Positions 1-52,098 of a stretch of DNA of 52,098 nt are shown here, piece after piece. The translations under genes were made by a program, and so were the position numbers. Source of the DNA: Quadrisphaera granulorum. GTDB taxonomy: Bacteria > Actinomycetota > Actinomycetes > Actinomycetales > Quadrisphaeraceae. The notes beneath the pieces are model-generated. The model made no database searches. It was not told the DNA's origin and worked only from the letters and a program-made list of their open reading frames with translations. The stretch is taken from the NCBI RefSeq assembly GCF_003149145.1, contig NZ_QGDQ01000034.1, forward strand, positions 1-52,098, read 5' to 3'. Position 1 is the first letter of the stretch, and each line of letters starts with the position of its first letter.

Positions 1-147
1 GCGCGCCGTGACCGGTTGGAGCGGGAGTTCGGGTGGCGGGTGTTGCCGGCGCGCAAGGGGGCGGTGCTGGGGCGGTCGTTGGAGCTGGAGCTGGCGTTGG
101 GGGAGCTGCTGGGGATGGCTCCGAAGACCCGGGTCCGTGCGTGGTGA
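1..147 (+). CDS. C-terminal end of an unrecognised protein (5' end outside window)
   Basis: An open frame enters from the left edge and stops with TGA at 145-147, giving 48 residues. They include LEREFGWRVLPARKG and end in APKTRVRAW. I do not recognise the family. The frame is unusually rich in TTG, GGG and CGG codons compared with the CTC/CTG and GGC preference of the genes that follow, which may indicate accessory or transferred DNA. Two copies of a repeated 23-base half-element begin directly after the stop codon. A repeat-associated enzyme or an HNH-type endonuclease are possibilities only; nothing visible here proves either. Confidence 0.5.
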   Translation, partial: ARRDRLEREFGWRVLPARKGAVLGRSLELELALGELLGMAPKTRVRAW

Positions 148-148
148 G

Positions 149-201
149 GGTGGCGGACGCCCATGATCACGGCGGGAGGGTGGCGGACGCCCATGATCAC
201 G
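149..201. repeat. Two tandem half-units of the GTGATCATGGGC repeat family
   Basis: The same 23-base sequence, starting GGTGGCGGACGCC and ending CATGATCACG, occurs at 149-171 and 179-201 in the same orientation with 7 bases between. Each is one arm of the hairpin seen complete at 10791-10842. Here the arms are direct repeats, so they cannot pair with each other. Confidence 0.9.
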
Positions 202-245
202 GAGGGGGTGGGGGGTGGTGTTGGCAGCGGTGAGACAGTAGGGAC

Positions 246-635
246 GTGCCTGCCCGCCGACGCACCGATCCCGAGGCCGGCCGCGAGGCGCTCGCCCGCT
301 GGAAGGCCGACCCCGCCTCCTCGGGCAGGACGACGACGGCGACAGCCGTCCGCGCCACCCTCGAGGAGCTCGCCGAGCGCGCGCCCGGCCACAGCGTTGA
401 GGTCCGGGTAGCTCCGCACGGCGTGGTGCAGTGCGTCGAGGGGCCGCGGCACACCCGAGGGACCCCACCGAACGTCGTCGAGACCGACGCCGCCACCTGG
501 CTCTCCCTCGCCATCGGTGACCTCAGCTGGGACGACGCCGTGAGCGCCGGCCGGGTCCGCGCGAGCGGCTCGCGCGCCGACCTGTCGGCCCTGCTGCCCA
601 TCGTCCCGGCGTCCAGCCTGTCCTCCACCCTGTGA
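246..635 (+). CDS. Sterol carrier family (SCP-like) protein
   Basis: 129 residues from a GTG start. The N-terminus ([12 protein letters not shown]) and the stretch [15 protein letters not shown], followed by [17 protein letters not shown], resemble the bacterial sterol-carrier-protein-like family often found beside purF in actinobacteria. Members are small cytoplasmic alpha/beta proteins thought to bind a lipid or other hydrophobic ligand; the real ligand is unknown. The stop overlaps the GTG start of the next gene, so the two are probably translationally coupled. No strong ribosome-binding site precedes the start. Confidence 0.75.
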
Positions 636-955
636 GCGAGCCCGTGAGTGAGCCGTCGAGCCAGCACCCGGACGGACCCGAGGCGCCACCGCCCCCGCGG
701 GCCCTGCGTCGAGTGCGGGTGACCCGCAGCCCCCGCTACGGCGTCTTCCTTCTGGGGGGCGCTGTGCTGGGGGCGCTCGTCGCCGTCGTCCTGACGTTCA
801 GCCAGCCCGAGAGCGAGTACGGCTACAGCGCGACGCTCGGCTACCTCGTCGTGGCGCTGGGTGCTTTCGGTGCGCTGGTGGGGGGGCTGGCGGCCGTCGT
901 CGCCGGTGCCGTCCTCGACCGTCAGGACCGCCGGAGGTCGCAGCGGCGCGACTAG
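632..955 (+). CDS. Small two-helix membrane protein of the purF neighbourhood
   Basis: 107 residues from GTG at 632, overlapping the preceding stop by four bases. A proline-rich acidic N-terminus (about residues 1-25) is followed by an arginine-rich stretch, a hydrophobic helix at about 37-56, a short polar loop ([10 protein letters not shown]) and a second helix at about 68-92, then a strongly basic tail. This arrangement suggests both ends are cytoplasmic. The function is unknown. Its fixed place between the SCP-like gene and purF is typical of actinobacteria. It ends 26 bases before purF and is probably co-transcribed with it. Confidence 0.7.
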
Positions 956-981
956 CGCCCCCGCTGTGGGAGCATGGAGAC

Positions 982-2535
982 GTGGCTCGCCCCGACGGTC
1001 GACTCAGCCACGACGTCCTCCCCGGCGAGAAGGGACCGCAGGACGCCTGCGGCGTCTTCGGTGTCTGGGCACCGGGAGAAGACGTCGCGCGGCTCACCTA
1101 CTTCGGTCTCTACGCACTGCAGCACCGCGGGCAGGAGAGTGCCGGCATCGCCACGAGCAGTGGCGAGCAGATCCTCGTCTACAAGGACATGGGGCTGGTG
1201 TCCCAGGTCTTCGACGAGGCGTCCCTGGAGGCTCTCAAGGGCTCGGTGGCCATCGGTCACACGCGGTACTCGACCACCGGCGCCAGCCGCTGGGAGAACG
1301 CCCAGCCGACCCTCGGGGCCACCGCCGCTGGCACCGTGGCGCTAGCGCACAACGGCAACCTCACCAACACTTCCCAGCTGCGCCGCCTCGTGGCGGAGCG
1401 CGCCGAGTCGCGCGGTGAGCCCGAGGCCGGTGAGGTCGCCCGCGGCAACACCACCGACACCGCCCTGGTGACGGCGCTGCTGGCGGGAGACCCCGACCGG
1501 ACCCTCGAGGCCACGGCCCTGGAGGTGCTGCCCCTGCTGCGCGGCGCGTTCTCCCTGGTCTTCATGGACGAGACCACGCTGTACGCCGCCCGTGACCCGC
1601 ACGGCGTGCGCCCGATGGTCCTTGGCCGCCTCGAGCGCGGCTGGGTGGTGGCCAGCGAGACCGCGGCCCTCGACATCGTGGGCGCCTCCTTCGTCCGCGA
1701 GGTGGAGCCCGGCGAGCTCGTGGCCATCGACGCCGACGGGCTGCGCTTCTCCCGCTTCGCCGCGGCCACGCCCCGCGGCTGCGTCTTCGAGTACGTCTAC
1801 CTGGCCCGCCCCGACACCTCGATCGCCGGACGAGGCGTGCACGAGGCCCGCGTCGAGATGGGACGGCGCCTGGCCGCCGAGCACCCCGTCGAGGCCGACC
1901 TCGTCATCCCCACCCCGGAGTCGGGAACCCCTGCGGCCATCGGCTACGCGCAGGCCTCGGGCATTCCCTACGGCCAGGGCCTGGTGAAGAACGCCTACGT
2001 GGGGCGCACCTTCATCCAGCCCAACCAGACCATCCGCCAGCTGGGCATCCGCCTCAAGCTCAACCCGCTGCGCGACGTCATCGCCGGCAAGCGCCTCGTT
2101 GTCATCGACGATTCGATCGTCCGCGGCAACACCCAGCGCGCCCTCGTGCGGATGCTGCGCGAGGCGGGCGCCGCCGAGGTGCACGTGCGGATCTCCTCCC
2201 CGCCGGTGCAGTGGCCCTGCTTCTACGGCATCGACTTCGCCACTCGCGCCGAGCTCATCGCCTCCGGCCTGGGAGTCGAGGAGGTGCGCCACAGCCTCGG
2301 GGCCGACAGCCTCGGCCACATCTCCCTCGAGGGCATGGTCGCGGCCAGCGGCCAGCCGCAGGAGCGGCTCTGCACCGCCTGCTTCACCGGTAGCTACCCC
2401 GCCGGGGTCCCGGACGAGGGGCGGCCGCTGCTGCGCACCGCTGACGGCGCCGGCAAGGGCCAGGGCGAGTTGCCGCTGGGCGTCAAGATCGACCGCGGCG
2501 ACCTCGGACGTGTGGAGCCTGCCGCTCAGCAGTGA
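982..2535 (+). CDS. purF: Amidophosphoribosyltransferase
   Basis: 517 residues. The enzyme commits PRPP to purine synthesis, making 5-phosphoribosylamine from PRPP and glutamine. The N-terminal Ntn glutaminase begins at Cys23 (CGVFGVWAPGE) after a short propeptide. The PRPP-binding motif VVIDDSIVRGNTQRA lies near residue 373. Cysteines in CVFEYVY, WPCFYG and the C-terminal CTACFTG match the four ligands of the Fe-S cluster in the Bacillus-type enzyme, so this is the cluster-containing class. The GTG at 982 gives a propeptide of usual length; no clear Shine-Dalgarno sequence is visible. purM follows 156 bases downstream on the same strand. Confidence 0.97.
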   Translation: MARPDGRLSHDVLPGEKGPQDACGVFGVWAPGEDVARLTYFGLYALQHRGQESAGIATSSGEQILVYKDMGLVSQVFDEASLEALKGSVAIGHTRYSTTGASRWENAQPTLGATAAGTVALAHNGNLTNTSQLRRLVAERAESRGEPEAGEVARGNTTDTALVTALLAGDPDRTLEATALEVLPLLRGAFSLVFMDETTLYAARDPHGVRPMVLGRLERGWVVASETAALDIVGASFVREVEPGELVAIDADGLRFSRFAAATPRGCVFEYVYLARPDTSIAGRGVHEARVEMGRRLAAEHPVEADLVIPTPESGTPAAIGYAQASGIPYGQGLVKNAYVGRTFIQPNQTIRQLGIRLKLNPLRDVIAGKRLVVIDDSIVRGNTQRALVRMLREAGAAEVHVRISSPPVQWPCFYGIDFATRAELIASGLGVEEVRHSLGADSLGHISLEGMVAASGQPQERLCTACFTGSYPAGVPDEGRPLLRTADGAGKGQGELPLGVKIDRGDLGRVEPAAQQ

Positions 2536-2691
2536 GTTGCCCCGCAGAGACCTACCTGCAGCGACCTACCTGCAGTGACCTACCCAGCCCCGAGCGCCGC
2601 CTGCGCTCGCCGTGCCGTCAGTGCCAGCCACCGCCAGCCACGACCGGCACGAGAGTTGTCGAGCCACGAGAGTCACGGAGCCACCTACGCC

Positions 2692-3807
2692 ATGAGCACG
2701 TCCTCCGCACCTGCCGCCTCTGCCTACGCCGCCGCCGGCGTCGACGTGGAAGCCGGCGACCGCGCCGTCGTCCTCATGAAGGAGGCAGTCGCCCGTACCC
2801 ACGGCGCGCAGGTGGTCGGCGGGGCGGGCGGTTTCGCCGGTCTCTTCGACGCCAGCGCACTGCTCGGCTACAAGCGGCCGCTGCTGGCCACGAGCACCGA
2901 CGGCGTGGGCACCAAGGTGGCGGTGGCGCAGGCGCTGGACGTGCACCACACCGTCGGCCAGGACCTCGTGGCGATGGTCGTGGACGACCTCGTGGTCTGT
3001 GGCGCGCGCCCGCTGTTCATGACCGACTACATCGCGTGCGGACGGGTCGTGCCCGAGCGCATCGCTGCGGTGGTCGGCGGCATCGCCCGGGCCTGCGAGG
3101 AGGTGGGCGCGGCGCTGGTGGGCGGAGAGACCGCCGAGCACCCCGGTCTCCTGGGCCCTGACGAGTACGACGTCGCGGGGGCGGCCACCGGAGTGGTCGA
3201 GGCCGACGCGCTGCTCGGGCCTGATCGGGTCCGCGCCGGCGACGTCGTCGTGGCGATGGCCAGCTCCGGCCTGCACTCCAACGGCTACTCCCTGGTGCGC
3301 CGCCTCCTCGCCGACGCCGGCTGGGGCTACGAGCGGCACGTCGCGGAACTCGGCCGCACGGTCGGTGAGGAATTGCTCGAGCCGACGGCGCTCTACACGC
3401 GTCCCTGCCTGGCGCTCGCAGACGCGCTTGGGGAGCGTCTCCACGCCTTCTCCCACGTCACGGGCGGGGGACTCGCCTCGAACCTGGCGCGCGTGCTGCC
3501 GGCGCATCTCGACGCCGACGTCGACAGGTCGACGTGGACCCCGCTGCCCGTGTTCAGCGTGCTGCGGACCCTCGGAGGGGTGAGCCGCGAGGACGCCGAG
3601 GCCACCTGGAACCAGGGCGTGGGCATGGTGGCCGTGCTCGACGCCGGTGCCGCGGACGACGCACTGGCCTCGCTGAGGAACAGCGGGGTGCAGGCGTGGG
3701 TGGCTGGAGCCGTCAGGAACGGCGGTGACAACGAGACCGCCACCGTCCGCGGCTCGAAAGGCGTGGACGGTGGCGGTGTTCGACTCGTGGGTGACCACCC
3801 CGAGTGA
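2692..3807 (+). CDS. purM: Phosphoribosylformylglycinamidine cyclo-ligase (AIR synthetase)
   Basis: 371 residues from ATG at 2692, preceded by CACGGAG about 11 bases upstream; the frame is open further upstream, but this start matches the family. The enzyme closes FGAM to AIR using ATP. Diagnostic segments are TDGVGTKVAVA, the VDDLVVCGARPLFMTDYIACG block, VGGETAEHPGLL, GLHSNGYSLVRR and HVTGGGLASNLAR, all in the usual order. The protein is cytoplasmic and dimeric in the family. The gene is followed by DUF3073 and bldC, the arrangement common in actinobacteria. Confidence 0.96.
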   Translation: MSTSSAPAASAYAAAGVDVEAGDRAVVLMKEAVARTHGAQVVGGAGGFAGLFDASALLGYKRPLLATSTDGVGTKVAVAQALDVHHTVGQDLVAMVVDDLVVCGARPLFMTDYIACGRVVPERIAAVVGGIARACEEVGAALVGGETAEHPGLLGPDEYDVAGAATGVVEADALLGPDRVRAGDVVVAMASSGLHSNGYSLVRRLLADAGWGYERHVAELGRTVGEELLEPTALYTRPCLALADALGERLHAFSHVTGGGLASNLARVLPAHLDADVDRSTWTPLPVFSVLRTLGGVSREDAEATWNQGVGMVAVLDAGAADDALASLRNSGVQAWVAGAVRNGGDNETATVRGSKGVDGGGVRLVGDHPE

Positions 3808-3852
3808 CCGAGGTGGTCGCGGTGCCGCAGCGCGCTGGGAAACCGTGCAACA

Positions 3853-3871
3853 GGACCCGGCGTGCGGGTCC
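3853..3871. terminator. Candidate hairpin terminator between converging purM and DUF3073
   Basis: GGACCCG at 3853-3859 pairs perfectly with CGGGTCC at 3865-3871 across a 5-base loop, in the 75-base gap between two convergent genes. There is no T-tract, as is usual in high-GC actinobacteria. Confidence 0.4.
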
Positions 3872-3882
3872 GAAGCGCGGGC

Positions 3883-4089
3883 TCAGCGCGTGCGGGGTGC
3901 CCAGTCGTCGTACGGGTCGTACTCCTCGCCGTCGTCCTTGTCGGACGGCGGCTCGGGCTCGGCGGCCCATCGTGGGGACCCACCGCCTCCGAGCTCTCGC
4001 TGCAGAGCGTTGAGGTCGGTATCCGGGCTGAAATACTTCAGCTCCCGGGCGACCTTCGTCTGCTTGGCCTTCTGACGGCCGCGCCCCAT
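3883..4089 (-). CDS. DUF3073 family small protein
   Basis: 68 residues. The start MGRGRQKAKQTKVARELKYF is the hallmark of DUF3073, a small actinobacterial protein of unknown function. A basic N-terminal third is followed by a glycine- and acid-rich tail (DKDDGEEYDPYDDW). ATG at 4089 was chosen because GAGGGGGTCGAC lies directly upstream; the frame stays open further upstream but loses similarity. The gene converges on purM and is divergent from bldC, a neighbourhood conserved from Streptomyces outwards. Confidence 0.92.
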   Translation of the reverse strand: MGRGRQKAKQTKVARELKYFSPDTDLNALQRELGGGGSPRWAAEPEPPSDKDDGEEYDPYDDWAPRTR

Positions 4090-4431
4090 GGCGTCGACCC
4101 CCTCATGTCGTGCCGGGGCAGGCCCATGGGGCGGCCCCGGAGCTACCGGCTCTCGATGTGGCCACGATACAGGTTCGGCGCCCGCAGGCTGCATCCAACG
4201 GGCCCGAGCGGCGTGGGGGACGCCCAGACGGGGCATCGGGACCCTGCCCGGCGGCCTCCCGTCGTGCTCAGGCGGCGCCCGAACTACCCGAGCGTGGTCC
4301 CGCGGTAGCCCTCCGTCACCCCGCGATGGCCCTAACGGGCTATGGCGGTACGGGTCGGACATGTCGGACGATCCTCGTATGCCGTCCGCGGTGCACCCTC
4401 TGCAGCGGTGCCGGCCGGCCAAGGAGACGCC
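4090..4431. other. 342-base divergent intergenic region (DUF3073 / bldC)
   Basis: No convincing gene. On the minus strand TATCGT (forward 4164-4169) is a possible -10 for DUF3073. A direct repeat GTCGGAC-AT-GTCGGAC at 4354-4369 lies about 65 bases before bldC and could be a regulatory site or part of its promoter; TATGCC just downstream of it is a weak -10 candidate. Confidence 0.35.
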
Positions 4432-4740
4432 ATGACGACGATCCAGACCTCTTCCCCAGAGGGTCTCGCCACCGACGCCGCCACGACCCCCGCCGCACCC
4501 GCCGCTGCCCCCGTGGCCGGCGGGCAGGCGCTGCTCACGCCCTCGGAAGTCGCGGCTCTGTTCCGCGTCGACCCCAAGACCGTGACCCGCTGGGCCAAGG
4601 CTGGCAAGCTCACGTCCATCCGCACCCTGGGCGGCCACCGGCGCTACCGCTCGGCAGAGGTCATGGCCCTGCTGGAGCAGGTCGCCCCCACTGAGGCGGC
4701 CCTGCCGGCCCCGCGAGCCTCGGGCGACGACGCCTCCTGA
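4432..4740 (+). CDS. bldC: BldC-type MerR-like DNA-binding regulator
   Basis: 102 residues from ATG at 4432 with AAGGAGACGCC upstream. After a low-complexity Ala/Pro N-terminus (about residues 1-35) comes the winged-helix core LLTPSEVAALFRVDPKTVTRWAKAG, then KLTSIRTLGGHRRYRSAEV, which is nearly invariant in BldC. BldC proteins lack the MerR dimerisation coil and bind DNA as head-to-tail oligomers on direct repeats. In Streptomyces, BldC delays entry into development. In a non-sporulating actinobacterium the role would differ and cannot be read from sequence. Confidence 0.9.
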   Translation: MTTIQTSSPEGLATDAATTPAAPAAAPVAGGQALLTPSEVAALFRVDPKTVTRWAKAGKLTSIRTLGGHRRYRSAEVMALLEQVAPTEAALPAPRASGDDAS

Positions 4741-4790
4741 GGCTCGGCGACGCCTCGGTCCTCGCCAGCTGCTGGTGAGCGAAGAACGGG

Positions 4791-7190
4791 TCAAGCCCCT
4801 ACGTAGTCAGCCAGGTGCTGCCCGGTCACGGTGGACCGGGCAGCCACCAGCGCTGCCGGAGTGCCCTCGAACACCACGCGGCCGCCCTCGTACCCGGCGC
4901 CCGGGCCGAGGTCGATGATCCAGTCGGCGTGGGCCATGACGGCCTGGTGGTGCTCGATGACGATCACCGACCGGCCGGAGTCGACGAGTCTGTCGAGCAG
5001 GCCGAGCAGCTGGGCGACGTCGGCCAAGTGCAGGCCGGTGGTCGGCTCGTCGAGCACGTAGGTGCTGCCCTTCTCACCCATGTGCACCGCCAGCTTGAGC
5101 CGCTGACGCTCTCCGCCCGACAGTGTGGTCAGCGGCTGCCCCAGCGTCAGGTAGCCCAGGCCCACGTCGACAAGCCGCTCGAGGACCGCTGCGGCGGCCG
5201 GCACCCGTGAGGGGCCGGCGGAGAAGAACGCCAGCGCATCGGCGACCGGCATCGAGAGCACCTCGGAGATGTCGCGCCCGCCGTCCTCCCGCGCGCCACC
5301 GAGGGTCAGCTCGAGCACGGACGCCTGGAACCGGCGGCCCTCGCACTCCTCGCACAGGGTGGACACGGTGCCGGAGGTCGGCAGGTCGGTGAAGATCACA
5401 CCGGCGCCGCTGCAGGCCGGGCAGGCGCCCTCGGAGTTGGGGCTGAACAACGCCGGCTTGACGCCGTTGGCCTTGGCGAACGCCTTGCGGACCGGCTCGA
5501 GCAGCCCCGTGTACGTGGCGGGGTTGGAACGCCGTGACCCGCGGATGGCGCCCTGGTCGACGGTGACCACATCCTCGCGCGGCGAGACGGCCCCGTGGAC
5601 GAGGGAACTCTTGCCCGACCCCGCGACGCCTGTGACGACGCACAGCACGCCGAGGGGGATGTCGACGTCGACGTCGCGCAGGTTGTGAGTGCTGGCGCCG
5701 CGCACTGCGATCGCGCCTGTCGCCGTCCTCGTCGTCTCCTTGAGGTGGGCGCGGTCGTCGAGGTGGCGCCCGGTGAGGGTGTCGCTGGCCCGCAGCTGCT
5801 CGACGGTGCCCTCGAAGACCACGTGCCCGCCCGCACTGCCGGCGCGGGGTCCGAGGTCGACGACGTGGTCGGCCACGGCAATGACCTCCGGCTTGTGCTC
5901 GACGACGAGCACGGTGTTGCCCTTGTCGCGCAGCTGGAGGAGTAGCTCGTTCATGCGGCCGATGTCGTGCGGGTGGAGGCCCACCGTGGGCTCGTCGAAG
6001 ACGTAGGTAACGTCCGTGAGTGCCGAGCCCAGGTGCCGGATGAGCTTCACGCGCTGTGCCTCGCCGCCCGACAGCGTGCCGGAGGACCTGTCGAGGCTCA
6101 GATAGCCCAGCCCGATGCGTGTGAACGCGTCCAGGGTGGTCTGCAGGCCCTCCAGGAGCGGCGCCACGGTTCTCGACGACGCGTCGGCAGCGAGCTCGCG
6201 CACCCACGTGGCCACGTCGCTGACCTGCAGGGCGCAGACGTCGGCGATGGACAGACCCGCGACCTTCGAGGAGCGGGCGAGCTCGTTGAGGCGGGTGCCG
6301 CCGCAGTCAGGGCAGGTGGTGAAGGTGACGGCGCGGTCGACGAAGGCCCGCACGTGCGGCTGCATGCCCTCGACGTCCTTGGACAGGAACGACTTCTGGA
6401 TCGAGGGGATGAGCCCCGTGAAGGTGAGGTTGATGCCCTCGACCTTCACCTTCACCGGGCCGGAGTGCAGCAGCGCGTCGAGCTGCTCGGGCGTGAAGTC
6501 GCGGATGGGCACGTCGGTGGGGAAGAGCCCGACGCCGCGGAAGATGCGGCCGTACCAGCCGTCCATCGTGTAGCCGGGGATGGTCAGCGCGCCCTCGTCG
6601 ATGCTCTTGTCGCTGTCGAAGAGGGCGTCCAGGTCGAACCCGCTGACCGTGCCGCGGCCCTCGCAGCGCACGCACATGCCGCCCTGCACGTGGAAGCTCT
6701 TGCGCTCGACGACCTTCCCGTCGGCCTTCTCCACCGTGACGGCGCCCTTGCCGCTCGCTGTGGCCGTGTTGAAGGAGAACGCCTGCGGGGAGCCGATGTG
6801 CGGCGTTCCCAGGCGGCTGAAGAGGATCCGCAGCAGCGCGTTGACGTCCGTGGCTGTGCCCAACGTGGAGCGCGGGTTGGCGCCCATGCGCTCCTGGTCG
6901 ACGATGATCGCCGTCGTCAGGCCCTCGAGGACGTCGACGTCGGGCCGCGGCTGGCTCGGCATGAACCCCTGGACGAACGTCGGGAAGGTCTCGTTGATGA
7001 GCCGCTGGCTCTCCGCGGCGATGGTCGCGAAGACCAGCGAGCTCTTGCCCGAGCCGGACACGCCCGTGAAGACGGTGAGCCGTCGCTTGGGCAGCTCGAC
7101 GCTGACGTCACGCAGGTTGTTCTCCCGGGCGCCGACGACGCGGATGAGGTCGTGGCTGTCCGCTCGCGGCGTCGCGCTCATGGCGCTCAT
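4791..7190 (-). CDS. UvrA-like tandem ABC ATPase (short UvrA paralogue)
   Basis: 799 residues from ATG at 7190; an in-frame ATG at 7181 with AGG nine bases upstream is an equally good start. Two ABC cassettes are visible. Walker A is GVSGSGKSS (about residue 43) and GVAGSGKSS; signatures are LSGGEAQRVKL and LSGGERQRLKL. Zinc-finger cysteines (CVRCEGRG, CPDCGG, CPACSGAG, CEECEGR) are present. At about 800 residues it is shorter than housekeeping UvrA (about 950), and I see no UvrB-binding domain. Such proteins are often called UvrA2 or drug-resistance UvrA-like ATPases. Direct excision-repair activity is unlikely; self-protection from DNA-binding drugs is an inference. Confidence 0.88.
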   Translation of the reverse strand: MSAMSATPRADSHDLIRVVGARENNLRDVSVELPKRRLTVFTGVSGSGKSSLVFATIAAESQRLINETFPTFVQGFMPSQPRPDVDVLEGLTTAIIVDQERMGANPRSTLGTATDVNALLRILFSRLGTPHIGSPQAFSFNTATASGKGAVTVEKADGKVVERKSFHVQGGMCVRCEGRGTVSGFDLDALFDSDKSIDEGALTIPGYTMDGWYGRIFRGVGLFPTDVPIRDFTPEQLDALLHSGPVKVKVEGINLTFTGLIPSIQKSFLSKDVEGMQPHVRAFVDRAVTFTTCPDCGGTRLNELARSSKVAGLSIADVCALQVSDVATWVRELAADASSRTVAPLLEGLQTTLDAFTRIGLGYLSLDRSSGTLSGGEAQRVKLIRHLGSALTDVTYVFDEPTVGLHPHDIGRMNELLLQLRDKGNTVLVVEHKPEVIAVADHVVDLGPRAGSAGGHVVFEGTVEQLRASDTLTGRHLDDRAHLKETTRTATGAIAVRGASTHNLRDVDVDIPLGVLCVVTGVAGSGKSSLVHGAVSPREDVVTVDQGAIRGSRRSNPATYTGLLEPVRKAFAKANGVKPALFSPNSEGACPACSGAGVIFTDLPTSGTVSTLCEECEGRRFQASVLELTLGGAREDGGRDISEVLSMPVADALAFFSAGPSRVPAAAAVLERLVDVGLGYLTLGQPLTTLSGGERQRLKLAVHMGEKGSTYVLDEPTTGLHLADVAQLLGLLDRLVDSGRSVIVIEHHQAVMAHADWIIDLGPGAGYEGGRVVFEGTPAALVAARSTVTGQHLADYVGA

Positions 7191-7288
7191 CCTGCCGCCG
7201 AGCTCCGACAGCAGGGCAGCGTCAGGGCGCGGTGTGGGACGGAGAAGGCCCTGACCGGCGGTGTGCGCCAATCAGGGCCTCGACGTGC

Positions 7289-7364
7289 TGGTGGCCAGGA
7301 GCGGGGTCGAACCGCTGACCTTCCGATTTTCAGTCGGACGCTCTACCAACTGAGCTACCTGGCC
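7289..7364 (-). tRNA. tRNA-Phe (GAA)
   Basis: 76 bases on the minus strand: GGCCAGG acceptor stem, D-loop AGCTCAGTTGGTAGAGC, anticodon loop CTGAAAA with GAA, T-arm GGTTCGACCCC and an encoded CCA at 7291-7289. First of three tRNAs in a row. Confidence 0.97.
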
Positions 7365-7400
7365 GGGCGAGTGCTTCTTCGGCACTCGCTCGGGTCGTGC

Positions 7401-7477
7401 TGGCGACCCCGACGGGACTTGAACCCGCGACCTCCGCCGTGACAGGGCGGCGCGCTAACCAACTGCGCTACGGGGCC
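7401..7477 (-). tRNA. tRNA-Asp (GTC)
   Basis: 77 bases on the minus strand, beginning GGCCCCGTAGCGCAGTTGG, with anticodon loop CTGTCAC (GTC), T-loop GGTTCAAGTCC and an encoded CCA. It lies 36 bases from tRNA-Phe and is probably in the same transcript. Confidence 0.97.
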
Positions 7478-7513
7478 AACGAGGTTCGCACCTCGGTGAC
7501 ACTGGTCTTGCTG

Positions 7514-7586
7514 TACCCCCAACGGGATTCGAACCCGTGCTGCCGCCGTGAAAGGGCGGTGTCCTAGGCCACTAGACGATGAGGGC
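7514..7586 (-). tRNA. tRNA-Glu (TTC)
   Basis: 73 bases on the minus strand, beginning GCCCTCATCGTCTAGTGG, with anticodon loop CTTTCAC (TTC) and T-arm ACGGGTTCGAATCCCGT. The acceptor stem has G-U pairs at 1-72 and within the stem. CCA is not encoded: the discriminator A is followed by CAG. It is promoter-proximal in the tRNA cluster. Confidence 0.95.
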
Positions 7587-7707
7587 TTGGCCCTCGCGCC
7601 GAGCGTCCTAGGTCTCACGTGGACGTTGACCGTCGAGGACGTGGATGAGCATAGCGGGTGTGCGGCGTGGGTACGGCACGTGGGTGAGTGTGCCGCCTCT
7701 CGGGCTG

Positions 7708-8379
7708 TCAGAGGGGGTGGGTGAGCAGGGTGTTCAGGTGGGCGCGCAGGGCGGCGGGCATGTCCGTGGGAGCCGGGCTGTCGCGGTCGAGCAGCCACTG
7801 CACCTGCAGGCCGTCCATGACGGCGACGACGATCGGTGCGTGCACCGACGGGTCGACGCCGGCCCGCAGGTCGCCGTCCTCGGCGGCCTCCCGCAGCGAC
7901 CTCTCGAGGTTTGCTCGCGTCGTGACGTAGCGGTCGGTGAAGTACTGGTGGGCCGGGTGGTCCGGCGCGGTCGACTCCGCCGAGAGCACGCAGTACAGCT
8001 CTACCTCGCCGGGCTCGGCGACATTGGCGGCCACGATCTCCACCAGGGCTCGCAGCGCCTCGGTGCCCCGGGCGCGGATCACGCCGAAGCGTTCCTCGGA
8101 GACGGCGTCGCGCCGCTGGAGCACCGCTTCGAGCAGTGCCTCCTTGGTGGGGAAGTGGTGCAGCAGGCCCGGGTGCGAGATGCCGCAGCGTGCAGCGATC
8201 TCGCGCAGCGACGCTGAGCGGTAGCCGACCTCGCCGAAGAGGGCCCGCGCGGTGTCGAGGATCTCCTCGCGCCGCAGGCGGCCCTTGGCGTAGCCGCGGA
8301 GCGGCTCCCCGCTGGTCGCCGGGCGGGTCACCTGGCCGGTCGCCTGGCCGGTGGAGGGCGTGCTGCTCACGCTGGCCAT
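7708..8379 (-). CDS. TetR-family transcriptional regulator
   Basis: 223 residues. An N-terminal tail of about 30 residues is followed by a classic TetR helix-turn-helix: RREEILDTARALFGEVGYRSASLREIAARCGISHPGLLHHFPTKEALLEAVL (about residues 35-87). The C-terminal ligand-binding helical domain is divergent, as usual. The gene is divergent from the beta-glucosidase gene, with only 67 bases between their starts, so it most likely represses that gene and itself. The inducer is probably a glucoside or derived molecule (inference). GGGGAG lies about 13 bases before the ATG. Confidence 0.9.
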   Translation of the reverse strand: MASVSSTPSTGQATGQVTRPATSGEPLRGYAKGRLRREEILDTARALFGEVGYRSASLREIAARCGISHPGLLHHFPTKEALLEAVLQRRDAVSEERFGVIRARGTEALRALVEIVAANVAEPGEVELYCVLSAESTAPDHPAHQYFTDRYVTTRANLERSLREAAEDGDLRAGVDPSVHAPIVVAVMDGLQVQWLLDRDSPAPTDMPAALRAHLNTLLTHPL

Positions 8380-8410
8380 GGTGACAGGCGATCTCCCCGA
8401 TTCCAGATAC

Positions 8411-8439
8411 TTACCAAATGGTCGGCATCGCCGTACGCT
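8411..8439 (+). promoter_or_regulatory. Promoter of the beta-glucosidase gene with candidate TetR operator
   Basis: TTACCA (8411-8416), a 17-base spacer and TACGCT (8434-8439) form a sigma-70-type promoter. The -10 ends 7 bases before ATG 8447, which predicts a leaderless mRNA. The near-palindrome ACCAAATGGT (8413-8422) overlaps the -35, a fitting place for the divergent TetR protein. Confidence 0.5.
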
Positions 8440-8446
8440 GGGTCAC

Positions 8447-10777
<2,331 letters not shown>

Positions 10778-10790
10778 CCCTCACTCCGTC

Positions 10791-10842
10791 CGTGATCATG
10801 GGCGTCCGCCACCTGCGGGGGTGGCGGACGCCCATGATCACG
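10791..10842. repeat. Complete REP-like hairpin, GTGATCATGGGC family
   Basis: A perfect 23-base inverted repeat (10791-10813 and 10820-10842) with a 6-base loop TGCGGG. The GTGATCATGGGC cores are at the outer ends and the GCGTCCGCC variable part is inside. It begins 14 bases after the GH3 stop codon and could act as a 3' end stabiliser or terminator. Confidence 0.92.
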
Positions 10843-10912
10843 GCGGTGAAAGGGGTTCCAGGACGCTCGTTGTGGACCAAGGTGGGGTCCGTGGCTGGCG
10901 CAGGGAGCGACG

Positions 10913-11518
10913 ATGCGCGGCGCCGACCCCGCGGCGGACCTCCCGCCTGCCGACCCGGCCCGGGTCGCCGACCTGCTGGAGGACGCCGTGAGCACCACTC
11001 GCCTCACCTCTGACCTCGCTCCCGGTGCCTCTGGTGGTGCTGGTGAGGAGACCGCTGCGCGCCGCCGTCGTCGTCCGTGGGTGGTGGCGGTGGGCGTCGC
11101 GGCGGCTGCCGCCGCGGTGGTCGCCGTCGCCGTGCCGGTGGTGAGGTCGCTGTCGCCCGAGCCGGTGACCACCACCCTGACCGCCGAGCCCTTCGACCCG
11201 GCCATCGCCTCGTGCCCAGGTGTCGCAAGGAGCCTCGGGTACGTGGACACGGCGTTCGAGGGGCGCGTAGCGTCAGTCGATGGAGATCGGGTGACCCTCG
11301 ACGTCGAGAAGGTCTACAGCGGGGCGCCGGGAGACTGGGTGGTCGTCGACGCGCCGAGCCAGGACGAGACGTCTGTCGCGCTTGTCGGAGGGTTCCCATT
11401 CACAGCGGGCCAGGAGGTCCTTGTTGCGGCCAGCGGCGGCGTGGTGGCGACCTGTGGCGCCTCGGGCCCGGCGAACTCTGCGCTAGCCACCGAGTACGTG
11501 CGCGCCTTCGGAGGCTGA
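10913..11518 (+). CDS. Membrane-anchored protein of unknown function
   Basis: 201 residues from ATG 10913 with AGGGAG five bases upstream. A soluble N-terminus of about 55 residues ending in RRRRRP is followed by one hydrophobic helix (about 57-78). The C-terminal domain of about 120 residues should lie outside the membrane. It contains two cysteines (IASCPGVA and VATCGASG) that could form a disulfide, and a segment VASVDGDRVTLDVEKVYSG that suggests a small beta domain. The layout resembles anti-sigma-like membrane proteins, but there is no recognisable zinc motif and no adjacent sigma factor. Function unknown. Confidence 0.65.
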   Translation: MRGADPAADLPPADPARVADLLEDAVSTTRLTSDLAPGASGGAGEETAARRRRRPWVVAVGVAAAAAAVVAVAVPVVRSLSPEPVTTTLTAEPFDPAIASCPGVARSLGYVDTAFEGRVASVDGDRVTLDVEKVYSGAPGDWVVVDAPSQDETSVALVGGFPFTAGQEVLVAASGGVVATCGASGPANSALATEYVRAFGG

Positions 11519-11532
11519 GGGAACGCTGCGGC

Positions 11533-11609
11533 GTCCCGTCCGGCATGCAGAAGTCGCTCCGGAGGCAGCTCAGGGCCTGACACCCGGACTTCTGCATGCC
11601 CGGCGGGAC
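11533..11609. repeat. Inverted repeat, TGCAGAAGT family, copy 1
   Basis: Arms 11533-11555 and 11587-11609 (23 bases each) pair with two mismatches around a 31-base loop. Both contain the core GCATGCAGAAGTC or its complement. It begins 15 bases after the preceding stop codon. Confidence 0.85.
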
Positions 11610-11626
11610 GGCAGTGCCCCCGCGCG

Positions 11627-11703
11627 GTGACGTCGGACGTGCAGAAGTACCCGTGAAGCGCCCAGCGGTGGCGCGCGGCGAACTTCTGCACGTCCGACGT
11701 CAC
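11627..11703. repeat. Inverted repeat, TGCAGAAGT family, copy 2
   Basis: Arms 11627-11648 and 11682-11703 (22 bases) pair perfectly around a 33-base loop. The GTGCAGAAGT core is shared with copy 1, while the outer part (GTGACGTCGGAC) differs. It ends 36 bases before the next gene. Confidence 0.88.
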
Positions 11704-11739
11704 GGGGTCCGCGCCGGGGCGGCGTGCGAGGGTGGGCGA

Positions 11740-12096
11740 GTGCCCGTGGAGATGAGCGAGGAGGAGTTCGAGGACGCCGTCGCTGACGGTCTCGACGCCC
11801 TGCCGGAGGAACTCACGCGGATGATGAGCAACGTCGTCGTCCTCGTCGAGGACGAACCGCCCGAGGGCGAAGAGGAGATCCTCGGCCTGTACGAGGGCAT
11901 CCCGCTGACCGAGCGTGACTCCGGCTGGGACGCCGGCGCACTACCGGACCGGATCCTCGTCTTCCGCGGCCCCACGCTGCGCGCGTGCGAGACACGCGAG
12001 GAGGTGGTCGAGGAGGTCGCCGTAACGGTGGTGCACGAGGTCGGCCACCACTTCGGCATCAGCGACGAGCGCCTCCACGAGCTCGGCTGGGCCTGA
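11740..12096 (+). CDS. Zincin-like metallopeptidase family protein
   Basis: 118 residues from GTG 11740 (GAGGG about eight bases upstream); ATG 11752 is an alternative. The C-terminal motif HEVGHHFGISDERLHELGW has the HExxH zinc site plus a downstream Asp, as in the small minimal-zincin family (formerly DUF1025) widespread in actinobacteria. The central NVVVLVEDEPP and LLGLYEG-like segments are also family features. Despite the zinc site, proteolysis has not been firmly shown for the family. No signal peptide, so cytoplasmic. Confidence 0.85.
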   Translation: MPVEMSEEEFEDAVADGLDALPEELTRMMSNVVVLVEDEPPEGEEEILGLYEGIPLTERDSGWDAGALPDRILVFRGPTLRACETREEVVEEVAVTVVHEVGHHFGISDERLHELGWA

Positions 12097-12134
12097 CGCC
12101 GCCTCTGCGGGTGGGGCGGGTGAGGCGGGCTGGA

Positions 12135-13214
12135 TCAGCCGCGCTTCGCACGGCGTGCGGCCTGGCCGGGGTTCCGCAGCAGGTCGAGCACGGCCTGCTC
12201 GACGGCTCCGTGCGTGCCGGGCTCGCCGAACGCCGCGCCCGCACCCAGCTCGGTGAGTGCGGGCTCGATGGTCGTGCCGTCCTCGAAGAGGTCCACCACG
12301 CGCGGGTCGACATAGGAGGCACGTGCCACCGCCGGCGTGTTGCCGAGGTACTCCGACACCTCGCGCATGGCCCGCGCCACCGCGCGCTGTCGCGCGGTGG
12401 GCGACTCCGCGGCGTGCGTCGAGACGGCCAGCGCCACGGCCGCGAGCACGGTGGCGTGCCAGGTGCGGAAGTCCTTGGCGGAGACGTCCTCACCGCCGAA
12501 CGCGGCCTTGACGTACTCGTTGATGTCGGAGCTGGTGACGTCGTGCCAGCCGGCGGAGTCCTTCCAGGCGAGCAGGTCGTCCCCACCGCCCCGGCGCCGC
12601 TTCATCACCCCGACGGCGTCGTGCACCGCGGCGTCCACCAGCCGCAGCGTGCGCCGCTTGCCGTGCTTGGCGGTGTAGTCGAACACCACCGCCCCGCCGG
12701 CCAGGCGCACGTGCTGCTTCTCGATGGTCGCGAGCCCGTACGACTGGCCGCTCTCCACGTACCCCTCACCGCCGATCCTGAAGAACCCGAGGTCCAGCAG
12801 CCGGAACGCGCACCCCAGCGCCCGCTCCCGTGGCATCCCTGACGCCGCCAGGTCCTCGGCCGCCCTCGCCCGGGCCGCCGGCAGCCGCTCGGCCACCTGC
12901 AGCACCCGCTCGAACTTGGCGCGGTCGCGCTGGAGCCGCCACTGGGGGTGGTAGAGGTACTGGCGCCGTCCGGCTTCGTCCGTGCCGACGGCCTGGATGT
13001 GTCCCTCAGCCTGCGGACAGATCCACACCTCTTTCCACGCGGGTGGGATGACCAGCGCCTTGCAGCGCTCACCCTCCGCTGACGACAAGCGCGCCCCCGT
13101 GGCATCGAGGTACGTGAAGCCCTTCCCCGAGCGACGCCGAGTCCACCCGGGGGCGTGCGGCGAGACGGTGAGGAGCTCCAGCTCCTCCACCTCGACGGCG
13201 ACGGCGACGCTCAC
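12135..13214 (-). CDS. DNA topoisomerase IB (poxvirus/bacterial type)
   Basis: 359 residues from GTG 13214. It relaxes supercoils by nicking one strand through a 3'-phosphotyrosyl link. The N-terminal domain contains GKGFTYLDATGARL, IPPAWKEVWICP and HIQAVGTDEAGRRQYLYHP. The catalytic domain has IEKQHVRLAGG, FDYTAKHGKRRTLRLVD and KDFRTWHATVLAA. The nucleophile Tyr lies in NTPAVARASYVDPRVVDLF. Active-site residues appear complete. It follows the DUF3140 gene by 7 bases on the same strand, so the two probably form an operon. Confidence 0.94.
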   Translation of the reverse strand: MSVAVAVEVEELELLTVSPHAPGWTRRRSGKGFTYLDATGARLSSAEGERCKALVIPPAWKEVWICPQAEGHIQAVGTDEAGRRQYLYHPQWRLQRDRAKFERVLQVAERLPAARARAAEDLAASGMPRERALGCAFRLLDLGFFRIGGEGYVESGQSYGLATIEKQHVRLAGGAVVFDYTAKHGKRRTLRLVDAAVHDAVGVMKRRRGGGDDLLAWKDSAGWHDVTSSDINEYVKAAFGGEDVSAKDFRTWHATVLAAVALAVSTHAAESPTARQRAVARAMREVSEYLGNTPAVARASYVDPRVVDLFEDGTTIEPALTELGAGAAFGEPGTHGAVEQAVLDLLRNPGQAARRAKRG

Positions 13215-13221
13215 GCCGCGC

Positions 13222-13569
13222 TCAGCCCCTCAGGGGGTCGTGGCCCCAGTTCATCAGCGAGTACCGCCAGCGGCTGTGCTCGACGTCGTCGTCGGGCCCT
13301 CCCTGGGCCTGGTGTCGCTGCACGTAGCCGACCGCCTTGCGCATGTGCGCCACGTCGTCGTCGGTGAGGTCGTCCTTCTTCGTGCGCAACAGCTCGACGA
13401 TGCGCCGCCCTGACGCGTGCCCCGTCGATTCGCCCGAGCCCCCGGACTTCTGGCCGACCTCGTGGGACTCGTCCGTGCCGAGCCAGTCCTCCAGCTCCTT
13501 GGGGGTCATCGTGACGGCATTCCGCCAGTCGTCCCAGACCTCGTCGAGGCCTTCCGCGCGCTGTGCCAC
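13222..13569 (-). CDS. DUF3140 domain protein
   Basis: 115 residues from GTG 13569, the only nearby start that keeps the conserved N-terminus VWDDWRNAVTMTPKELEDWL. The remainder, SGRRIVELLRTKKDDLTDDDVAHMRKAVGYVQRHQAQ then SRWRYSLMNWGHDP, is typical of DUF3140, a short actinobacterial family of unknown function often described as DNA-binding-like. It is a small helical acidic/basic protein. The 7-base gap to the topoisomerase IB gene suggests a shared role in DNA metabolism (inference). Confidence 0.85.
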   Translation of the reverse strand: MAQRAEGLDEVWDDWRNAVTMTPKELEDWLGTDESHEVGQKSGGSGESTGHASGRRIVELLRTKKDDLTDDDVAHMRKAVGYVQRHQAQGGPDDDVEHSRWRYSLMNWGHDPLRG

Positions 13570-13659
13570 GTGCCGATGGTCCGTCGGGCGAGACGCGAGC
13601 GCACCCCGGACGGGCCTGGATGCGCGCCACCGCCCGCGCGGCACGGGCATGCTGTTCCG

Positions 13660-14115
13660 GTGCTCGTCACCAACCACGTCCTGGCCGGAGCGGTCCTCGG
13701 AGCGGGTCCGCTCGCAGAGCGGCCCGTGCAGGCGTTCGCCACCGGGGTGGTGTCGCACTTCGTGCTGGACCAGGTGCCGCACTGGGGTGATCAGCGCCGC
13801 GGAGTCTTCCTCGTGACCGCCGTGTGCGACGGCCTGGCGGGTCTTGCCGCCATCGCCCTCGTGGCACGCGCGAGCCGGCGGCAGCGGCCCGCCGTCCTGC
13901 TCTCGGCGTTGGCGGGGATGGCCGGGGGAGCCTTCCCCGATCTCGACAAGCCCAGCGATCTCTTCTTCGGCCGGTCGCCGTTCCCGGCGCGTATCGACGC
14001 GTTCCACGCCCGCATCCAGCGCGAGAGCACACGGCGGATGCCGCAGGAGGTGCTGGTCGCTGCGGGTCTGAGCGCGGTGGTCGCGCTGCTCCTGCGGGGT
14101 GCCCGCAAGAGCTGA
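13660..14115 (+). CDS. Polytopic membrane protein, YdjM-like
   Basis: 151 residues from GTG 13660, with no Shine-Dalgarno sequence. CATGCT six bases before the start may be a -10 element of a leaderless message. Three or four hydrophobic segments are visible (about residues 5-20, 44-66, 75-90 and 130-146). The pattern TNHVLAGAVLG, then VVSHFVLDQVPHWGD, then GGAFPDLDKPSD (spaced His and Asp residues near membrane boundaries) resembles the YdjM family of putative membrane-bound metal-dependent hydrolases. Catalytic activity is unproven in that family. Confidence 0.65.
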   Translation: MLVTNHVLAGAVLGAGPLAERPVQAFATGVVSHFVLDQVPHWGDQRRGVFLVTAVCDGLAGLAAIALVARASRRQRPAVLLSALAGMAGGAFPDLDKPSDLFFGRSPFPARIDAFHARIQRESTRRMPQEVLVAAGLSAVVALLLRGARKS

Positions 14116-14122
14116 AGGCGCC

Positions 14123-14183
14123 TCGCCGGGCGGGTTCGCCCGGCGATCCGTCGTCCTCCCGTCAGGAGGACAGGAGGACGACG
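14123..14183. terminator. Tandem hairpins between convergent genes
   Basis: TCGCCGGGCG (14123-14132) pairs with CGCCCGGCGA (14137-14146) over loop GGTT. A second stem, CGTCGTCCTCC (14149-14159) with GGAGGACGACG (14173-14183), follows. Both lie in the gap between convergent genes, suggesting bidirectional termination. Confidence 0.65.
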
Positions 14184-14187
14184 ACGG

Positions 14188-14748
14188 TCAGCGGCCCTGT
14201 GCGACCTCGGCCGCCGCGGCGGCGCGCTCGGGGCTGCCCGGCTGGGTCGACTCCAGCAGGCGCTGCAGGTGCGCCAGCGAGCGCGAGGCCTGCGACCGCA
14301 ACGATCCACCGCCGACGAGGGGCAGCGAGGCGGCGGCGTGCTCGGCGGCGCTGCGTGCCGAGCCCGTCTCCGGGGAGATGCGCAGCGTCACCTCGGTGTG
14401 GTTGGCGCCCGGCAAGCTGTGCACCTCGGCCTCGAAGTGGCCGCTGCCGGGCACGTTCCACTCGATGCGGTCGAGTACCGGACCCTCCAGGCCGCCGGTC
14501 AGACCGGGGAGGCCGCCGTGGTCGTGCAGGTGCTGAGCGACCTCGCCGGCGGGCCGGGCGATGGCGACGGTCTGGACCACCGACCATTCCGGCCCGGGCT
14601 CTCCGACCCGCCCGACGGGCGTGGTCGGACGCTCTGCGCTGGTGCTGGTCGCAGGGGTCCGCCGGGTGCGCAGCAGGAGCCACGCGGCGACGCCGCCGAG
14701 GCCGGCGAGCAGCACGAGGGGGGCAGAGGTGCGCCGATCGGTGTCCAC
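14188..14748 (-). CDS. Membrane-tethered SRPBCC-like protein
   Basis: 186 residues. A short N-terminus is followed by one hydrophobic helix (about residues 9-27), then a linker and a domain starting EWSVVQTVAIARPAGEVAQHLHDHGGLPGLTGGLE. The phrase VAIARPAGEV plus IEWNVPGSGHFEAEVHSLPGANHTEVTLRIS fits the START/SRPBCC (polyketide cyclase-like) fold that binds hydrophobic ligands. The C-terminus is an alanine-rich helix with a ladder of leucines (LAHLQRLLE). Ligand and role are unknown. The start codon is ATG at 14748. Confidence 0.65.
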   Translation of the reverse strand: MDTDRRTSAPLVLLAGLGGVAAWLLLRTRRTPATSTSAERPTTPVGRVGEPGPEWSVVQTVAIARPAGEVAQHLHDHGGLPGLTGGLEGPVLDRIEWNVPGSGHFEAEVHSLPGANHTEVTLRISPETGSARSAAEHAAASLPLVGGGSLRSQASRSLAHLQRLLESTQPGSPERAAAAAEVAQGR

Positions 14749-14934
14749 GTGTCAGATGATGGCGCGACGCGTTCTGCCTGGCCACTGCGCGTGATCGAGT
14801 TGGTCCTGTCGGCCCGCGCCCAGATGGACCGCGCCCGGTCGGCCCGCGCTCGGTCAGTCGGCGCCCAGACGGACCAGGCGGACCAGCAGACGGCTGCCCA
14901 GACCTCACACGCCCCATCCGGGCAGGATGGAGCC

Positions 14935-15330
14935 GTGGCCGAGCTCGACTACGCCCTCCTGGCCGACTACGCGCGCGTCGACGCCGACGGCACGCTCACG
15001 GCGGTCGGTGCGCACCGCACCGTCATCGCCGTGTCGCAGCTGCCCGCGCAGCAGGTGCTCGCCGCGGCCGGGCGGTTGTGGATGGGGCGCCGGGAGCCGG
15101 CGGCGCACCTGTCGCTGTCGGCCCGGACGCCGGAGGGCGACGTCGGCACGATCTCCGCCTGGCAGGTCCGCCCTGGGCTGGAACAGGGCGAAGTGCCGGG
15201 GCGGGTGTCGGCATGCTTCGCGGTGGCCGTCGTCGCGCCGCTGAGCTCGACGGGCCCCCACGCGCTGGTGCTGTCGGTCAATGGCGAGGTGGTGGCCGAG
15301 CTGCCGTTCGGCGTCGTCGTCGAGATCTGA
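14935..15330 (+). CDS. DUF6941-like small beta-rich protein
   Basis: 131 residues from GTG 14935, with AGGATGG upstream; the frame is open further left, but that part is low-complexity and lacks similarity. It begins AELDYALLADYARVDADGTLTAVGA, which matches my memory of DUF6941 proteins (a cytoplasmic family of unknown function, beta-sandwich-like). It continues through LPAQQVLAAAGRLWMG and HALVLSVNGEVVAELPFGVVV. Nothing suggests an enzyme. The gene stands alone. Confidence 0.6.
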   Translation: MAELDYALLADYARVDADGTLTAVGAHRTVIAVSQLPAQQVLAAAGRLWMGRREPAAHLSLSARTPEGDVGTISAWQVRPGLEQGEVPGRVSACFAVAVVAPLSSTGPHALVLSVNGEVVAELPFGVVVEI

Positions 15331-15463
15331 GCCGACATCAAACCTGGCACCCGACCTGACGCCCCAGCCAACACCCCCGGCCGAGGTCTGAGAGCCCCGC
15401 ACCCAGAACCCCTCTCCGGGAAAAGCCCTCCGGAGCCGACCGCCGCGGTCTAGCGTCACCGAC

Positions 15464-16780
15464 GTGGGACGACCCGCCCTGGCGACAGGGGCCGCAGGCC
15501 TGGTGAGCACGCACGTCGAGACTCTCGACCCCGTCTCCGGGCGGTGGGTGCGCGCCGCCACCGCACAGGGCATGGGACGTAGCCGGTGGGTGGCCAGGTG
15601 TCGCCTCAAGGGCGCCGACGGCGAGTACCGCCCGGTCCGGGCGACCGGCCAGACACGGCGTGAGGCCGAGGCGGCCCTGGCCGACAACCTCGCGCGCCGT
15701 GCCCGCGCCGAGGCTGCCGCGGCGGCCGCCGCGGACGACCGCGTGACCACCGTCGCCGACACCGCCGCCACCTGGCTCGACGTGCTGGAGGCCACCGGGG
15801 CGCGCCCGGGCACCCGCGACCTGTACCGCCGCTCGGTGGTGGCACACCTCGTGCCGCGCCTGGGCATGGTCAAGGTGCGGCACCTGTCCGCGCCGATCGC
15901 CGAGCGATGGCTGGCGGAGGTCGCCGACAGGTCCGGACCCGCCGCAGCACGCACCGCGCGGAACTGCCTGCGCGGTGTGATCGACGTGGCCCTGGCCAAG
16001 GGCGTGCTCGACGAGGACCCGCTGCGGAGCGTCGAGCTGCCGGTCACCGCCGCGCCGGCTGCGGCCCCCGTGCTCACGGTCGCGCAGGCGGCGCACCTCC
16101 TCGTCGTGGCGTCAGCGGACGCCGACGCCGTCCGTCACGGCCTCGCCGACCTCGTCGCGGTGCTGCTGGGCTCCGGCGCACGGCTGGGGGAGGCGCTGGC
16201 GCTGCGCTGGGCCGACGTCGACGTTACGCCCGGAGCTGCGGCGCTGCGCGTCGCGGCCCGCTTGGAGCGTGCCACCGGCCGCTCGACCGACGTCCGCCGC
16301 ACCGCTGACGAGCGGATCGTGCCGATCACTGATTCGCTCGCGGCGCTGCTGCAGGCCCGCCGTCGGCGACCCTCGGCCGACGTCGGCGACCAGGCCCTGG
16401 TCTTCCCGACGTCGCGGGGCACCGCCGCTGACCCGGCGGCCACCACCCGCCGCCTGCGGGCGCTGTTCGACGCCGCTGGCCTGCCGGGTGTCACCTCGCA
16501 CGCGTTGCGCGCCACGCGCGCCCAGCGGCTGCTGGACGCCGGGGTCGACGCCGCGGAGGTCGCCCGGCTCCTGGGTACCTCGCGGCTGCGCGCCGGTTCG
16601 GTCATGACCACCGGCGCCGTGCCCGCTGTCGCTCCCGCCGCGCTCATCCCGCGTCAGCGGCACACCGACGGGGCGCAGGTCCCGTCGGCCCAACGGGGTC
16701 AGGACGCCGCGGACGGCGCCGCCGACACCTCGGGTGCGTCGACCGGAGTGTTCGCGGACGCCGGCGCTTCCAGCCGGTAG
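15464..16780 (+). CDS. Tyrosine-recombinase-fold protein lacking the catalytic tyrosine
   Basis: 438 residues from GTG 15464; TAGCGT ends 7 bases upstream, predicting a leaderless mRNA. The order of domains is that of phage-type integrases: an AP2-like arm-binding region (RWVARCRLKGADGEYRPVRATG), a SAM-like core-binding domain (about 95-190) and a catalytic domain with GARLGEALALRW (first Arg) and HALRATRAQRLLDAG (H-x-x-R box). The expected LGH is replaced by LGT, and no Tyr follows the HxxR box at all: the region reads SVMTTGAVPAV. The tail after that is low complexity. A frameshift does not restore a Tyr in the other frames. It is therefore probably inactive for strand cleavage; it may be a DNA-binding derivative or a decayed integrase. 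Confidence 0.8.
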   Translation: MGRPALATGAAGLVSTHVETLDPVSGRWVRAATAQGMGRSRWVARCRLKGADGEYRPVRATGQTRREAEAALADNLARRARAEAAAAAAADDRVTTVADTAATWLDVLEATGARPGTRDLYRRSVVAHLVPRLGMVKVRHLSAPIAERWLAEVADRSGPAAARTARNCLRGVIDVALAKGVLDEDPLRSVELPVTAAPAAAPVLTVAQAAHLLVVASADADAVRHGLADLVAVLLGSGARLGEALALRWADVDVTPGAAALRVAARLERATGRSTDVRRTADERIVPITDSLAALLQARRRRPSADVGDQALVFPTSRGTAADPAATTRRLRALFDAAGLPGVTSHALRATRAQRLLDAGVDAAEVARLLGTSRLRAGSVMTTGAVPAVAPAALIPRQRHTDGAQVPSAQRGQDAADGAADTSGASTGVFADAGASSR

Positions 16781-19011
16781 CGCACGAGCCGGGCCGAGTT
16801 GACCGCCACGAACACCGACGACGCGTTGTGCGCGACCGCCGCGAGCACGGGTGACAGCGCCCCTGCGGCGCCCAGCGCCAGCCCGACGCCGTTGACGGCG
16901 ATCGACGCGCCGTAGTTCTGGCGGATCAGCCGGAGCGTGCGGTCGCCCAGGTCGCGCAGATGCAGCAGGCGGCGCAGGTCGTCACCGACGAGCGCGACGT
17001 CGGCGGTCTCCACCGCCACGTCGGTGCCCGACAGGCCCATGGCGATGCCAAGGTCGGCCAGGGCCAGGGCGGGTGCGTCGTTGGTGCCGTCACCGACGAC
17101 GGCGACGACGTGCCCTTCCGCCTGGAGCTCGCGGACGACGTCCTGCTTCTCGTCCGGCATGACCTGCGACCGGAACTCGGTGATGCCGAGCTCGGAGGCG
17201 ACCGCGGCGGCCGTGGCGGGGTGGTCTCCGGTGAGCATGACGATGCGGCGCACCCCGGAGGCACGCAGCGTGTCGAGCACCTCGCGGGCCTCGGGACGCA
17301 CCTGGTCACGCAGGCTCACGAGGCCGGTCAGGACGCCGTCGACGGCGAGTATCAGCGGTGTCTCGGCCTGGGCCTGCAGCCTGTCCACCCACTCGCGGGC
17401 GCGTTCGTCGACGTCGACGCCCTCGCGGTCCATGAGGCCGGGGCTCCCGACGAGCAGCACGCGGCCGTTGGCCATGACCCGCATGCCGAGCCCGAGGATC
17501 GCCTCGCACTCCTCGTGGGTAGGGATGACGAGGTGCCGCTCCTCGGTCGAGCGGATGACGGCCTGCGCCAGCGGGTGCTTGGAGTGCACCTCGGAGTTGG
17601 CGGCCTCGGTGAGTACCTGCTCCGGCGTCCAGTCCTCGCGGAAGGACAGCACGTTGGTGACCACCGGCCGGCCCTGCGTCAGCGTGCCGGTCTTGTCGAA
17701 GACGAACGCGTCGACGCGACCGGCGGCCTCCAGGTGGGAGCCGCCCTTCATGAGGATGCCGCGGCGGGCGCCGTTGCCGATGGCGGCGCTGATGGCCGTC
17801 GGGGTGGCGAGCCCGACGGCGCAGGGGCAGGCGATGAGCAGCATCGTCATGGCGCGGCGCACGTCGCGGGTGACCACGAGCACGCCCAGGGCGAGAGCGA
17901 ACGAGGCCGGCACGAAGCGGCGACTGAACGCGTCACCGACGGTCTGCACGGGCGCCCTGTCGGCCTGGGCGTGCTCGACGCGAGCGACGATGCGACCCAC
18001 AGCGGTGTCCGAGCCGGTGGCGGTGGCTCGCACCACGAGGCGCCCGCGAAGCACCACGCTGCCGGCGAGCACCGGGTCTCCCACGGTGCGCTGCACCGGC
18101 AGGTTCTCTCCCGTGAGGGCGGCCTGGTCGACCACGGCCTCGCCCTCGACCACCTCGCCGTCCACGGCGAGGGTCGACTGGTCGTGCGCGACGACGAGGT
18201 CACCGACGCGCAGCTCCTCCAGGGGCACTTTCACCTCGACGGTGCTGCGGACCGTCTTCGGGCCCCGCGCCGTGCTGACGGTCTCGGTGATCTCGCGCTG
18301 CACCCAGGCTTCGGTCTGGGCGCCGGTGAGCAGGTCGGCGATGGCGCGGCGGGTGCGGCGCAGCGTGAGGTCCTGCAGGTACTCGCCGATGTTGAGCAGC
18401 CACAGCACGGTCAGGGCGACGACGTTCTCGCGCAGCAGCAGGCTGGCGATGGTGGCCGCGGTGACCAGGACGTCGGTGCCGAGCCCCTTGCCGGAGGTGA
18501 TGGAGCGCAGCGCCCCCTTGAGGAAGGGATAGCCGGAGAAGATCGTGACGGCGGTGGCGACCGTCCGCGACGTCGGTCCGAGCAGCGGCGGGCGGCCGAA
18601 GGCGTAGCGCCGCAGACCGAGCAGCGCCAGCACGACACCGCCCACGACGATCCTCGCCACCTCCCCGTTGCCGACGTCGGCCGAGCGCGGCGTGCGGGAG
18701 GCCACGGCCGCGGCGTCCACGGAGGCCGCCGTGGCGACCGCGGCGCGCAGCTGCTCGAGAGTGAGCCGGTCACGGTCACCGTGGACGACGACGGCGCCCG
18801 TCACCGGGTAGGCGCGCACGAGGTGCACGCCGTCGAGGGCGTCGAGCGCGTCTTCGACGGCCACTGCGCGGGCCGGGTGGCCGCGCAGCCAGTCAGCCTG
18901 CAGCCGCACCCGTCCACCGGCGTCCGCGACGACGGTGACGGCGGTATCGACCACAGGCTCGACCCCAGACTTGGCCGCGGGCACCGCAGCAGCGTGCTGG
19001 CCGTCGGTCAC
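16699..19011 (-). CDS. ctpC: P1B-type heavy-metal-exporting ATPase, CtpC-like
   Basis: 770 residues from GTG 19011, seven bases after the PacL stop. A divergent N-terminal ferredoxin-like domain without CxxC is followed by membrane helices, the actuator motif (ALTGENLP), the metal-site helix ACPCAVGLATPTA, the phosphorylation site DKTGTLTQG, and MLTGDHPATA and VGDGTNDAPAL. This is the CtpC subclass of mycobacteria, linked to Zn and Mn efflux or metallation. Translational coupling to the upstream PacL-like gene supports that assignment. The last 82 bases overlap the convergent integrase-like gene; the C-terminus there is alanine-rich and dispensable-looking. Confidence 0.92.
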   Translation of the reverse strand: MTDGQHAAAVPAAKSGVEPVVDTAVTVVADAGGRVRLQADWLRGHPARAVAVEDALDALDGVHLVRAYPVTGAVVVHGDRDRLTLEQLRAAVATAASVDAAAVASRTPRSADVGNGEVARIVVGGVVLALLGLRRYAFGRPPLLGPTSRTVATAVTIFSGYPFLKGALRSITSGKGLGTDVLVTAATIASLLLRENVVALTVLWLLNIGEYLQDLTLRRTRRAIADLLTGAQTEAWVQREITETVSTARGPKTVRSTVEVKVPLEELRVGDLVVAHDQSTLAVDGEVVEGEAVVDQAALTGENLPVQRTVGDPVLAGSVVLRGRLVVRATATGSDTAVGRIVARVEHAQADRAPVQTVGDAFSRRFVPASFALALGVLVVTRDVRRAMTMLLIACPCAVGLATPTAISAAIGNGARRGILMKGGSHLEAAGRVDAFVFDKTGTLTQGRPVVTNVLSFREDWTPEQVLTEAANSEVHSKHPLAQAVIRSTEERHLVIPTHEECEAILGLGMRVMANGRVLLVGSPGLMDREGVDVDERAREWVDRLQAQAETPLILAVDGVLTGLVSLRDQVRPEAREVLDTLRASGVRRIVMLTGDHPATAAAVASELGITEFRSQVMPDEKQDVVRELQAEGHVVAVVGDGTNDAPALALADLGIAMGLSGTDVAVETADVALVGDDLRRLLHLRDLGDRTLRLIRQNYGASIAVNGVGLALGAAGALSPVLAAVAHNASSVFVAVNSARLVRYRLEAPASANTPVDAPEVSAAPSAAS

Positions 19012-19018
19012 CGGGGGC

Positions 19019-19303
19019 TCAGTGGTCGTGGTCGTGGCTGTGCTCGGCCGAGGGGGTGCGCGGCACCGGGGCCGGCTCGCCCAGCTCGGCGTGGGCCTGG
19101 GCGACGACGTCACCCGTGGCCAGGCGCAGCTTCTCCACGCCCACCTCGGCTGCGCGGGACGCGCGGATGCCGAGCTTCGCCGTGGAGACGGCCGTGCGCC
19201 GGAGCGCGCCGGTGCCGCGACCGTCGGAAACGGCCTTGACGATGCCCGCGGAGGCGGCGGCGGTCAGCAGGAGCCGACCCAGGGGAGCGACAACGGGGAC
19301 CAC
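19019..19303 (-). CDS. PacL-type (DUF1490) small membrane partner of the metal ATPase
   Basis: 94 residues from GTG 19303 with TGGAGG five bases upstream. The N-terminal helix PLGRLLLTAAASAGIVKAVSDG is followed by a basic amphipathic region (about residues 30-65) and a histidine/aspartate-rich C-terminus ending EHSHDHDH. This matches DUF1490 proteins such as mycobacterial PacL1, which sits directly before ctpC, keeps the ATPase stable in membrane patches and binds zinc through its acidic-histidine tail. Gene order, spacing and tail all agree, so I infer the same partnership here. Confidence 0.85.
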   Translation of the reverse strand: MVPVVAPLGRLLLTAAASAGIVKAVSDGRGTGALRRTAVSTAKLGIRASRAAEVGVEKLRLATGDVVAQAHAELGEPAPVPRTPSAEHSHDHDH

Positions 19304-19330
19304 GGCAGCCTCCAGGGGTGGAACGGGAAC

Positions 19331-19350
19331 GGCGATGATGATAACGACTC
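19331..19350 (-). promoter_or_regulatory. Candidate promoter/metal-responsive site before the PacL gene
   Basis: GATGATGATAACGACT is a local AT-rich island in very GC-rich DNA, about 30 bases before the PacL start. On the minus strand it contains TATCAT, a plausible -10, and reads GTTATCATCATC, faintly like Zur-type boxes. The -35 is not recognisable. Confidence 0.3.
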
Positions 19351-19484
19351 TCGCGATGCCAGGGCGTCCGCCGTGACGCCCCTCAGGATCCTCGCCCGAT
19401 GGTCCGCCCGATCGTCACGTTCGCGACGACTGCCGGTCACCTGGCGATGGTCTGGCGGAGGGAGACGGCGACCACGCTGGCTCC

Positions 19485-20603
19485 GTGAGGGTAGCGATCA
19501 TCACAGACTCGTTCCTCCCTGCGATGAACGGCGTGGTCCGCTCCGTGCTCAGGGTGCTGGAGCACCTGGAGCGCGAGGGCCACTCGGCTCTCGTCATCTG
19601 CGCCAACCCCGGCGCACCACGGACCGTGCACGGCGCGATGGTCGTCGAGGTCCCCTCGGTCGGACTCCCGGGCTACACCGAGGTGCGCGTGCCGCTCCCG
19701 TCGGCCACCCGCCTGCGGGCCGTGCTGGCCGCTTTCGCGCCCGACGTCGTCCATCTCGCCTCACCGTTCGGACTGGGCGGCACTGCCGCGCGCGCCGCGA
19801 ACGGCCTCGGGTTGCCCGTCGTCGCCGTCTATCAGACCGACATCGCCGGGTTCGCGAGCCGCTACCCGCTCACGGCCAGGATCGGCACCGCCCAGGAGGC
19901 CGCGTGGTGGCGCGTGGAGGCGATCCACCGCCGCGCAGAACTGACGCTCGCGCCCACGGCCACCGTCGCCGAGCAGTTGCGCGCCCGCGGCATCCCCCGC
20001 ACCCGCGTGTGGGCGCGGGGTGTGGACGACGTCTTCGACCCCGCTCGCCGCGACCCCGCGCTGCGGGCCCGCCTCGCCCCGCACGGCGAAGTGCTCGTCG
20101 GCTACGTGGGGCGCCTCGCGCCCGAGAAGCGCCTGGAAGACCTCGCCGTCCTCACGGGAGTCCCGGCCACGCGGCTCGTGGTGGTCGGGGACGGACCCTC
20201 CCGCGGCCGCCTGCAGACCCTGCTGCCCGACGCCGCCTTCCTTGGCCAGCTCTCCGGGGAGCGGCTGGCCGCGGCGGTGGCGAGCCTGGACGTCTTCGTC
20301 CACACCGGCGAGCACGAGACGTTCTGCCAGGCCGCGCAGGAGGCGCTGGCCAGCGGCGTGCCCGTCGTCGCGCCGGCCGCCGGCGGGCTGCGGGACCTCG
20401 TGGACCCCAGCCGCACCGGATGGCTCTACGCCCCCGGGGACCTCGCCGGATTGCGCGCCCACGTGGCCGACCTCGCCGGTGACGCCGCCAAGCGCCGCGC
20501 CCTGGGCGAGGCCGCCCGGGAGCGCACCCGCGGCCGTACGTGGAGCGTGCTGTGCGGCCAGCTCGTGGACTACTACCGCGACGCGGTGGCCGTCGCCGTC
20601 TGA
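19485..20603 (+). CDS. GT4 family glycosyltransferase (GDP-mannose-dependent type)
   Basis: 372 residues from GTG 19485. A GT-B fold enzyme: N-domain MRVAIITDSFLPAMNGVVRSVLRVLEHLEREGH, then PLPSATRLRAVLAAFAPDVVHLASPFGLG and VYQTDIAGFASRY. The C-domain has VGYVGRLAPEKRLEDL, VVVGDGPSRGRL, FVHTGEHETFCQAAQEALASGVPVVAP and the E-x7-E type active site. Close relatives in mycobacteria and corynebacteria transfer mannose from GDP-mannose to glucuronyl-diacylglycerol or PIM lipids. No membrane helix is present, so it should act at the inner face of the membrane. The exact acceptor is uncertain. Confidence 0.87.
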   Translation: MRVAIITDSFLPAMNGVVRSVLRVLEHLEREGHSALVICANPGAPRTVHGAMVVEVPSVGLPGYTEVRVPLPSATRLRAVLAAFAPDVVHLASPFGLGGTAARAANGLGLPVVAVYQTDIAGFASRYPLTARIGTAQEAAWWRVEAIHRRAELTLAPTATVAEQLRARGIPRTRVWARGVDDVFDPARRDPALRARLAPHGEVLVGYVGRLAPEKRLEDLAVLTGVPATRLVVVGDGPSRGRLQTLLPDAAFLGQLSGERLAAAVASLDVFVHTGEHETFCQAAQEALASGVPVVAPAAGGLRDLVDPSRTGWLYAPGDLAGLRAHVADLAGDAAKRRALGEAARERTRGRTWSVLCGQLVDYYRDAVAVAV

Positions 20604-20627
20604 CGGACCGGTCTGCTCAGCGCCGGT

Positions 20628-20900
20628 TCAGAGGTCGAGCACGTGGTGGGCACCCATGACCACGAGCATCTGCCGGGCCGTGCCGTGCAGGCCCTCGAGG
20701 CGCAGCCGGTAGGGACGGACCTGCCGTGACAGGCCGATGAGGAAGCCCAGACCGGCCGAGTCGACGAACTCGACGTCGTGCAGGTCGACCACCCGCACCT
20801 CGCTCAGCTGTTCCGGCGCGAGGCGCTGCCCGGCGACCGCGTAGACGTCGATGTCTCCGCGCAGCACAAGTCGGCTGGGGTCTTCGGCGTCGAGAGCCAT
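20628..20900 (-). CDS. STAS-domain anti-sigma-factor antagonist
   Basis: 90 residues from ATG 20900; GTG 20933 would add 11 residues and cannot be excluded. The whole protein is a STAS domain: LVLRGDIDVYAVAGQRL, then VRVVDLHDVEFVDSAGLGFLIGLSRQV, with the phosphorylatable Ser48 in DSAGLG. Such proteins relieve an anti-sigma kinase of the RsbW type when unphosphorylated. The HATPase gene at 26535 could be a partner, but they are not adjacent. The gene converges on the GT4 gene, with 24 bases between. Confidence 0.85.
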   Translation of the reverse strand: MALDAEDPSRLVLRGDIDVYAVAGQRLAPEQLSEVRVVDLHDVEFVDSAGLGFLIGLSRQVRPYRLRLEGLHGTARQMLVVMGAHHVLDL

Positions 20901-21028
20901 CCCCGCTGCTCGGGGGGTCTCGTCATCGGGCACACCGACATGCTGGCCCACCGAGGGGCGCCGCGCACAGTCACCCCACCCCGCGCGCCGCGCCTCGTGC
21001 GGCAGACAACCTGTGTCACGGTGGTCGC

Positions 21029-22048
21029 ATGGCTGCTCTGACGGTGCGTGGGACCCCGCCCGGGGTCGTGGTTCGCGCATCGGCGTGTGCGCTGGCGGTG
21101 GCCTCGCTGGCCCTGGTTGCGGTAACGACGACGGCGCCCGCGGCGTCGGCAGCCCCTGCCAGCACGTCGCGCTGGTGGGGCGCCGACAGGTACGCCACCG
21201 CGGCCGCCGTCTCGAAGGAGTCCTTCCCGCAGGGCGCGCGCGACGTCGTCGTCGTGAGCGGTGCCCGGTTCCCCGATGCTCTGGCCGCGGCCCCGCTGGC
21301 CGCTCAGCTGGGCGGCCCCGTCCTCACCGTGCAGCCCGGTGACCTGCCGGAGGCGACCCGCGCCGAGCTGCAGCGCCTCTCGCCCGCCGTGATCCACGTG
21401 GTCGGTGGCACCTCTGCCGTCAGCGAGGACCTGTTCCGCCAGCTGCAGCCGCTGGCCTCCCAGCGGGTCGAGCGGATCCAGGGCGACGACCGGTACGGCA
21501 CCGCCGCCCGAGTGGCCACCACGTCCTTCGCCGATGCGAGCGAGGTGGTGCTCGCCTCCGGCGAGGACTTCCCCGATGCCCTCGCCGGGGGTGCTGCGGG
21601 CGCTGCGCTCGGATCGCCGCTGCTGCTGTCGGGCCGCGATGCGCTGCCGGCGGCCACGCGCAGCGCGCTGACGGCGCTGGCGCCGTCCCGGGTGACTCTC
21701 GTGGGAGGAACATCCGTGGTCACCCCCACCGTCGTGGCGCAGGTGAAGCAGGCGCTTCCGAGCACCGCCGTCGTGAGGCTGGCCGGGGACGACCGCTACG
21801 CCACCGCCGCCGTCGTGGCCCGCGACACGTGGGAGTCCGTGCCCTCACCCCTGCTCGCGAGCGGTGAAGCCTTCCCCGATGCCCTCGCCGGTGCCGCGCT
21901 CGGCGCGCCGCTGCTGCTGGCCCGCCGCGACTGCCTGCCCGCGGCCACCGTGACCGCCTACAAGGACCTGGGCGTCCGTGACGTCACCGCGGTGGGTGGC
22001 GAGGCGGCGCTCAGCGAGGCGGCGCTGGCCGCGACCCCCTGCCGCTGA
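21029..22048 (+). CDS. Secreted cell-wall-binding repeat protein
   Basis: 339 residues. An N-terminal signal peptide has a hydrophobic core at about 16-36 and a likely cut after APAASA. Three cell-wall-binding type 2 repeats follow, each starting R-x-x-G-x-DRYATAA-like (GADRYATAA, GDDRYGTAA, GDDRYATAA) and containing FPDALA and VGG motifs. The protein consists of these repeats only, with no catalytic domain, so a wall-binding or structural role is likely. The last repeat ends with Cys residues. The start ATG lies 128 bases from the divergent STAS gene. Confidence 0.9.
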   Translation: MAALTVRGTPPGVVVRASACALAVASLALVAVTTTAPAASAAPASTSRWWGADRYATAAAVSKESFPQGARDVVVVSGARFPDALAAAPLAAQLGGPVLTVQPGDLPEATRAELQRLSPAVIHVVGGTSAVSEDLFRQLQPLASQRVERIQGDDRYGTAARVATTSFADASEVVLASGEDFPDALAGGAAGAALGSPLLLSGRDALPAATRSALTALAPSRVTLVGGTSVVTPTVVAQVKQALPSTAVVRLAGDDRYATAAVVARDTWESVPSPLLASGEAFPDALAGAALGAPLLLARRDCLPAATVTAYKDLGVRDVTAVGGEAALSEAALAATPCR

Positions 22049-22082
22049 CCCGTTCTCCGGGTTTCTCAGCGTCGGTGAAGGC

Positions 22083-23330
22083 TCAGGACCGGCGCAGGGA
22101 GGCGACGAACCGCTCAAGCCGCGCCAGCCCCTCCTCGAGATCGGCGCGGGAGGCCGCGTACGAGAGCCGCACGTGGGTCTCGGCAGTGCCCGCCCCGAAG
22201 TCGCGCCCGGGGGTCAGCGCCACGTGCGCCTCCGCGAGCAACCGCTCGCAGAACTCCCACGCCCCCAGGTCCGTCGCGGAGACGTCGACGTAGACGTAGA
22301 AGGCGCCGTCCGGGGGGACGGGCACCTCCAGGCCCGCCCGCGCCAGCCCGTCGAGCACCAGCGCGCGCCGCGACCGCAGGTCCAGCCGGCGCGCCTCGAC
22401 CAGCGCCAACGACTCCGGCGTGAACGCCGCCAGCGCCGCGTGCTGCGCGGGCGTCGAGGCGCAGATGAAGAAATTGGCAGCGAGCTGTTCGGCGACGTCG
22501 ACGGCGTGCTCCGGCACCACGCACCACCCGAGCCGCCACCCCGTCATGCCCGTGTGCTTGGAGAAGCTGCCGATGACGACGGCGCCGTCGTCGAGGGCCA
22601 GCGCGCTGCGCGGTGGCTCGCCGTGCACGGAGTTGGCTACTGGGTCGGCTACTGGGTCGGCCAGGTCGAGGTAGATCTCGTCGACCACCCGCCACGCCCC
22701 GCGCTCGCGCGCCAGCCGGCAGATGGCCGCCAGCTCGGCCTCGGGCACGGTCGTGCCCGTGGGGTTGGAGGGGGTCGCGACGAGGACGGCGCGGGTCGCG
22801 GGCGTCCACGCGGCCGCCGCGGCCGCCGCCGACAGCTGGTAGCGGGTGGCCGGTGACGTCTGCACCTCCACCGCCCGCCCGCCGAGGGCGCGCACCAGCT
22901 GGCGGTTGCACGGGTAGGAGGGGTCGGCCATGAGGACGTCGTCGCCGGGGTCGACCACGAGGGCCATGACGAGCAGCAGCGCCGCCGAGGCCCCGGACGT
23001 CACCACCACGCGCCGGGGGTCGAGGTCGACGCCGTGGCGCTCGCGATACCGGCGTGCGATGGCCTCGCGGAGCGCGGGCAGGCCCAGGGCGGCCGTGTAG
23101 GGCAGCGGCCGGCCGTCCGTCACCTCGTGCAGGGCCGCGAGCACAGCGGGCGGGGCGCCGTCGTCGGGTTCGCCCAGGCTCAGGGCCACCACGTGGTGCC
23201 CCTCGGCGCGCAGGCGCGCGGCCCGCTCGGCGAACGCCATCGCGTGGAACGGCTCCACGGCGAGGGCGCGCTGCGAGGGCCGCGGTGCCGCCTCCCGGGG
23301 GTGGATGGGCGGGGTGTCCGGTGCTGCCAC
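22083..23330 (-). CDS. PLP-dependent class I/II aminotransferase
   Basis: 415 residues. It is a fold-type I aminotransferase of the aspartate/aromatic subgroup: VVALSLGEPDDGAPP near the N-terminus, YTAALGLPALREAIARRY, TSGASAALLLVMAL, DPSYPCNRQLV, TPSNPTGTTVP, VVDEIYLDL, the Schiff-base lysine in GSFSKHTGMTGWRLGW, and VRLSYA with the substrate-carboxylate Arg near the end. It is probably a 2-oxo acid aminotransferase; the amino donor cannot be told. The segment DPVADPVAN comes from a 12-base tandem duplication around 22634-22660. The gene is divergent from the methionine importer, which may be coincidental. Confidence 0.88.
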   Translation of the reverse strand: MAAPDTPPIHPREAAPRPSQRALAVEPFHAMAFAERAARLRAEGHHVVALSLGEPDDGAPPAVLAALHEVTDGRPLPYTAALGLPALREAIARRYRERHGVDLDPRRVVVTSGASAALLLVMALVVDPGDDVLMADPSYPCNRQLVRALGGRAVEVQTSPATRYQLSAAAAAAAWTPATRAVLVATPSNPTGTTVPEAELAAICRLARERGAWRVVDEIYLDLADPVADPVANSVHGEPPRSALALDDGAVVIGSFSKHTGMTGWRLGWCVVPEHAVDVAEQLAANFFICASTPAQHAALAAFTPESLALVEARRLDLRSRRALVLDGLARAGLEVPVPPDGAFYVYVDVSATDLGAWEFCERLLAEAHVALTPGRDFGAGTAETHVRLSYAASRADLEEGLARLERFVASLRRS

Positions 23331-23450
23331 CCGGCAGACACTGCCATCCGAGGCCCCGAGGGCACCCTCCCCTCGAGATCCATCACGATGCGGTCACGAA
23401 CGACGGCCCGCGTTTGACGACGGCGAGCGTCGCTTCGTACGGTCCTCCCA

Positions 23451-23550
23451 GGTCACGAGTGACAGCGCGTAGCCCTGGCTGGCTGTCCGGCAACCCTCCT
23501 CCGCGGCGGGGTGCTCCAGGTGACGACCCGGCCGCGTCCACGGGCGCGGC
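23451..23550 (+). promoter_or_regulatory. SAM-IV riboswitch controlling the methionine importer
   Basis: The run GAGTGACAGCG, GCCCTGGCTGGCTG, CCGGCAACC (23487-23495), CCGCGGCGGGGTGC and GGTGACGACC has the conserved blocks and order of the actinobacterial SAM-IV class. The outer stem is formed by GGTC (23451-23454) and GACC (23525-23528). A further hairpin (CCGCG / CGCGG) follows. It lies about 130 bases before metQ in the same direction. It should sense S-adenosylmethionine and lower expression when it is abundant. Confidence 0.88.
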
Positions 23551-23680
23551 AAGAGCGGAACGACCCGAGGAGTTGCTTCACCCCGACGCCTGCTGCGCTC
23601 TGTCGCCGCACTCCTCGACGTCCCCGCGCTGACCCTGACCATCGGGCGCCCCGCGCGACCATGCACCACCCAGGAGAACC

Positions 23681-24682
23681 ATGTCCAGCCCCACTCCCAC
23701 CCCCAGCAGCAGCGGTCCCGCCCTGCCCCCGAAGCCGAAGCGGAGGGCCCCTGTCGCGGCGATCGCGGTGGCCGTCGTCCTCGTCCTCGCCCTGGTGGCG
23801 GGCGGTGTCTGGCTGCTGCTCGGACGCAGCGGCGACGGTGGCGAAGCCACCGCGGCGAGCGGGCAGGCCACCAGCCAGGGCTTCAAGCCGAACGTCAAGA
23901 TCGGCGTCGCCGACAACGCCCTGCCGTACTGGAAGACGTACACCGAGCTCGCCAAGAGCAAGCTCGGCGTCACCGTCGAACTGGTGAACTTCTCCGACTA
24001 CAGCCTGCCGAACCCGGCGCTGAAGCAGGGCGAGATCGACCTCAACCAGTTCCAGCACATCCAGTACCTGGCCAACTACAACGTCACCGCCGGTGACGAC
24101 CTCCAGCCCATCGGCGCCACGGCCATCTACCCCCTGCCGCTGTACTCCACGTCCGTCAAGGACGTCGCGTCGCTGCCCGCTGACGCCGTCGTCGTGATCC
24201 CTAACGACGCCATCAACCAGGCCCGCGCTCTCCTGTTGCTGCAGCAGGCAGGTCTCGTGCAGCTCAAGGACGGCGGCACCGCCTTCTCCGACCTCGAGGA
24301 CGTGACCAGCGCCAAGGTCAAGATCACGCCCGTCGCGGCTGACCAGACCGCCCGTGCCCTGCAGAGCGGCTCCGCAGTGGCCGCCGTCGTCAACGTCAAC
24401 TACGCCGTCAAGGCGGGCCTGACCGACAGCCAGGTCATCGCCAAGGACGACCCGGCCTCCCCGTCCGCGGCTCCGTACGTCAACGTCTTCGCGGCCCGCG
24501 CCGCCGACAAGGACGACAAGACCTACCTCGCCCTGGCGCAGCTCTGGCACGACCCGGCCGTCCAGAAGGCCTTCGCGCCGGACTACCCCAGCGCCGTCAT
24601 CGTCGACAAGGCCGCCGCGGAACTGCAGGCCGACCTCGCGAAGGTCGAGCAGGACGCGAAGGCCGCCAAGGCCGCGGGCTGA
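23681..24682 (+). CDS. metQ: Methionine ABC importer substrate-binding protein
   Basis: 333 residues from ATG 23681 with AGGAG upstream. The mature domain belongs to the NLPA/MetQ family: KIGVADNALPYWKTYTELAKSKLGVTVELVNFSDYSLPNPALKQGEIDLNQFQHIQYL is diagnostic, and VVNVNYAVKAGLT is also typical. Instead of a lipobox there is a proline-rich cytoplasmic start and one transmembrane helix (about 26-46), so the protein appears tethered by a signal anchor. It delivers methionine to MetN/MetI. The SAM-IV riboswitch upstream supports the substrate. Confidence 0.93.
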   Translation: MSSPTPTPSSSGPALPPKPKRRAPVAAIAVAVVLVLALVAGGVWLLLGRSGDGGEATAASGQATSQGFKPNVKIGVADNALPYWKTYTELAKSKLGVTVELVNFSDYSLPNPALKQGEIDLNQFQHIQYLANYNVTAGDDLQPIGATAIYPLPLYSTSVKDVASLPADAVVVIPNDAINQARALLLLQQAGLVQLKDGGTAFSDLEDVTSAKVKITPVAADQTARALQSGSAVAAVVNVNYAVKAGLTDSQVIAKDDPASPSAAPYVNVFAARAADKDDKTYLALAQLWHDPAVQKAFAPDYPSAVIVDKAAAELQADLAKVEQDAKAAKAAG

Positions 24683-24683
24683 C

Positions 24684-25781
24684 GTGTCCGGCGACCTGAC
24701 CGGCCTCCGCGCCCCCGGCCTGCCTACCGGGGACGGCGGCGGTGACGTGCTCGTCGAGCTCGACGGTGTCACCAAGCGATTCGAGCGCGGCGGCACCACC
24801 GTCACCGCCGTCGACGAGGTCTCCCTCCGTGTCGCACGGGGGGAGGTGCTCGCCGTCATCGGCTACTCCGGCGCCGGCAAGTCGACGCTCGTGCGGCTGA
24901 TCAACGCGCTGGAGCTGCCGACGTCGGGCAGCGTGCGGGTGGCCGGGCAGGACCTCACCCGCCTCGGCGAGAAGGAGCTGCGGGCTGCCCGCGCCGGCAT
25001 CGGCATGATCTTCCAGCAGTTCAACCTGCTGAGCTCGCGCACGGTCGCCGGCAATGTCGCCTACCCGCTCAAGGTCGCCGGCGTCGGACGGGAGGAGCGA
25101 GATCGGCGCACCGCCGAGCTGCTCGACTTCGTCGGGTTGCTCGATCGCGCGCACGCCCACCCCGAGCAGCTCTCCGGCGGCCAGAAGCAGCGCGTGGGCA
25201 TCGCGCGAGCGCTGGCCACCAACCCGCCCCTCCTGCTGGCCGACGAGGCCACGAGTGCCCTCGACCCAGAGACCACCGAGGAGGTGCTCACCCTCTTGCG
25301 GCGGGTCAACACCGAGCTGGGCGTGACCATCGTGCTCATCACCCACGAGATGGAGGCCGTGCGCCGCGTCGCCGACCGGGTGGCCGTCATGGAACGGGGA
25401 CGTGTGGTGGAGGTCGGTGACGTCTACGACGTCTTCACCGCACCGACAACCGTGCCCGCGCAGCGTTTCGTGAGGTCGGCCACCCACGACCGGCCCAGCC
25501 CGGAGGCGCTCGCGCGGCTGCGCGAGCACCACCCCGGTCACCTGGTCACCGTGCGGATCACCGACCGGCCGCGACTGCAGCAACTCGTCGACGGAGCCTT
25601 CCGGGACGCCGGGGTGACCGCGGAGCTGGTCTACGGAGGGGTCGGCGAGGTGCGCGAGCGCCGCGCCGGCTCCCTCACCTACGAGCTGACCGGCGGCCAG
25701 CCCGACCCGGCGGCCGCGGTTCAGCGCGCACTCGCCGGGCTGCGCGCGCACGGCGTCGTCGTCGAAGAAGAGGAGGGCTGA
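24684..25781 (+). CDS. metN: Methionine ABC importer ATP-binding protein
   Basis: 365 residues from GTG 24684, one base after the metQ stop. Walker A is GYSGAGKST, the Q-loop FQQFNLL, the signature LSGGQKQRVGIARAL, Walker B LLLADEATSALDP and the switch ITHEMEAV. The C-terminal region from about residue 280 (VTVRITDRPRLQQLVDGAF) is a NIL domain, the allosteric methionine-binding domain of MetN that inhibits transport when methionine is plentiful. Tight spacing makes metQNI one operon. Confidence 0.95.
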   Translation: MSGDLTGLRAPGLPTGDGGGDVLVELDGVTKRFERGGTTVTAVDEVSLRVARGEVLAVIGYSGAGKSTLVRLINALELPTSGSVRVAGQDLTRLGEKELRAARAGIGMIFQQFNLLSSRTVAGNVAYPLKVAGVGREERDRRTAELLDFVGLLDRAHAHPEQLSGGQKQRVGIARALATNPPLLLADEATSALDPETTEEVLTLLRRVNTELGVTIVLITHEMEAVRRVADRVAVMERGRVVEVGDVYDVFTAPTTVPAQRFVRSATHDRPSPEALARLREHHPGHLVTVRITDRPRLQQLVDGAFRDAGVTAELVYGGVGEVRERRAGSLTYELTGGQPDPAAAVQRALAGLRAHGVVVEEEEG

Positions 25782-25782
25782 G

Positions 25783-26451
25783 GTGGACTTCTTCGCGGGG
25801 TTCCTCGACACCACCGACGTCTACGTCCGGGCCATCGGCCAGACGCTGCTCATCGTCAGCGTCGCCATGGTGATCTCCGGCGTCGTCGGGCTCGCGCTGG
25901 GTGTGGCCTTGTACGCCACGCGGCCGGGCAACCTCTACAGCAACCGTGTGGTCTTCGGGGCGATCGGCCTGCTGGTGAACATCATCAGGCCAATCCCCTT
26001 CGTGATCTTCATTGCCGCGATCGGGCCCTTGCAGCAGCTGGTCGTCGGCTCCACCATCGGCACCAACGCCGTGGCCTTCGCTATCGCCCTGGCAGCGGCG
26101 TTCGCCGTCGCCCGCATCGTCGAGCAGTCACTCGTTGGCGTCGACCCGGGCGTCGTCGAGGCGGCGCGCGCCATGGGCGCCTCGCGCGCCGCGATCCTCT
26201 TCGGTGTGGTGGTGCGGGAAGGCCTCGGGCCGCTCGTGCTCGGTTACACCTTCACCTTCGTGGGCATCGTCGACATGTCGGCTCAGGCCGGCCTCGTCGG
26301 CGGTGGGGGTCTCGGCGACTACGCCATCACCTACGGCTCGCAGACGTACAACTGGGGCATCGTCTACGCGGCCCTGGTGGCCATCGTGGCGATCGTCATC
26401 GTCGGGCAGTTCCTCGGCAACCGCCTCGCCCGAGCCGTCATGCGCCGCTGA
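25783..26451 (+). CDS. metI: Methionine ABC importer permease
   Basis: 222 residues from GTG 25783, one base after the metN stop. Five hydrophobic helices are visible, with the EAA coupling loop VEAARAMGASRAAILFGVVVREGLGPLV. The pattern NIIRPIPFVIFIAAIGPLQQLVVG and VDMSAQAGLVGGGGLGDYA is typical of MetI. It forms the membrane homodimer of the importer. Confidence 0.95.
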   Translation: MDFFAGFLDTTDVYVRAIGQTLLIVSVAMVISGVVGLALGVALYATRPGNLYSNRVVFGAIGLLVNIIRPIPFVIFIAAIGPLQQLVVGSTIGTNAVAFAIALAAAFAVARIVEQSLVGVDPGVVEAARAMGASRAAILFGVVVREGLGPLVLGYTFTFVGIVDMSAQAGLVGGGGLGDYAITYGSQTYNWGIVYAALVAIVAIVIVGQFLGNRLARAVMRR

Positions 26452-26534
26452 CAGCTGCCGTTCGCGGCGACGTCGCCTACCCTCGAACACGGCCGCCGAG
26501 CACGCTGACGGCTTAGCTCGAGAGCGGGAGACCT

Positions 26535-27500
26535 GTGGACGGGCGAGCGGTGTCCACGAAGGACCTGCCAGCGGTGCGGAGCGCGCTGGCCATGATGACG
26601 TACCCGCCGCAGGCGGCGTCCGTCCGGGCCTCCCGCCACTTCGTCGTGGGTGTGCTGGAGGCCAGTGGTCGCGCCGCGATGGCCGACGACGTCGGCCTGG
26701 TGGTCTCCGAGCTCGCCGCGAACGCCGTGCTGCACGCCCGCACCGACTTCGACGTCGTCATCTACGAGGTCGACGGGGGAGTCCGGGTCAGCATCCGCGA
26801 CCGCTCCCCGGCGCTGCCGGTGCTCGTGGCGCCCAGCGCCTCCTCGATGAGCGGGCGCGGGCTGGCTCTCGTGGAACGGCTCGTCTCCCGCTGGGGAGCT
26901 GGGCCCTCCACGTCGTCCTCGGTGGGTGGCAAGAGCGTGTGGTTCGAGGTGGACGACGGCCCCGCGGGGGCGCCCGTGCCTGACGTGGCGGACCTGAGCG
27001 TCGAGGAGCTCCTCGCCGCCTGGAGCGATGACGTCACCGAGATCGCCACCGTGATCACCGCGCGGCAGGACGAGGACGGCGTCGACGTCGTCCTCCCCGC
27101 GCTGGACGCTGTCGAGCTGCTCGCGGCCAAGGAGCGCCTCGACGACGTCCTCCGCGAGCTGCAGCTGGTGCTGCTCGCCGGTAGCCCTGTTGCCAGCGCG
27201 CGCGGCCTCGCGGTCGCTCGCCGCCTCGACGAGGCCGCCCGCGCCTTCGACGACGTGCGCCGTCAGGTTCGGCGTCAGGTCAGCCACGCGGTCGCCACCG
27301 GTGGGGAGCGAGTGGCCCTCGAACTGCACCTGCCTCCCGGCACCGGCGAGCGCGCCGCCGCGTACCGCGCCGCCGTCGAGGCCGCCGAGGAGCTCGCGGA
27401 GGTGGAGGGGTCGCTGCTCAGCGTCGCCGCCACACTGGCGCGGCATCGGGCGGTGCGCCGCGCCTATCTCGACGAGATCATCGCTGCCACCCGCGCCTGA
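26535..27500 (+). CDS. RsbW-like anti-sigma-factor ATPase with C-terminal extension
   Basis: 321 residues from GTG 26535 with GGGAG upstream. The N-terminal half is a GHKL ATPase of the HATPase_c_2 type: N-box DDVGLVVSELAANAVLHA, G1-like VSIRDRSP and G2-like MSGRGLALVERLVSRWG. The second half (about 150-321) is an alanine/glutamate-rich helical domain of unknown function. RsbW-type kinases bind sigma factors and phosphorylate STAS antagonists, so the STAS gene at 20628 is a possible partner. It is monocistronic, and the REP-like hairpin follows 40 bases after its stop. Confidence 0.78.
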   Translation: MDGRAVSTKDLPAVRSALAMMTYPPQAASVRASRHFVVGVLEASGRAAMADDVGLVVSELAANAVLHARTDFDVVIYEVDGGVRVSIRDRSPALPVLVAPSASSMSGRGLALVERLVSRWGAGPSTSSSVGGKSVWFEVDDGPAGAPVPDVADLSVEELLAAWSDDVTEIATVITARQDEDGVDVVLPALDAVELLAAKERLDDVLRELQLVLLAGSPVASARGLAVARRLDEAARAFDDVRRQVRRQVSHAVATGGERVALELHLPPGTGERAAAYRAAVEAAEELAEVEGSLLSVAATLARHRAVRRAYLDEIIAATRA

Positions 27501-27540
27501 GCCGCCCGACCTCCCGCGACCAGGACCTCCTCACCCCAAC

Positions 27541-27593
27541 GTGATCATGGGCAGTCGGCCACCTCACGCGGGTGGCCGACTGCCCATGATCAC
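27541..27593. repeat. Complete REP-like hairpin, GTGATCATGGGC family
   Basis: A perfect 23-base inverted repeat (27541-27563 and 27571-27593) with a 7-base loop. The outer core is identical to the 10791 copy, but the inner variable part is AGTCGGCC. It lies between convergent genes. Confidence 0.92.
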
Positions 27594-27607
27594 GGAGGGG
27601 GAGTTGG

Positions 27608-30508
27608 TCAGGCGTAGTCCTCCAACGGGGGGCAGGAGCACACGAGGTTGCGGTCTCCGAAGCTGCCGTCGATACGGCCCACCGGCGGCCAGTACTTGTC
27701 CGGGTCCGGTCCGGCGGGGAAGGCCGCCAGCGCCGCGCTGTACGGCAGCTCACCCGAGAGAGCGCGCTCGGCGGTGTGCGGAGCCCCGCGCAGCGGCGAG
27801 GCCGCCAGCTCCCACTCGCCGTCGGCGACCTTCTGCGCCTCGGCCCGGATGGCGAGCATCGCCGTGACGAACCTGTCGAGCTCGTCGAGGTCCTCGCTCT
27901 CGGTCGGCTCCACCATCAGCGTGCCCGCCACGGGGAAGCTCGTCGTGGGGGCGTGGAAGCCGTAGTCGATGAGCCGCTTGGCGACGTCGTCGACGGTCAC
28001 GCCCGTGGCCTTGGTGAGCGGGCGCAGGTCGAGGATGCACTCGTGGGCCACCAGCCCGCCGTCGCCGGTGTAGAGCACCGGGTACGCCTCGCCCAGGCGC
28101 GTCGCGACGTAGTTGGCCGACAGCACCGCCACCGCCGTCGCCCGCGTGAGGCCCGCCCCGCCCATGAGCCGCAGGTAGGCGTACGAGATGGGCAGGATGC
28201 CCGCCGAGCCGTGCGGCGCCGCGGCAATGGCGCCGGTGCCCCCGGGCTCCGTGCGACGCGCTGCGTCGGGGTGCGCGGCGTGCGTGGGCAGGAACGGGGC
28301 CAGGTGCTCGCGCACGGCCACCGGGCCGACGCCGGGGCCACCGCCGCCGTGGGGGATGCAGAAGGTCTTGTGCAGGTTGAGGTGGGAGACGTCGCCACCG
28401 AACTTGCCGGGCTTGGCGTAGCCGAGCAGGGCGTTGAAGTTGGCGCCGTCCACGTAGACCTGCCCGCCCGCGGCGTGCACGAGCTCGCAGACGGCGGTGA
28501 TGCCCTCCTCGTACACCCCGTGCGTGGAGGGGTAGGTGACCATGATCGCGGCGAGGTCGTCACGGTGCGCCTCGCACTTGGCGCGCAGATCGTCGAGATC
28601 CACCGAGCCGTCAGGGGCCGAGGCGACGACGACGACGCGCATCCCCGCCATCACCGCTGACGCCGCGTTGGTGCCGTGCGCGGAACTGGGGATGAGGCAG
28701 ACGTCGCGCTGGGCGTCGCCGCGGGAACGGTGATAGCCGCGGATGGCCACCAGGCCGGCCAGCTCGCCCTGCGAGCCGGCGTTCGGCTGGACGGAGACGC
28801 GGTCGTACCCGGTGACCTCGGCCAGCCACGACTCGAGGCGCTCGATGAGCACGCGGTAGCCCTCGGCGTCCTCAGCGGGCGCGAAGGGGTGCAGATCGGC
28901 GAAGCCGGCGAGGCTGATGGGCTCCATCTCCGCTGTCGCGTTGAGCTTCATCGTGCACGAGCCGAGCGGAATCATGCCGCGGTCGAGCGCGTAGTCACGC
29001 CGCGAGAGACGGTGCAGGTAGCGCAGCAGCGACGTCTCGGAGCGGTGGCTGTGGAACACCGGGTGCTCCAGGTACGGCGTGGTGCGCAGCAGGTCGCGTG
29101 GGAGGGCGTCCGGGGTGCGGACGTCGAGGTCGGCCAGAGCCTGCTCTCCGGCGGCGCCGGCGTCCAGGCCGAAGGCGCCCAGCACCCGGGCCACCGCGCC
29201 GAGGTCGGTGCGCTCGGAGCAGGAGATGCCGACGTGGTCGGCGTCGGCCAGGCGCAGGTGGATCCCCGCCTCGCGGGCCGCGGCGACGACGGCGGCCGCA
29301 CGCCCGGGCACCCGGGCGAGCACGGTGTCGAAGAACTGCTCGTGCACCACCTCGACGCCACCCTCCCGCAGCTCGGCGGCAAGGACGGCGGCGGTGCGGT
29401 GCGTGCGCTGCGCGATGGCCTTGAGGCCGTCGGGGCCGTGATAGACGGCGTACATCGAGGCGACGACGGCGAGCAGCACCTGCGCGGTGCAGATGTTGCT
29501 GGTCGCGCGGTCGCGGCGGATGTGTTGCTCGCGGGTCTGCAGCGCGAGGCGGTAGGCCCGCTGGCCGGTCGCGTCGACGGAGACTCCCACCAGGCGCCCC
29601 GGCAGGTTGCGCTCCAGCCCCTTGGCCACGGCCATGTACGCGGCGTGCGGGCCGCCGTAGAACAGCGGCACCCCGAAGCGCTGCGTGCTGCCGACGACAA
29701 CGTCCGCGCCGAGCGCGCCGGGCGCCTCCAGCACGGTGAGGGCGAGGACGTCAGCGGCGACGACGAGCTTGCCGCCACGCCCGTGGACCTGCTCCGCCAG
29801 GCCACGCAGGGCCGGGACGCGGCCGGAGGCGCCGGGGTACTGCACCAGCACGCCCGAGACCTGCTCGGGGAGGGTGGCGGCGTCGAGCTCAGCGGCGGAC
29901 AGGTCCGTGACGAGCACCTCCACGCCCATCGCGGCGGCGCGGGTGCGGATCACTTCGATGGTCTGGGGGAGGGCGTCGGCGTCGACGACGAACGGGCCGG
30001 TCGCCTTGGGGTTGGCGCGGCGCACCAGCGTCATCGCCTCGGCAGCGGCCGTGCCCTCGTCGAGCAGCGACGCGCCCGCCACCGGAAGACCAGCCAGGTC
30101 GGAGACGAGGGTCTGGAAGTTCAGCAGCGCCTCGAGGCGGCCCTGGGAGATCTCGGGCTGGTACGGCGTGTACGCGGTGTACCAGGAGGGGTTCTCCAGC
30201 ACGTTGCGCCGGATCACTGGCGGGGTGGTGGTGCCGTGGTACCCGAGGCCGATCATCGGCTCGAGCGGCCGGTTGCGGCCTGCCAGCTCGGCCAGCTCTG
30301 CGGCGACCTGCCGCTCGCTGAGCGCCTCGAAGAGGTCGAGCGGACCGTCGGTGCGGATCGACGCCGGCACGGCCGCGTCGATGAGCTCCTCCAGCGAGCC
30401 GTGGCCGACGGCGGCCAGCATCGTGGCCACCTGGTCGGCGTCGGGGCCGATGTGGCGCGGGGCAAAGGAGTCTTCGCCGAGCTCGGCGAGGGTGGAGTGG
30501 TCGGACAA
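27608..30508 (-). CDS. gcvP: Glycine dehydrogenase (decarboxylating), P-protein
   Basis: 966 residues from TTG 30508, chosen because GGGAG lies six bases upstream and the resulting N-terminus ([13 protein letters not shown]) matches the family; the frame is open for another kilobase but that part is antisense to gcvT. The fused single-chain P-protein contains two PLP-fold halves; the second carries the Schiff-base Lys714 in [18 protein letters not shown]. Other hallmarks: [44 protein letters not shown] and [15 protein letters not shown]. It decarboxylates glycine and passes the aminomethyl group to the H-protein. A glycine riboswitch precedes it. Confidence 0.97.
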
Positions 30509-30579
30509 CAGAGGCTCCCGGACGCGACGTAGCGGTGCCTCCCCCTCAGTCACCCTCGGTGTGGGTTCCTGAGTCGCCT

Positions 30580-30675
30580 CGCCCGTGCGGTCCTGGTGCC
30601 TGAGAGGTTCCGGGGAGGGTTGCCCCTTCGGCGCCCTGCTCGCCGAGAGTTCGGCGTCAGGGCTCTCCCGCGCGG
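30580..30675 (-). promoter_or_regulatory. Glycine riboswitch (single visible aptamer) before gcvP
   Basis: On the minus strand the blocks GCGGGAGAG (near 30673-30663), CGCCGAAGGGGCAA (30633-30620), CCTCTCAGGCA (30607-30597) and AGGACCG (30594-30588) follow in the order of the gcvT-type glycine aptamer. It ends about 70 bases before the gcvP start. No second aptamer is evident, so this may be a singleton. Glycine binding should turn on expression. Confidence 0.9.
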
Positions 30676-30808
30676 GATGAACAGCTGCCCCCCACGGTAG
30701 CCCCGCTGGGGCCCCGGCAGTAGTCCGCTGCCCTGAATGGGACGCTGACCGGCGAGGATCAGCTCGCAGCAGCACGTCGGAGCAGCAGCACACCGGAGGG
30801 AGTCCGCA

Positions 30809-31909
30809 GTGGGCCAGGAGACACCGCTCGTAGGAGTGCACCGCGAGCTCGGGGCGAAGCTCGTCGACTTCGCGGGGTGGTCCATGCCCGTGCGCTACGG
30901 GTCCGAGACCGCCGAGCACGTCGCTGTGCGCACCGCAGCCGGGCTCTTCGACCTCAGCCACATGGGCGAGGTGGAGGTCCGTGGGCCCGAGGCGGGCCGT
31001 GCCCTCGACAGGGCGCTGGTGGGACGCGCGTCCGCCATCGGCGTCGGGCGAGCGCGCTACTCGATGCTGTGCGCGCCCGACGGCGGGATCATCGACGACC
31101 TCGTCGTCTACCGCCTCGCTGACGACTCCTACCTCGTGGTCGCCAACGCCGCCAACAGCGACGAGGTGGCTGCGGAGCTCGCCGCTCGCGCCGAGGGGTT
31201 CGACGCCGTCGTCCACGATGCATCTCACCAGTGGGCGCTGGTCGCGGTGCAGGGACCGCGCTCGGCGGAGGTGGTCGCGCAGATCAGCGACGCCGACGTC
31301 CCCTCCCTGAAGTACTACGCCGCCGACCCCGCACGCGTGGCCGGGCACGACGTGCTGCTGGCCCGCACCGGGTACACCGGGGAGGACGGCTTCGAGGTGT
31401 TCTGCCGGCCGGACGCCGCCGTCGACGTGTGGCGGGCAGCCGCGGCCGCCGGCGGGCCGCTCGGGCTGGTGCCCGCCGGCCTGTCCTGCCGCGACACGCT
31501 GCGGCTGGAGGCGGGCATGCCGCTGTACGGCCACGAGCTCACCCGCGAGACGTCCCCGTTCGAGGCGAGTCTGGGCCGGGTGGTCGTCTTCGGCAAGCCG
31601 GACGGCTTCGTGGGGGAGGACGCTCTCGCGCAGCGCCGTGACGCCGGTCCCGCCCGCCTGCTGGTGGGGCTGCTCGCCGAGGGCAAGCGGTCACCGCGGG
31701 CCACCCAGGCCGTGGTCGACCCGAGCTCGGGGGAGACCGTGGGTGAGGTGACCAGCGGGTCGCCGTCGCCGACCCTGGGCCGCCCGATCGCCATGGCCTA
31801 CGTGCCGGCCACCCTCTCGGAACCGGGCACCCGCCTCGAGGTCGACGTGCGCGGCAGCCGTGTGCCCGCGGAGGTCGTGGCATTGCCCTTCTACACGCGG
31901 GCGTCGTAG
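30809..31909 (+). CDS. gcvT: Aminomethyltransferase, T-protein of the glycine cleavage system
   Basis: 366 residues from GTG 30809 with GGAGGGAG upstream. Family features: [101 protein letters not shown] and a C-terminal GCV_T_C barrel. It transfers the methylene unit from the H-protein intermediate to tetrahydrofolate. It is divergent from gcvP, sharing the 300-base region that holds the glycine aptamer; that aptamer serves the opposite strand. gcvH is not in the window. Confidence 0.96.
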
Positions 31910-31933
31910 CAGCGTCACGTGGCCCGGCGACGG

Positions 31934-31978
31934 GGTGGCCAGCGCCCATGATCACCGTGATCATGGGCGCTGGCCACC
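31934..31978. repeat. Inside-out REP-like hairpin, GTGATCATGGGC family
   Basis: A perfect 22-base inverted repeat (31934-31955 and 31957-31978) around a single C. Here the GGTGGCC ends are outside and the GATCAC cores meet in the middle, the reverse of the 10791 and 27541 copies. The variable part is AGCGCC. It lies between convergent gcvT and the chemoreceptor gene. Confidence 0.92.
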
Positions 31979-31999
31979 TGTGAGGCCGACCGACAGCGA

Positions 32000-33586
32000 T
32001 CAGACGGTGAAGCGCCCGGTGAGCTCCTCGAGGCGACCCGCCGAGGCGGTGAGGTCAGCGGCCATGGACGCCGTGTGGCCAGCGCTGCCCTTGTTCTGCT
32101 CGGTGCCCGCCGCGATGCCCGCGATGTTCTCGGAGATCTGCGCTGAACCGGTGGAGACCTCGGTGACGTTGCGCACCATCTCGGACGTGGTCGCCGACTG
32201 CTCCTCCACCGCGGCGGCGATGGTGGCCTGCACCTCGTCGATCTTGGCGATGACGTCGCTGATCTGTGTCACAGCCGCCGCAGCGGCCTCAGCATCGCCC
32301 TGGGTGGCGCTCACCTTGGCGGTGATCTCGTCGGTGGCCTGCGCGGTCTGCCGGGCGAGCTCCTTGACCTCCCCGGCCACCACCGCGAAACCCTTGCCCA
32401 GCTCCCCGGCGCGAGCGGCCTCGATCGTGGCGTTCAACGCGAGCAGGTTGGTCTGCTCGGCGATGGAGGTGATGAGCTTGACGACGTCGCCGATCTCCCG
32501 GGAGGACACTCCGAGCCGCTCGATCGCCTGACCTGCCGACCCGGCGGCGGCGACCGCCGCGGAGGCCATCTGCGACGCCTCACTGGTGGCGGTGGCGATC
32601 TGGGCGATCGCGGCGGTCATCTCTTCGCCCGCGGCCGCCACCGTGGAGATCGACACCGTGACCTCCTCGGAGGCGGCTGCCACGACCTGGCTCTGCGCCG
32701 AGGACTCCTGCGCCCCGGAGGCGAGCTGGGCCGAGACGCTGCTCAGCGATGCGGCCGACGCGGTCAGGGCAGTGGCCTCGGTGGTGATGTCGCGCATGGC
32801 GGAGGCCAAGGCGTCCAGGGTGGTGTCGGTGGACGCGGCGAGCTGGCCGACCTCGTCCTTGCGGGTCAGGCCCACGCGCCGGTCGAGGCGGCCCTGGGCC
32901 ATCCCCGTCTGGACGTCGATGACGCGGCCCAGCGGCCGGGTGATGGAGCGTGCCACCACCACGGCGGTCGCGATGGCGAAGGCGACGGCGAGCGCGGAGA
33001 AACCGATGAGGACGGCGACCGCCGAGCGGTAGGCCGCTGCGCCGCGATCACTCATGGCCTTCGCGGCGTCGGCCTCGCTCGCGGAGAGCGCGTCGAGCGC
33101 GGTCTGGACCTGCGTGGCGACCGGGACGACGACGTCCGCGCGCAGCTGCATGTACGTGGCCAGGTCATTCCGCATGGCGGGCTCGATGAGCTTGTCGCCG
33201 GCGGTGCGGTAGTCGGCGATCGCGCTGGTGAACGCCGACTGCTGATCAGGGGTGCTGGCAGGCCGGGCAGCGAGGTACCGCTTCCAGGCGTCGTCGAGCG
33301 TCGCGCGGTCGGCCGTGAGCTGCTCCTGTGCCTTCTGCTTGCCGGCCGTGTCGGGAGCCAGGCCGATGTTGGCGATGTCGAGGCGCACGTCCATGAACGA
33401 GTCCTGGAGCGCGCCGACCGCCATCACCGATTCCACGCCGCTCGACGAGAGTTCCTCGAGGTTCGCTTGGGCCTGCCCGAGGCGCATCACCCCGAGGCCA
33501 GCGACGAGGGCGAGGAGCGCGCACACCACGGTGAAGCCCGCGAGCAGCTTGTGTGCGATGCGCAGGTCGGCAAGACGGCGGGCCAC
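32000..33586 (-). CDS. Methyl-accepting chemotaxis protein
   Basis: 528 residues from GTG 33586 with GAGGAGACACC upstream. One helix at about 12-35, an extracytoplasmic four-helix-bundle-like sensor domain, and a second helix at about 187-210 are followed by a HAMP domain ([26 protein letters not shown]). A long coiled signalling domain has the hairpin tip [40 protein letters not shown], which binds CheA and CheW. No C-terminal CheR-binding pentapeptide is seen. The ligand is unknown. No other chemotaxis genes are nearby. Confidence 0.95.
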
Positions 33587-33701
33587 GGTGTCTCCTCAAG
33601 TGTTGAACTTTTGATGTCCTCATTGCCGTCGGTCGTCCTCGGAGTCCGCTGAAGGTCAATCAAGCCATGACCAGGTCATCGCTCGTCCCCCAAGAGGGGG
33701 C

Positions 33702-34517
33702 TCACATGGCGCGGGAGTGAGCTGACGCCCGGGCCACCTGCTCATCGGTGGGCCTGACGCCGGTGTACCGCTCGAACTGGCGCGCCGCCTGCAGGGCGAT
33801 GACCTCGGCGCCGGTGATGACGTGCTTGCCCGCTGCCTCGCCGGCGCGGATCAACGGGGTGTGGCTGGGAAAGGCGACGACGTCGAACACCACGTCCGCG
33901 GCGTCGACGTGCGCCGGGGAGAACGCGAGGGCGTCAGCGTCGGCGCCGTTCATGCCCAGTGGGGTGACGTTGACGATGACGCCGCCGCGCGGGGCCGGCT
34001 CGTCCGCCGTCCAGGTTGCTCCGTAGGCCGCTGCGAGCGCGGGCCCGCTCGTGGCGTTGCGCGCGAGCACGGTGAGGTCGGTGAAGCCGCTGCCCGCGAA
34101 CGCGGCGACCACGGCCTTGGCCATGCCCCCGGACCCGCGGACCAGCACGGGGAGGTTCCTGTCGATCCCGTGCGTGTCGAGGAGGGTGGCCACGGCCTCG
34201 TAGTCGGTGTTCGAGGCGGTGAGGTGGCCGTCGTCGTTGACGATGGTGTTCACCGACCCGATCGCCGACGCCGACGGCTCCATCTCGTCGACCAGAGGGA
34301 TCACGGCCTCCTTGAACGGCATCGACACCGAGCAGCCGCGGATGCCGAGCGCCCGCACTCCGCCGATGGCTGCCGTGATGTCCGTGGTGGTGAACGCCTT
34401 GTAGATGAAGTCGAGCCCCAGCTCGGCGTAGAGGAAGTTGTGGAACCGGGTGCCGATGTTCGAAGGCCGTGCGGCCAGCGAGATGCACAGCCGGGTGTCC
34501 TTGTTCAGCTCAGGCAT
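33702..34517 (-). CDS. Shikimate dehydrogenase-like protein (SDH-L type)
   Basis: 271 residues from ATG 34517, which overlaps the preceding methyltransferase stop by eight bases (ATGCCTGA). The N-terminal substrate domain (NKDTRLCISLAARPSNIGTRFHNFLYAELGLDFIYKAFTT, with SMPFKEAVIP and SVNTIVND) and the nucleotide-binding domain (VRGSGGMAKAVVAAFAGSGF) follow closely the Haemophilus HI0607 type of shikimate dehydrogenase homologue. That branch keeps the catalytic Lys (in PFKE) and Asp (in NTDYEA), but its members are poor shikimate dehydrogenases, so the true substrate here is uncertain. Not obviously the housekeeping aroE. Confidence 0.85.
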   Translation of the reverse strand: MPELNKDTRLCISLAARPSNIGTRFHNFLYAELGLDFIYKAFTTTDITAAIGGVRALGIRGCSVSMPFKEAVIPLVDEMEPSASAIGSVNTIVNDDGHLTASNTDYEAVATLLDTHGIDRNLPVLVRGSGGMAKAVVAAFAGSGFTDLTVLARNATSGPALAAAYGATWTADEPAPRGGVIVNVTPLGMNGADADALAFSPAHVDAADVVFDVVAFPSHTPLIRAGEAAGKHVITGAEVIALQAARQFERYTGVRPTDEQVARASAHSRAM

Positions 34518-35286
34518 GCCCCGATCCTGGCCCACGGTGTCGCCTTGCCAGGAACACCATCTCCAGCCCCGGCCGGTCCGGGGCGTCGCGGACCTCGATG
34601 ATCTCGAGAGCCGCCGCTGCCAGGTCGGCGGTCACCTGCTCGCGGCTGCGGAAGCGCAGGACGGAGTGGGACGTGAGCACCGCGCCGTCGGTGTCGAAGG
34701 CGAAGTGCTGCGTGAACCTGACCGTCGGCGACGACGCCGGGCCGCTGACGTCCGTGACCTCTGTCCAGGTGCTCACCCTGCCCACGTCAGGCAGATCGCG
34801 CGTGGTGCGAGTCGCCTCCGGGGTCCACACCTCCCACCCGCGCGCCTCGGGTAGCCGCGTCTCGAAGACCAGGTGCCCGTTGGGTGTCAGTGCGTCGTGA
34901 GCGGCGCGTAGCAGCGCCGCCCACGCGTCGTCGTCGGTGACGGCTTGGGCAGCGTTGCCCGTCATCGTCACCAGGTCGACGACGACGGGCGGCGTGAGGT
35001 CAGCCAGCGCCCGAGCGTCGCCATGCACCCACCGGACGCGCTCGGCACCGGGCTTGCCTGAAGCTACGGCCAGCGAGCCTGCTGCGGGGTCGAGCCCGGT
35101 GACCTCGAGCCCCCGGTCGGCGAACAGGAGCGCCAGCACTCCGGTGCCGCACCCGAGGTCGAGCACTCGACGTGAGCCCAGCTCGGCGGCGAGTGCCAGG
35201 TAGGGCTCGAGGTCGCTGCGGTCGGGGTCGAGCGCGTCATAGATGGGCACCAGTCGCGGGTGCTCGTAGTGCGCATCGGGGGCCAC
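34510..35286 (-). CDS. Class I SAM-dependent methyltransferase
   Basis: 258 residues from GTG 35286; the start is uncertain because no good ribosome-binding site is seen and the frame stays open further upstream. Motif I is RVLDLGCGTGVLALLFADRG, the acidic residue ending beta-2 is in VTGLDPAAG, and motif II/III are around VVDLVTMTGNAAQAV and GHLVFETRLPEARGW. The N-terminal YDALDPDRSDLEPYLALAAELG is frequent in this class. The acceptor is unknown. It overlaps the SDH-L gene and is divergent from the lacI-type gene. Confidence 0.8.
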   Translation of the reverse strand: MAPDAHYEHPRLVPIYDALDPDRSDLEPYLALAAELGSRRVLDLGCGTGVLALLFADRGLEVTGLDPAAGSLAVASGKPGAERVRWVHGDARALADLTPPVVVDLVTMTGNAAQAVTDDDAWAALLRAAHDALTPNGHLVFETRLPEARGWEVWTPEATRTTRDLPDVGRVSTWTEVTDVSGPASSPTVRFTQHFAFDTDGAVLTSHSVLRFRSREQVTADLAAAALEIIEVRDAPDRPGLEMVFLARRHRGPGSGHA

Positions 35287-35415
35287 CCGGCCATGGAGCC
35301 ATGGCCTTGGCTGTGCGTCCACCGGGTTTCGGCGCTCAGGCGTCCGCGACGCTGGTGCCGGTGGGTGCTGGGTAGGGTCCGCACCGAACCCCGAGGGGCC
35401 CACGGAGAGGTGCTG

Positions 35416-36450
35416 ATGGCTACGCGTGCTGATGTCGCCCGGCTCGCCGGCGTCTCGGCCAGCACCGTCTCCTACGCGCTCAGCGGCGTGCGTCCGATCT
35501 CCGCGGAGACGCGGGAGCGGATCGAGTCGGCCATGGCGGAGCTGGGCTACACGCCCAACGCGTTCGCCCGGGGACTGGCCGGCAGCCGGACGGGCATCAT
35601 CGCTCTGCACTTCCCCTTCACCCAGCGCGGCCTCAACGCCTCGGAGTTCGAGTACTTGCACGCCGCCTCCGAGCGGGCCCGCACCAGCGGGTCGCACCTG
35701 CTCCTGTGGATGAACCCCGCGGACGACCTCGCGGAGCTGCGCCGCCTCAGCTCCCAGGGCCTCGTCGACGGCGTGATCCTCATGGAGGTCCAGACCGAGG
35801 ACGCACGCATCGCGGTGCTCCAGGAGACCGGCGTGCCGTTCGTGCTGATCGGCCGGACCGCGGACACGACAGGCCTGTCCTACGTCGACTCCGACTTCGA
35901 GGAGATGGGCCGACTGGCCGTCGGGCACCTGGCCGACCTCGGCCATCGCTCGATCCTCTTCCTCAGTCAGAGCGAGCAGCTCGCGAAAGACGGCTACGGC
36001 CCGATCGTGCGCGGGCAGCGGGGCGTGGAGGTCGAGTGCGCCGCGCGCGGCCTCGCCGTTCGCGTGGAGCACGCCGCGGCGAGGATCGGCGCCGGCAGGG
36101 ACGTCCACGAGCGGGTGCGGCACGACGTCCCCGAGGTCACGGCCGTGGTGAGCATGAACGAGCAGGCCCTCGTCGGGTTCATCGAGGCCGCCCGTGACCA
36201 GGGGCGGGCCGTTCCCGCCGATCTCAGCGTCATGTCGCTGGGCGCCGGAGATTCCTCGGCCGAGCTCGTCCAGCCCGCCCTCACCACGGTCTCGCCACCA
36301 GCCGCGGAAATGGGCGCTCGCGCTGTCGACCACCTGCTGAAGGTGGTGGCGGGTGCTGGCGGCGAGATCCAAGAGCTCATCACTGCTCCTCTCCACGTGC
36401 GTGCCAGCACGGCCGCGGCGCCGTCCGCGCCCTCGTCGTCCCGCGAGTAG
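35416..36450 (+). CDS. LacI-family transcriptional regulator
   Basis: 344 residues from ATG 35416 with GGAGAGG upstream. The N-terminal helix-turn-helix and hinge are ATRADVARLAGVSASTVSYALSGVRPISAETRERIESAMAELGYTPNAFARGLAG. The periplasmic-binding-protein-like sensor has ALHFPFTQ, DGVILMEVQTEDARIAVLQETGVPFVLIGR, SYVDSDFEEMGRLAVGHLADLGHRSILFLSQ and SVMSLGAGDSSAELVQPALTTVSPPAAEMG. It sits directly before the oligosaccharide importer on the same strand and is probably its repressor, with the palindromes between the genes as likely targets. Confidence 0.92.
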   Translation: MATRADVARLAGVSASTVSYALSGVRPISAETRERIESAMAELGYTPNAFARGLAGSRTGIIALHFPFTQRGLNASEFEYLHAASERARTSGSHLLLWMNPADDLAELRRLSSQGLVDGVILMEVQTEDARIAVLQETGVPFVLIGRTADTTGLSYVDSDFEEMGRLAVGHLADLGHRSILFLSQSEQLAKDGYGPIVRGQRGVEVECAARGLAVRVEHAAARIGAGRDVHERVRHDVPEVTAVVSMNEQALVGFIEAARDQGRAVPADLSVMSLGAGDSSAELVQPALTTVSPPAAEMGARAVDHLLKVVAGAGGEIQELITAPLHVRASTAAAPSAPSSSRE

Positions 36451-36525
36451 TCCCCTCTCGCAGCGTGAGCAGCCGCTGCGCCGGCTGTCGTCGTCGTCGT
36501 TCGTGATGGCGACTACCCGCGGCGA

Positions 36526-36670
36526 CTGACCGCGGTCACCTGCGGAGGCATCGCTCCAGGAACGGCGCTCGCCCGCAACCGACCCCGGTCACTCACGGAG
36601 GCGTCCCGCCAGGGACACCCCAGCGCACCTGACCGCGGTCACCTCCGGGACTGACCGCGGTCACCTGCGG
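36526..36670. repeat. Cluster of GACCGCGGTC palindromic repeats
   Basis: In the 414-base gap after the lacI-type gene, the 20-base unit beginning CTGACCGCGGTCACCT occurs at 36526-36545, 36629-36648 and 36651-36670, with a degenerate copy (GACCCCGGTCACT) at 36579-36598. A second short motif, GGAGGC-N-TC, follows the first two copies, so the first part is a tandem of about 53 bases. No gene is seen in the gap. Confidence 0.8.
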
Positions 36671-36773
36671 CAAGGACGTCACTGCGCAGGTGTCACCGCG
36701 GCGACTGTTCGCTGACAGAGCGCGCAGTGCGGTGCCGTCACCTCTTGCCCTTTGCGCGCTCCCTCTGGCATTC

Positions 36774-36793
36774 TCGTCGACGCGCGTCGACGA
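36774..36793. promoter_or_regulatory. Perfect 20-base palindrome, candidate LacI-type operator
   Basis: TCGTCGACGCGCGTCGACGA reads the same on both strands and has the central CG dyad common to LacI-family operators. Two more GTCGAC sites follow within 25 bases. TTGCCC (36745-36750) and CATTCT (36769-36774) could be -35 and -10, so a bound repressor would cover the transcription start. It is 71 bases before the importer's first gene. Confidence 0.55.
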
Positions 36794-36864
36794 TGCGCGT
36801 CGACGATGGTGGTCGACGGTGATGCAGAGCTGTGAGCGGCGCCGATGCCGCGGGAGAGGCAGAC

Positions 36865-38178
36865 ATGTCGATGAAGACGAAGACCGCCCGACGGACCCTG
36901 CGCGTGGTGGGACTGCTGGCCGCGAGCACGCTCGCGCTGTCCACGGCCGCCTGCGGCGGCGGATCGGCCCAGAGCGACCCGAACACCCTCACCGTGTGGT
37001 GGTACGAGAGCCCGGAGTCGGCGATGGGGCAGAGCTGGAATGCCGCCCTGGAGGACTTCAAGGCCGACCACCCCGGCGTGACCGTGAAGTTCGAGCAGAA
37101 GACCTGGGACCAGATCCAGAAGTCAGGTCAGATGATCCTCAACTCCAACGACGTCCCCGACGTCATCGAGTACGCCAAGGGCAATGCGACGGCCGGCAAC
37201 GTCGCCAAGGCGGGCCTGCTCACCGACCTCACCGACGAGGCCACGAAGCGCGGCTGGCTCGACGAGCTGCCCGCCACGGTGCAGACGGTCGGCCGGTACG
37301 ACCAGAACGGCCTCATGGGGTCCGGCCAGCTGTACGGCATCCCGACCTACGGCGAGTACGTCAGCGTCTTCTACAACAAGGACGCCCTGGCTGCGAAGGG
37401 CCTCGCGGTGCCCACCACGGTGGCGGAGTTCGAGAACGTCATGAAGGCGTTCACCGCCGACGGCGTCACCCCGCTCGCCCTCGGCGCGAGCGACTACCCG
37501 ATCACGCACCTCATCTACCAGCTGGCGCTCAGCCAGGCAGACAAGCAGTGGGTCGACAACTTCCAGTTCTTCAAGGGCGACGTCGACTTCAACGACAAGG
37601 CCTGGACGTACGCCGCCCAGACCACGGCGGACTGGGTGAAGAAGGGCTACATCTCCGCGGACTCGACGGGCATCGACGCCGAGAACGCAGGCACCGGCTT
37701 CGAGAAGGGCACGTACCCCTTCTTCGTCAGCGGCTCGTGGTGGGACGGCGAGTTCAAGAGCAAGATCACCAGCTTCCAGTGGGGGACGTTCCCGTTCCCG
37801 GGCAGCTCCTTCGCCCCCGGCTCCGGCGGCAACCTGCTCGTCGTCCCGAAGAACGCCAAGAACAAGGAGCTGGCGTACGACTTCCTCGACGACACGCTGT
37901 CGAAGAAGACCCAGAACGCCATGGGCAACGCCGGCGGCGTCCCGGTGGCCGCAGACGCCTCGGCCGTCACCGACCCGGTCGGGCAGATGGCGGTGGCCGG
38001 CTTCACCCAGCTCACCGACGCCGACGGGCTCGCCTACTACCCCGACTGGCCGGTGGCGGGCTACTACGACGTGCTGCTCTCGCAGGCGCAGAGCCTGGTC
38101 AACGGCACGAGCACCCCCCAGGAGTACCTCGACGCCATCGGCAAGGCCTACGACACCGGCCGCCCGGCCACCAAGTGA
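36865..38178 (+). CDS. Oligosaccharide ABC importer, solute-binding lipoprotein
   Basis: 437 residues from ATG 36865 with GGGAGAGG upstream; ATG 36871 is an alternative. A twin-basic N-terminus (TARRTLR) is followed by a hydrophobic stretch and the lipobox-like LALSTAAC, with the lipidated Cys followed by GGGS. The mature domain is a family 1 (maltose-type) binding protein: LTVWWYESPESAMGQSWNAALEDFKADHPGVTVKFEQKTWDQIQ, then DVPDVIEYAKGN, YGIPTYGEYVSVFYNKDALAAKG and NLLVVPKNAKNKELAYDFLD. With the downstream alpha-glucosidase, an alpha-linked glucoside such as trehalose, maltose or sucrose is likely. Confidence 0.93.
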   Translation: MSMKTKTARRTLRVVGLLAASTLALSTAACGGGSAQSDPNTLTVWWYESPESAMGQSWNAALEDFKADHPGVTVKFEQKTWDQIQKSGQMILNSNDVPDVIEYAKGNATAGNVAKAGLLTDLTDEATKRGWLDELPATVQTVGRYDQNGLMGSGQLYGIPTYGEYVSVFYNKDALAAKGLAVPTTVAEFENVMKAFTADGVTPLALGASDYPITHLIYQLALSQADKQWVDNFQFFKGDVDFNDKAWTYAAQTTADWVKKGYISADSTGIDAENAGTGFEKGTYPFFVSGSWWDGEFKSKITSFQWGTFPFPGSSFAPGSGGNLLVVPKNAKNKELAYDFLDDTLSKKTQNAMGNAGGVPVAADASAVTDPVGQMAVAGFTQLTDADGLAYYPDWPVAGYYDVLLSQAQSLVNGTSTPQEYLDAIGKAYDTGRPATK

Positions 38179-39137
38179 CGAGCCGGCCCGTGACCAGTCA
38201 GCCAGTGACCAGCGAACCTCTGACGAGGACGACGACGACGGCGACGCGCCGTCGCTCGCGCGGCGGCTACCTGCCCTACCTCCTGCCAGGGGCGATCGGC
38301 TTCCTGCTCGTCGTCGCCGTTCCCGCGGTCGCCAACGCATGGCTCAGCCTCACCAGCTGGTCGGGCGTCGGGGACCCCACGTTCATCGGTCTGGACAACT
38401 ACGTCCGCCTGCTCGGTGACGACACGTTCTGGAAGTCCTTCGCCAACTCGGTCGCCATCATCATCGCGATGGCGATCCTGCCGACCGGGGTGGGGTTGTT
38501 CCTGTCCGCGGTGCTGTTCGACTTCATCGCCCCGCGCTTCGGTGGGCGTACGGCAACCACCCTGCGGGCGATGTTCTACCTGCCGCAGATCATCCCGATC
38601 GCCGTCGCGGGCGTGCTGTGGGGCTTCCTGCTGCAGCCGCAGACCGGTATCGTCAACAGCAGCTTGCGCGCGGCCGGGTTGGACGGCCTGGCGCAGAACT
38701 GGCTCGGAGACCCCGCGCTCGCGCTGCCCACCGTGATGATCATCTTGGTGTGGCTGCAGCTCGGCTACACCATCGTGATCTTCATGTCCGGCATGGCGCG
38801 GATCGACCCGTCGCTCAACGAGGCAGCGGACCTCGACGGCGCCAGCTGGCTGCAGCGGTTCTGGGTCATCACCGTCAACGAGCTGCGCCCGGAGATCGCC
38901 GTCGTGCTGCTCACCACCACCGTGGCGGCGCTCAAGGTCTTCGCGCCGATCTACGTCCTCACCAGCGGCGGACCGGGCAACGCCACGATCGTGCCGTCGT
39001 ACTTCGCCTTCTACAACTTCTTCACCACCACCCAGGTCGGGTACGGCGCAGCCATCTCCACCGTCCTGGCCGTCCTGCTCACAGCCCTCGCCGTCGTGCT
39101 GCTGTGGCTGCAGAAGAGGGAGGACAAGCACGCATGA
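38175..39137 (+). CDS. Sugar ABC importer permease (MalF-like)
   Basis: 320 residues from GTG 38175, overlapping the previous stop as GTGA; in-frame GTGs at 38190 and 38205 are alternatives because the first 25 residues are repetitive (VTSRPVTSQPVTSEP). Six hydrophobic helices are visible. The EAA loop is NEAADLDGASWLQRFWVITVNELRPEIAVV, and APIYVLTSGGPGNATIVPSYFAFYNFF is a family hallmark. It pairs with the next permease. Confidence 0.94.
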   Translation: MTSRPVTSQPVTSEPLTRTTTTATRRRSRGGYLPYLLPGAIGFLLVVAVPAVANAWLSLTSWSGVGDPTFIGLDNYVRLLGDDTFWKSFANSVAIIIAMAILPTGVGLFLSAVLFDFIAPRFGGRTATTLRAMFYLPQIIPIAVAGVLWGFLLQPQTGIVNSSLRAAGLDGLAQNWLGDPALALPTVMIILVWLQLGYTIVIFMSGMARIDPSLNEAADLDGASWLQRFWVITVNELRPEIAVVLLTTTVAALKVFAPIYVLTSGGPGNATIVPSYFAFYNFFTTTQVGYGAAISTVLAVLLTALAVVLLWLQKREDKHA

Positions 39138-40069
39138 GCACCACCCAGGTCACCCCCGTGAGCGCCACCGGCGCACCGCCGGCGGGCGGGAACCGCCGCC
39201 CACCGCGCGTCCGCCGACCGGACGCCCGCGGGCGCTCCGCGGCGACCCGGCGCTCGCCCGGCGCCGTCGTCGTCCTCATCGCCCTCGCGGTCCTGGCCGT
39301 CATCACGCTCCTGCCGGTGCTCCTGGCCGCGCTGAACGCGGTGAAGTCACCCGCCGACTACGTGGCGAACGGCCCGCTCGCGCTGCCGCGGTCGTTCGAC
39401 CTGACCGGCATCACCTCGTTCTGGCAGTCCGTCGACTTCACCGGGAAGCTGCTCAACAGCGTGCTGATCTCGGGGTCGGTCGCCGTCATCGCCGTCGTCC
39501 TCAGCCTCCTCACGGCCTATGCGATCGGCATCGGGCGCATCCGGGGGTCCTTCGGGGTGCTGGCCGTCTTCATGGTGGCCTTCACGCTCCCGCAGGAGGC
39601 GCTGATCTACCCGCTGTACGTCATGGCCAAGGCCGTGGGGCTGTACGACACCAAGCTCAGCGTGATCATCGTGCTGGCGGTGCTGCAGTCGGCCTTCGGC
39701 ACGTACCTGCTCTCCTCGGTGCTGCACACGTTCCCCGCCGAGGTGCTCGAGGCCGCGCGGATGGACGGTGCCGGCACGTTCCGGGTGCTGTGGAGCATCG
39801 TCATGCCGCTGACCCGCCCCACGCTCGTCGTCCTCGCCACGTTCTTCTTCATCTGGACCTGGAACGAGTTCTTCATCCCGCTGGTGCTGTTGCCCTCCAA
39901 CGAGAACCAGACCGTGTCGGTGGCGCTGGGCGCGCTGTTCGGCCAGTACACGAGCGACCCGGTCACGTCCGCGGCCGCGGCTCTCGTCGGGGTGCTGCCC
40001 GCGCTGGTGTTCTTCCTCGTCTTCCAGCGGACCCTCATGAAGGGCGTCAACATCGGGGCCGTCAAGTGA
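39134..40069 (+). CDS. Sugar ABC importer permease (MalG-like)
   Basis: 311 residues from ATG 39134 (ATGA overlap with the previous gene). A basic N-terminus of about 40 residues is followed by six helices. The EAA loop is VLEAARMDGAGTFRVLWSIVMPLTRPTLVVLATFFFIWTWNEFF, and the C-terminus LMKGVNIGAVK is typical. The operon encodes no ATP-binding subunit, so a shared MsiK-type ATPase elsewhere must energise the transporter (known practice in actinobacteria). Confidence 0.94.
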   Translation: MSTTQVTPVSATGAPPAGGNRRPPRVRRPDARGRSAATRRSPGAVVVLIALAVLAVITLLPVLLAALNAVKSPADYVANGPLALPRSFDLTGITSFWQSVDFTGKLLNSVLISGSVAVIAVVLSLLTAYAIGIGRIRGSFGVLAVFMVAFTLPQEALIYPLYVMAKAVGLYDTKLSVIIVLAVLQSAFGTYLLSSVLHTFPAEVLEAARMDGAGTFRVLWSIVMPLTRPTLVVLATFFFIWTWNEFFIPLVLLPSNENQTVSVALGALFGQYTSDPVTSAAAALVGVLPALVFFLVFQRTLMKGVNIGAVK

Positions 40070-41805
40070 CCGCGACCGAGCTCTCCCGGACCAGCGCTCC
40101 CGTCGACAGTGCTGCCTCCGACTGGTGGAAGTCCGCGGTGGTCTACCAGGTCTACCCGCGCAGCTTCGCCGACTCGAACGGCGACGGCGTGGGTGACCTG
40201 CGCGGTCTCATCGAGCACCTCGACCACATCGCCGGGCTGGGTGTCGACGTCATCTGGCTCTCGCCGATGTACCCCTCGCCCCAGGCCGACAACGGCTACG
40301 ACATCAGCGACTACCGCGACGTCGACCCGACCTTCGGGACCCTCGCGGACATGGACGAGCTGATCCGGCAGGTCCACGCCCGAGGCATGAAGATCATCCT
40401 TGACCTCGTGGTCAACCACACCTCGGACGAGCACCCGTGGTTCCAGTCGTCTCGCTCCAGCCGCACCGGCGAGCGAGCGGACTGGTACATCTGGCGCGAC
40501 CCGCGCCCGGGCGTCGAGCCGGGCACCCCCGGCGCCGAGCCCAACAACTGGGGCTCGTTCTTCTCCGGGCCGGCCTGGACGTGGGTGCCCGAGCGCGGGC
40601 AGTACTACCTGCACCTGTTCGCGGCCAAGCAGCCCGACCTCAACTGGGACTGCCCCGAGGTGCGCGCGGAGGTCTTCGCCACCATGCGCTGGTGGCTGGA
40701 CCGCGGGGTCGACGGCTTCCGCATGGACGTCATCAACTTCATCTCCAAAGACCCGGCGCTGCCGGACGGCCCGCTCACGTCGACAGGGCTCGGCGACGGG
40801 TCGGGGTCCTTCGCCTACGGACCGCGGGTGCACGAGTACCTCGCCGAGATGAAGGACGTGGTCTTCACCGGGCGTGACGCCGACTGCCTGACCGTCGGTG
40901 AGATGCCGAACGTGACCCCCGAGCAGGCGTTGCGCTTCACCGACTGCGAGACCGGTCAGCTGTGCATGGTCTTCCAGTTCGAGCACGTCGACCTCGACCA
41001 GGACGGCAGCAAGTGGGCCCCGCGGCCCGTCAGCGTGGTCGATCTCAAGACCTCGCTGGGCCGCTGGCAGCGCGCCATGGGCGACCGGGGCTGGAACAGC
41101 CTCTACTGGAACAACCACGACCAGCCCCGCGTGGTCTCCCGGTTCGGCGACGACCGCCAGCACTGGTACGAGTCCGCCACGGCGCTGGCCACCGTCCTGC
41201 ACCTGCACCGGGGGACGCCGTACATCTACCAGGGCGAAGAGCTCGGGATGACCAACGCGCCGTTCGAGCGCATCGAGGACTTCCGCGACATCGAGTCGAC
41301 GCGCTACTACGAGACGGCCGTGCTCGAGCGCGGTGCAGACGCCGACGAGGTGCTCGCGGCCCTGCGCCGCAAGGGCAGGGACAACGCGCGCACGCCGGTG
41401 CAGTGGACCGCCGGCGCCGGTGCGGGCTTCACCACGGGTGAGCCGTGGATCCCGGTCAACCCCAACCACGTGTGGCTCAACGCCGCCGCGCAGCGAGACG
41501 ACCCGGCCTCCGTCTACGCCTACTACCGGCGCCTGGTGGACCTGCGCCACCGCGACCCCGTGGTGGTCCACGGCGACTTCACGATGCTGCAGCCCGAGCA
41601 CCCGACGCTCTACGCCTTCGCGCGCTGCCTCGACGGCGCGCGGCTGGCCGTGTACGCCAACCTCTCGGGGGAGCCGCTCGAGGTCGACGTCGAGCTGCCC
41701 GACCGCGCCGCGACGACCGTCCTCACCAATCTCACGACCTCGGGCCCGTGGGACGGTCACCTGCTGCCGTGGGAGGTCAGGGTGCTCAGGTCCGACGTGC
41801 CGTGA
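40066..41805 (+). CDS. GH13 alpha-glucosidase / oligo-1,6-glucosidase type
   Basis: 579 residues from GTG 40066 (GTGA overlap). A complete GH13 catalytic barrel: WWKSAVVYQVYPRSFADSNGDGVGDLRG, DLVVNHTSDEHPWFQ, the nucleophile Asp in DGFRMDVINFISKDP, the acid/base Glu in TVGEMPN and the transition-state Asp in WNNHDQPRVVSRFGDD. GTPYIYQGEELGMTN and DNARTPVQWT are typical of subfamilies acting on short alpha-glucosides (isomaltose, sucrose, trehalose-6-P or maltose). No signal peptide, so it splits imported sugar in the cytoplasm. It is the last gene of the importer operon and overlaps the opposite persulfide dioxygenase gene by 20 bases. Confidence 0.95.
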   Translation: MTATELSRTSAPVDSAASDWWKSAVVYQVYPRSFADSNGDGVGDLRGLIEHLDHIAGLGVDVIWLSPMYPSPQADNGYDISDYRDVDPTFGTLADMDELIRQVHARGMKIILDLVVNHTSDEHPWFQSSRSSRTGERADWYIWRDPRPGVEPGTPGAEPNNWGSFFSGPAWTWVPERGQYYLHLFAAKQPDLNWDCPEVRAEVFATMRWWLDRGVDGFRMDVINFISKDPALPDGPLTSTGLGDGSGSFAYGPRVHEYLAEMKDVVFTGRDADCLTVGEMPNVTPEQALRFTDCETGQLCMVFQFEHVDLDQDGSKWAPRPVSVVDLKTSLGRWQRAMGDRGWNSLYWNNHDQPRVVSRFGDDRQHWYESATALATVLHLHRGTPYIYQGEELGMTNAPFERIEDFRDIESTRYYETAVLERGADADEVLAALRRKGRDNARTPVQWTAGAGAGFTTGEPWIPVNPNHVWLNAAAQRDDPASVYAYYRRLVDLRHRDPVVVHGDFTMLQPEHPTLYAFARCLDGARLAVYANLSGEPLEVDVELPDRAATTVLTNLTTSGPWDGHLLPWEVRVLRSDVP

Positions 41806-43228
41806 CGACGGCGGGTGCCACCTGCTGGCGCTCCCAGGCGGCCCAGCCGGCGTAGCTGCCCTCCAGCTGCACCACGCGGTGGCCGGCGCGACGCAGGGCG
41901 CTGGCCACCACGGCATTGCGCATCCCGGACTGGCAGTACGTGACCACCGGGGTGCCCGAGGCGGGGGCGGGCAGCTCGTCGGTGTGCCACAGCGCCCGCC
42001 CGCCGGGCAGGTGGACCGACCCCGGGACGTGGCCGGCCGCGTGTTCGGTGCGGTTGCGGACATCGACGACGACGGCGCCGGTCGCCGCGACCAAGCCCTC
42101 CAGCTCCGCCGGGGCGATGGTCTCGGCGGGTGCAAGCTCGAGCCCGTCCAGGCTGGTGGTGTATCCCCAGAGGGCGTCCACGCCGACACGCACGATGTGC
42201 GTGCGCAGCTCCTCGGCGGCTGCCGCATCGGCGGCGAGGGCGACCAGCGGGCGGTGCTCGGTCTCGGGGTCGTAGACCCAGGCGAGGTAGCTGGCGGCCT
42301 TGTCGACGCCGGGGATGTGCAGCGCGCCCGCGGGGGAGCCGGCGCGCACGGCGGCCGCGTCCCGCGTGTCGATGAGGATCGCCTCGTCGGCCTCCAGCCG
42401 GGCGCGCAGCGCCTCGCCCTCGATGCGCTCCAGCGGCGACAGCGGACCCAGGACGGCGGGGCCTTCGCGGTTCTCACGCTTCATCCGAGCGAAGTAGGCG
42501 TGGGCGTCGGGCTGGCCATCGAGCAGCTCGGCCACGAAGCCCGCTTCGTCGTCGTCGGCGAGGTAACGGGACCACCAGGCGTAGAGCCGCTCGTACCCGA
42601 CGGTGGTCGAGGCGACCGCGCCCAGTGCCTTGCCGCAGGCCGAGCCGGAGCCGTGCGCGGGGTGGACCTGCACGTGGTCGGGCAGGGTCAGGAAGACCCG
42701 CTTGAGGCTGGCGAAGAGTTCCCGGGCGCCCTCGTAGCGGGTGTCGACGCCGCCGGCAGCTTCGTCCAGGAGGTCGGGGCGGCCCAGGTCACCGGCGAAG
42801 ACGAGGTCTCCGGAGAGCAGGTAGCCGGGGGTGTCGGTGAAGGCGCCGTCCGTGACGGTGAAGACGAGGTGCTCGGGGGTGTGCCCGGGCGTGTGGCGGG
42901 CCTGGAGAGTGATGTTGCCGATGCGCAGCCGGTCGCCGTCGTGGAGGCGCTCGGCGGTGAAGCCGTACTGCCAGTCGGCGCCGCCCTCACCCGAGACGTA
43001 GGCGGTGGCGCCGGTGGCGGCGGCCAGCTCGCGGGTGCCGGAGAGGTAGTCGGCGTGGATGTGGGTCTCGGTGACGGCGGTGATCCGCAGGCCGTGCTTC
43101 GCGGCGAGGGTGAGGTAGTCGGCGATGTCACGGCGAGGGTCGACGACGACGGCCTCGCCGGTCTTCTGGCAGCCGATGACGTAGCTGGCCTGGGCCAGGT
43201 CCTCGTCGTAGAGCCTCTCGAGCAGCAC
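41786..43228 (-). CDS. Persulfide dioxygenase-rhodanese fusion
   Basis: 480 residues from GTG 43228 with AGGAGGACCC upstream. The N-terminal metallo-beta-lactamase domain is of the ETHE1/Blh type: YVIGCQKTGEAVVVDPRRDI, TETHIHADYLSGTRELA, HTPGHTPEHLVF, LLSGDLVFAGDLGRPDLL and HPAHGSGSACG. Two rhodanese domains follow. The first (LIDTRDAAAVRAGSPAGALHIPG) has alanines where the catalytic Cys loop should be, so it looks inactive. The second has the active loop VVTYCQSGMRNA. Such fusions oxidise glutathione- or mycothiol-type persulfides to sulfite and use the rhodanese to shuttle sulfane sulfur. Cytoplasmic. Confidence 0.92.
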   Translation of the reverse strand: MLLERLYDEDLAQASYVIGCQKTGEAVVVDPRRDIADYLTLAAKHGLRITAVTETHIHADYLSGTRELAAATGATAYVSGEGGADWQYGFTAERLHDGDRLRIGNITLQARHTPGHTPEHLVFTVTDGAFTDTPGYLLSGDLVFAGDLGRPDLLDEAAGGVDTRYEGARELFASLKRVFLTLPDHVQVHPAHGSGSACGKALGAVASTTVGYERLYAWWSRYLADDDEAGFVAELLDGQPDAHAYFARMKRENREGPAVLGPLSPLERIEGEALRARLEADEAILIDTRDAAAVRAGSPAGALHIPGVDKAASYLAWVYDPETEHRPLVALAADAAAAEELRTHIVRVGVDALWGYTTSLDGLELAPAETIAPAELEGLVAATGAVVVDVRNRTEHAAGHVPGSVHLPGGRALWHTDELPAPASGTPVVTYCQSGMRNAVVASALRRAGHRVVQLEGSYAGWAAWERQQVAPAVVTARRT

Positions 43229-43282
43229 GGGTCCTCCTGCGGATCGGTCGGGTGCGACCGCGGGCTTGCGGCGAACCCATGG

Positions 43283-43317
43283 TGTACGTACATTTGCTCC
43301 AGTGCAAGGTACGTACA
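43283..43317. promoter_or_regulatory. Twin GTACGTAC palindromes in the divergent sulfur promoter region
   Basis: TGTACGTACA (43283-43292) and GTACGTACA (43309-43317) have centres 25 bases apart, in an AT-richer patch between the divergent dioxygenase and rhodanese genes. GTxxxxAC dyads suit HutC-subfamily GntR regulators, and such a regulator is encoded two genes away at 43966. Confidence 0.65.
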
Positions 43318-43387
43318 TTCCATTCCGGCCCGCACCAGCTGATACCGGCCTCGTGCCGGAACCGAGACGACTGAGGGGTCCCACCCG

Positions 43388-43969
43388 ATGAGCGCCCGTA
43401 CTCCAGCCACCCGCATCAGCCCCGCTCACCTGCACACCGGCGCCCTCGGCGACCACCTCGTCCTGGACGTGCGCTCGGAGGCGGAGTTCGCCGCCGGCAG
43501 CCTGCCCGGCGCCCGCAACACCCCACTGGACCGGCTCGACGAGGCTCTGGCAGCGCTCGAGGTGCAGCTCGCCGAGCGCGACGTCGTCCTGGTCTGCCGC
43601 TCCGGGGTCCGCGCCCAGCGTGCCGCCGAGGCGCTGGCCGGCTCGGGGGCCCGCTCGCTCAAGGTGCTCGACGGCGGGCTGGAGGCGGTGTCCACCACCT
43701 CCGCGACGGCGTCCTCGTCGTCCCCATCCTCGATCGGCTGGTCCACGCCCGCCTCCGAAGCCGGGTGGGGCATGGAGCGCCAGGTCCGCCTCGTCGCGGG
43801 GGGCATCGTGGCGACCAGCATCCTCGCCAGCATCTGGAAGCCCAAGGCCCGCTTCGTGGCCGGCGGCATCGGTGCCGGACTGACCGTCGCGGCCCTGAGC
43901 AACACCTGCGCGATGGGCGCGGCCCTGGAGCGCCTGCCGTTCAACCGCCCGCGAGCCCCTCGCTCGTGA
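43388..43969 (+). CDS. Rhodanese with membrane tail (YgaP-like)
   Basis: 193 residues from ATG 43388. The rhodanese domain (LVLDVRSEAEFAAGSLPGARNTPLD) has the active-site loop VCRSGVRAQ with Cys near residue 62. After a serine-rich linker, the C-terminal DUF2892-like part (GMERQVRLVAGGIVATSILASIW, FVAGGIGAGLTVAALSNTCAMGAALERLPFNR) forms two membrane helices with the NTCAMG element typical of YgaP. It likely moves sulfane sulfur at the membrane. Its stop overlaps the start of the GntR regulator. Confidence 0.9.
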   Translation: MSARTPATRISPAHLHTGALGDHLVLDVRSEAEFAAGSLPGARNTPLDRLDEALAALEVQLAERDVVLVCRSGVRAQRAAEALAGSGARSLKVLDGGLEAVSTTSATASSSSPSSIGWSTPASEAGWGMERQVRLVAGGIVATSILASIWKPKARFVAGGIGAGLTVAALSNTCAMGAALERLPFNRPRAPRS

Positions 43970-44745
43970 ACGCCGCCCACGACCGCGCCGCCGTCCTGCC
44001 CGACCGCACCAGCGGGACGCCGGTCTGGCAGCAGGTCCAGGGCGACGTGCGCCGCCGTCTGGACGACGGCGCCTTCACCGACGGCGTCCCGGGGGAGCAC
44101 GCGCTGGCCGAGGAGTACGGCGTGTCCCGCCAGACCGTCCGTCAGGCGCTGCGGCCGCTGCGGGAGGCCGGTGTGCTGACCGCCCAGCGTGGCCGCGCGT
44201 CTCAGGCCACCGGTCTCACCCAGCCGCTGGGGGCGCTCTACAGCCTCTTCGCTTCGGTACGGGCCACCGGCATGACCCAGCGCAGCCGGGTGCTGACCCT
44301 CGACGTCGTCACCGACGCTGCGGCCAGCGCCGCGCTGCGCCTGCCCGCCGACGCGGAACTGGTGCACCTGCGCCGTCTGCGCCTCGCCGACGACGTCCCC
44401 CTCGCCCTCGACGAGGCCTGGCTGCCCGCTGTACGCACGCGCGCGCTGCTGGAGGCCGACTTCACCGAGACCGCCCTGTACGACGAGCTGGCCCGACGCT
44501 GCGGCATCCACGTCCGCGGCGGCGCCGAGCACCTGCGCGCCGTCGTCCTCACCCCCGCTGAGGCGGGGCTGCTGGACGTCGCCGTCGGTAGCGCCGCCTT
44601 CCTCGTCGAGCGGCTCGGCTGCAACGACGGCACCCCCGTGGAGCACCGCCGCAGCCTCATCCGCGCCGACAGGTTCAGTGTCAGCGCCCAGTTCGCGCCC
44701 AGCGCCGGGTACCGCTTCGCCTTCGACGCCCAGGTCACCGCCTGA
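43966..44745 (+). CDS. GntR-family regulator of the HutC/UTRA type
   Basis: 259 residues from GTG 43966 (GTGA overlap with the rhodanese gene). The winged helix is PVWQQVQGDVRRRLDDGAFTDGVPGEHALAEEYGVSRQTVRQALRPLREAGVLTAQRGRAS. The UTRA effector domain covers about residues 95-255 (LHLRRLRLADDVPLALDEAWLP and VEHRRSLIRADRFSVSAQF). UTRA domains usually sense small metabolites such as sugars or amino acids. In this sulfur operon the effector may be a sulfur compound, which would be unusual (inference). Likely target: the GTACGTAC pair. Confidence 0.88.
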   Translation: MNAAHDRAAVLPDRTSGTPVWQQVQGDVRRRLDDGAFTDGVPGEHALAEEYGVSRQTVRQALRPLREAGVLTAQRGRASQATGLTQPLGALYSLFASVRATGMTQRSRVLTLDVVTDAAASAALRLPADAELVHLRRLRLADDVPLALDEAWLPAVRTRALLEADFTETALYDELARRCGIHVRGGAEHLRAVVLTPAEAGLLDVAVGSAAFLVERLGCNDGTPVEHRRSLIRADRFSVSAQFAPSAGYRFAFDAQVTA

Positions 44746-44811
44746 CCTTCGGCCCGCCCTTCGCTTCACACCGCCTACCGCCCACCGTCTGCTGTCAGCC
44801 CCTGGAAGGAC

Positions 44812-45723
44812 ATGCCGATGACCGCCGCGCTGATCACCGTCGCCCTGGGGGTGGCGGTCGGTCTCGTCCTCGGCGTGCTCGGAGGAGGCGGGGCGATCCT
44901 GACGGTGCCCGCGCTCGTCTACCTGCTCGGCATGCCCGCGCGGGAGGCCACCGTCGCGAGCCTCGTCATCGTCGGAGTGGCCGCAGCCACCAGCAGCGCC
45001 ACCCACGCTCGCGCCGGGGCGGTGCGCTGGGGTGCCGCCCTGGTGTTCGTGGCGGTCGGTGTGCCCGCAACGGTGGCCGGAGCCGCGCTCAACCATCGGG
45101 TCCCGGCGGGCGTGGTGCTGGTCAGTTTCGCGGTGGTGATGCTGACCTCAGCGGCTGCGATGGTCTACCGCTCCCTGCATCGAGCAGCACCGATCGCCGC
45201 AGAGGAGCTCTGTGCTCCGCTGGCTCCGGCCCGTCGTGACGGGGGCGCGCTCGGCTCTCTCGGCGCAGAAGACGTTCGAGGGCCGGTGGCGGTGCGGGCG
45301 CCTGTCGCCCCACCATGCCCGACGACCCACAATGTTGGCCCGTCCCGCCGCTGTAAAGCGCTCTCCGTGGTCGCTGCCGGGCTGCTGGTCGGACTGCTCA
45401 CAGGGTTCCTCGGGGTGGGCGGCGGCTTCGTCATCGTCCCGGCGCTGGTGCTGGCACTCGGTCTGGCGATGCCGGTGGCGGTGGGCACCTCACTGGTGGT
45501 CATCGCCCTGAATTCGGGAGTCTCACTCCTCGCGAGAGCCGGCACCGCACACTTCGACTGGGCGGTGATCGTGCCGTTCACCCTCGGGGCTGTGGCGGCG
45601 TCCTTCGCGGGGCGTCCGCTGGCGGCCCGGCTGTCCGCGCGCACTGCCGGTCTGGCCTTCGCTGGGATGCTGGTCCTGGTCGCCGCCTACATCCTGCTGC
45701 GGTCGGCCGGCGCCCTCGGCTGA
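44812..45723 (+). CDS. TauE/SafE-family membrane exporter (sulfite-type)
   Basis: 303 residues from ATG 44812 with GGAAGGAC upstream. The protein has two homologous halves of about four helices, each starting with a glycine-rich loop: [30 protein letters not shown] and [42 protein letters not shown]. The central loop (about 127-182) is long and holds three cysteines (ELCAPL, PPCPTT, RRCKAL), not typical of the family. In this setting it probably exports the sulfite made by the persulfide dioxygenase. It starts 66 bases after the regulator gene. Confidence 0.9.
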
Positions 45724-45869
45724 GGTGCCGTACTCCGAGCTCGGCGCCGAGGACGCCGCCGCTGGCGACGGTCAGAGGAGCAGCGGCCTCGATGTCAGGA
45801 GACTGGCTATCGCTGTCCGTGCGTGTGGGCATCGGTGAACCTGTCGACACCGGCGATGTGGACTCCCTC

Positions 45870-46124
45870 ATGGGCACCATCAGCATCGGCGAGCTGCGCG
45901 CCAACCTCGACGAGGTCATCGAGCGAGCCGAGAACGGCGACCAGCGCATCGGCATCACGCGCAACGGCACGCTCGTCGCCGTGGTCATCAGCGTGAAGGA
46001 TTTCGAGGCGCTGGAGGCCGTCGAGCTCGCTCAGGACACCGCCGCCTACCGTGCAGCGAAGGTCGACGACGACGCCGATCGCGTCACGCTCGAGCAGCTG
46101 CGCTCGGAGCTCGACGCCGAGTAG
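45870..46124 (+). CDS. Phd/YefM-type antitoxin, apparently without toxin
   Basis: 84 residues from ATG 45870. MGTISIGELRANLDEVIERAENGDQRIGITRNGTLVAVVISVKDFEALEAVE is a clear Phd/YefM fold: the N-terminal DNA-binding domain with the strand repaired by TRNGTLVAVV. The C-terminal helix (about 55-84) would normally bind a RelE/YoeB-type toxin, but no toxin-like gene follows; the next plus-strand sequence is open only in short non-coding-like frames. It may be an orphan antitoxin left from a lost pair or one that acts in trans. Confidence 0.8.
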   Translation: MGTISIGELRANLDEVIERAENGDQRIGITRNGTLVAVVISVKDFEALEAVELAQDTAAYRAAKVDDDADRVTLEQLRSELDAE

Positions 46125-46154
46125 CTGCCTGGCAGGTGCGTTCGTGCATGGCGA

Positions 46155-46406
46155 CTACAGAGAGCCCACCGCGATCGCCGCGAGACCCACCGCTGCTATC
46201 AGTGCGAGAGCGCGCCCGATCCTGCTCAGCGCAGCAGGGCAGATGTACTCGTCCATGCACAGCTGGCACTGGCACGCTGGCCACTGCTGGTTCTCGATGT
46301 GGTGCGGGCGAGAGCACGTCTCGTCGGGCGAGGCCTGTGACGGCGGCGGAAGCACGGCGCCAGAGTGCGCCCGCGACGGCACTAACTGCCAGGATCCAGA
46401 CGACAC
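46155..46406 (-). CDS. Possible small Cys-rich membrane-tail protein
   Basis: 83 residues from GTG 46406 with GGGGAGG ten bases upstream, 60 bases after arsC on the same strand. The middle reads HHIENQQWPACQCQLCMDEYICP, with four closely spaced cysteines, and the C-terminus is one strong hydrophobic helix (ALALIAAVGLAAIAVGSL). This looks like a metal- or thiol-reactive head on a tail anchor. Codon choice is mixed (a TTA and an ATA codon are present), so it may also be chance. I do not recognise a family. Confidence 0.4.
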   Translation of the reverse strand: MSSGSWQLVPSRAHSGAVLPPPSQASPDETCSRPHHIENQQWPACQCQLCMDEYICPAALSRIGRALALIAAVGLAAIAVGSL

Positions 46407-46466
46407 CCAGACGACACCTCCCCGTTCTTGTGACCAGCGGAACGGTGCCCCGCCCCGGAAGCCGTT

Positions 46467-46928
46467 TCAAGCAGCCCGCTGGAACCGGTCCAGCAGGTCC
46501 TCGACTCGCCGGCTGATGTCGTCGCGGACCAAGCGCATGCGCTCCATTCCCTCGATGCCCCGTGTGGCGGGCTCATCGGTCTCCCACACCTCCACCGGGG
46601 TGCCGCCGACGGGCTCGACGCGGGCCTCCCCGCCCAGGACGACCACGAGGTCAGCGGCGCGCACGTCGTCGTCGGTGAGCTGGTGGGTGCGGGCGGTGGA
46701 GATGTCGACGCCGACCTCGGCCAGGCTCTCCACCGACTGTGCGTTCAGTTTCATACCCGCCTCGGTTCCAGCGGAGAAGACCTGCACCGCCAGGCCCTGC
46801 TGCTCGGCGGCGTGGCGCATCAGCCCGGCCGCCATCTGGGACTTGCCACCGTTGCGCACGCACACGAACAGCACCCGCTGCCCTGTCGTGGCCGTTGTGA
46901 CGAGGGTGGGGTCGGTTGGCTGGGTCAC
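46467..46928 (-). CDS. arsC: Arsenate reductase, low-molecular-weight phosphatase type
   Basis: 153 residues from GTG 46928 with GGAG upstream; the start overlaps the acr3 stop (GTGA). The P-loop is VLFVCVRNGGKSQMAAGLM, with nucleophile Cys23. Lys29 stands where most phosphatase-fold reductases have Arg, a known feature of one actinobacterial branch. VFSAGTEAGMKLN, ARTHQLTDDDVRAADLVVVLGGEA and WETDEPATRGIEGM with its conserved Asp complete the fold. Actinobacterial members use mycothiol and mycoredoxin to reduce arsenate to arsenite for export by Acr3. The thiol partner is inferred. Confidence 0.9.
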   Translation of the reverse strand: MTQPTDPTLVTTATTGQRVLFVCVRNGGKSQMAAGLMRHAAEQQGLAVQVFSAGTEAGMKLNAQSVESLAEVGVDISTARTHQLTDDDVRAADLVVVLGGEARVEPVGGTPVEVWETDEPATRGIEGMERMRLVRDDISRRVEDLLDRFQRAA

Positions 46929-48085
46929 GATGCACTCCTGGAAGTCGTCGTTCCCACGGCACCGGGGGCACCGGGCCCCACGGGGGTGCTGGGGTCGTTC
47001 GGAAAGAACCGGCGCCCAGCCCACAGCGCGACGTACACCAGCGCGACCAGGACGGGCACCTCGATGAGGGGGCCGACTACGCCGGCCAGGGCCTGGCCGG
47101 AGGTGACGCCGAAGGTGCCGATGGATACGGCGATGGCGAGCTCGAAGTTGTTGCCGGCGGCGGTGAAGGACAGCGTGGTGGTGCGGGCGTAATCCATCCC
47201 GATGACCCGACCGAGGGCGAAGGAGCCGCTGAACATGAGGATGAAGTAGGCCAGCAGCGGCAGCCCGATCCGCGCCACGTCCCCGGGCGCGGAGGTGATC
47301 GCGTCTCCCTGCAGCGCGAACAGCAGCACGATCGTGAACAGCAGCCCGTACAGCGCCCAGGGACCCAGGCGCGGCAGGAAGCGCTGCTCGTACCAGTCCC
47401 GTCCCTTGGCCCGCTCGCCCAGCGCGCGCGTCAGGTACCCCGCGAGCAGCGGGATGCCGAGGAACACCAGCACCGAGACCACGATGGCGGCCACGGAGAA
47501 GTCCGCGCTGGTGGTCGGCAGCCCCAGCCATGCAGGAAGCACCTGCAGGTAGAACCAACCGAGCGCGGCGAAGGCGAGGATCTGGAAGACGGAGTTGATC
47601 GCCACCAGGACGGCGGCGGCCTCGCGGTCGCCGCAGGCGAGGTCATTCCAGATCAGGACCATGGCGATGCAGCGGGCCAGGCCGACGATGACCAGGCCGG
47701 TGCGGAACTCAGGGGAGTCGGGCAGCAGCAGCCAGGCCAGGGCGAACATCAGTGCCGGTCCGAGCACCCAGTTCAGGACCAGGGAGGCGGCCAGCATCCG
47801 GCGGCCGGCGGCGTCGGCGCTGATGCGGCCGAGCTGGGTGTAGCGGACCTTGGCCAGGACCGGGTACATCATCACCAGCAGACCCAGGGCGATCGGCAGG
47901 CTGACTGAGCCGACCTCGACCGCCGACAGTGCGTCATCGAGCCCCGGGACAAGGCGGCCGAGGGCCAGACCGAGGATCATCGCGGCGATGATCCAGACCG
48001 GCAGGAAGCGGTCCAGGGTGGACAGGCGAGCGAGCACCGGGGCCTGGGGCCCAGCGGCGGGACGCTCGGAGACGACGTCGCTCAC
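46925..48085 (-). CDS. acr3: Arsenite efflux transporter, ACR3 family
   Basis: 386 residues from GTG 48085, overlapping the arsM stop by four bases. Ten membrane helices are predicted by eye. The essential cysteine lies in GLARCIAMVLIWNDLACGDREAAAVLVAINS, and the conserved glutamate in SFTAAGNNFELAIAVSIGTFG. The N-terminal LSTLDRFLPVWIIAAMILGLALGRLVPG is characteristic. It exports As(III), and perhaps Sb(III), using the proton gradient. It is the middle gene of the tight arsM-acr3-arsC operon. Confidence 0.96.
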   Translation of the reverse strand: MSDVVSERPAAGPQAPVLARLSTLDRFLPVWIIAAMILGLALGRLVPGLDDALSAVEVGSVSLPIALGLLVMMYPVLAKVRYTQLGRISADAAGRRMLAASLVLNWVLGPALMFALAWLLLPDSPEFRTGLVIVGLARCIAMVLIWNDLACGDREAAAVLVAINSVFQILAFAALGWFYLQVLPAWLGLPTTSADFSVAAIVVSVLVFLGIPLLAGYLTRALGERAKGRDWYEQRFLPRLGPWALYGLLFTIVLLFALQGDAITSAPGDVARIGLPLLAYFILMFSGSFALGRVIGMDYARTTTLSFTAAGNNFELAIAVSIGTFGVTSGQALAGVVGPLIEVPVLVALVYVALWAGRRFFPNDPSTPVGPGAPGAVGTTTSRSAS

Positions 48086-48912
48086 GGCGCGGAGTCCTCG
48101 GGCTGGCTGGTCGGAGTGGAGTGGGCGGTGGGCTTGGTCGCTCGGACGATCGCACCGTGTAGGCCGGGGGCGACCTCGTGGGTGAACTCCACGCTGGCTT
48201 CGGTGAACCCGGCCGCGGCCAGGCCGTCGAGGTACTCCGTGCGTGAGAGGGCGCCGGCGATGCAGCCGACGTGGTAGCCGCGTTCGGCGCGCTGGGCGGG
48301 AGTGACGTCGTCCTCGGCGACGACGTCGGAGATCCCCACCCGACCGCCGGGGGCGAGGACCCGGAAGGTCTCGGCGAGTACGGCGGGCTTGTCGGTGGAC
48401 AGGTTGACCACGCAGTTGGAGATGACCACGTCGATGCTGGCGTCGTCGAAGGGCAGTGCCTCGATGGTGCCCTCGCGAAACTCGACGTTGCTGACGCCTG
48501 CGGCGGTGGCGTTGGTGCGGGCCAGGTCGAGCATCTCCCCTGTCATGTCGACCCCGTAGGCGAAGCCGGTGGGCCCGACGCGGCGGGCGGACAGGAGCAC
48601 GTCGATGCCGCCGCCAGAGCCCAGGTCCAGCACGCGCTGGCCGGGGTGCAGGTCTGCGACGGCGGTGGGGTTGCCGCATCCGAGGGAGGCGAGCACTGCC
48701 GCGGCGGGCAGGTGGGAGGTGGCGCCGTCGTCGTAGAGAGAGGCGCCGAAGTGCTCGTCGACCTCGATCGCAGCAGCGGGGCTCGGGGCGCAGCAGCTGC
48801 CCGAGGCGCCGTCAGTGGGGCTGATGGCGAGTGCGGCCTTGGCGTAGCGGGAGCGGACCTGCTCGCGCAGCGCCTCGTCAGCAGACGACAGGGACGACGT
48901 GGTGTTGGTCAT
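48082..48912 (-). CDS. arsM: Arsenite S-adenosylmethionine methyltransferase
   Basis: 276 residues from ATG 48912 with TGGAGG seven bases upstream. SAM-binding motif I is [31 protein letters not shown]. The three cysteines needed for As(III) methylation are present: [23 protein letters not shown] and [11 protein letters not shown]. An N-terminal CC pair (GSCCAPSP) matches the extra cysteines of many ArsM proteins. It turns As(III) into mono- to trimethylated, partly volatile, products. First gene of the minus-strand arsenic operon. Confidence 0.95.
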
Positions 48913-48943
48913 CACAGACCTCCAGTCCAGGGGCTCGCCAGGG

Positions 48944-49010
48944 CATCGAAGTTCATCGATGCCAACCCTGCCAGAGGCATGGACGAGCGTCAATATCGAC
49001 AGCAGTCGAT
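48944..49010. promoter_or_regulatory. Two ArsR-type inverted repeats between arsM and arsR
   Basis: CATCGA-N6-TCGATG (48944-48961) and ATCGAC-AGCA-GTCGAT (48995-49010) lie in the 119-base divergent region. Both have the ATCGA dyad arms expected for ArsR/SmtB operators. One lies nearer each promoter, so the divergent units could be controlled separately. Confidence 0.7.
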
Positions 49011-49031
49011 GCATGGTGGCAGACTTCGGGA

Positions 49032-49403
49032 ATGGTCACTGCCCTAGGTCTGGTCCCGACCGAGCGCTCCGCTGTCGAGGCTGCTGCGAGCGGTGTCGTG
49101 TGCTGTGCGCCGCTGTCGCGAGAGCCGCTGGGGGCTGAGGACGCCGTCGTCCTGGCCCGCATCCTCAAGGCGATCGCTGACCCCGCCCGGTTGCGGCTGC
49201 TCAGCCTGGTGGCAGCCCACGAGGGCGGCGAGGCCTGCGTGTGCGACCTGATCGAGCCCCTGGGCCTGTCTCAACCCACCGTGAGCCACCACCTGAAGGT
49301 CCTGGTGGAGGCGGGTCTGCTTACCCGGGACAAGCGCGGGGTGTGGGCCTACTACGCACTGGTTCCAGGGGGGCTGGACGCCCTTGCCGCTGTGCTTCGG
49401 TAA
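49032..49403 (+). CDS. arsR: ArsR-family arsenic-responsive repressor
   Basis: 123 residues from ATG 49032. The winged helix is ARILKAIADPARLRLLSLVAAHEGGEACVCDLIEPLGLSQPTVSHHLKVLVEAGLLTRDKRGVWAYYALV. The As(III) ligands are the CVC cysteines at the start of the recognition region, with more in the N-terminal VVCCAPLSREPLG element, an arrangement found in Corynebacterium-type ArsR. It should release the divergent operators when As(III) binds. The acetyltransferase gene follows 14 bases later. Confidence 0.93.
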   Translation: MVTALGLVPTERSAVEAAASGVVCCAPLSREPLGAEDAVVLARILKAIADPARLRLLSLVAAHEGGEACVCDLIEPLGLSQPTVSHHLKVLVEAGLLTRDKRGVWAYYALVPGGLDALAAVLR

Positions 49404-49417
49404 GGGCGGAGGGGGCG

Positions 49418-49972
49418 ATGGAGTCAAGCAGTGCAGTTCCCGGCGATCCAGGTGTCAGGGATATCGAGACCGTGGTCGTCGAGTCGATGACCGAGCAGGA
49501 CTGGCCCGCCGTGTCGAGCATCTATGCCGCGGGCATCGCCACCGGCCACGCCACCTTCGAGGCAGCACCGCCGAGCTGGGAGGACTTCGACGCAATCAAG
49601 GCACCCGAGCACCGGCTGGTGGCCGTCGACGCCGCAGGCCGGGTGGTGGGGTGGGCGGCGGTGGTTACAGTCTCGGACCGCTGCGTCTACGCCGGTGTGG
49701 TGGAGCACTCCGTCTACGTCGCCCCCGAGGCCCGGGGCCGCGGGGTGGGCCGCCTGCTGCTGGAAGAGCTGATCGCCTCTGCCGAGGCCGCTGGCGTCTG
49801 GACGATTCAGTCAGGAATCTTCCCGGAGAACACCGCCAGCTTGGCCCTGCATCAAGCAGCCGGCTTTCGCATCGTCGGGATACGTCAGCGGCTCGGGCGC
49901 ATGAGTCACGGACCGATGGCGGGCCAGTGGCGTGACGTCGTCCTGCTAGAGCGACGCAGCTCGGCGATCTGA
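49418..49972 (+). CDS. GNAT acetyltransferase, ArsN1/phosphinothricin type
   Basis: 184 residues from ATG 49418 with GGAGGGGGCG upstream. A single GNAT domain: ESMTEQDWPAVSSIYAAGIATGHATFE, acetyl-CoA loop VYVAPEARGRGVGRLLLEELIA and the C-terminal HQAAGFRIVGIRQRLGRMSHGPMAGQWRDVVLLER are typical of the phosphinothricin acetyltransferase group. In arsenic operons this group includes ArsN1, which acetylates the arsenic antibiotic arsinothricin. Position directly behind arsR supports ArsN1; the sequence alone cannot exclude action on phosphinothricin or methionine sulfoximine. Confidence 0.85.
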   Translation: MESSSAVPGDPGVRDIETVVVESMTEQDWPAVSSIYAAGIATGHATFEAAPPSWEDFDAIKAPEHRLVAVDAAGRVVGWAAVVTVSDRCVYAGVVEHSVYVAPEARGRGVGRLLLEELIASAEAAGVWTIQSGIFPENTASLALHQAAGFRIVGIRQRLGRMSHGPMAGQWRDVVLLERRSSAI

Positions 49973-50060
49973 GGCCGCGACTGGGGGCTGCGACACCCCG
50001 CTCGATGTACAGCTGTCGAAGTGCCGTGCGCCAGCACGCGCCACGGCGCTGCTGGTCAGA

Positions 50061-50104
50061 CGGTGGGCCCCGTGGGGCTCGAACCCACAACCCGCGGATT
50101 AAAA
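50061..50104 (-). other. 3' fragment of a tRNA-Lys (TTT) gene, candidate attachment site
   Basis: The minus strand reads TTTTAATCCGCGG, then a complete T-arm (GTGGG TTCGAGC CCCAC) and acceptor 3' strand GGGGCCC-A-CCG. This is the anticodon-loop-to-end part of tRNA-Lys; the 5' half is absent and CCA is changed to CCG. Such 3' fragments mark the far end of elements integrated in a tRNA gene. By orientation the element should lie to the right, with the intact tRNA-Lys beyond the window. Confidence 0.8.
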
Positions 50105-50266
50105 GAACGTCGGCGCCCCGAGGGGCGGGGGTACCGCTGTCCGACGTCGACCAGGGCAGACGCGATGTTGTTGCTGGTCAAGCAGCAGAAGTGCAGATCT
50201 ACCGCGCGCACCGCGAGCCACCTCGCCGCATGGCGCCCGCCGCGCCGTGGAGGGGTTCGCGAGGGG

Positions 50267-50500
50267 TCAGCTGTCCCGCAGCAGGTCTGCCGGGTGCACG
50301 CCGAGCGCCTTGGCCAGTCGGTAGATGTTGTCGAGGCTGATGTTGCGCTCGCCGCGCTCGACTGACCCCACGTAGGTGCGGTGCAACCCGGCCTGATCGG
50401 CGAGGTCTTCCTGGCTGAGTGCCAGTGGCTCCCGCAGCGTTCGCACCCGCAGCCCGAAGGCCCGGCGCACAGCGCGGGTCTCCTCGGTTGCGGTCGCCAC
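50267..50500 (-). CDS. XRE-family regulator, controller-protein-like
   Basis: 77 residues from GTG 50500. Nearly all of it is a five-helix Cro/C1 domain: RVRTLREPLALSQEDLADQAGLHRTYVGSVERGERNISLDNIYRLAKALGVHPADLL. The SVERGERNISL turn is typical of controller proteins of restriction-modification systems and of plasmid/phage regulators. It is divergent from the uracil-DNA-glycosylase-like gene, with 60 bases between starts holding palindromic sites. No restriction or methylase gene is visible beside it. Confidence 0.88.
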   Translation of the reverse strand: MATATEETRAVRRAFGLRVRTLREPLALSQEDLADQAGLHRTYVGSVERGERNISLDNIYRLAKALGVHPADLLRDS

Positions 50501-50532
50501 GAGCGCTCACGTTCGGCGAACGCCTCTTATGG

Positions 50533-50554
50533 GTCTACAGACTATGAGTAGCAT
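50533..50554. promoter_or_regulatory. Controller-box-like palindromes and leaderless -10
   Basis: GTCTACAGAC (50533-50542) overlaps GACTATGAGTA (50540-50550), close to the controller-protein box GACT-N3-AGTC. TAGCAT (50549-50554) ends six bases before GTG 50561, so the mRNA may be leaderless. The XRE protein could repress from here. Confidence 0.5.
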
Positions 50555-50560
50555 CCACAG

Positions 50561-51199
50561 GTGTTTTTGGATCACCCGCGAGGATTTCGGGATGCCGCGC
50601 TGCTGGACGAGCGCCGCGCGCTGCTGCAGACCAGCCCGGCGGTGCAGCCGCTGCGGGAGTGGTCGAGCGACCTTGAGCGGCGCCGAGACGTCACCGTCCC
50701 CGACTTCGACCCGGCGGAGGCAGGGGTGGACGCTCGCGTGCTGATCGTTCATGAGGCTCCCGGCCCGATGGCCGCGGTCGGCAACGCCACTCAGCGCCCC
50801 GGTAGCGGCTTCATCTGCGTCGACAACAACGACCAGAGCGCGGCCAACATGTGGTCGCTACGTGCGGAGGCCGACCTACGGGAGACCGAGGTGGCCCACT
50901 GGAACATCGTTCCCTGGTACCTCGGCCCTGCCAGCGTCAAGCCGACCTCCGACGAACTGCGTGCCGGTGCGCGAGAGCTGCGTGCGTTGCTGACTCTTTT
51001 CACGCGCCTGGAGGTCGTTGTGCTGAGCGGGCTGTACGCCCAGCGCGGGTGGATGGAGCACCTCTCGACGGCGAGTGACGTTGTCGTCATCCCCACCTGG
51101 CATCCGGGCGCGCAGTCGCTGAACCGACCCGGACGGCGAGAGGAGATGCTCGCGGCGCTGCAACGGGTGCGAGGCCTGCTCGGCCCTGTTGTCGATTAG
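50561..51199 (+). CDS. Uracil-DNA-glycosylase superfamily protein
   Basis: 212 residues from GTG 50561. VLIVHEAPGPMAAVGNATQRPGSGFICVDNND resembles glycosylase motif 1 (GEAPG). HWNIVPWYLGP and the near-C-terminal VVIPTWHPGAQSLNRPGRREEM resemble the later motifs with the catalytic His. Only one Cys is present, so the Fe-S cluster of families 4 and 5 is missing. A short basic/acidic N-terminal helix region precedes the domain. Catalysis on uracil is plausible but not assured, since several branches of the superfamily are inactive or act on other lesions. It is located on the presumed integrated element. Confidence 0.75.
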   Translation: MFLDHPRGFRDAALLDERRALLQTSPAVQPLREWSSDLERRRDVTVPDFDPAEAGVDARVLIVHEAPGPMAAVGNATQRPGSGFICVDNNDQSAANMWSLRAEADLRETEVAHWNIVPWYLGPASVKPTSDELRAGARELRALLTLFTRLEVVVLSGLYAQRGWMEHLSTASDVVVIPTWHPGAQSLNRPGRREEMLAALQRVRGLLGPVVD

Positions 51200-51490
51200 C
51201 GAGCGCGGTAGGTCGCGGTGCGCGGAGTAGTAGCGGCAGGTCCGTCGACCGCGTAGCGTCATGAGCAGCTACTGATCCAGCGTCTACGAGGTGACGACTG
51301 CTGGGGAGGCTGACCAGCAAGAGTGCTTTCGTTCCCACCCCCGTCTCGGGCGCGGACCGCAAGGCGCTCGCTGTGTGACCCGGCGCGCGGCGCACTCCTC
51401 ACGGGCCACGGCAGACCAGACGTCAGCGACGTCCGGGCTAGCCGTGGCCTTCGCCATGTTCGGCTCGGACTCCGTCCGAGAGGTCCGACC
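51200..51490. other. 291-base intergenic stretch
   Basis: I see no convincing gene. It contains a short inverted sequence CGGACTCCGTCCG near 51467-51479 close to the next start, possibly part of a promoter or operator. GC content and codon-like periodicity are lower than in the flanking chromosome. Confidence 0.3.
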
Positions 51491-51721
51491 GTGACTACAT
51501 CAGATCGTCCCCTGGCCTACTTGACCGTGAATGATGTCGAGTACGAGTACGGCATTCCTGGCAGCACCGTCCGTCGCTGGCTGCGCGACGGCGTCCTCCC
51601 GCACTCCAAGCCCGGCGGCAAGGCCAAGAGCCATGTGCTCATCGCGCGCGTCGACCTGGATGCGCTGCTGGCGGCCTCACGCGTCGAGGCGACTACCGGA
51701 CCGCTGGCCGCGAAGTCGTGA
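51491..51721 (+). CDS. Small HTH_17 / excisionase-like DNA-binding protein
   Basis: 76 residues from GTG 51491. LAYLTVNDVEYEYGIPGSTVRRWLRDGVLPHSKPGGKAKSHVLIARVDLDALLAA is a MerR-like winged helix of the HTH_17 type used by excisionases and small phage regulators: turn GIPGSTVRRWLRDG, wing with a basic KPGGKAKSH, then the RVDLDALLA helix. Such proteins usually sit near integrases in mobile elements, fitting the tRNA-Lys remnant nearby. No integrase is visible to its right within the window. Confidence 0.78.
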   Translation: MTTSDRPLAYLTVNDVEYEYGIPGSTVRRWLRDGVLPHSKPGGKAKSHVLIARVDLDALLAASRVEATTGPLAAKS

Positions 51722-51896
51722 CGGCAATCCGCAGGTTGCGACTTCCAGCGCCAGGCTTATCAAAGCCGGAAATGTCGCCAATGGCGCGAATTACGCTAGT
51801 CCGAGCGACCCTCGCGGAGCAGGAGATCCGTCCGCGGGGGTGGCCCGGTGCGCAGGTGTGGCCGGCATACGTCCGAGCGTGCACTTAGGAGAAGTC

Positions 51897-52034
51897 ATGC
51901 CGCAGAGAGGCATCAACGCCGGAACTCCCGTGCGTTACACCGTCGACGGGGTCGACGTGAACACCATCTGGCAAGAGGTCATCGCGGGGCTGGAGGTGCT
52001 CAATGAGCCTTTGCCACTAGCGCGTCGGCGGTGA
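51897..52034 (+). CDS. Small unknown protein on the presumed element
   Basis: 45 residues from ATG 51897 with an excellent AGGAGAAGTC upstream. It contains INAGTPVRYTVDGVDVNTIWQEVIAGLEVLNE, which reminds me of the N-termini of some actinophage structural proteins, but here it stops early. The TGA overlaps a new GTG start (GTGA), so it is likely translated with the next gene. A truncated phage gene or a genuine small protein are both possible. Confidence 0.55.
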   Translation: MPQRGINAGTPVRYTVDGVDVNTIWQEVIAGLEVLNEPLPLARRR

Positions 52035-52098
52035 CGCTGCGTGACCTTGGGTTGCGAGTCGAGGGTGGGACCCCGAAGGATGGATCGGTCCGCTCAAA
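52031..52098 (+). CDS. Start of a further gene, cut by the window edge
   Basis: GTG at 52031 overlaps the preceding stop as GTGA. The frame reads TLRDLGLRVEGGTPKDGSV and is still open at the last base. Too short to identify. Confidence 0.45.
   Translation, partial: MTLRDLGLRVEGGTPKDGSVRS

Follow-up and report, generated by a model that had tools for sequence, protein, structure and literature searches.

A REPIN-like family of gene-end hairpins in Quadrisphaera with a fixed clamp and exchanged stems

Introduction

REPINs are extragenic inverted doublets of a short repeat that form hairpins, as the available part of PMC3116915 describes them. REP sequences tagged with GTAG or CGTC occur as head-to-head and tail-to-tail dimers, both as homodimers and as heterodimers with different stems (PMC3733652, in the sections available); the word Actinobacteria is absent from that paper's main text. 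Matching arms can also arise by template switching, in which a single event copies one arm of a hairpin onto the other and so produces several 'compensatory' changes at once (PMC8794818, as excerpted).

An earlier note on the DNA analyzed here described hairpins that share a core and differ in their inner stems, with the two arms of each copy matching, and named no described family with this behaviour. This holds only in part. The anatomy is close to that of REPINs and REP dimers, and arm copying by template switching has been described, as far as the available portions of those sources go; among the matches listed by a full-text literature search, none deals with hairpins that keep their site while their stems are exchanged. 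Searching the literature for the core sequence, for repeats of Quadrisphaera or Kineococcus, or for master sequences of REPINs yielded nothing on the clamp family. Terminator hairpins between convergent genes are a further point of comparison, being very stable, with symmetric stems.

Results

Copies in the window

The window – the whole stretch of 52,098 nucleotides that was analyzed – is contig C34 of the Quadrisphaera granulorum genome (4.88 Mb, 86 contigs). Relatives are labelled G001, G002 (= NP160), G004, INWT6 and MAG M60. The three copies listed in the earlier note are all real, and a fourth, a direct pair on the minus strand at 149-200, had been overlooked. The units in the window are:

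149..170, minus strand: GTGATCATGGGC-GTCC-GCCACC, the downstream of two units in a direct pair, without an inverted partner; a counterpart direct pair with other inner parts lies in G004 (L192)
179..200, minus strand: GTGATCATGGGC-GTCC-GCCACC, the upstream of these two units, at 30 nt spacing; a near-identical twin lies at the start of contig C33
10792..10841, no strand: inward hairpin with arm GTGATCATGGGCGTCCGCCACC, type GTCC on both arms, 22-nt arms with 6 nt between; fold z -10.3
27541..27593, no strand: inward hairpin with arm GTGATCATGGGCAGTCGGCCACC, type AGTCG on both arms; fold z -13.4
31934..31955, minus strand: left arm (GTGATCATGGGCGCTGGCCACC) of an outward pair, type GCTG, clamps central with a 1-nt gap; fold z -7.0
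31957..31978, plus strand: right arm, type GCTG, of the outward pair with 31934..31955; the genes on either side converge

The perfect arm match reported for 10792-10841, 27541-27593 and 31934-31978 is correct. All three have the clamp in common, but at 31934 the geometry is reversed, with the clamps central and one base apart and the variable parts outside. The first hairpin begins 14 nt past the stop of a plus-strand ORF ending at 10777, and the next plus-strand ORF starts at 10913. The second lies between convergent genes, a plus-strand ORF ending at 27500 and a minus-strand ORF ending at 27608 that we take to be GcvP-like. The outward pair is flanked by a plus-strand ORF ending at 31909, presumably GcvT-like, and a minus-strand ORF ending at 32000. 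Rfam gave five gathering-level matches in the window, none of them at the hairpins, and a T-tract terminator scan found nothing at the window hairpins.

The direct pair at 149-200 forms no such hairpin (RNA fold z -1.2). It is a kept site whose G004 counterpart carries other inner parts. Its C33 twin, in which 196 of the first 200 bases are equal, also has direct-pair counterparts, in NP160 and G004. The corresponding interval for the 27541 hairpin in G001 and G002 lacks a unit, with ~950 bp between the flanking genes there. For the 31934 hairpin, no unit was found at the matching place in G001, where our 31911-34538 is not collinear. The stretches of G001, G002 and G004 fetched around the 27541/31934 locus contain no unit anywhere, and the gene content between the flanking genes at this locus differs in relatives. 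With no counterpart in the relatives mapped, the copies at 27541 and 31934 are therefore not examples of kept sites.

A conserved clamp with variable inner parts

The 10-nt outer clamp GTGATCATGG has 405 exact copies in the genome. It forms the first ten bases of the 12-mer GTGATCATGGGC, on which the window's three hairpins and its direct pair are all built; this 12-mer occurs 228 times (reversed control, 0), and TGATCATGGG tops the ranking of over-represented 10-mers in 1.21 Mb sampled. Within the window, TGATCATG occurs eight times, where shuffling predicts 0.41 and gives at most 3. Chance or low complexity as the origin of the repeats is ruled out. A position profile of 195 units gives a layout of C-rich sequence, then CC, then GTGATCATGG, then the inner part, with no consensus for a GTAG or CGTC tag. 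Clamp and orientation are the most conserved parts of the unit. Sorted by eye, the inner parts fall into three groups: [GA]C followed by 4-5 variable bases and GCCACC; TGTGCAC-like parts; and CTTCCGGAGCAC-like parts.

Units occur singly, in direct tandem, inward-facing and outward-facing. A census of 246 units from 61 sources (60 stretches plus the window) identified 49 adjacent inward pairs, spaced most often by 40 nt, 16 adjacent outward pairs spaced by 11-35, and 37 adjacent direct pairs, 27 of which have a spacing of 31 or 32; the census retains the twin pair L135:161 / window:161, and dropping one of these gives 4/36 for direct pairs. Single-unit clusters account for 63 of 144, and a hidden partner matching at least 17 of 22 positions was found inward for seven of these singles and outward for six. 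By listing, inner 8-mers are of many types among singles, and few types dominate clustered units. Most own-genome stretches (52/60) were picked around known hits, and densities from these 52 are not genome averages; the eight others contain four units in 160 kb. None of four tested monomers (three observed sequences and one composite absent from the fetched DNA) folds on its own (z 0.14 to 1.0).

Two kinds of larger element were considered and rejected. For longer elements containing AGATCTTGGCG, four interiors were compared by BLAST with the fetched DNA, which returned only themselves and pieces of 18-22 nt. For transposon ends around a gene, we considered 14 inward pairs, 66-4000 nt apart, with a common 9-nt inner word; eight of these are listed as solo and bracket predicted ORFs. 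Some far inward pairs bracket a gene.

Placement at gene ends

Gene calls came from our own codon-usage ORF finder. Among 194 units from 41 sources, 73 lie in convergent gaps, 86 in codirectional gaps, nine in divergent gaps and nine at edges; 17 lie inside predicted genes. Like REPINs, the family consists mainly of extragenic units, with hairpin-forming inverted doublets among them. Scaled to intergenic length, these counts are 73 in 14.9 kb (convergent), 86 in 46.9 kb (codirectional) and 9 in 26.1 kb (divergent). The upstream feature is a stop codon for 124 of 168 units, at a median of 25 nt. The 116 distinct inward hairpins from all species are placed likewise: 61 convergent, 45 codirectional, five divergent, four in genes and one at an edge.

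Long stems in unit-free gaps follow the same pattern. Stems of at least 12 are present in 17/68 convergent, 25/265 codirectional and 2/119 divergent unit-free gaps (0 in one shuffle per gap). A hairpin at the 3' end thus seems to be a general feature, and this family one source of it. Like intrinsic terminators, the hairpins are GC-rich and follow soon after a stop codon. A T-tract after the stem is absent at unit hairpins and at other long intergenic stems alike: four or more T in the eight bases after the stem were counted in 1/73 unit-hairpin flanks and 2/66 flanks of the others.

Arms match mainly in close inverted pairs

Arm matching was measured in 116 distinct inward hairpins, each with both clamps intact, from our own and related genomes. 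Fifteen loci (other genera or doubtful matches) were dropped from the mismatch, pair-spacing and orthologous-pair counts. Over the 12 inner positions, 49 hairpins have no mismatch, 25 have one, 18 two, 15 three and nine four or five; the claim that every copy matches thus fails genome-wide. Covariation across the collected copies is nevertheless strong, with identical 5-mer blocks between the arms of 67/116 hairpins against 14.8 in shuffles (maximum 25 in 2000 one-arm shuffles).

With 21-38 nt between clamps, inner 8-mers are identical in 59/116 inward pairs and in 6/60 direct pairs; within one mismatch, the counts are 85/116 and 11/60. Since inward pairs so exceed direct pairs at equal spacing, matching is tied to pairing or inverted copying and not to general local relatedness, an origin that the direct-pair control does not support, though 4/9 direct pairs with a short gap (6-20 nt) match. 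Identity at other spacings is 0/9 for inward pairs with 39-200 nt between clamps, 5/18 for inward pairs 201-4000 nt apart (above expectation), and 1/28 for direct pairs at 61-4000 nt. Outward pairs are identical in 4/6 cases at 0-5 nt, 2/9 at 6-20 nt and 0/27 at 1001-4000 nt. Because far inward and short-gap direct pairs also match, hairpin proximity is not the whole story.

In codirectional hairpins with one to three mismatches, read on the transcribed strand, we counted 17 G.U, 18 A.C and 12 other mismatches; the similar G.U and A.C counts do not point to any preference for RNA wobble pairs. An inner 8-mer private to one hairpin occurs on both arms in five cases and on a single arm in 36, so most new mutations are neither copied to the other arm nor compensated there. 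The earlier proposal that pairing is selected or that one arm is copied onto the other is borne out in that matching goes far beyond chance and is strongest in close inverted pairs, but point-by-point compensation is unsupported.

Loops vary more than stems. Among 29 GTCC hairpins, loops are identical in 3 of 406 loop pairs. To call the loops free is too strong, as same-stem hairpins have a loop difference of 0.503 against 0.602 for shuffled letters (minimum 0.577) and are thus somewhat more alike. Whole hairpins, loop included, are identical in three pairs among the 116. Two of these pairs lie within one genome, L090 / L117 in INWT6 and L056:5912 / L138:10048 in our own, the latter in opposite orientation and with a 4-nt loop.

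Orthologous sites often keep their hairpin and change its stem

Flank mapping revealed the same gap between the same genes in different species, occupied by hairpins with other interiors. In 48 orthologous hairpin pairs (flank identity 78-94%), both stems are shared in two. Both hairpins are perfectly matched in 13 of the 48, and in 11 of these 13 the stems differ. Stems at orthologous sites are no more alike than at shuffled sites: mismatches between our genome and a relative average 6.21 of 16, and 6.19 when the sites of each species pair are shuffled (n=24; site-memory and pairing counts use intact-clamp hairpins only, and the comparisons share sites and are not independent). No site memory was found in the loops at orthologous sites, and conservation of the loop while the arms are exchanged was tested and is unsupported. 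Two sites illustrate the exchange:

Site C5:176282-176332 (L042:8283): own GTCC/TTCC; NP160 GTCC/GTCC; INWT6 GTCC/GCCC; G004 TTCCCGAGCA hairpin plus an extra direct unit; MAG M60 GTCGTGCGCA/GTTGCGCACA hairpin plus an extra unit
Site C51:11201 (L141:9202): own TTCCGGAACA; G004 CTCCGGAGCG/TTCCGGAGCA; G001 GGTCGG; NP160 GTCC

The stem vocabulary is species-biased. Counts in the three stem groups, with unclassed stems added where present, are:

Own genome 40/4/2; NP160 18/0/1 plus 1; INWT6 17/0/0 plus 1
M60 0/4/4 plus 3; G001 4/3/1; G004 5/4/4

Sites are shared above background. In unselected stretches, a unit stands at the orthologous place for 5/12 of our intergenic clusters and, in the reverse direction, for 4/6 (two coding cases were dropped per direction, and the directions share sites). 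Background cluster density is 10 per 400 kb in G004 and 6 in G001, or a few percent of gaps at an estimated ~250 gaps per 400 kb. In collinear-flank comparisons with the relatives' seed hairpins left out, a count that is biased low, a unit is present in 8/28, one of them inside a gene. Array arrangement is unchanged in 24/33 occupied collinear comparisons (seeds included), and the gene-offset difference averages 13.5 nt against 19.8 nt shuffled (minimum 13.8 in 2000 shuffles; 25/37 pairs used).

Some relatives carry something else at the site. Among 27 site rows examined for other stems, five have stems of at least 12 in the relative. One of these five is in NP160, at the place of our L137:3729: a hairpin of the same build in which both clamps are changed alike, to about GTGACCACGG.

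Distribution in other genomes

The strict hairpin form occurs 36 times in our genome and in 5/5 sister genomes (5-17 each). Related hairpins in Quadrisphaera sp. INWT6 are among the matches listed. Two of seven genomes from the family's other genera contain the strict form (1 and 2 copies), and it was found in 0/16 genomes from the order's other families. Among 394 genomes drawn from the whole class, seven contain GTGATCATGG...CCATGATCAC: our own, three of the genus g89 (13-16 each) and three more in which it occurs once. In g89, which belongs to another family, the hairpins are GTGATCATGGCGTT...AACGCCATGATCAC-like, and a direct unit precedes the hairpin by 30-31 nt in 3/6 short pieces. As g89 shows the same architecture, the clamp and the array spacing extend beyond the genus.

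A search for Y1_Tnp (RAYT) found no match in the 6/6 genus genomes covered, two of which are 91% and 94% complete; the control was positive in 5/14 named genomes.

Discussion

With moderate confidence, we read this family as REPIN-like resident 3'-end hairpins in which many sites and the clamp persist while the interior is replaced as a block and then decays. The building block is an oriented unit of ~22-32 nt that opens with the clamp GTGATCATGG, and two close inverted units make a hairpin or palindrome. Judging from their position, these elements probably work in both directions at 3' ends, terminating transcription and/or shielding mRNA ends with no T-tract. Inner arms and loop together, the interior would be swapped en bloc from a small, species-biased stem vocabulary, with the clamp and many sites persisting, and replaced interiors would then decay by mostly uncompensated point mutations. 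Replacement probably draws on copying between family members, by gene conversion or clamp annealing; local foldback template switching, copying one arm onto the other, may act instead or in addition. Copying would explain the three pairs of hairpins that are identical throughout, loop included. Against copying, such identical whole copies are few; against kept sites, many sites are unshared (a unit is present in 8/28 collinear comparisons). We know of no enzyme for stem replacement.

Neither described process covers the whole pattern. Template switching, as presented in the available text of PMC8794818, explains the arm matching and not the replacement by words common to other loci. REPIN-type amplification explains words common to loci, and its enzyme was not found in the genus genomes. 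The earlier observation was sound and its reading half right.

A somewhat unlikely alternative is turnover at hot spots, in which mobile hairpins are often lost and independently re-insert at the few permitted places past the stops of convergent genes. The missing site memory in stems and loops, the species-biased vocabulary, the many unshared sites, the strong 3'-end preference and the few identical whole hairpins at different loci would all follow from it. It accounts poorly for shared occupancy well above background (5/12 and 4/6) and for gene offsets and array arrangement that are kept (24/33), and the genus genomes yielded no Y1_Tnp.

We can also propose, tentatively and as an unlikely case, a dedicated stem-exchange system in which a recombinase or annealing process reads the GTGATCATGG clamps and overwrites everything between them with the interior of another member. 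If this were true, gene-end hairpins would keep their place, clamp and pairing while their sequence is constantly reshuffled within the species.

Quite unlikely, too, is that the clamps are sites for a putative sequence-specific DNA- or RNA-binding protein at gene ends, the hairpins being paired sites and the interior filler. The clamp and its orientation are what is most conserved, units persist also as singles and direct arrays, and a second genus, of another family, has the same direct spacing of 30-32 nt, or about three turns of the helix; binding alone, however, does not account for inner-arm matching that is largely confined to close inverted pairs. We know of no such clamp-binding protein.

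Selection on RNA pairing with ordinary compensatory substitutions, the sequence drifting, is distinctly improbable. It would predict the strong covariation, and one orthologous pair (L037:1962, L202:11054) does carry two position-by-position double changes, GCGTCC in our genome against TCTTCC in G001, on both arms. The transcribed strands speak against it (G.U 17, A.C 18), as do private variants (both arms in five, one arm in 36) and the fact that stems switch from one unrelated class to another even where flanks are up to 94% identical. A classical, RAYT-driven REP system is hardly tenable despite the extragenic location, 3'-end bias, inverted doublets, singles and clusters, as Y1_Tnp was absent from 6/6 genus genomes, the four tested monomers stayed unfolded and the unit profile has no GTAG or CGTC tag.

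Covarying arms are usually read as proving that RNA structure is under selection. In this family the arms covary strongly, but in a pattern that fits copying of blocks better than stepwise compensation, and it is therefore well suited to separating these two processes. Its short repeats often stay in position throughout a genus as their interiors are swapped, and this also makes spread without RAYT, and the role at gene ends, testable.

The family differs from each of these known systems. With terminator hairpins it has location, symmetry and stable stems in common, and in some relatives a long stem of unrelated sequence occupies the site; unlike terminators, it has no T-tract and has a conserved 10-nt sequence at the stem base. 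With the REP dimers of PMC3733652, as the available sections describe them, it shares both dimer geometries and the occurrence of same-stem and different-stem pairs, but there is no GTAG or CGTC beside the stem and the tested monomers are unfolded. Unlike in template switching (PMC8794818, as excerpted), arms and loop together switch to words common to other loci, for which local arm copying alone is insufficient. REPINs, in the available part of PMC3116915, share with the family a spacer less conserved than the arms, singlets and clusters, and several sequence groups per genome. They differ from it in that no Y1_Tnp/RAYT was found here and the tested monomers are unfolded alone, and in that different stem words here sit on one 10-nt clamp, at sites often common across species where the stems are replaced. 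The best name for the family is a REPIN-like variant whose clamp is fixed and whose stems are exchanged, and what is unusual about it is its evolution, not its fold.

Clamp units, gene ends and contig ends

The units of the main hairpin family consist of a 10-nt outer part, the clamp, and an inner part (together ~22–32 nt). In outward pairs, which place the clamps at the centre, the clamp-to-clamp gaps group near 1, 10–14 and 18–25 nt (e.g., window 31946–31966). In 12 units the clamp itself contains the TGA stop codon of a predicted gene (GTGA|TCATGG).

In contigs C46, C104 and C126 of the same-genus genome NP160, NN assembly gaps fall in the middle of several clamp-family hairpins, and these hairpins may thus be break points of short-read assemblies. 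Within the Q. granulorum assembly, contig C33 (stretch L135) and the window (contig C34) are equal at 196 of their first 200 bases and diverge thereafter. The equal starts are a repeated gene end with a direct unit pair behind it – an arrangement that may have caused both contig ends.

Other structured elements and dispersed repeats

The window also carries two riboswitch aptamers and an inverted repeat pair:
23451–23561, + strand: SAM-IV riboswitch aptamer
30578–30680, − strand: glycine riboswitch aptamer, flanked by GcvP-like and GcvT-like genes
11542–11555 (−) and 11587–11600 (+): GACTTCTGCATGCC inverted pair

The expected number of such GACTTCTGCATGCC pairs is 0. GACTTCTGCATGCC belongs to another dispersed motif, GACTTCTGCA, which has 26 matches in the 1.21 Mb of sampled sequence.

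We observed additional repeats outside the window (stretch:position):
L035:18940, L047:6451, L053:11580, L063:4405 and others (Q. granulorum genome): second hairpin family, outer arm GACGATCAAGGA
L025:9284, L037:2729, L051:7051 and others: CGCACTT[TG]CCGCGG[CA]AAGTGCG repeat

The inner parts of the second family are locus-specific and mostly matching, and include AAGTTCTGCAC, ACGTTGTGCAC and AAGCCGTGCAC; CGATCAAGGA has 28 matches in the sample on both strands, some within genes. The other repeat is self-palindromic and REP-like, frequently forms dimers ~41 nt apart, and gave 51 pattern matches, both strands counted. In an unrelated genome, Allopusillimonas ginsengisoli, an identical 36-nt hairpin, GTGATCATGGGCCCTGATAGGGGGGCCCATGATCAC, occurs with similar flanks at four sites (L073, L087, L096 and L099).

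Larger arrangements of clamp units

Clamp units also form part of larger arrangements:
L047:3759–3905 and L034:4614–4770: ~150 bp elements with clamps at their ends
L056:15296–17876 and L057:12424–14741: runs of unit-bracketed predicted genes

Inside the ~150 bp elements is an inverted repeat of AGATCTTGGCG, a sequence with nine copies in the sample. Along the gene runs, successive predicted genes are each flanked by inward-facing units, with outward palindromes where genes meet; the units of a run share an inner word locally, GCACCCGG in L056. These runs resemble small gene cassettes.
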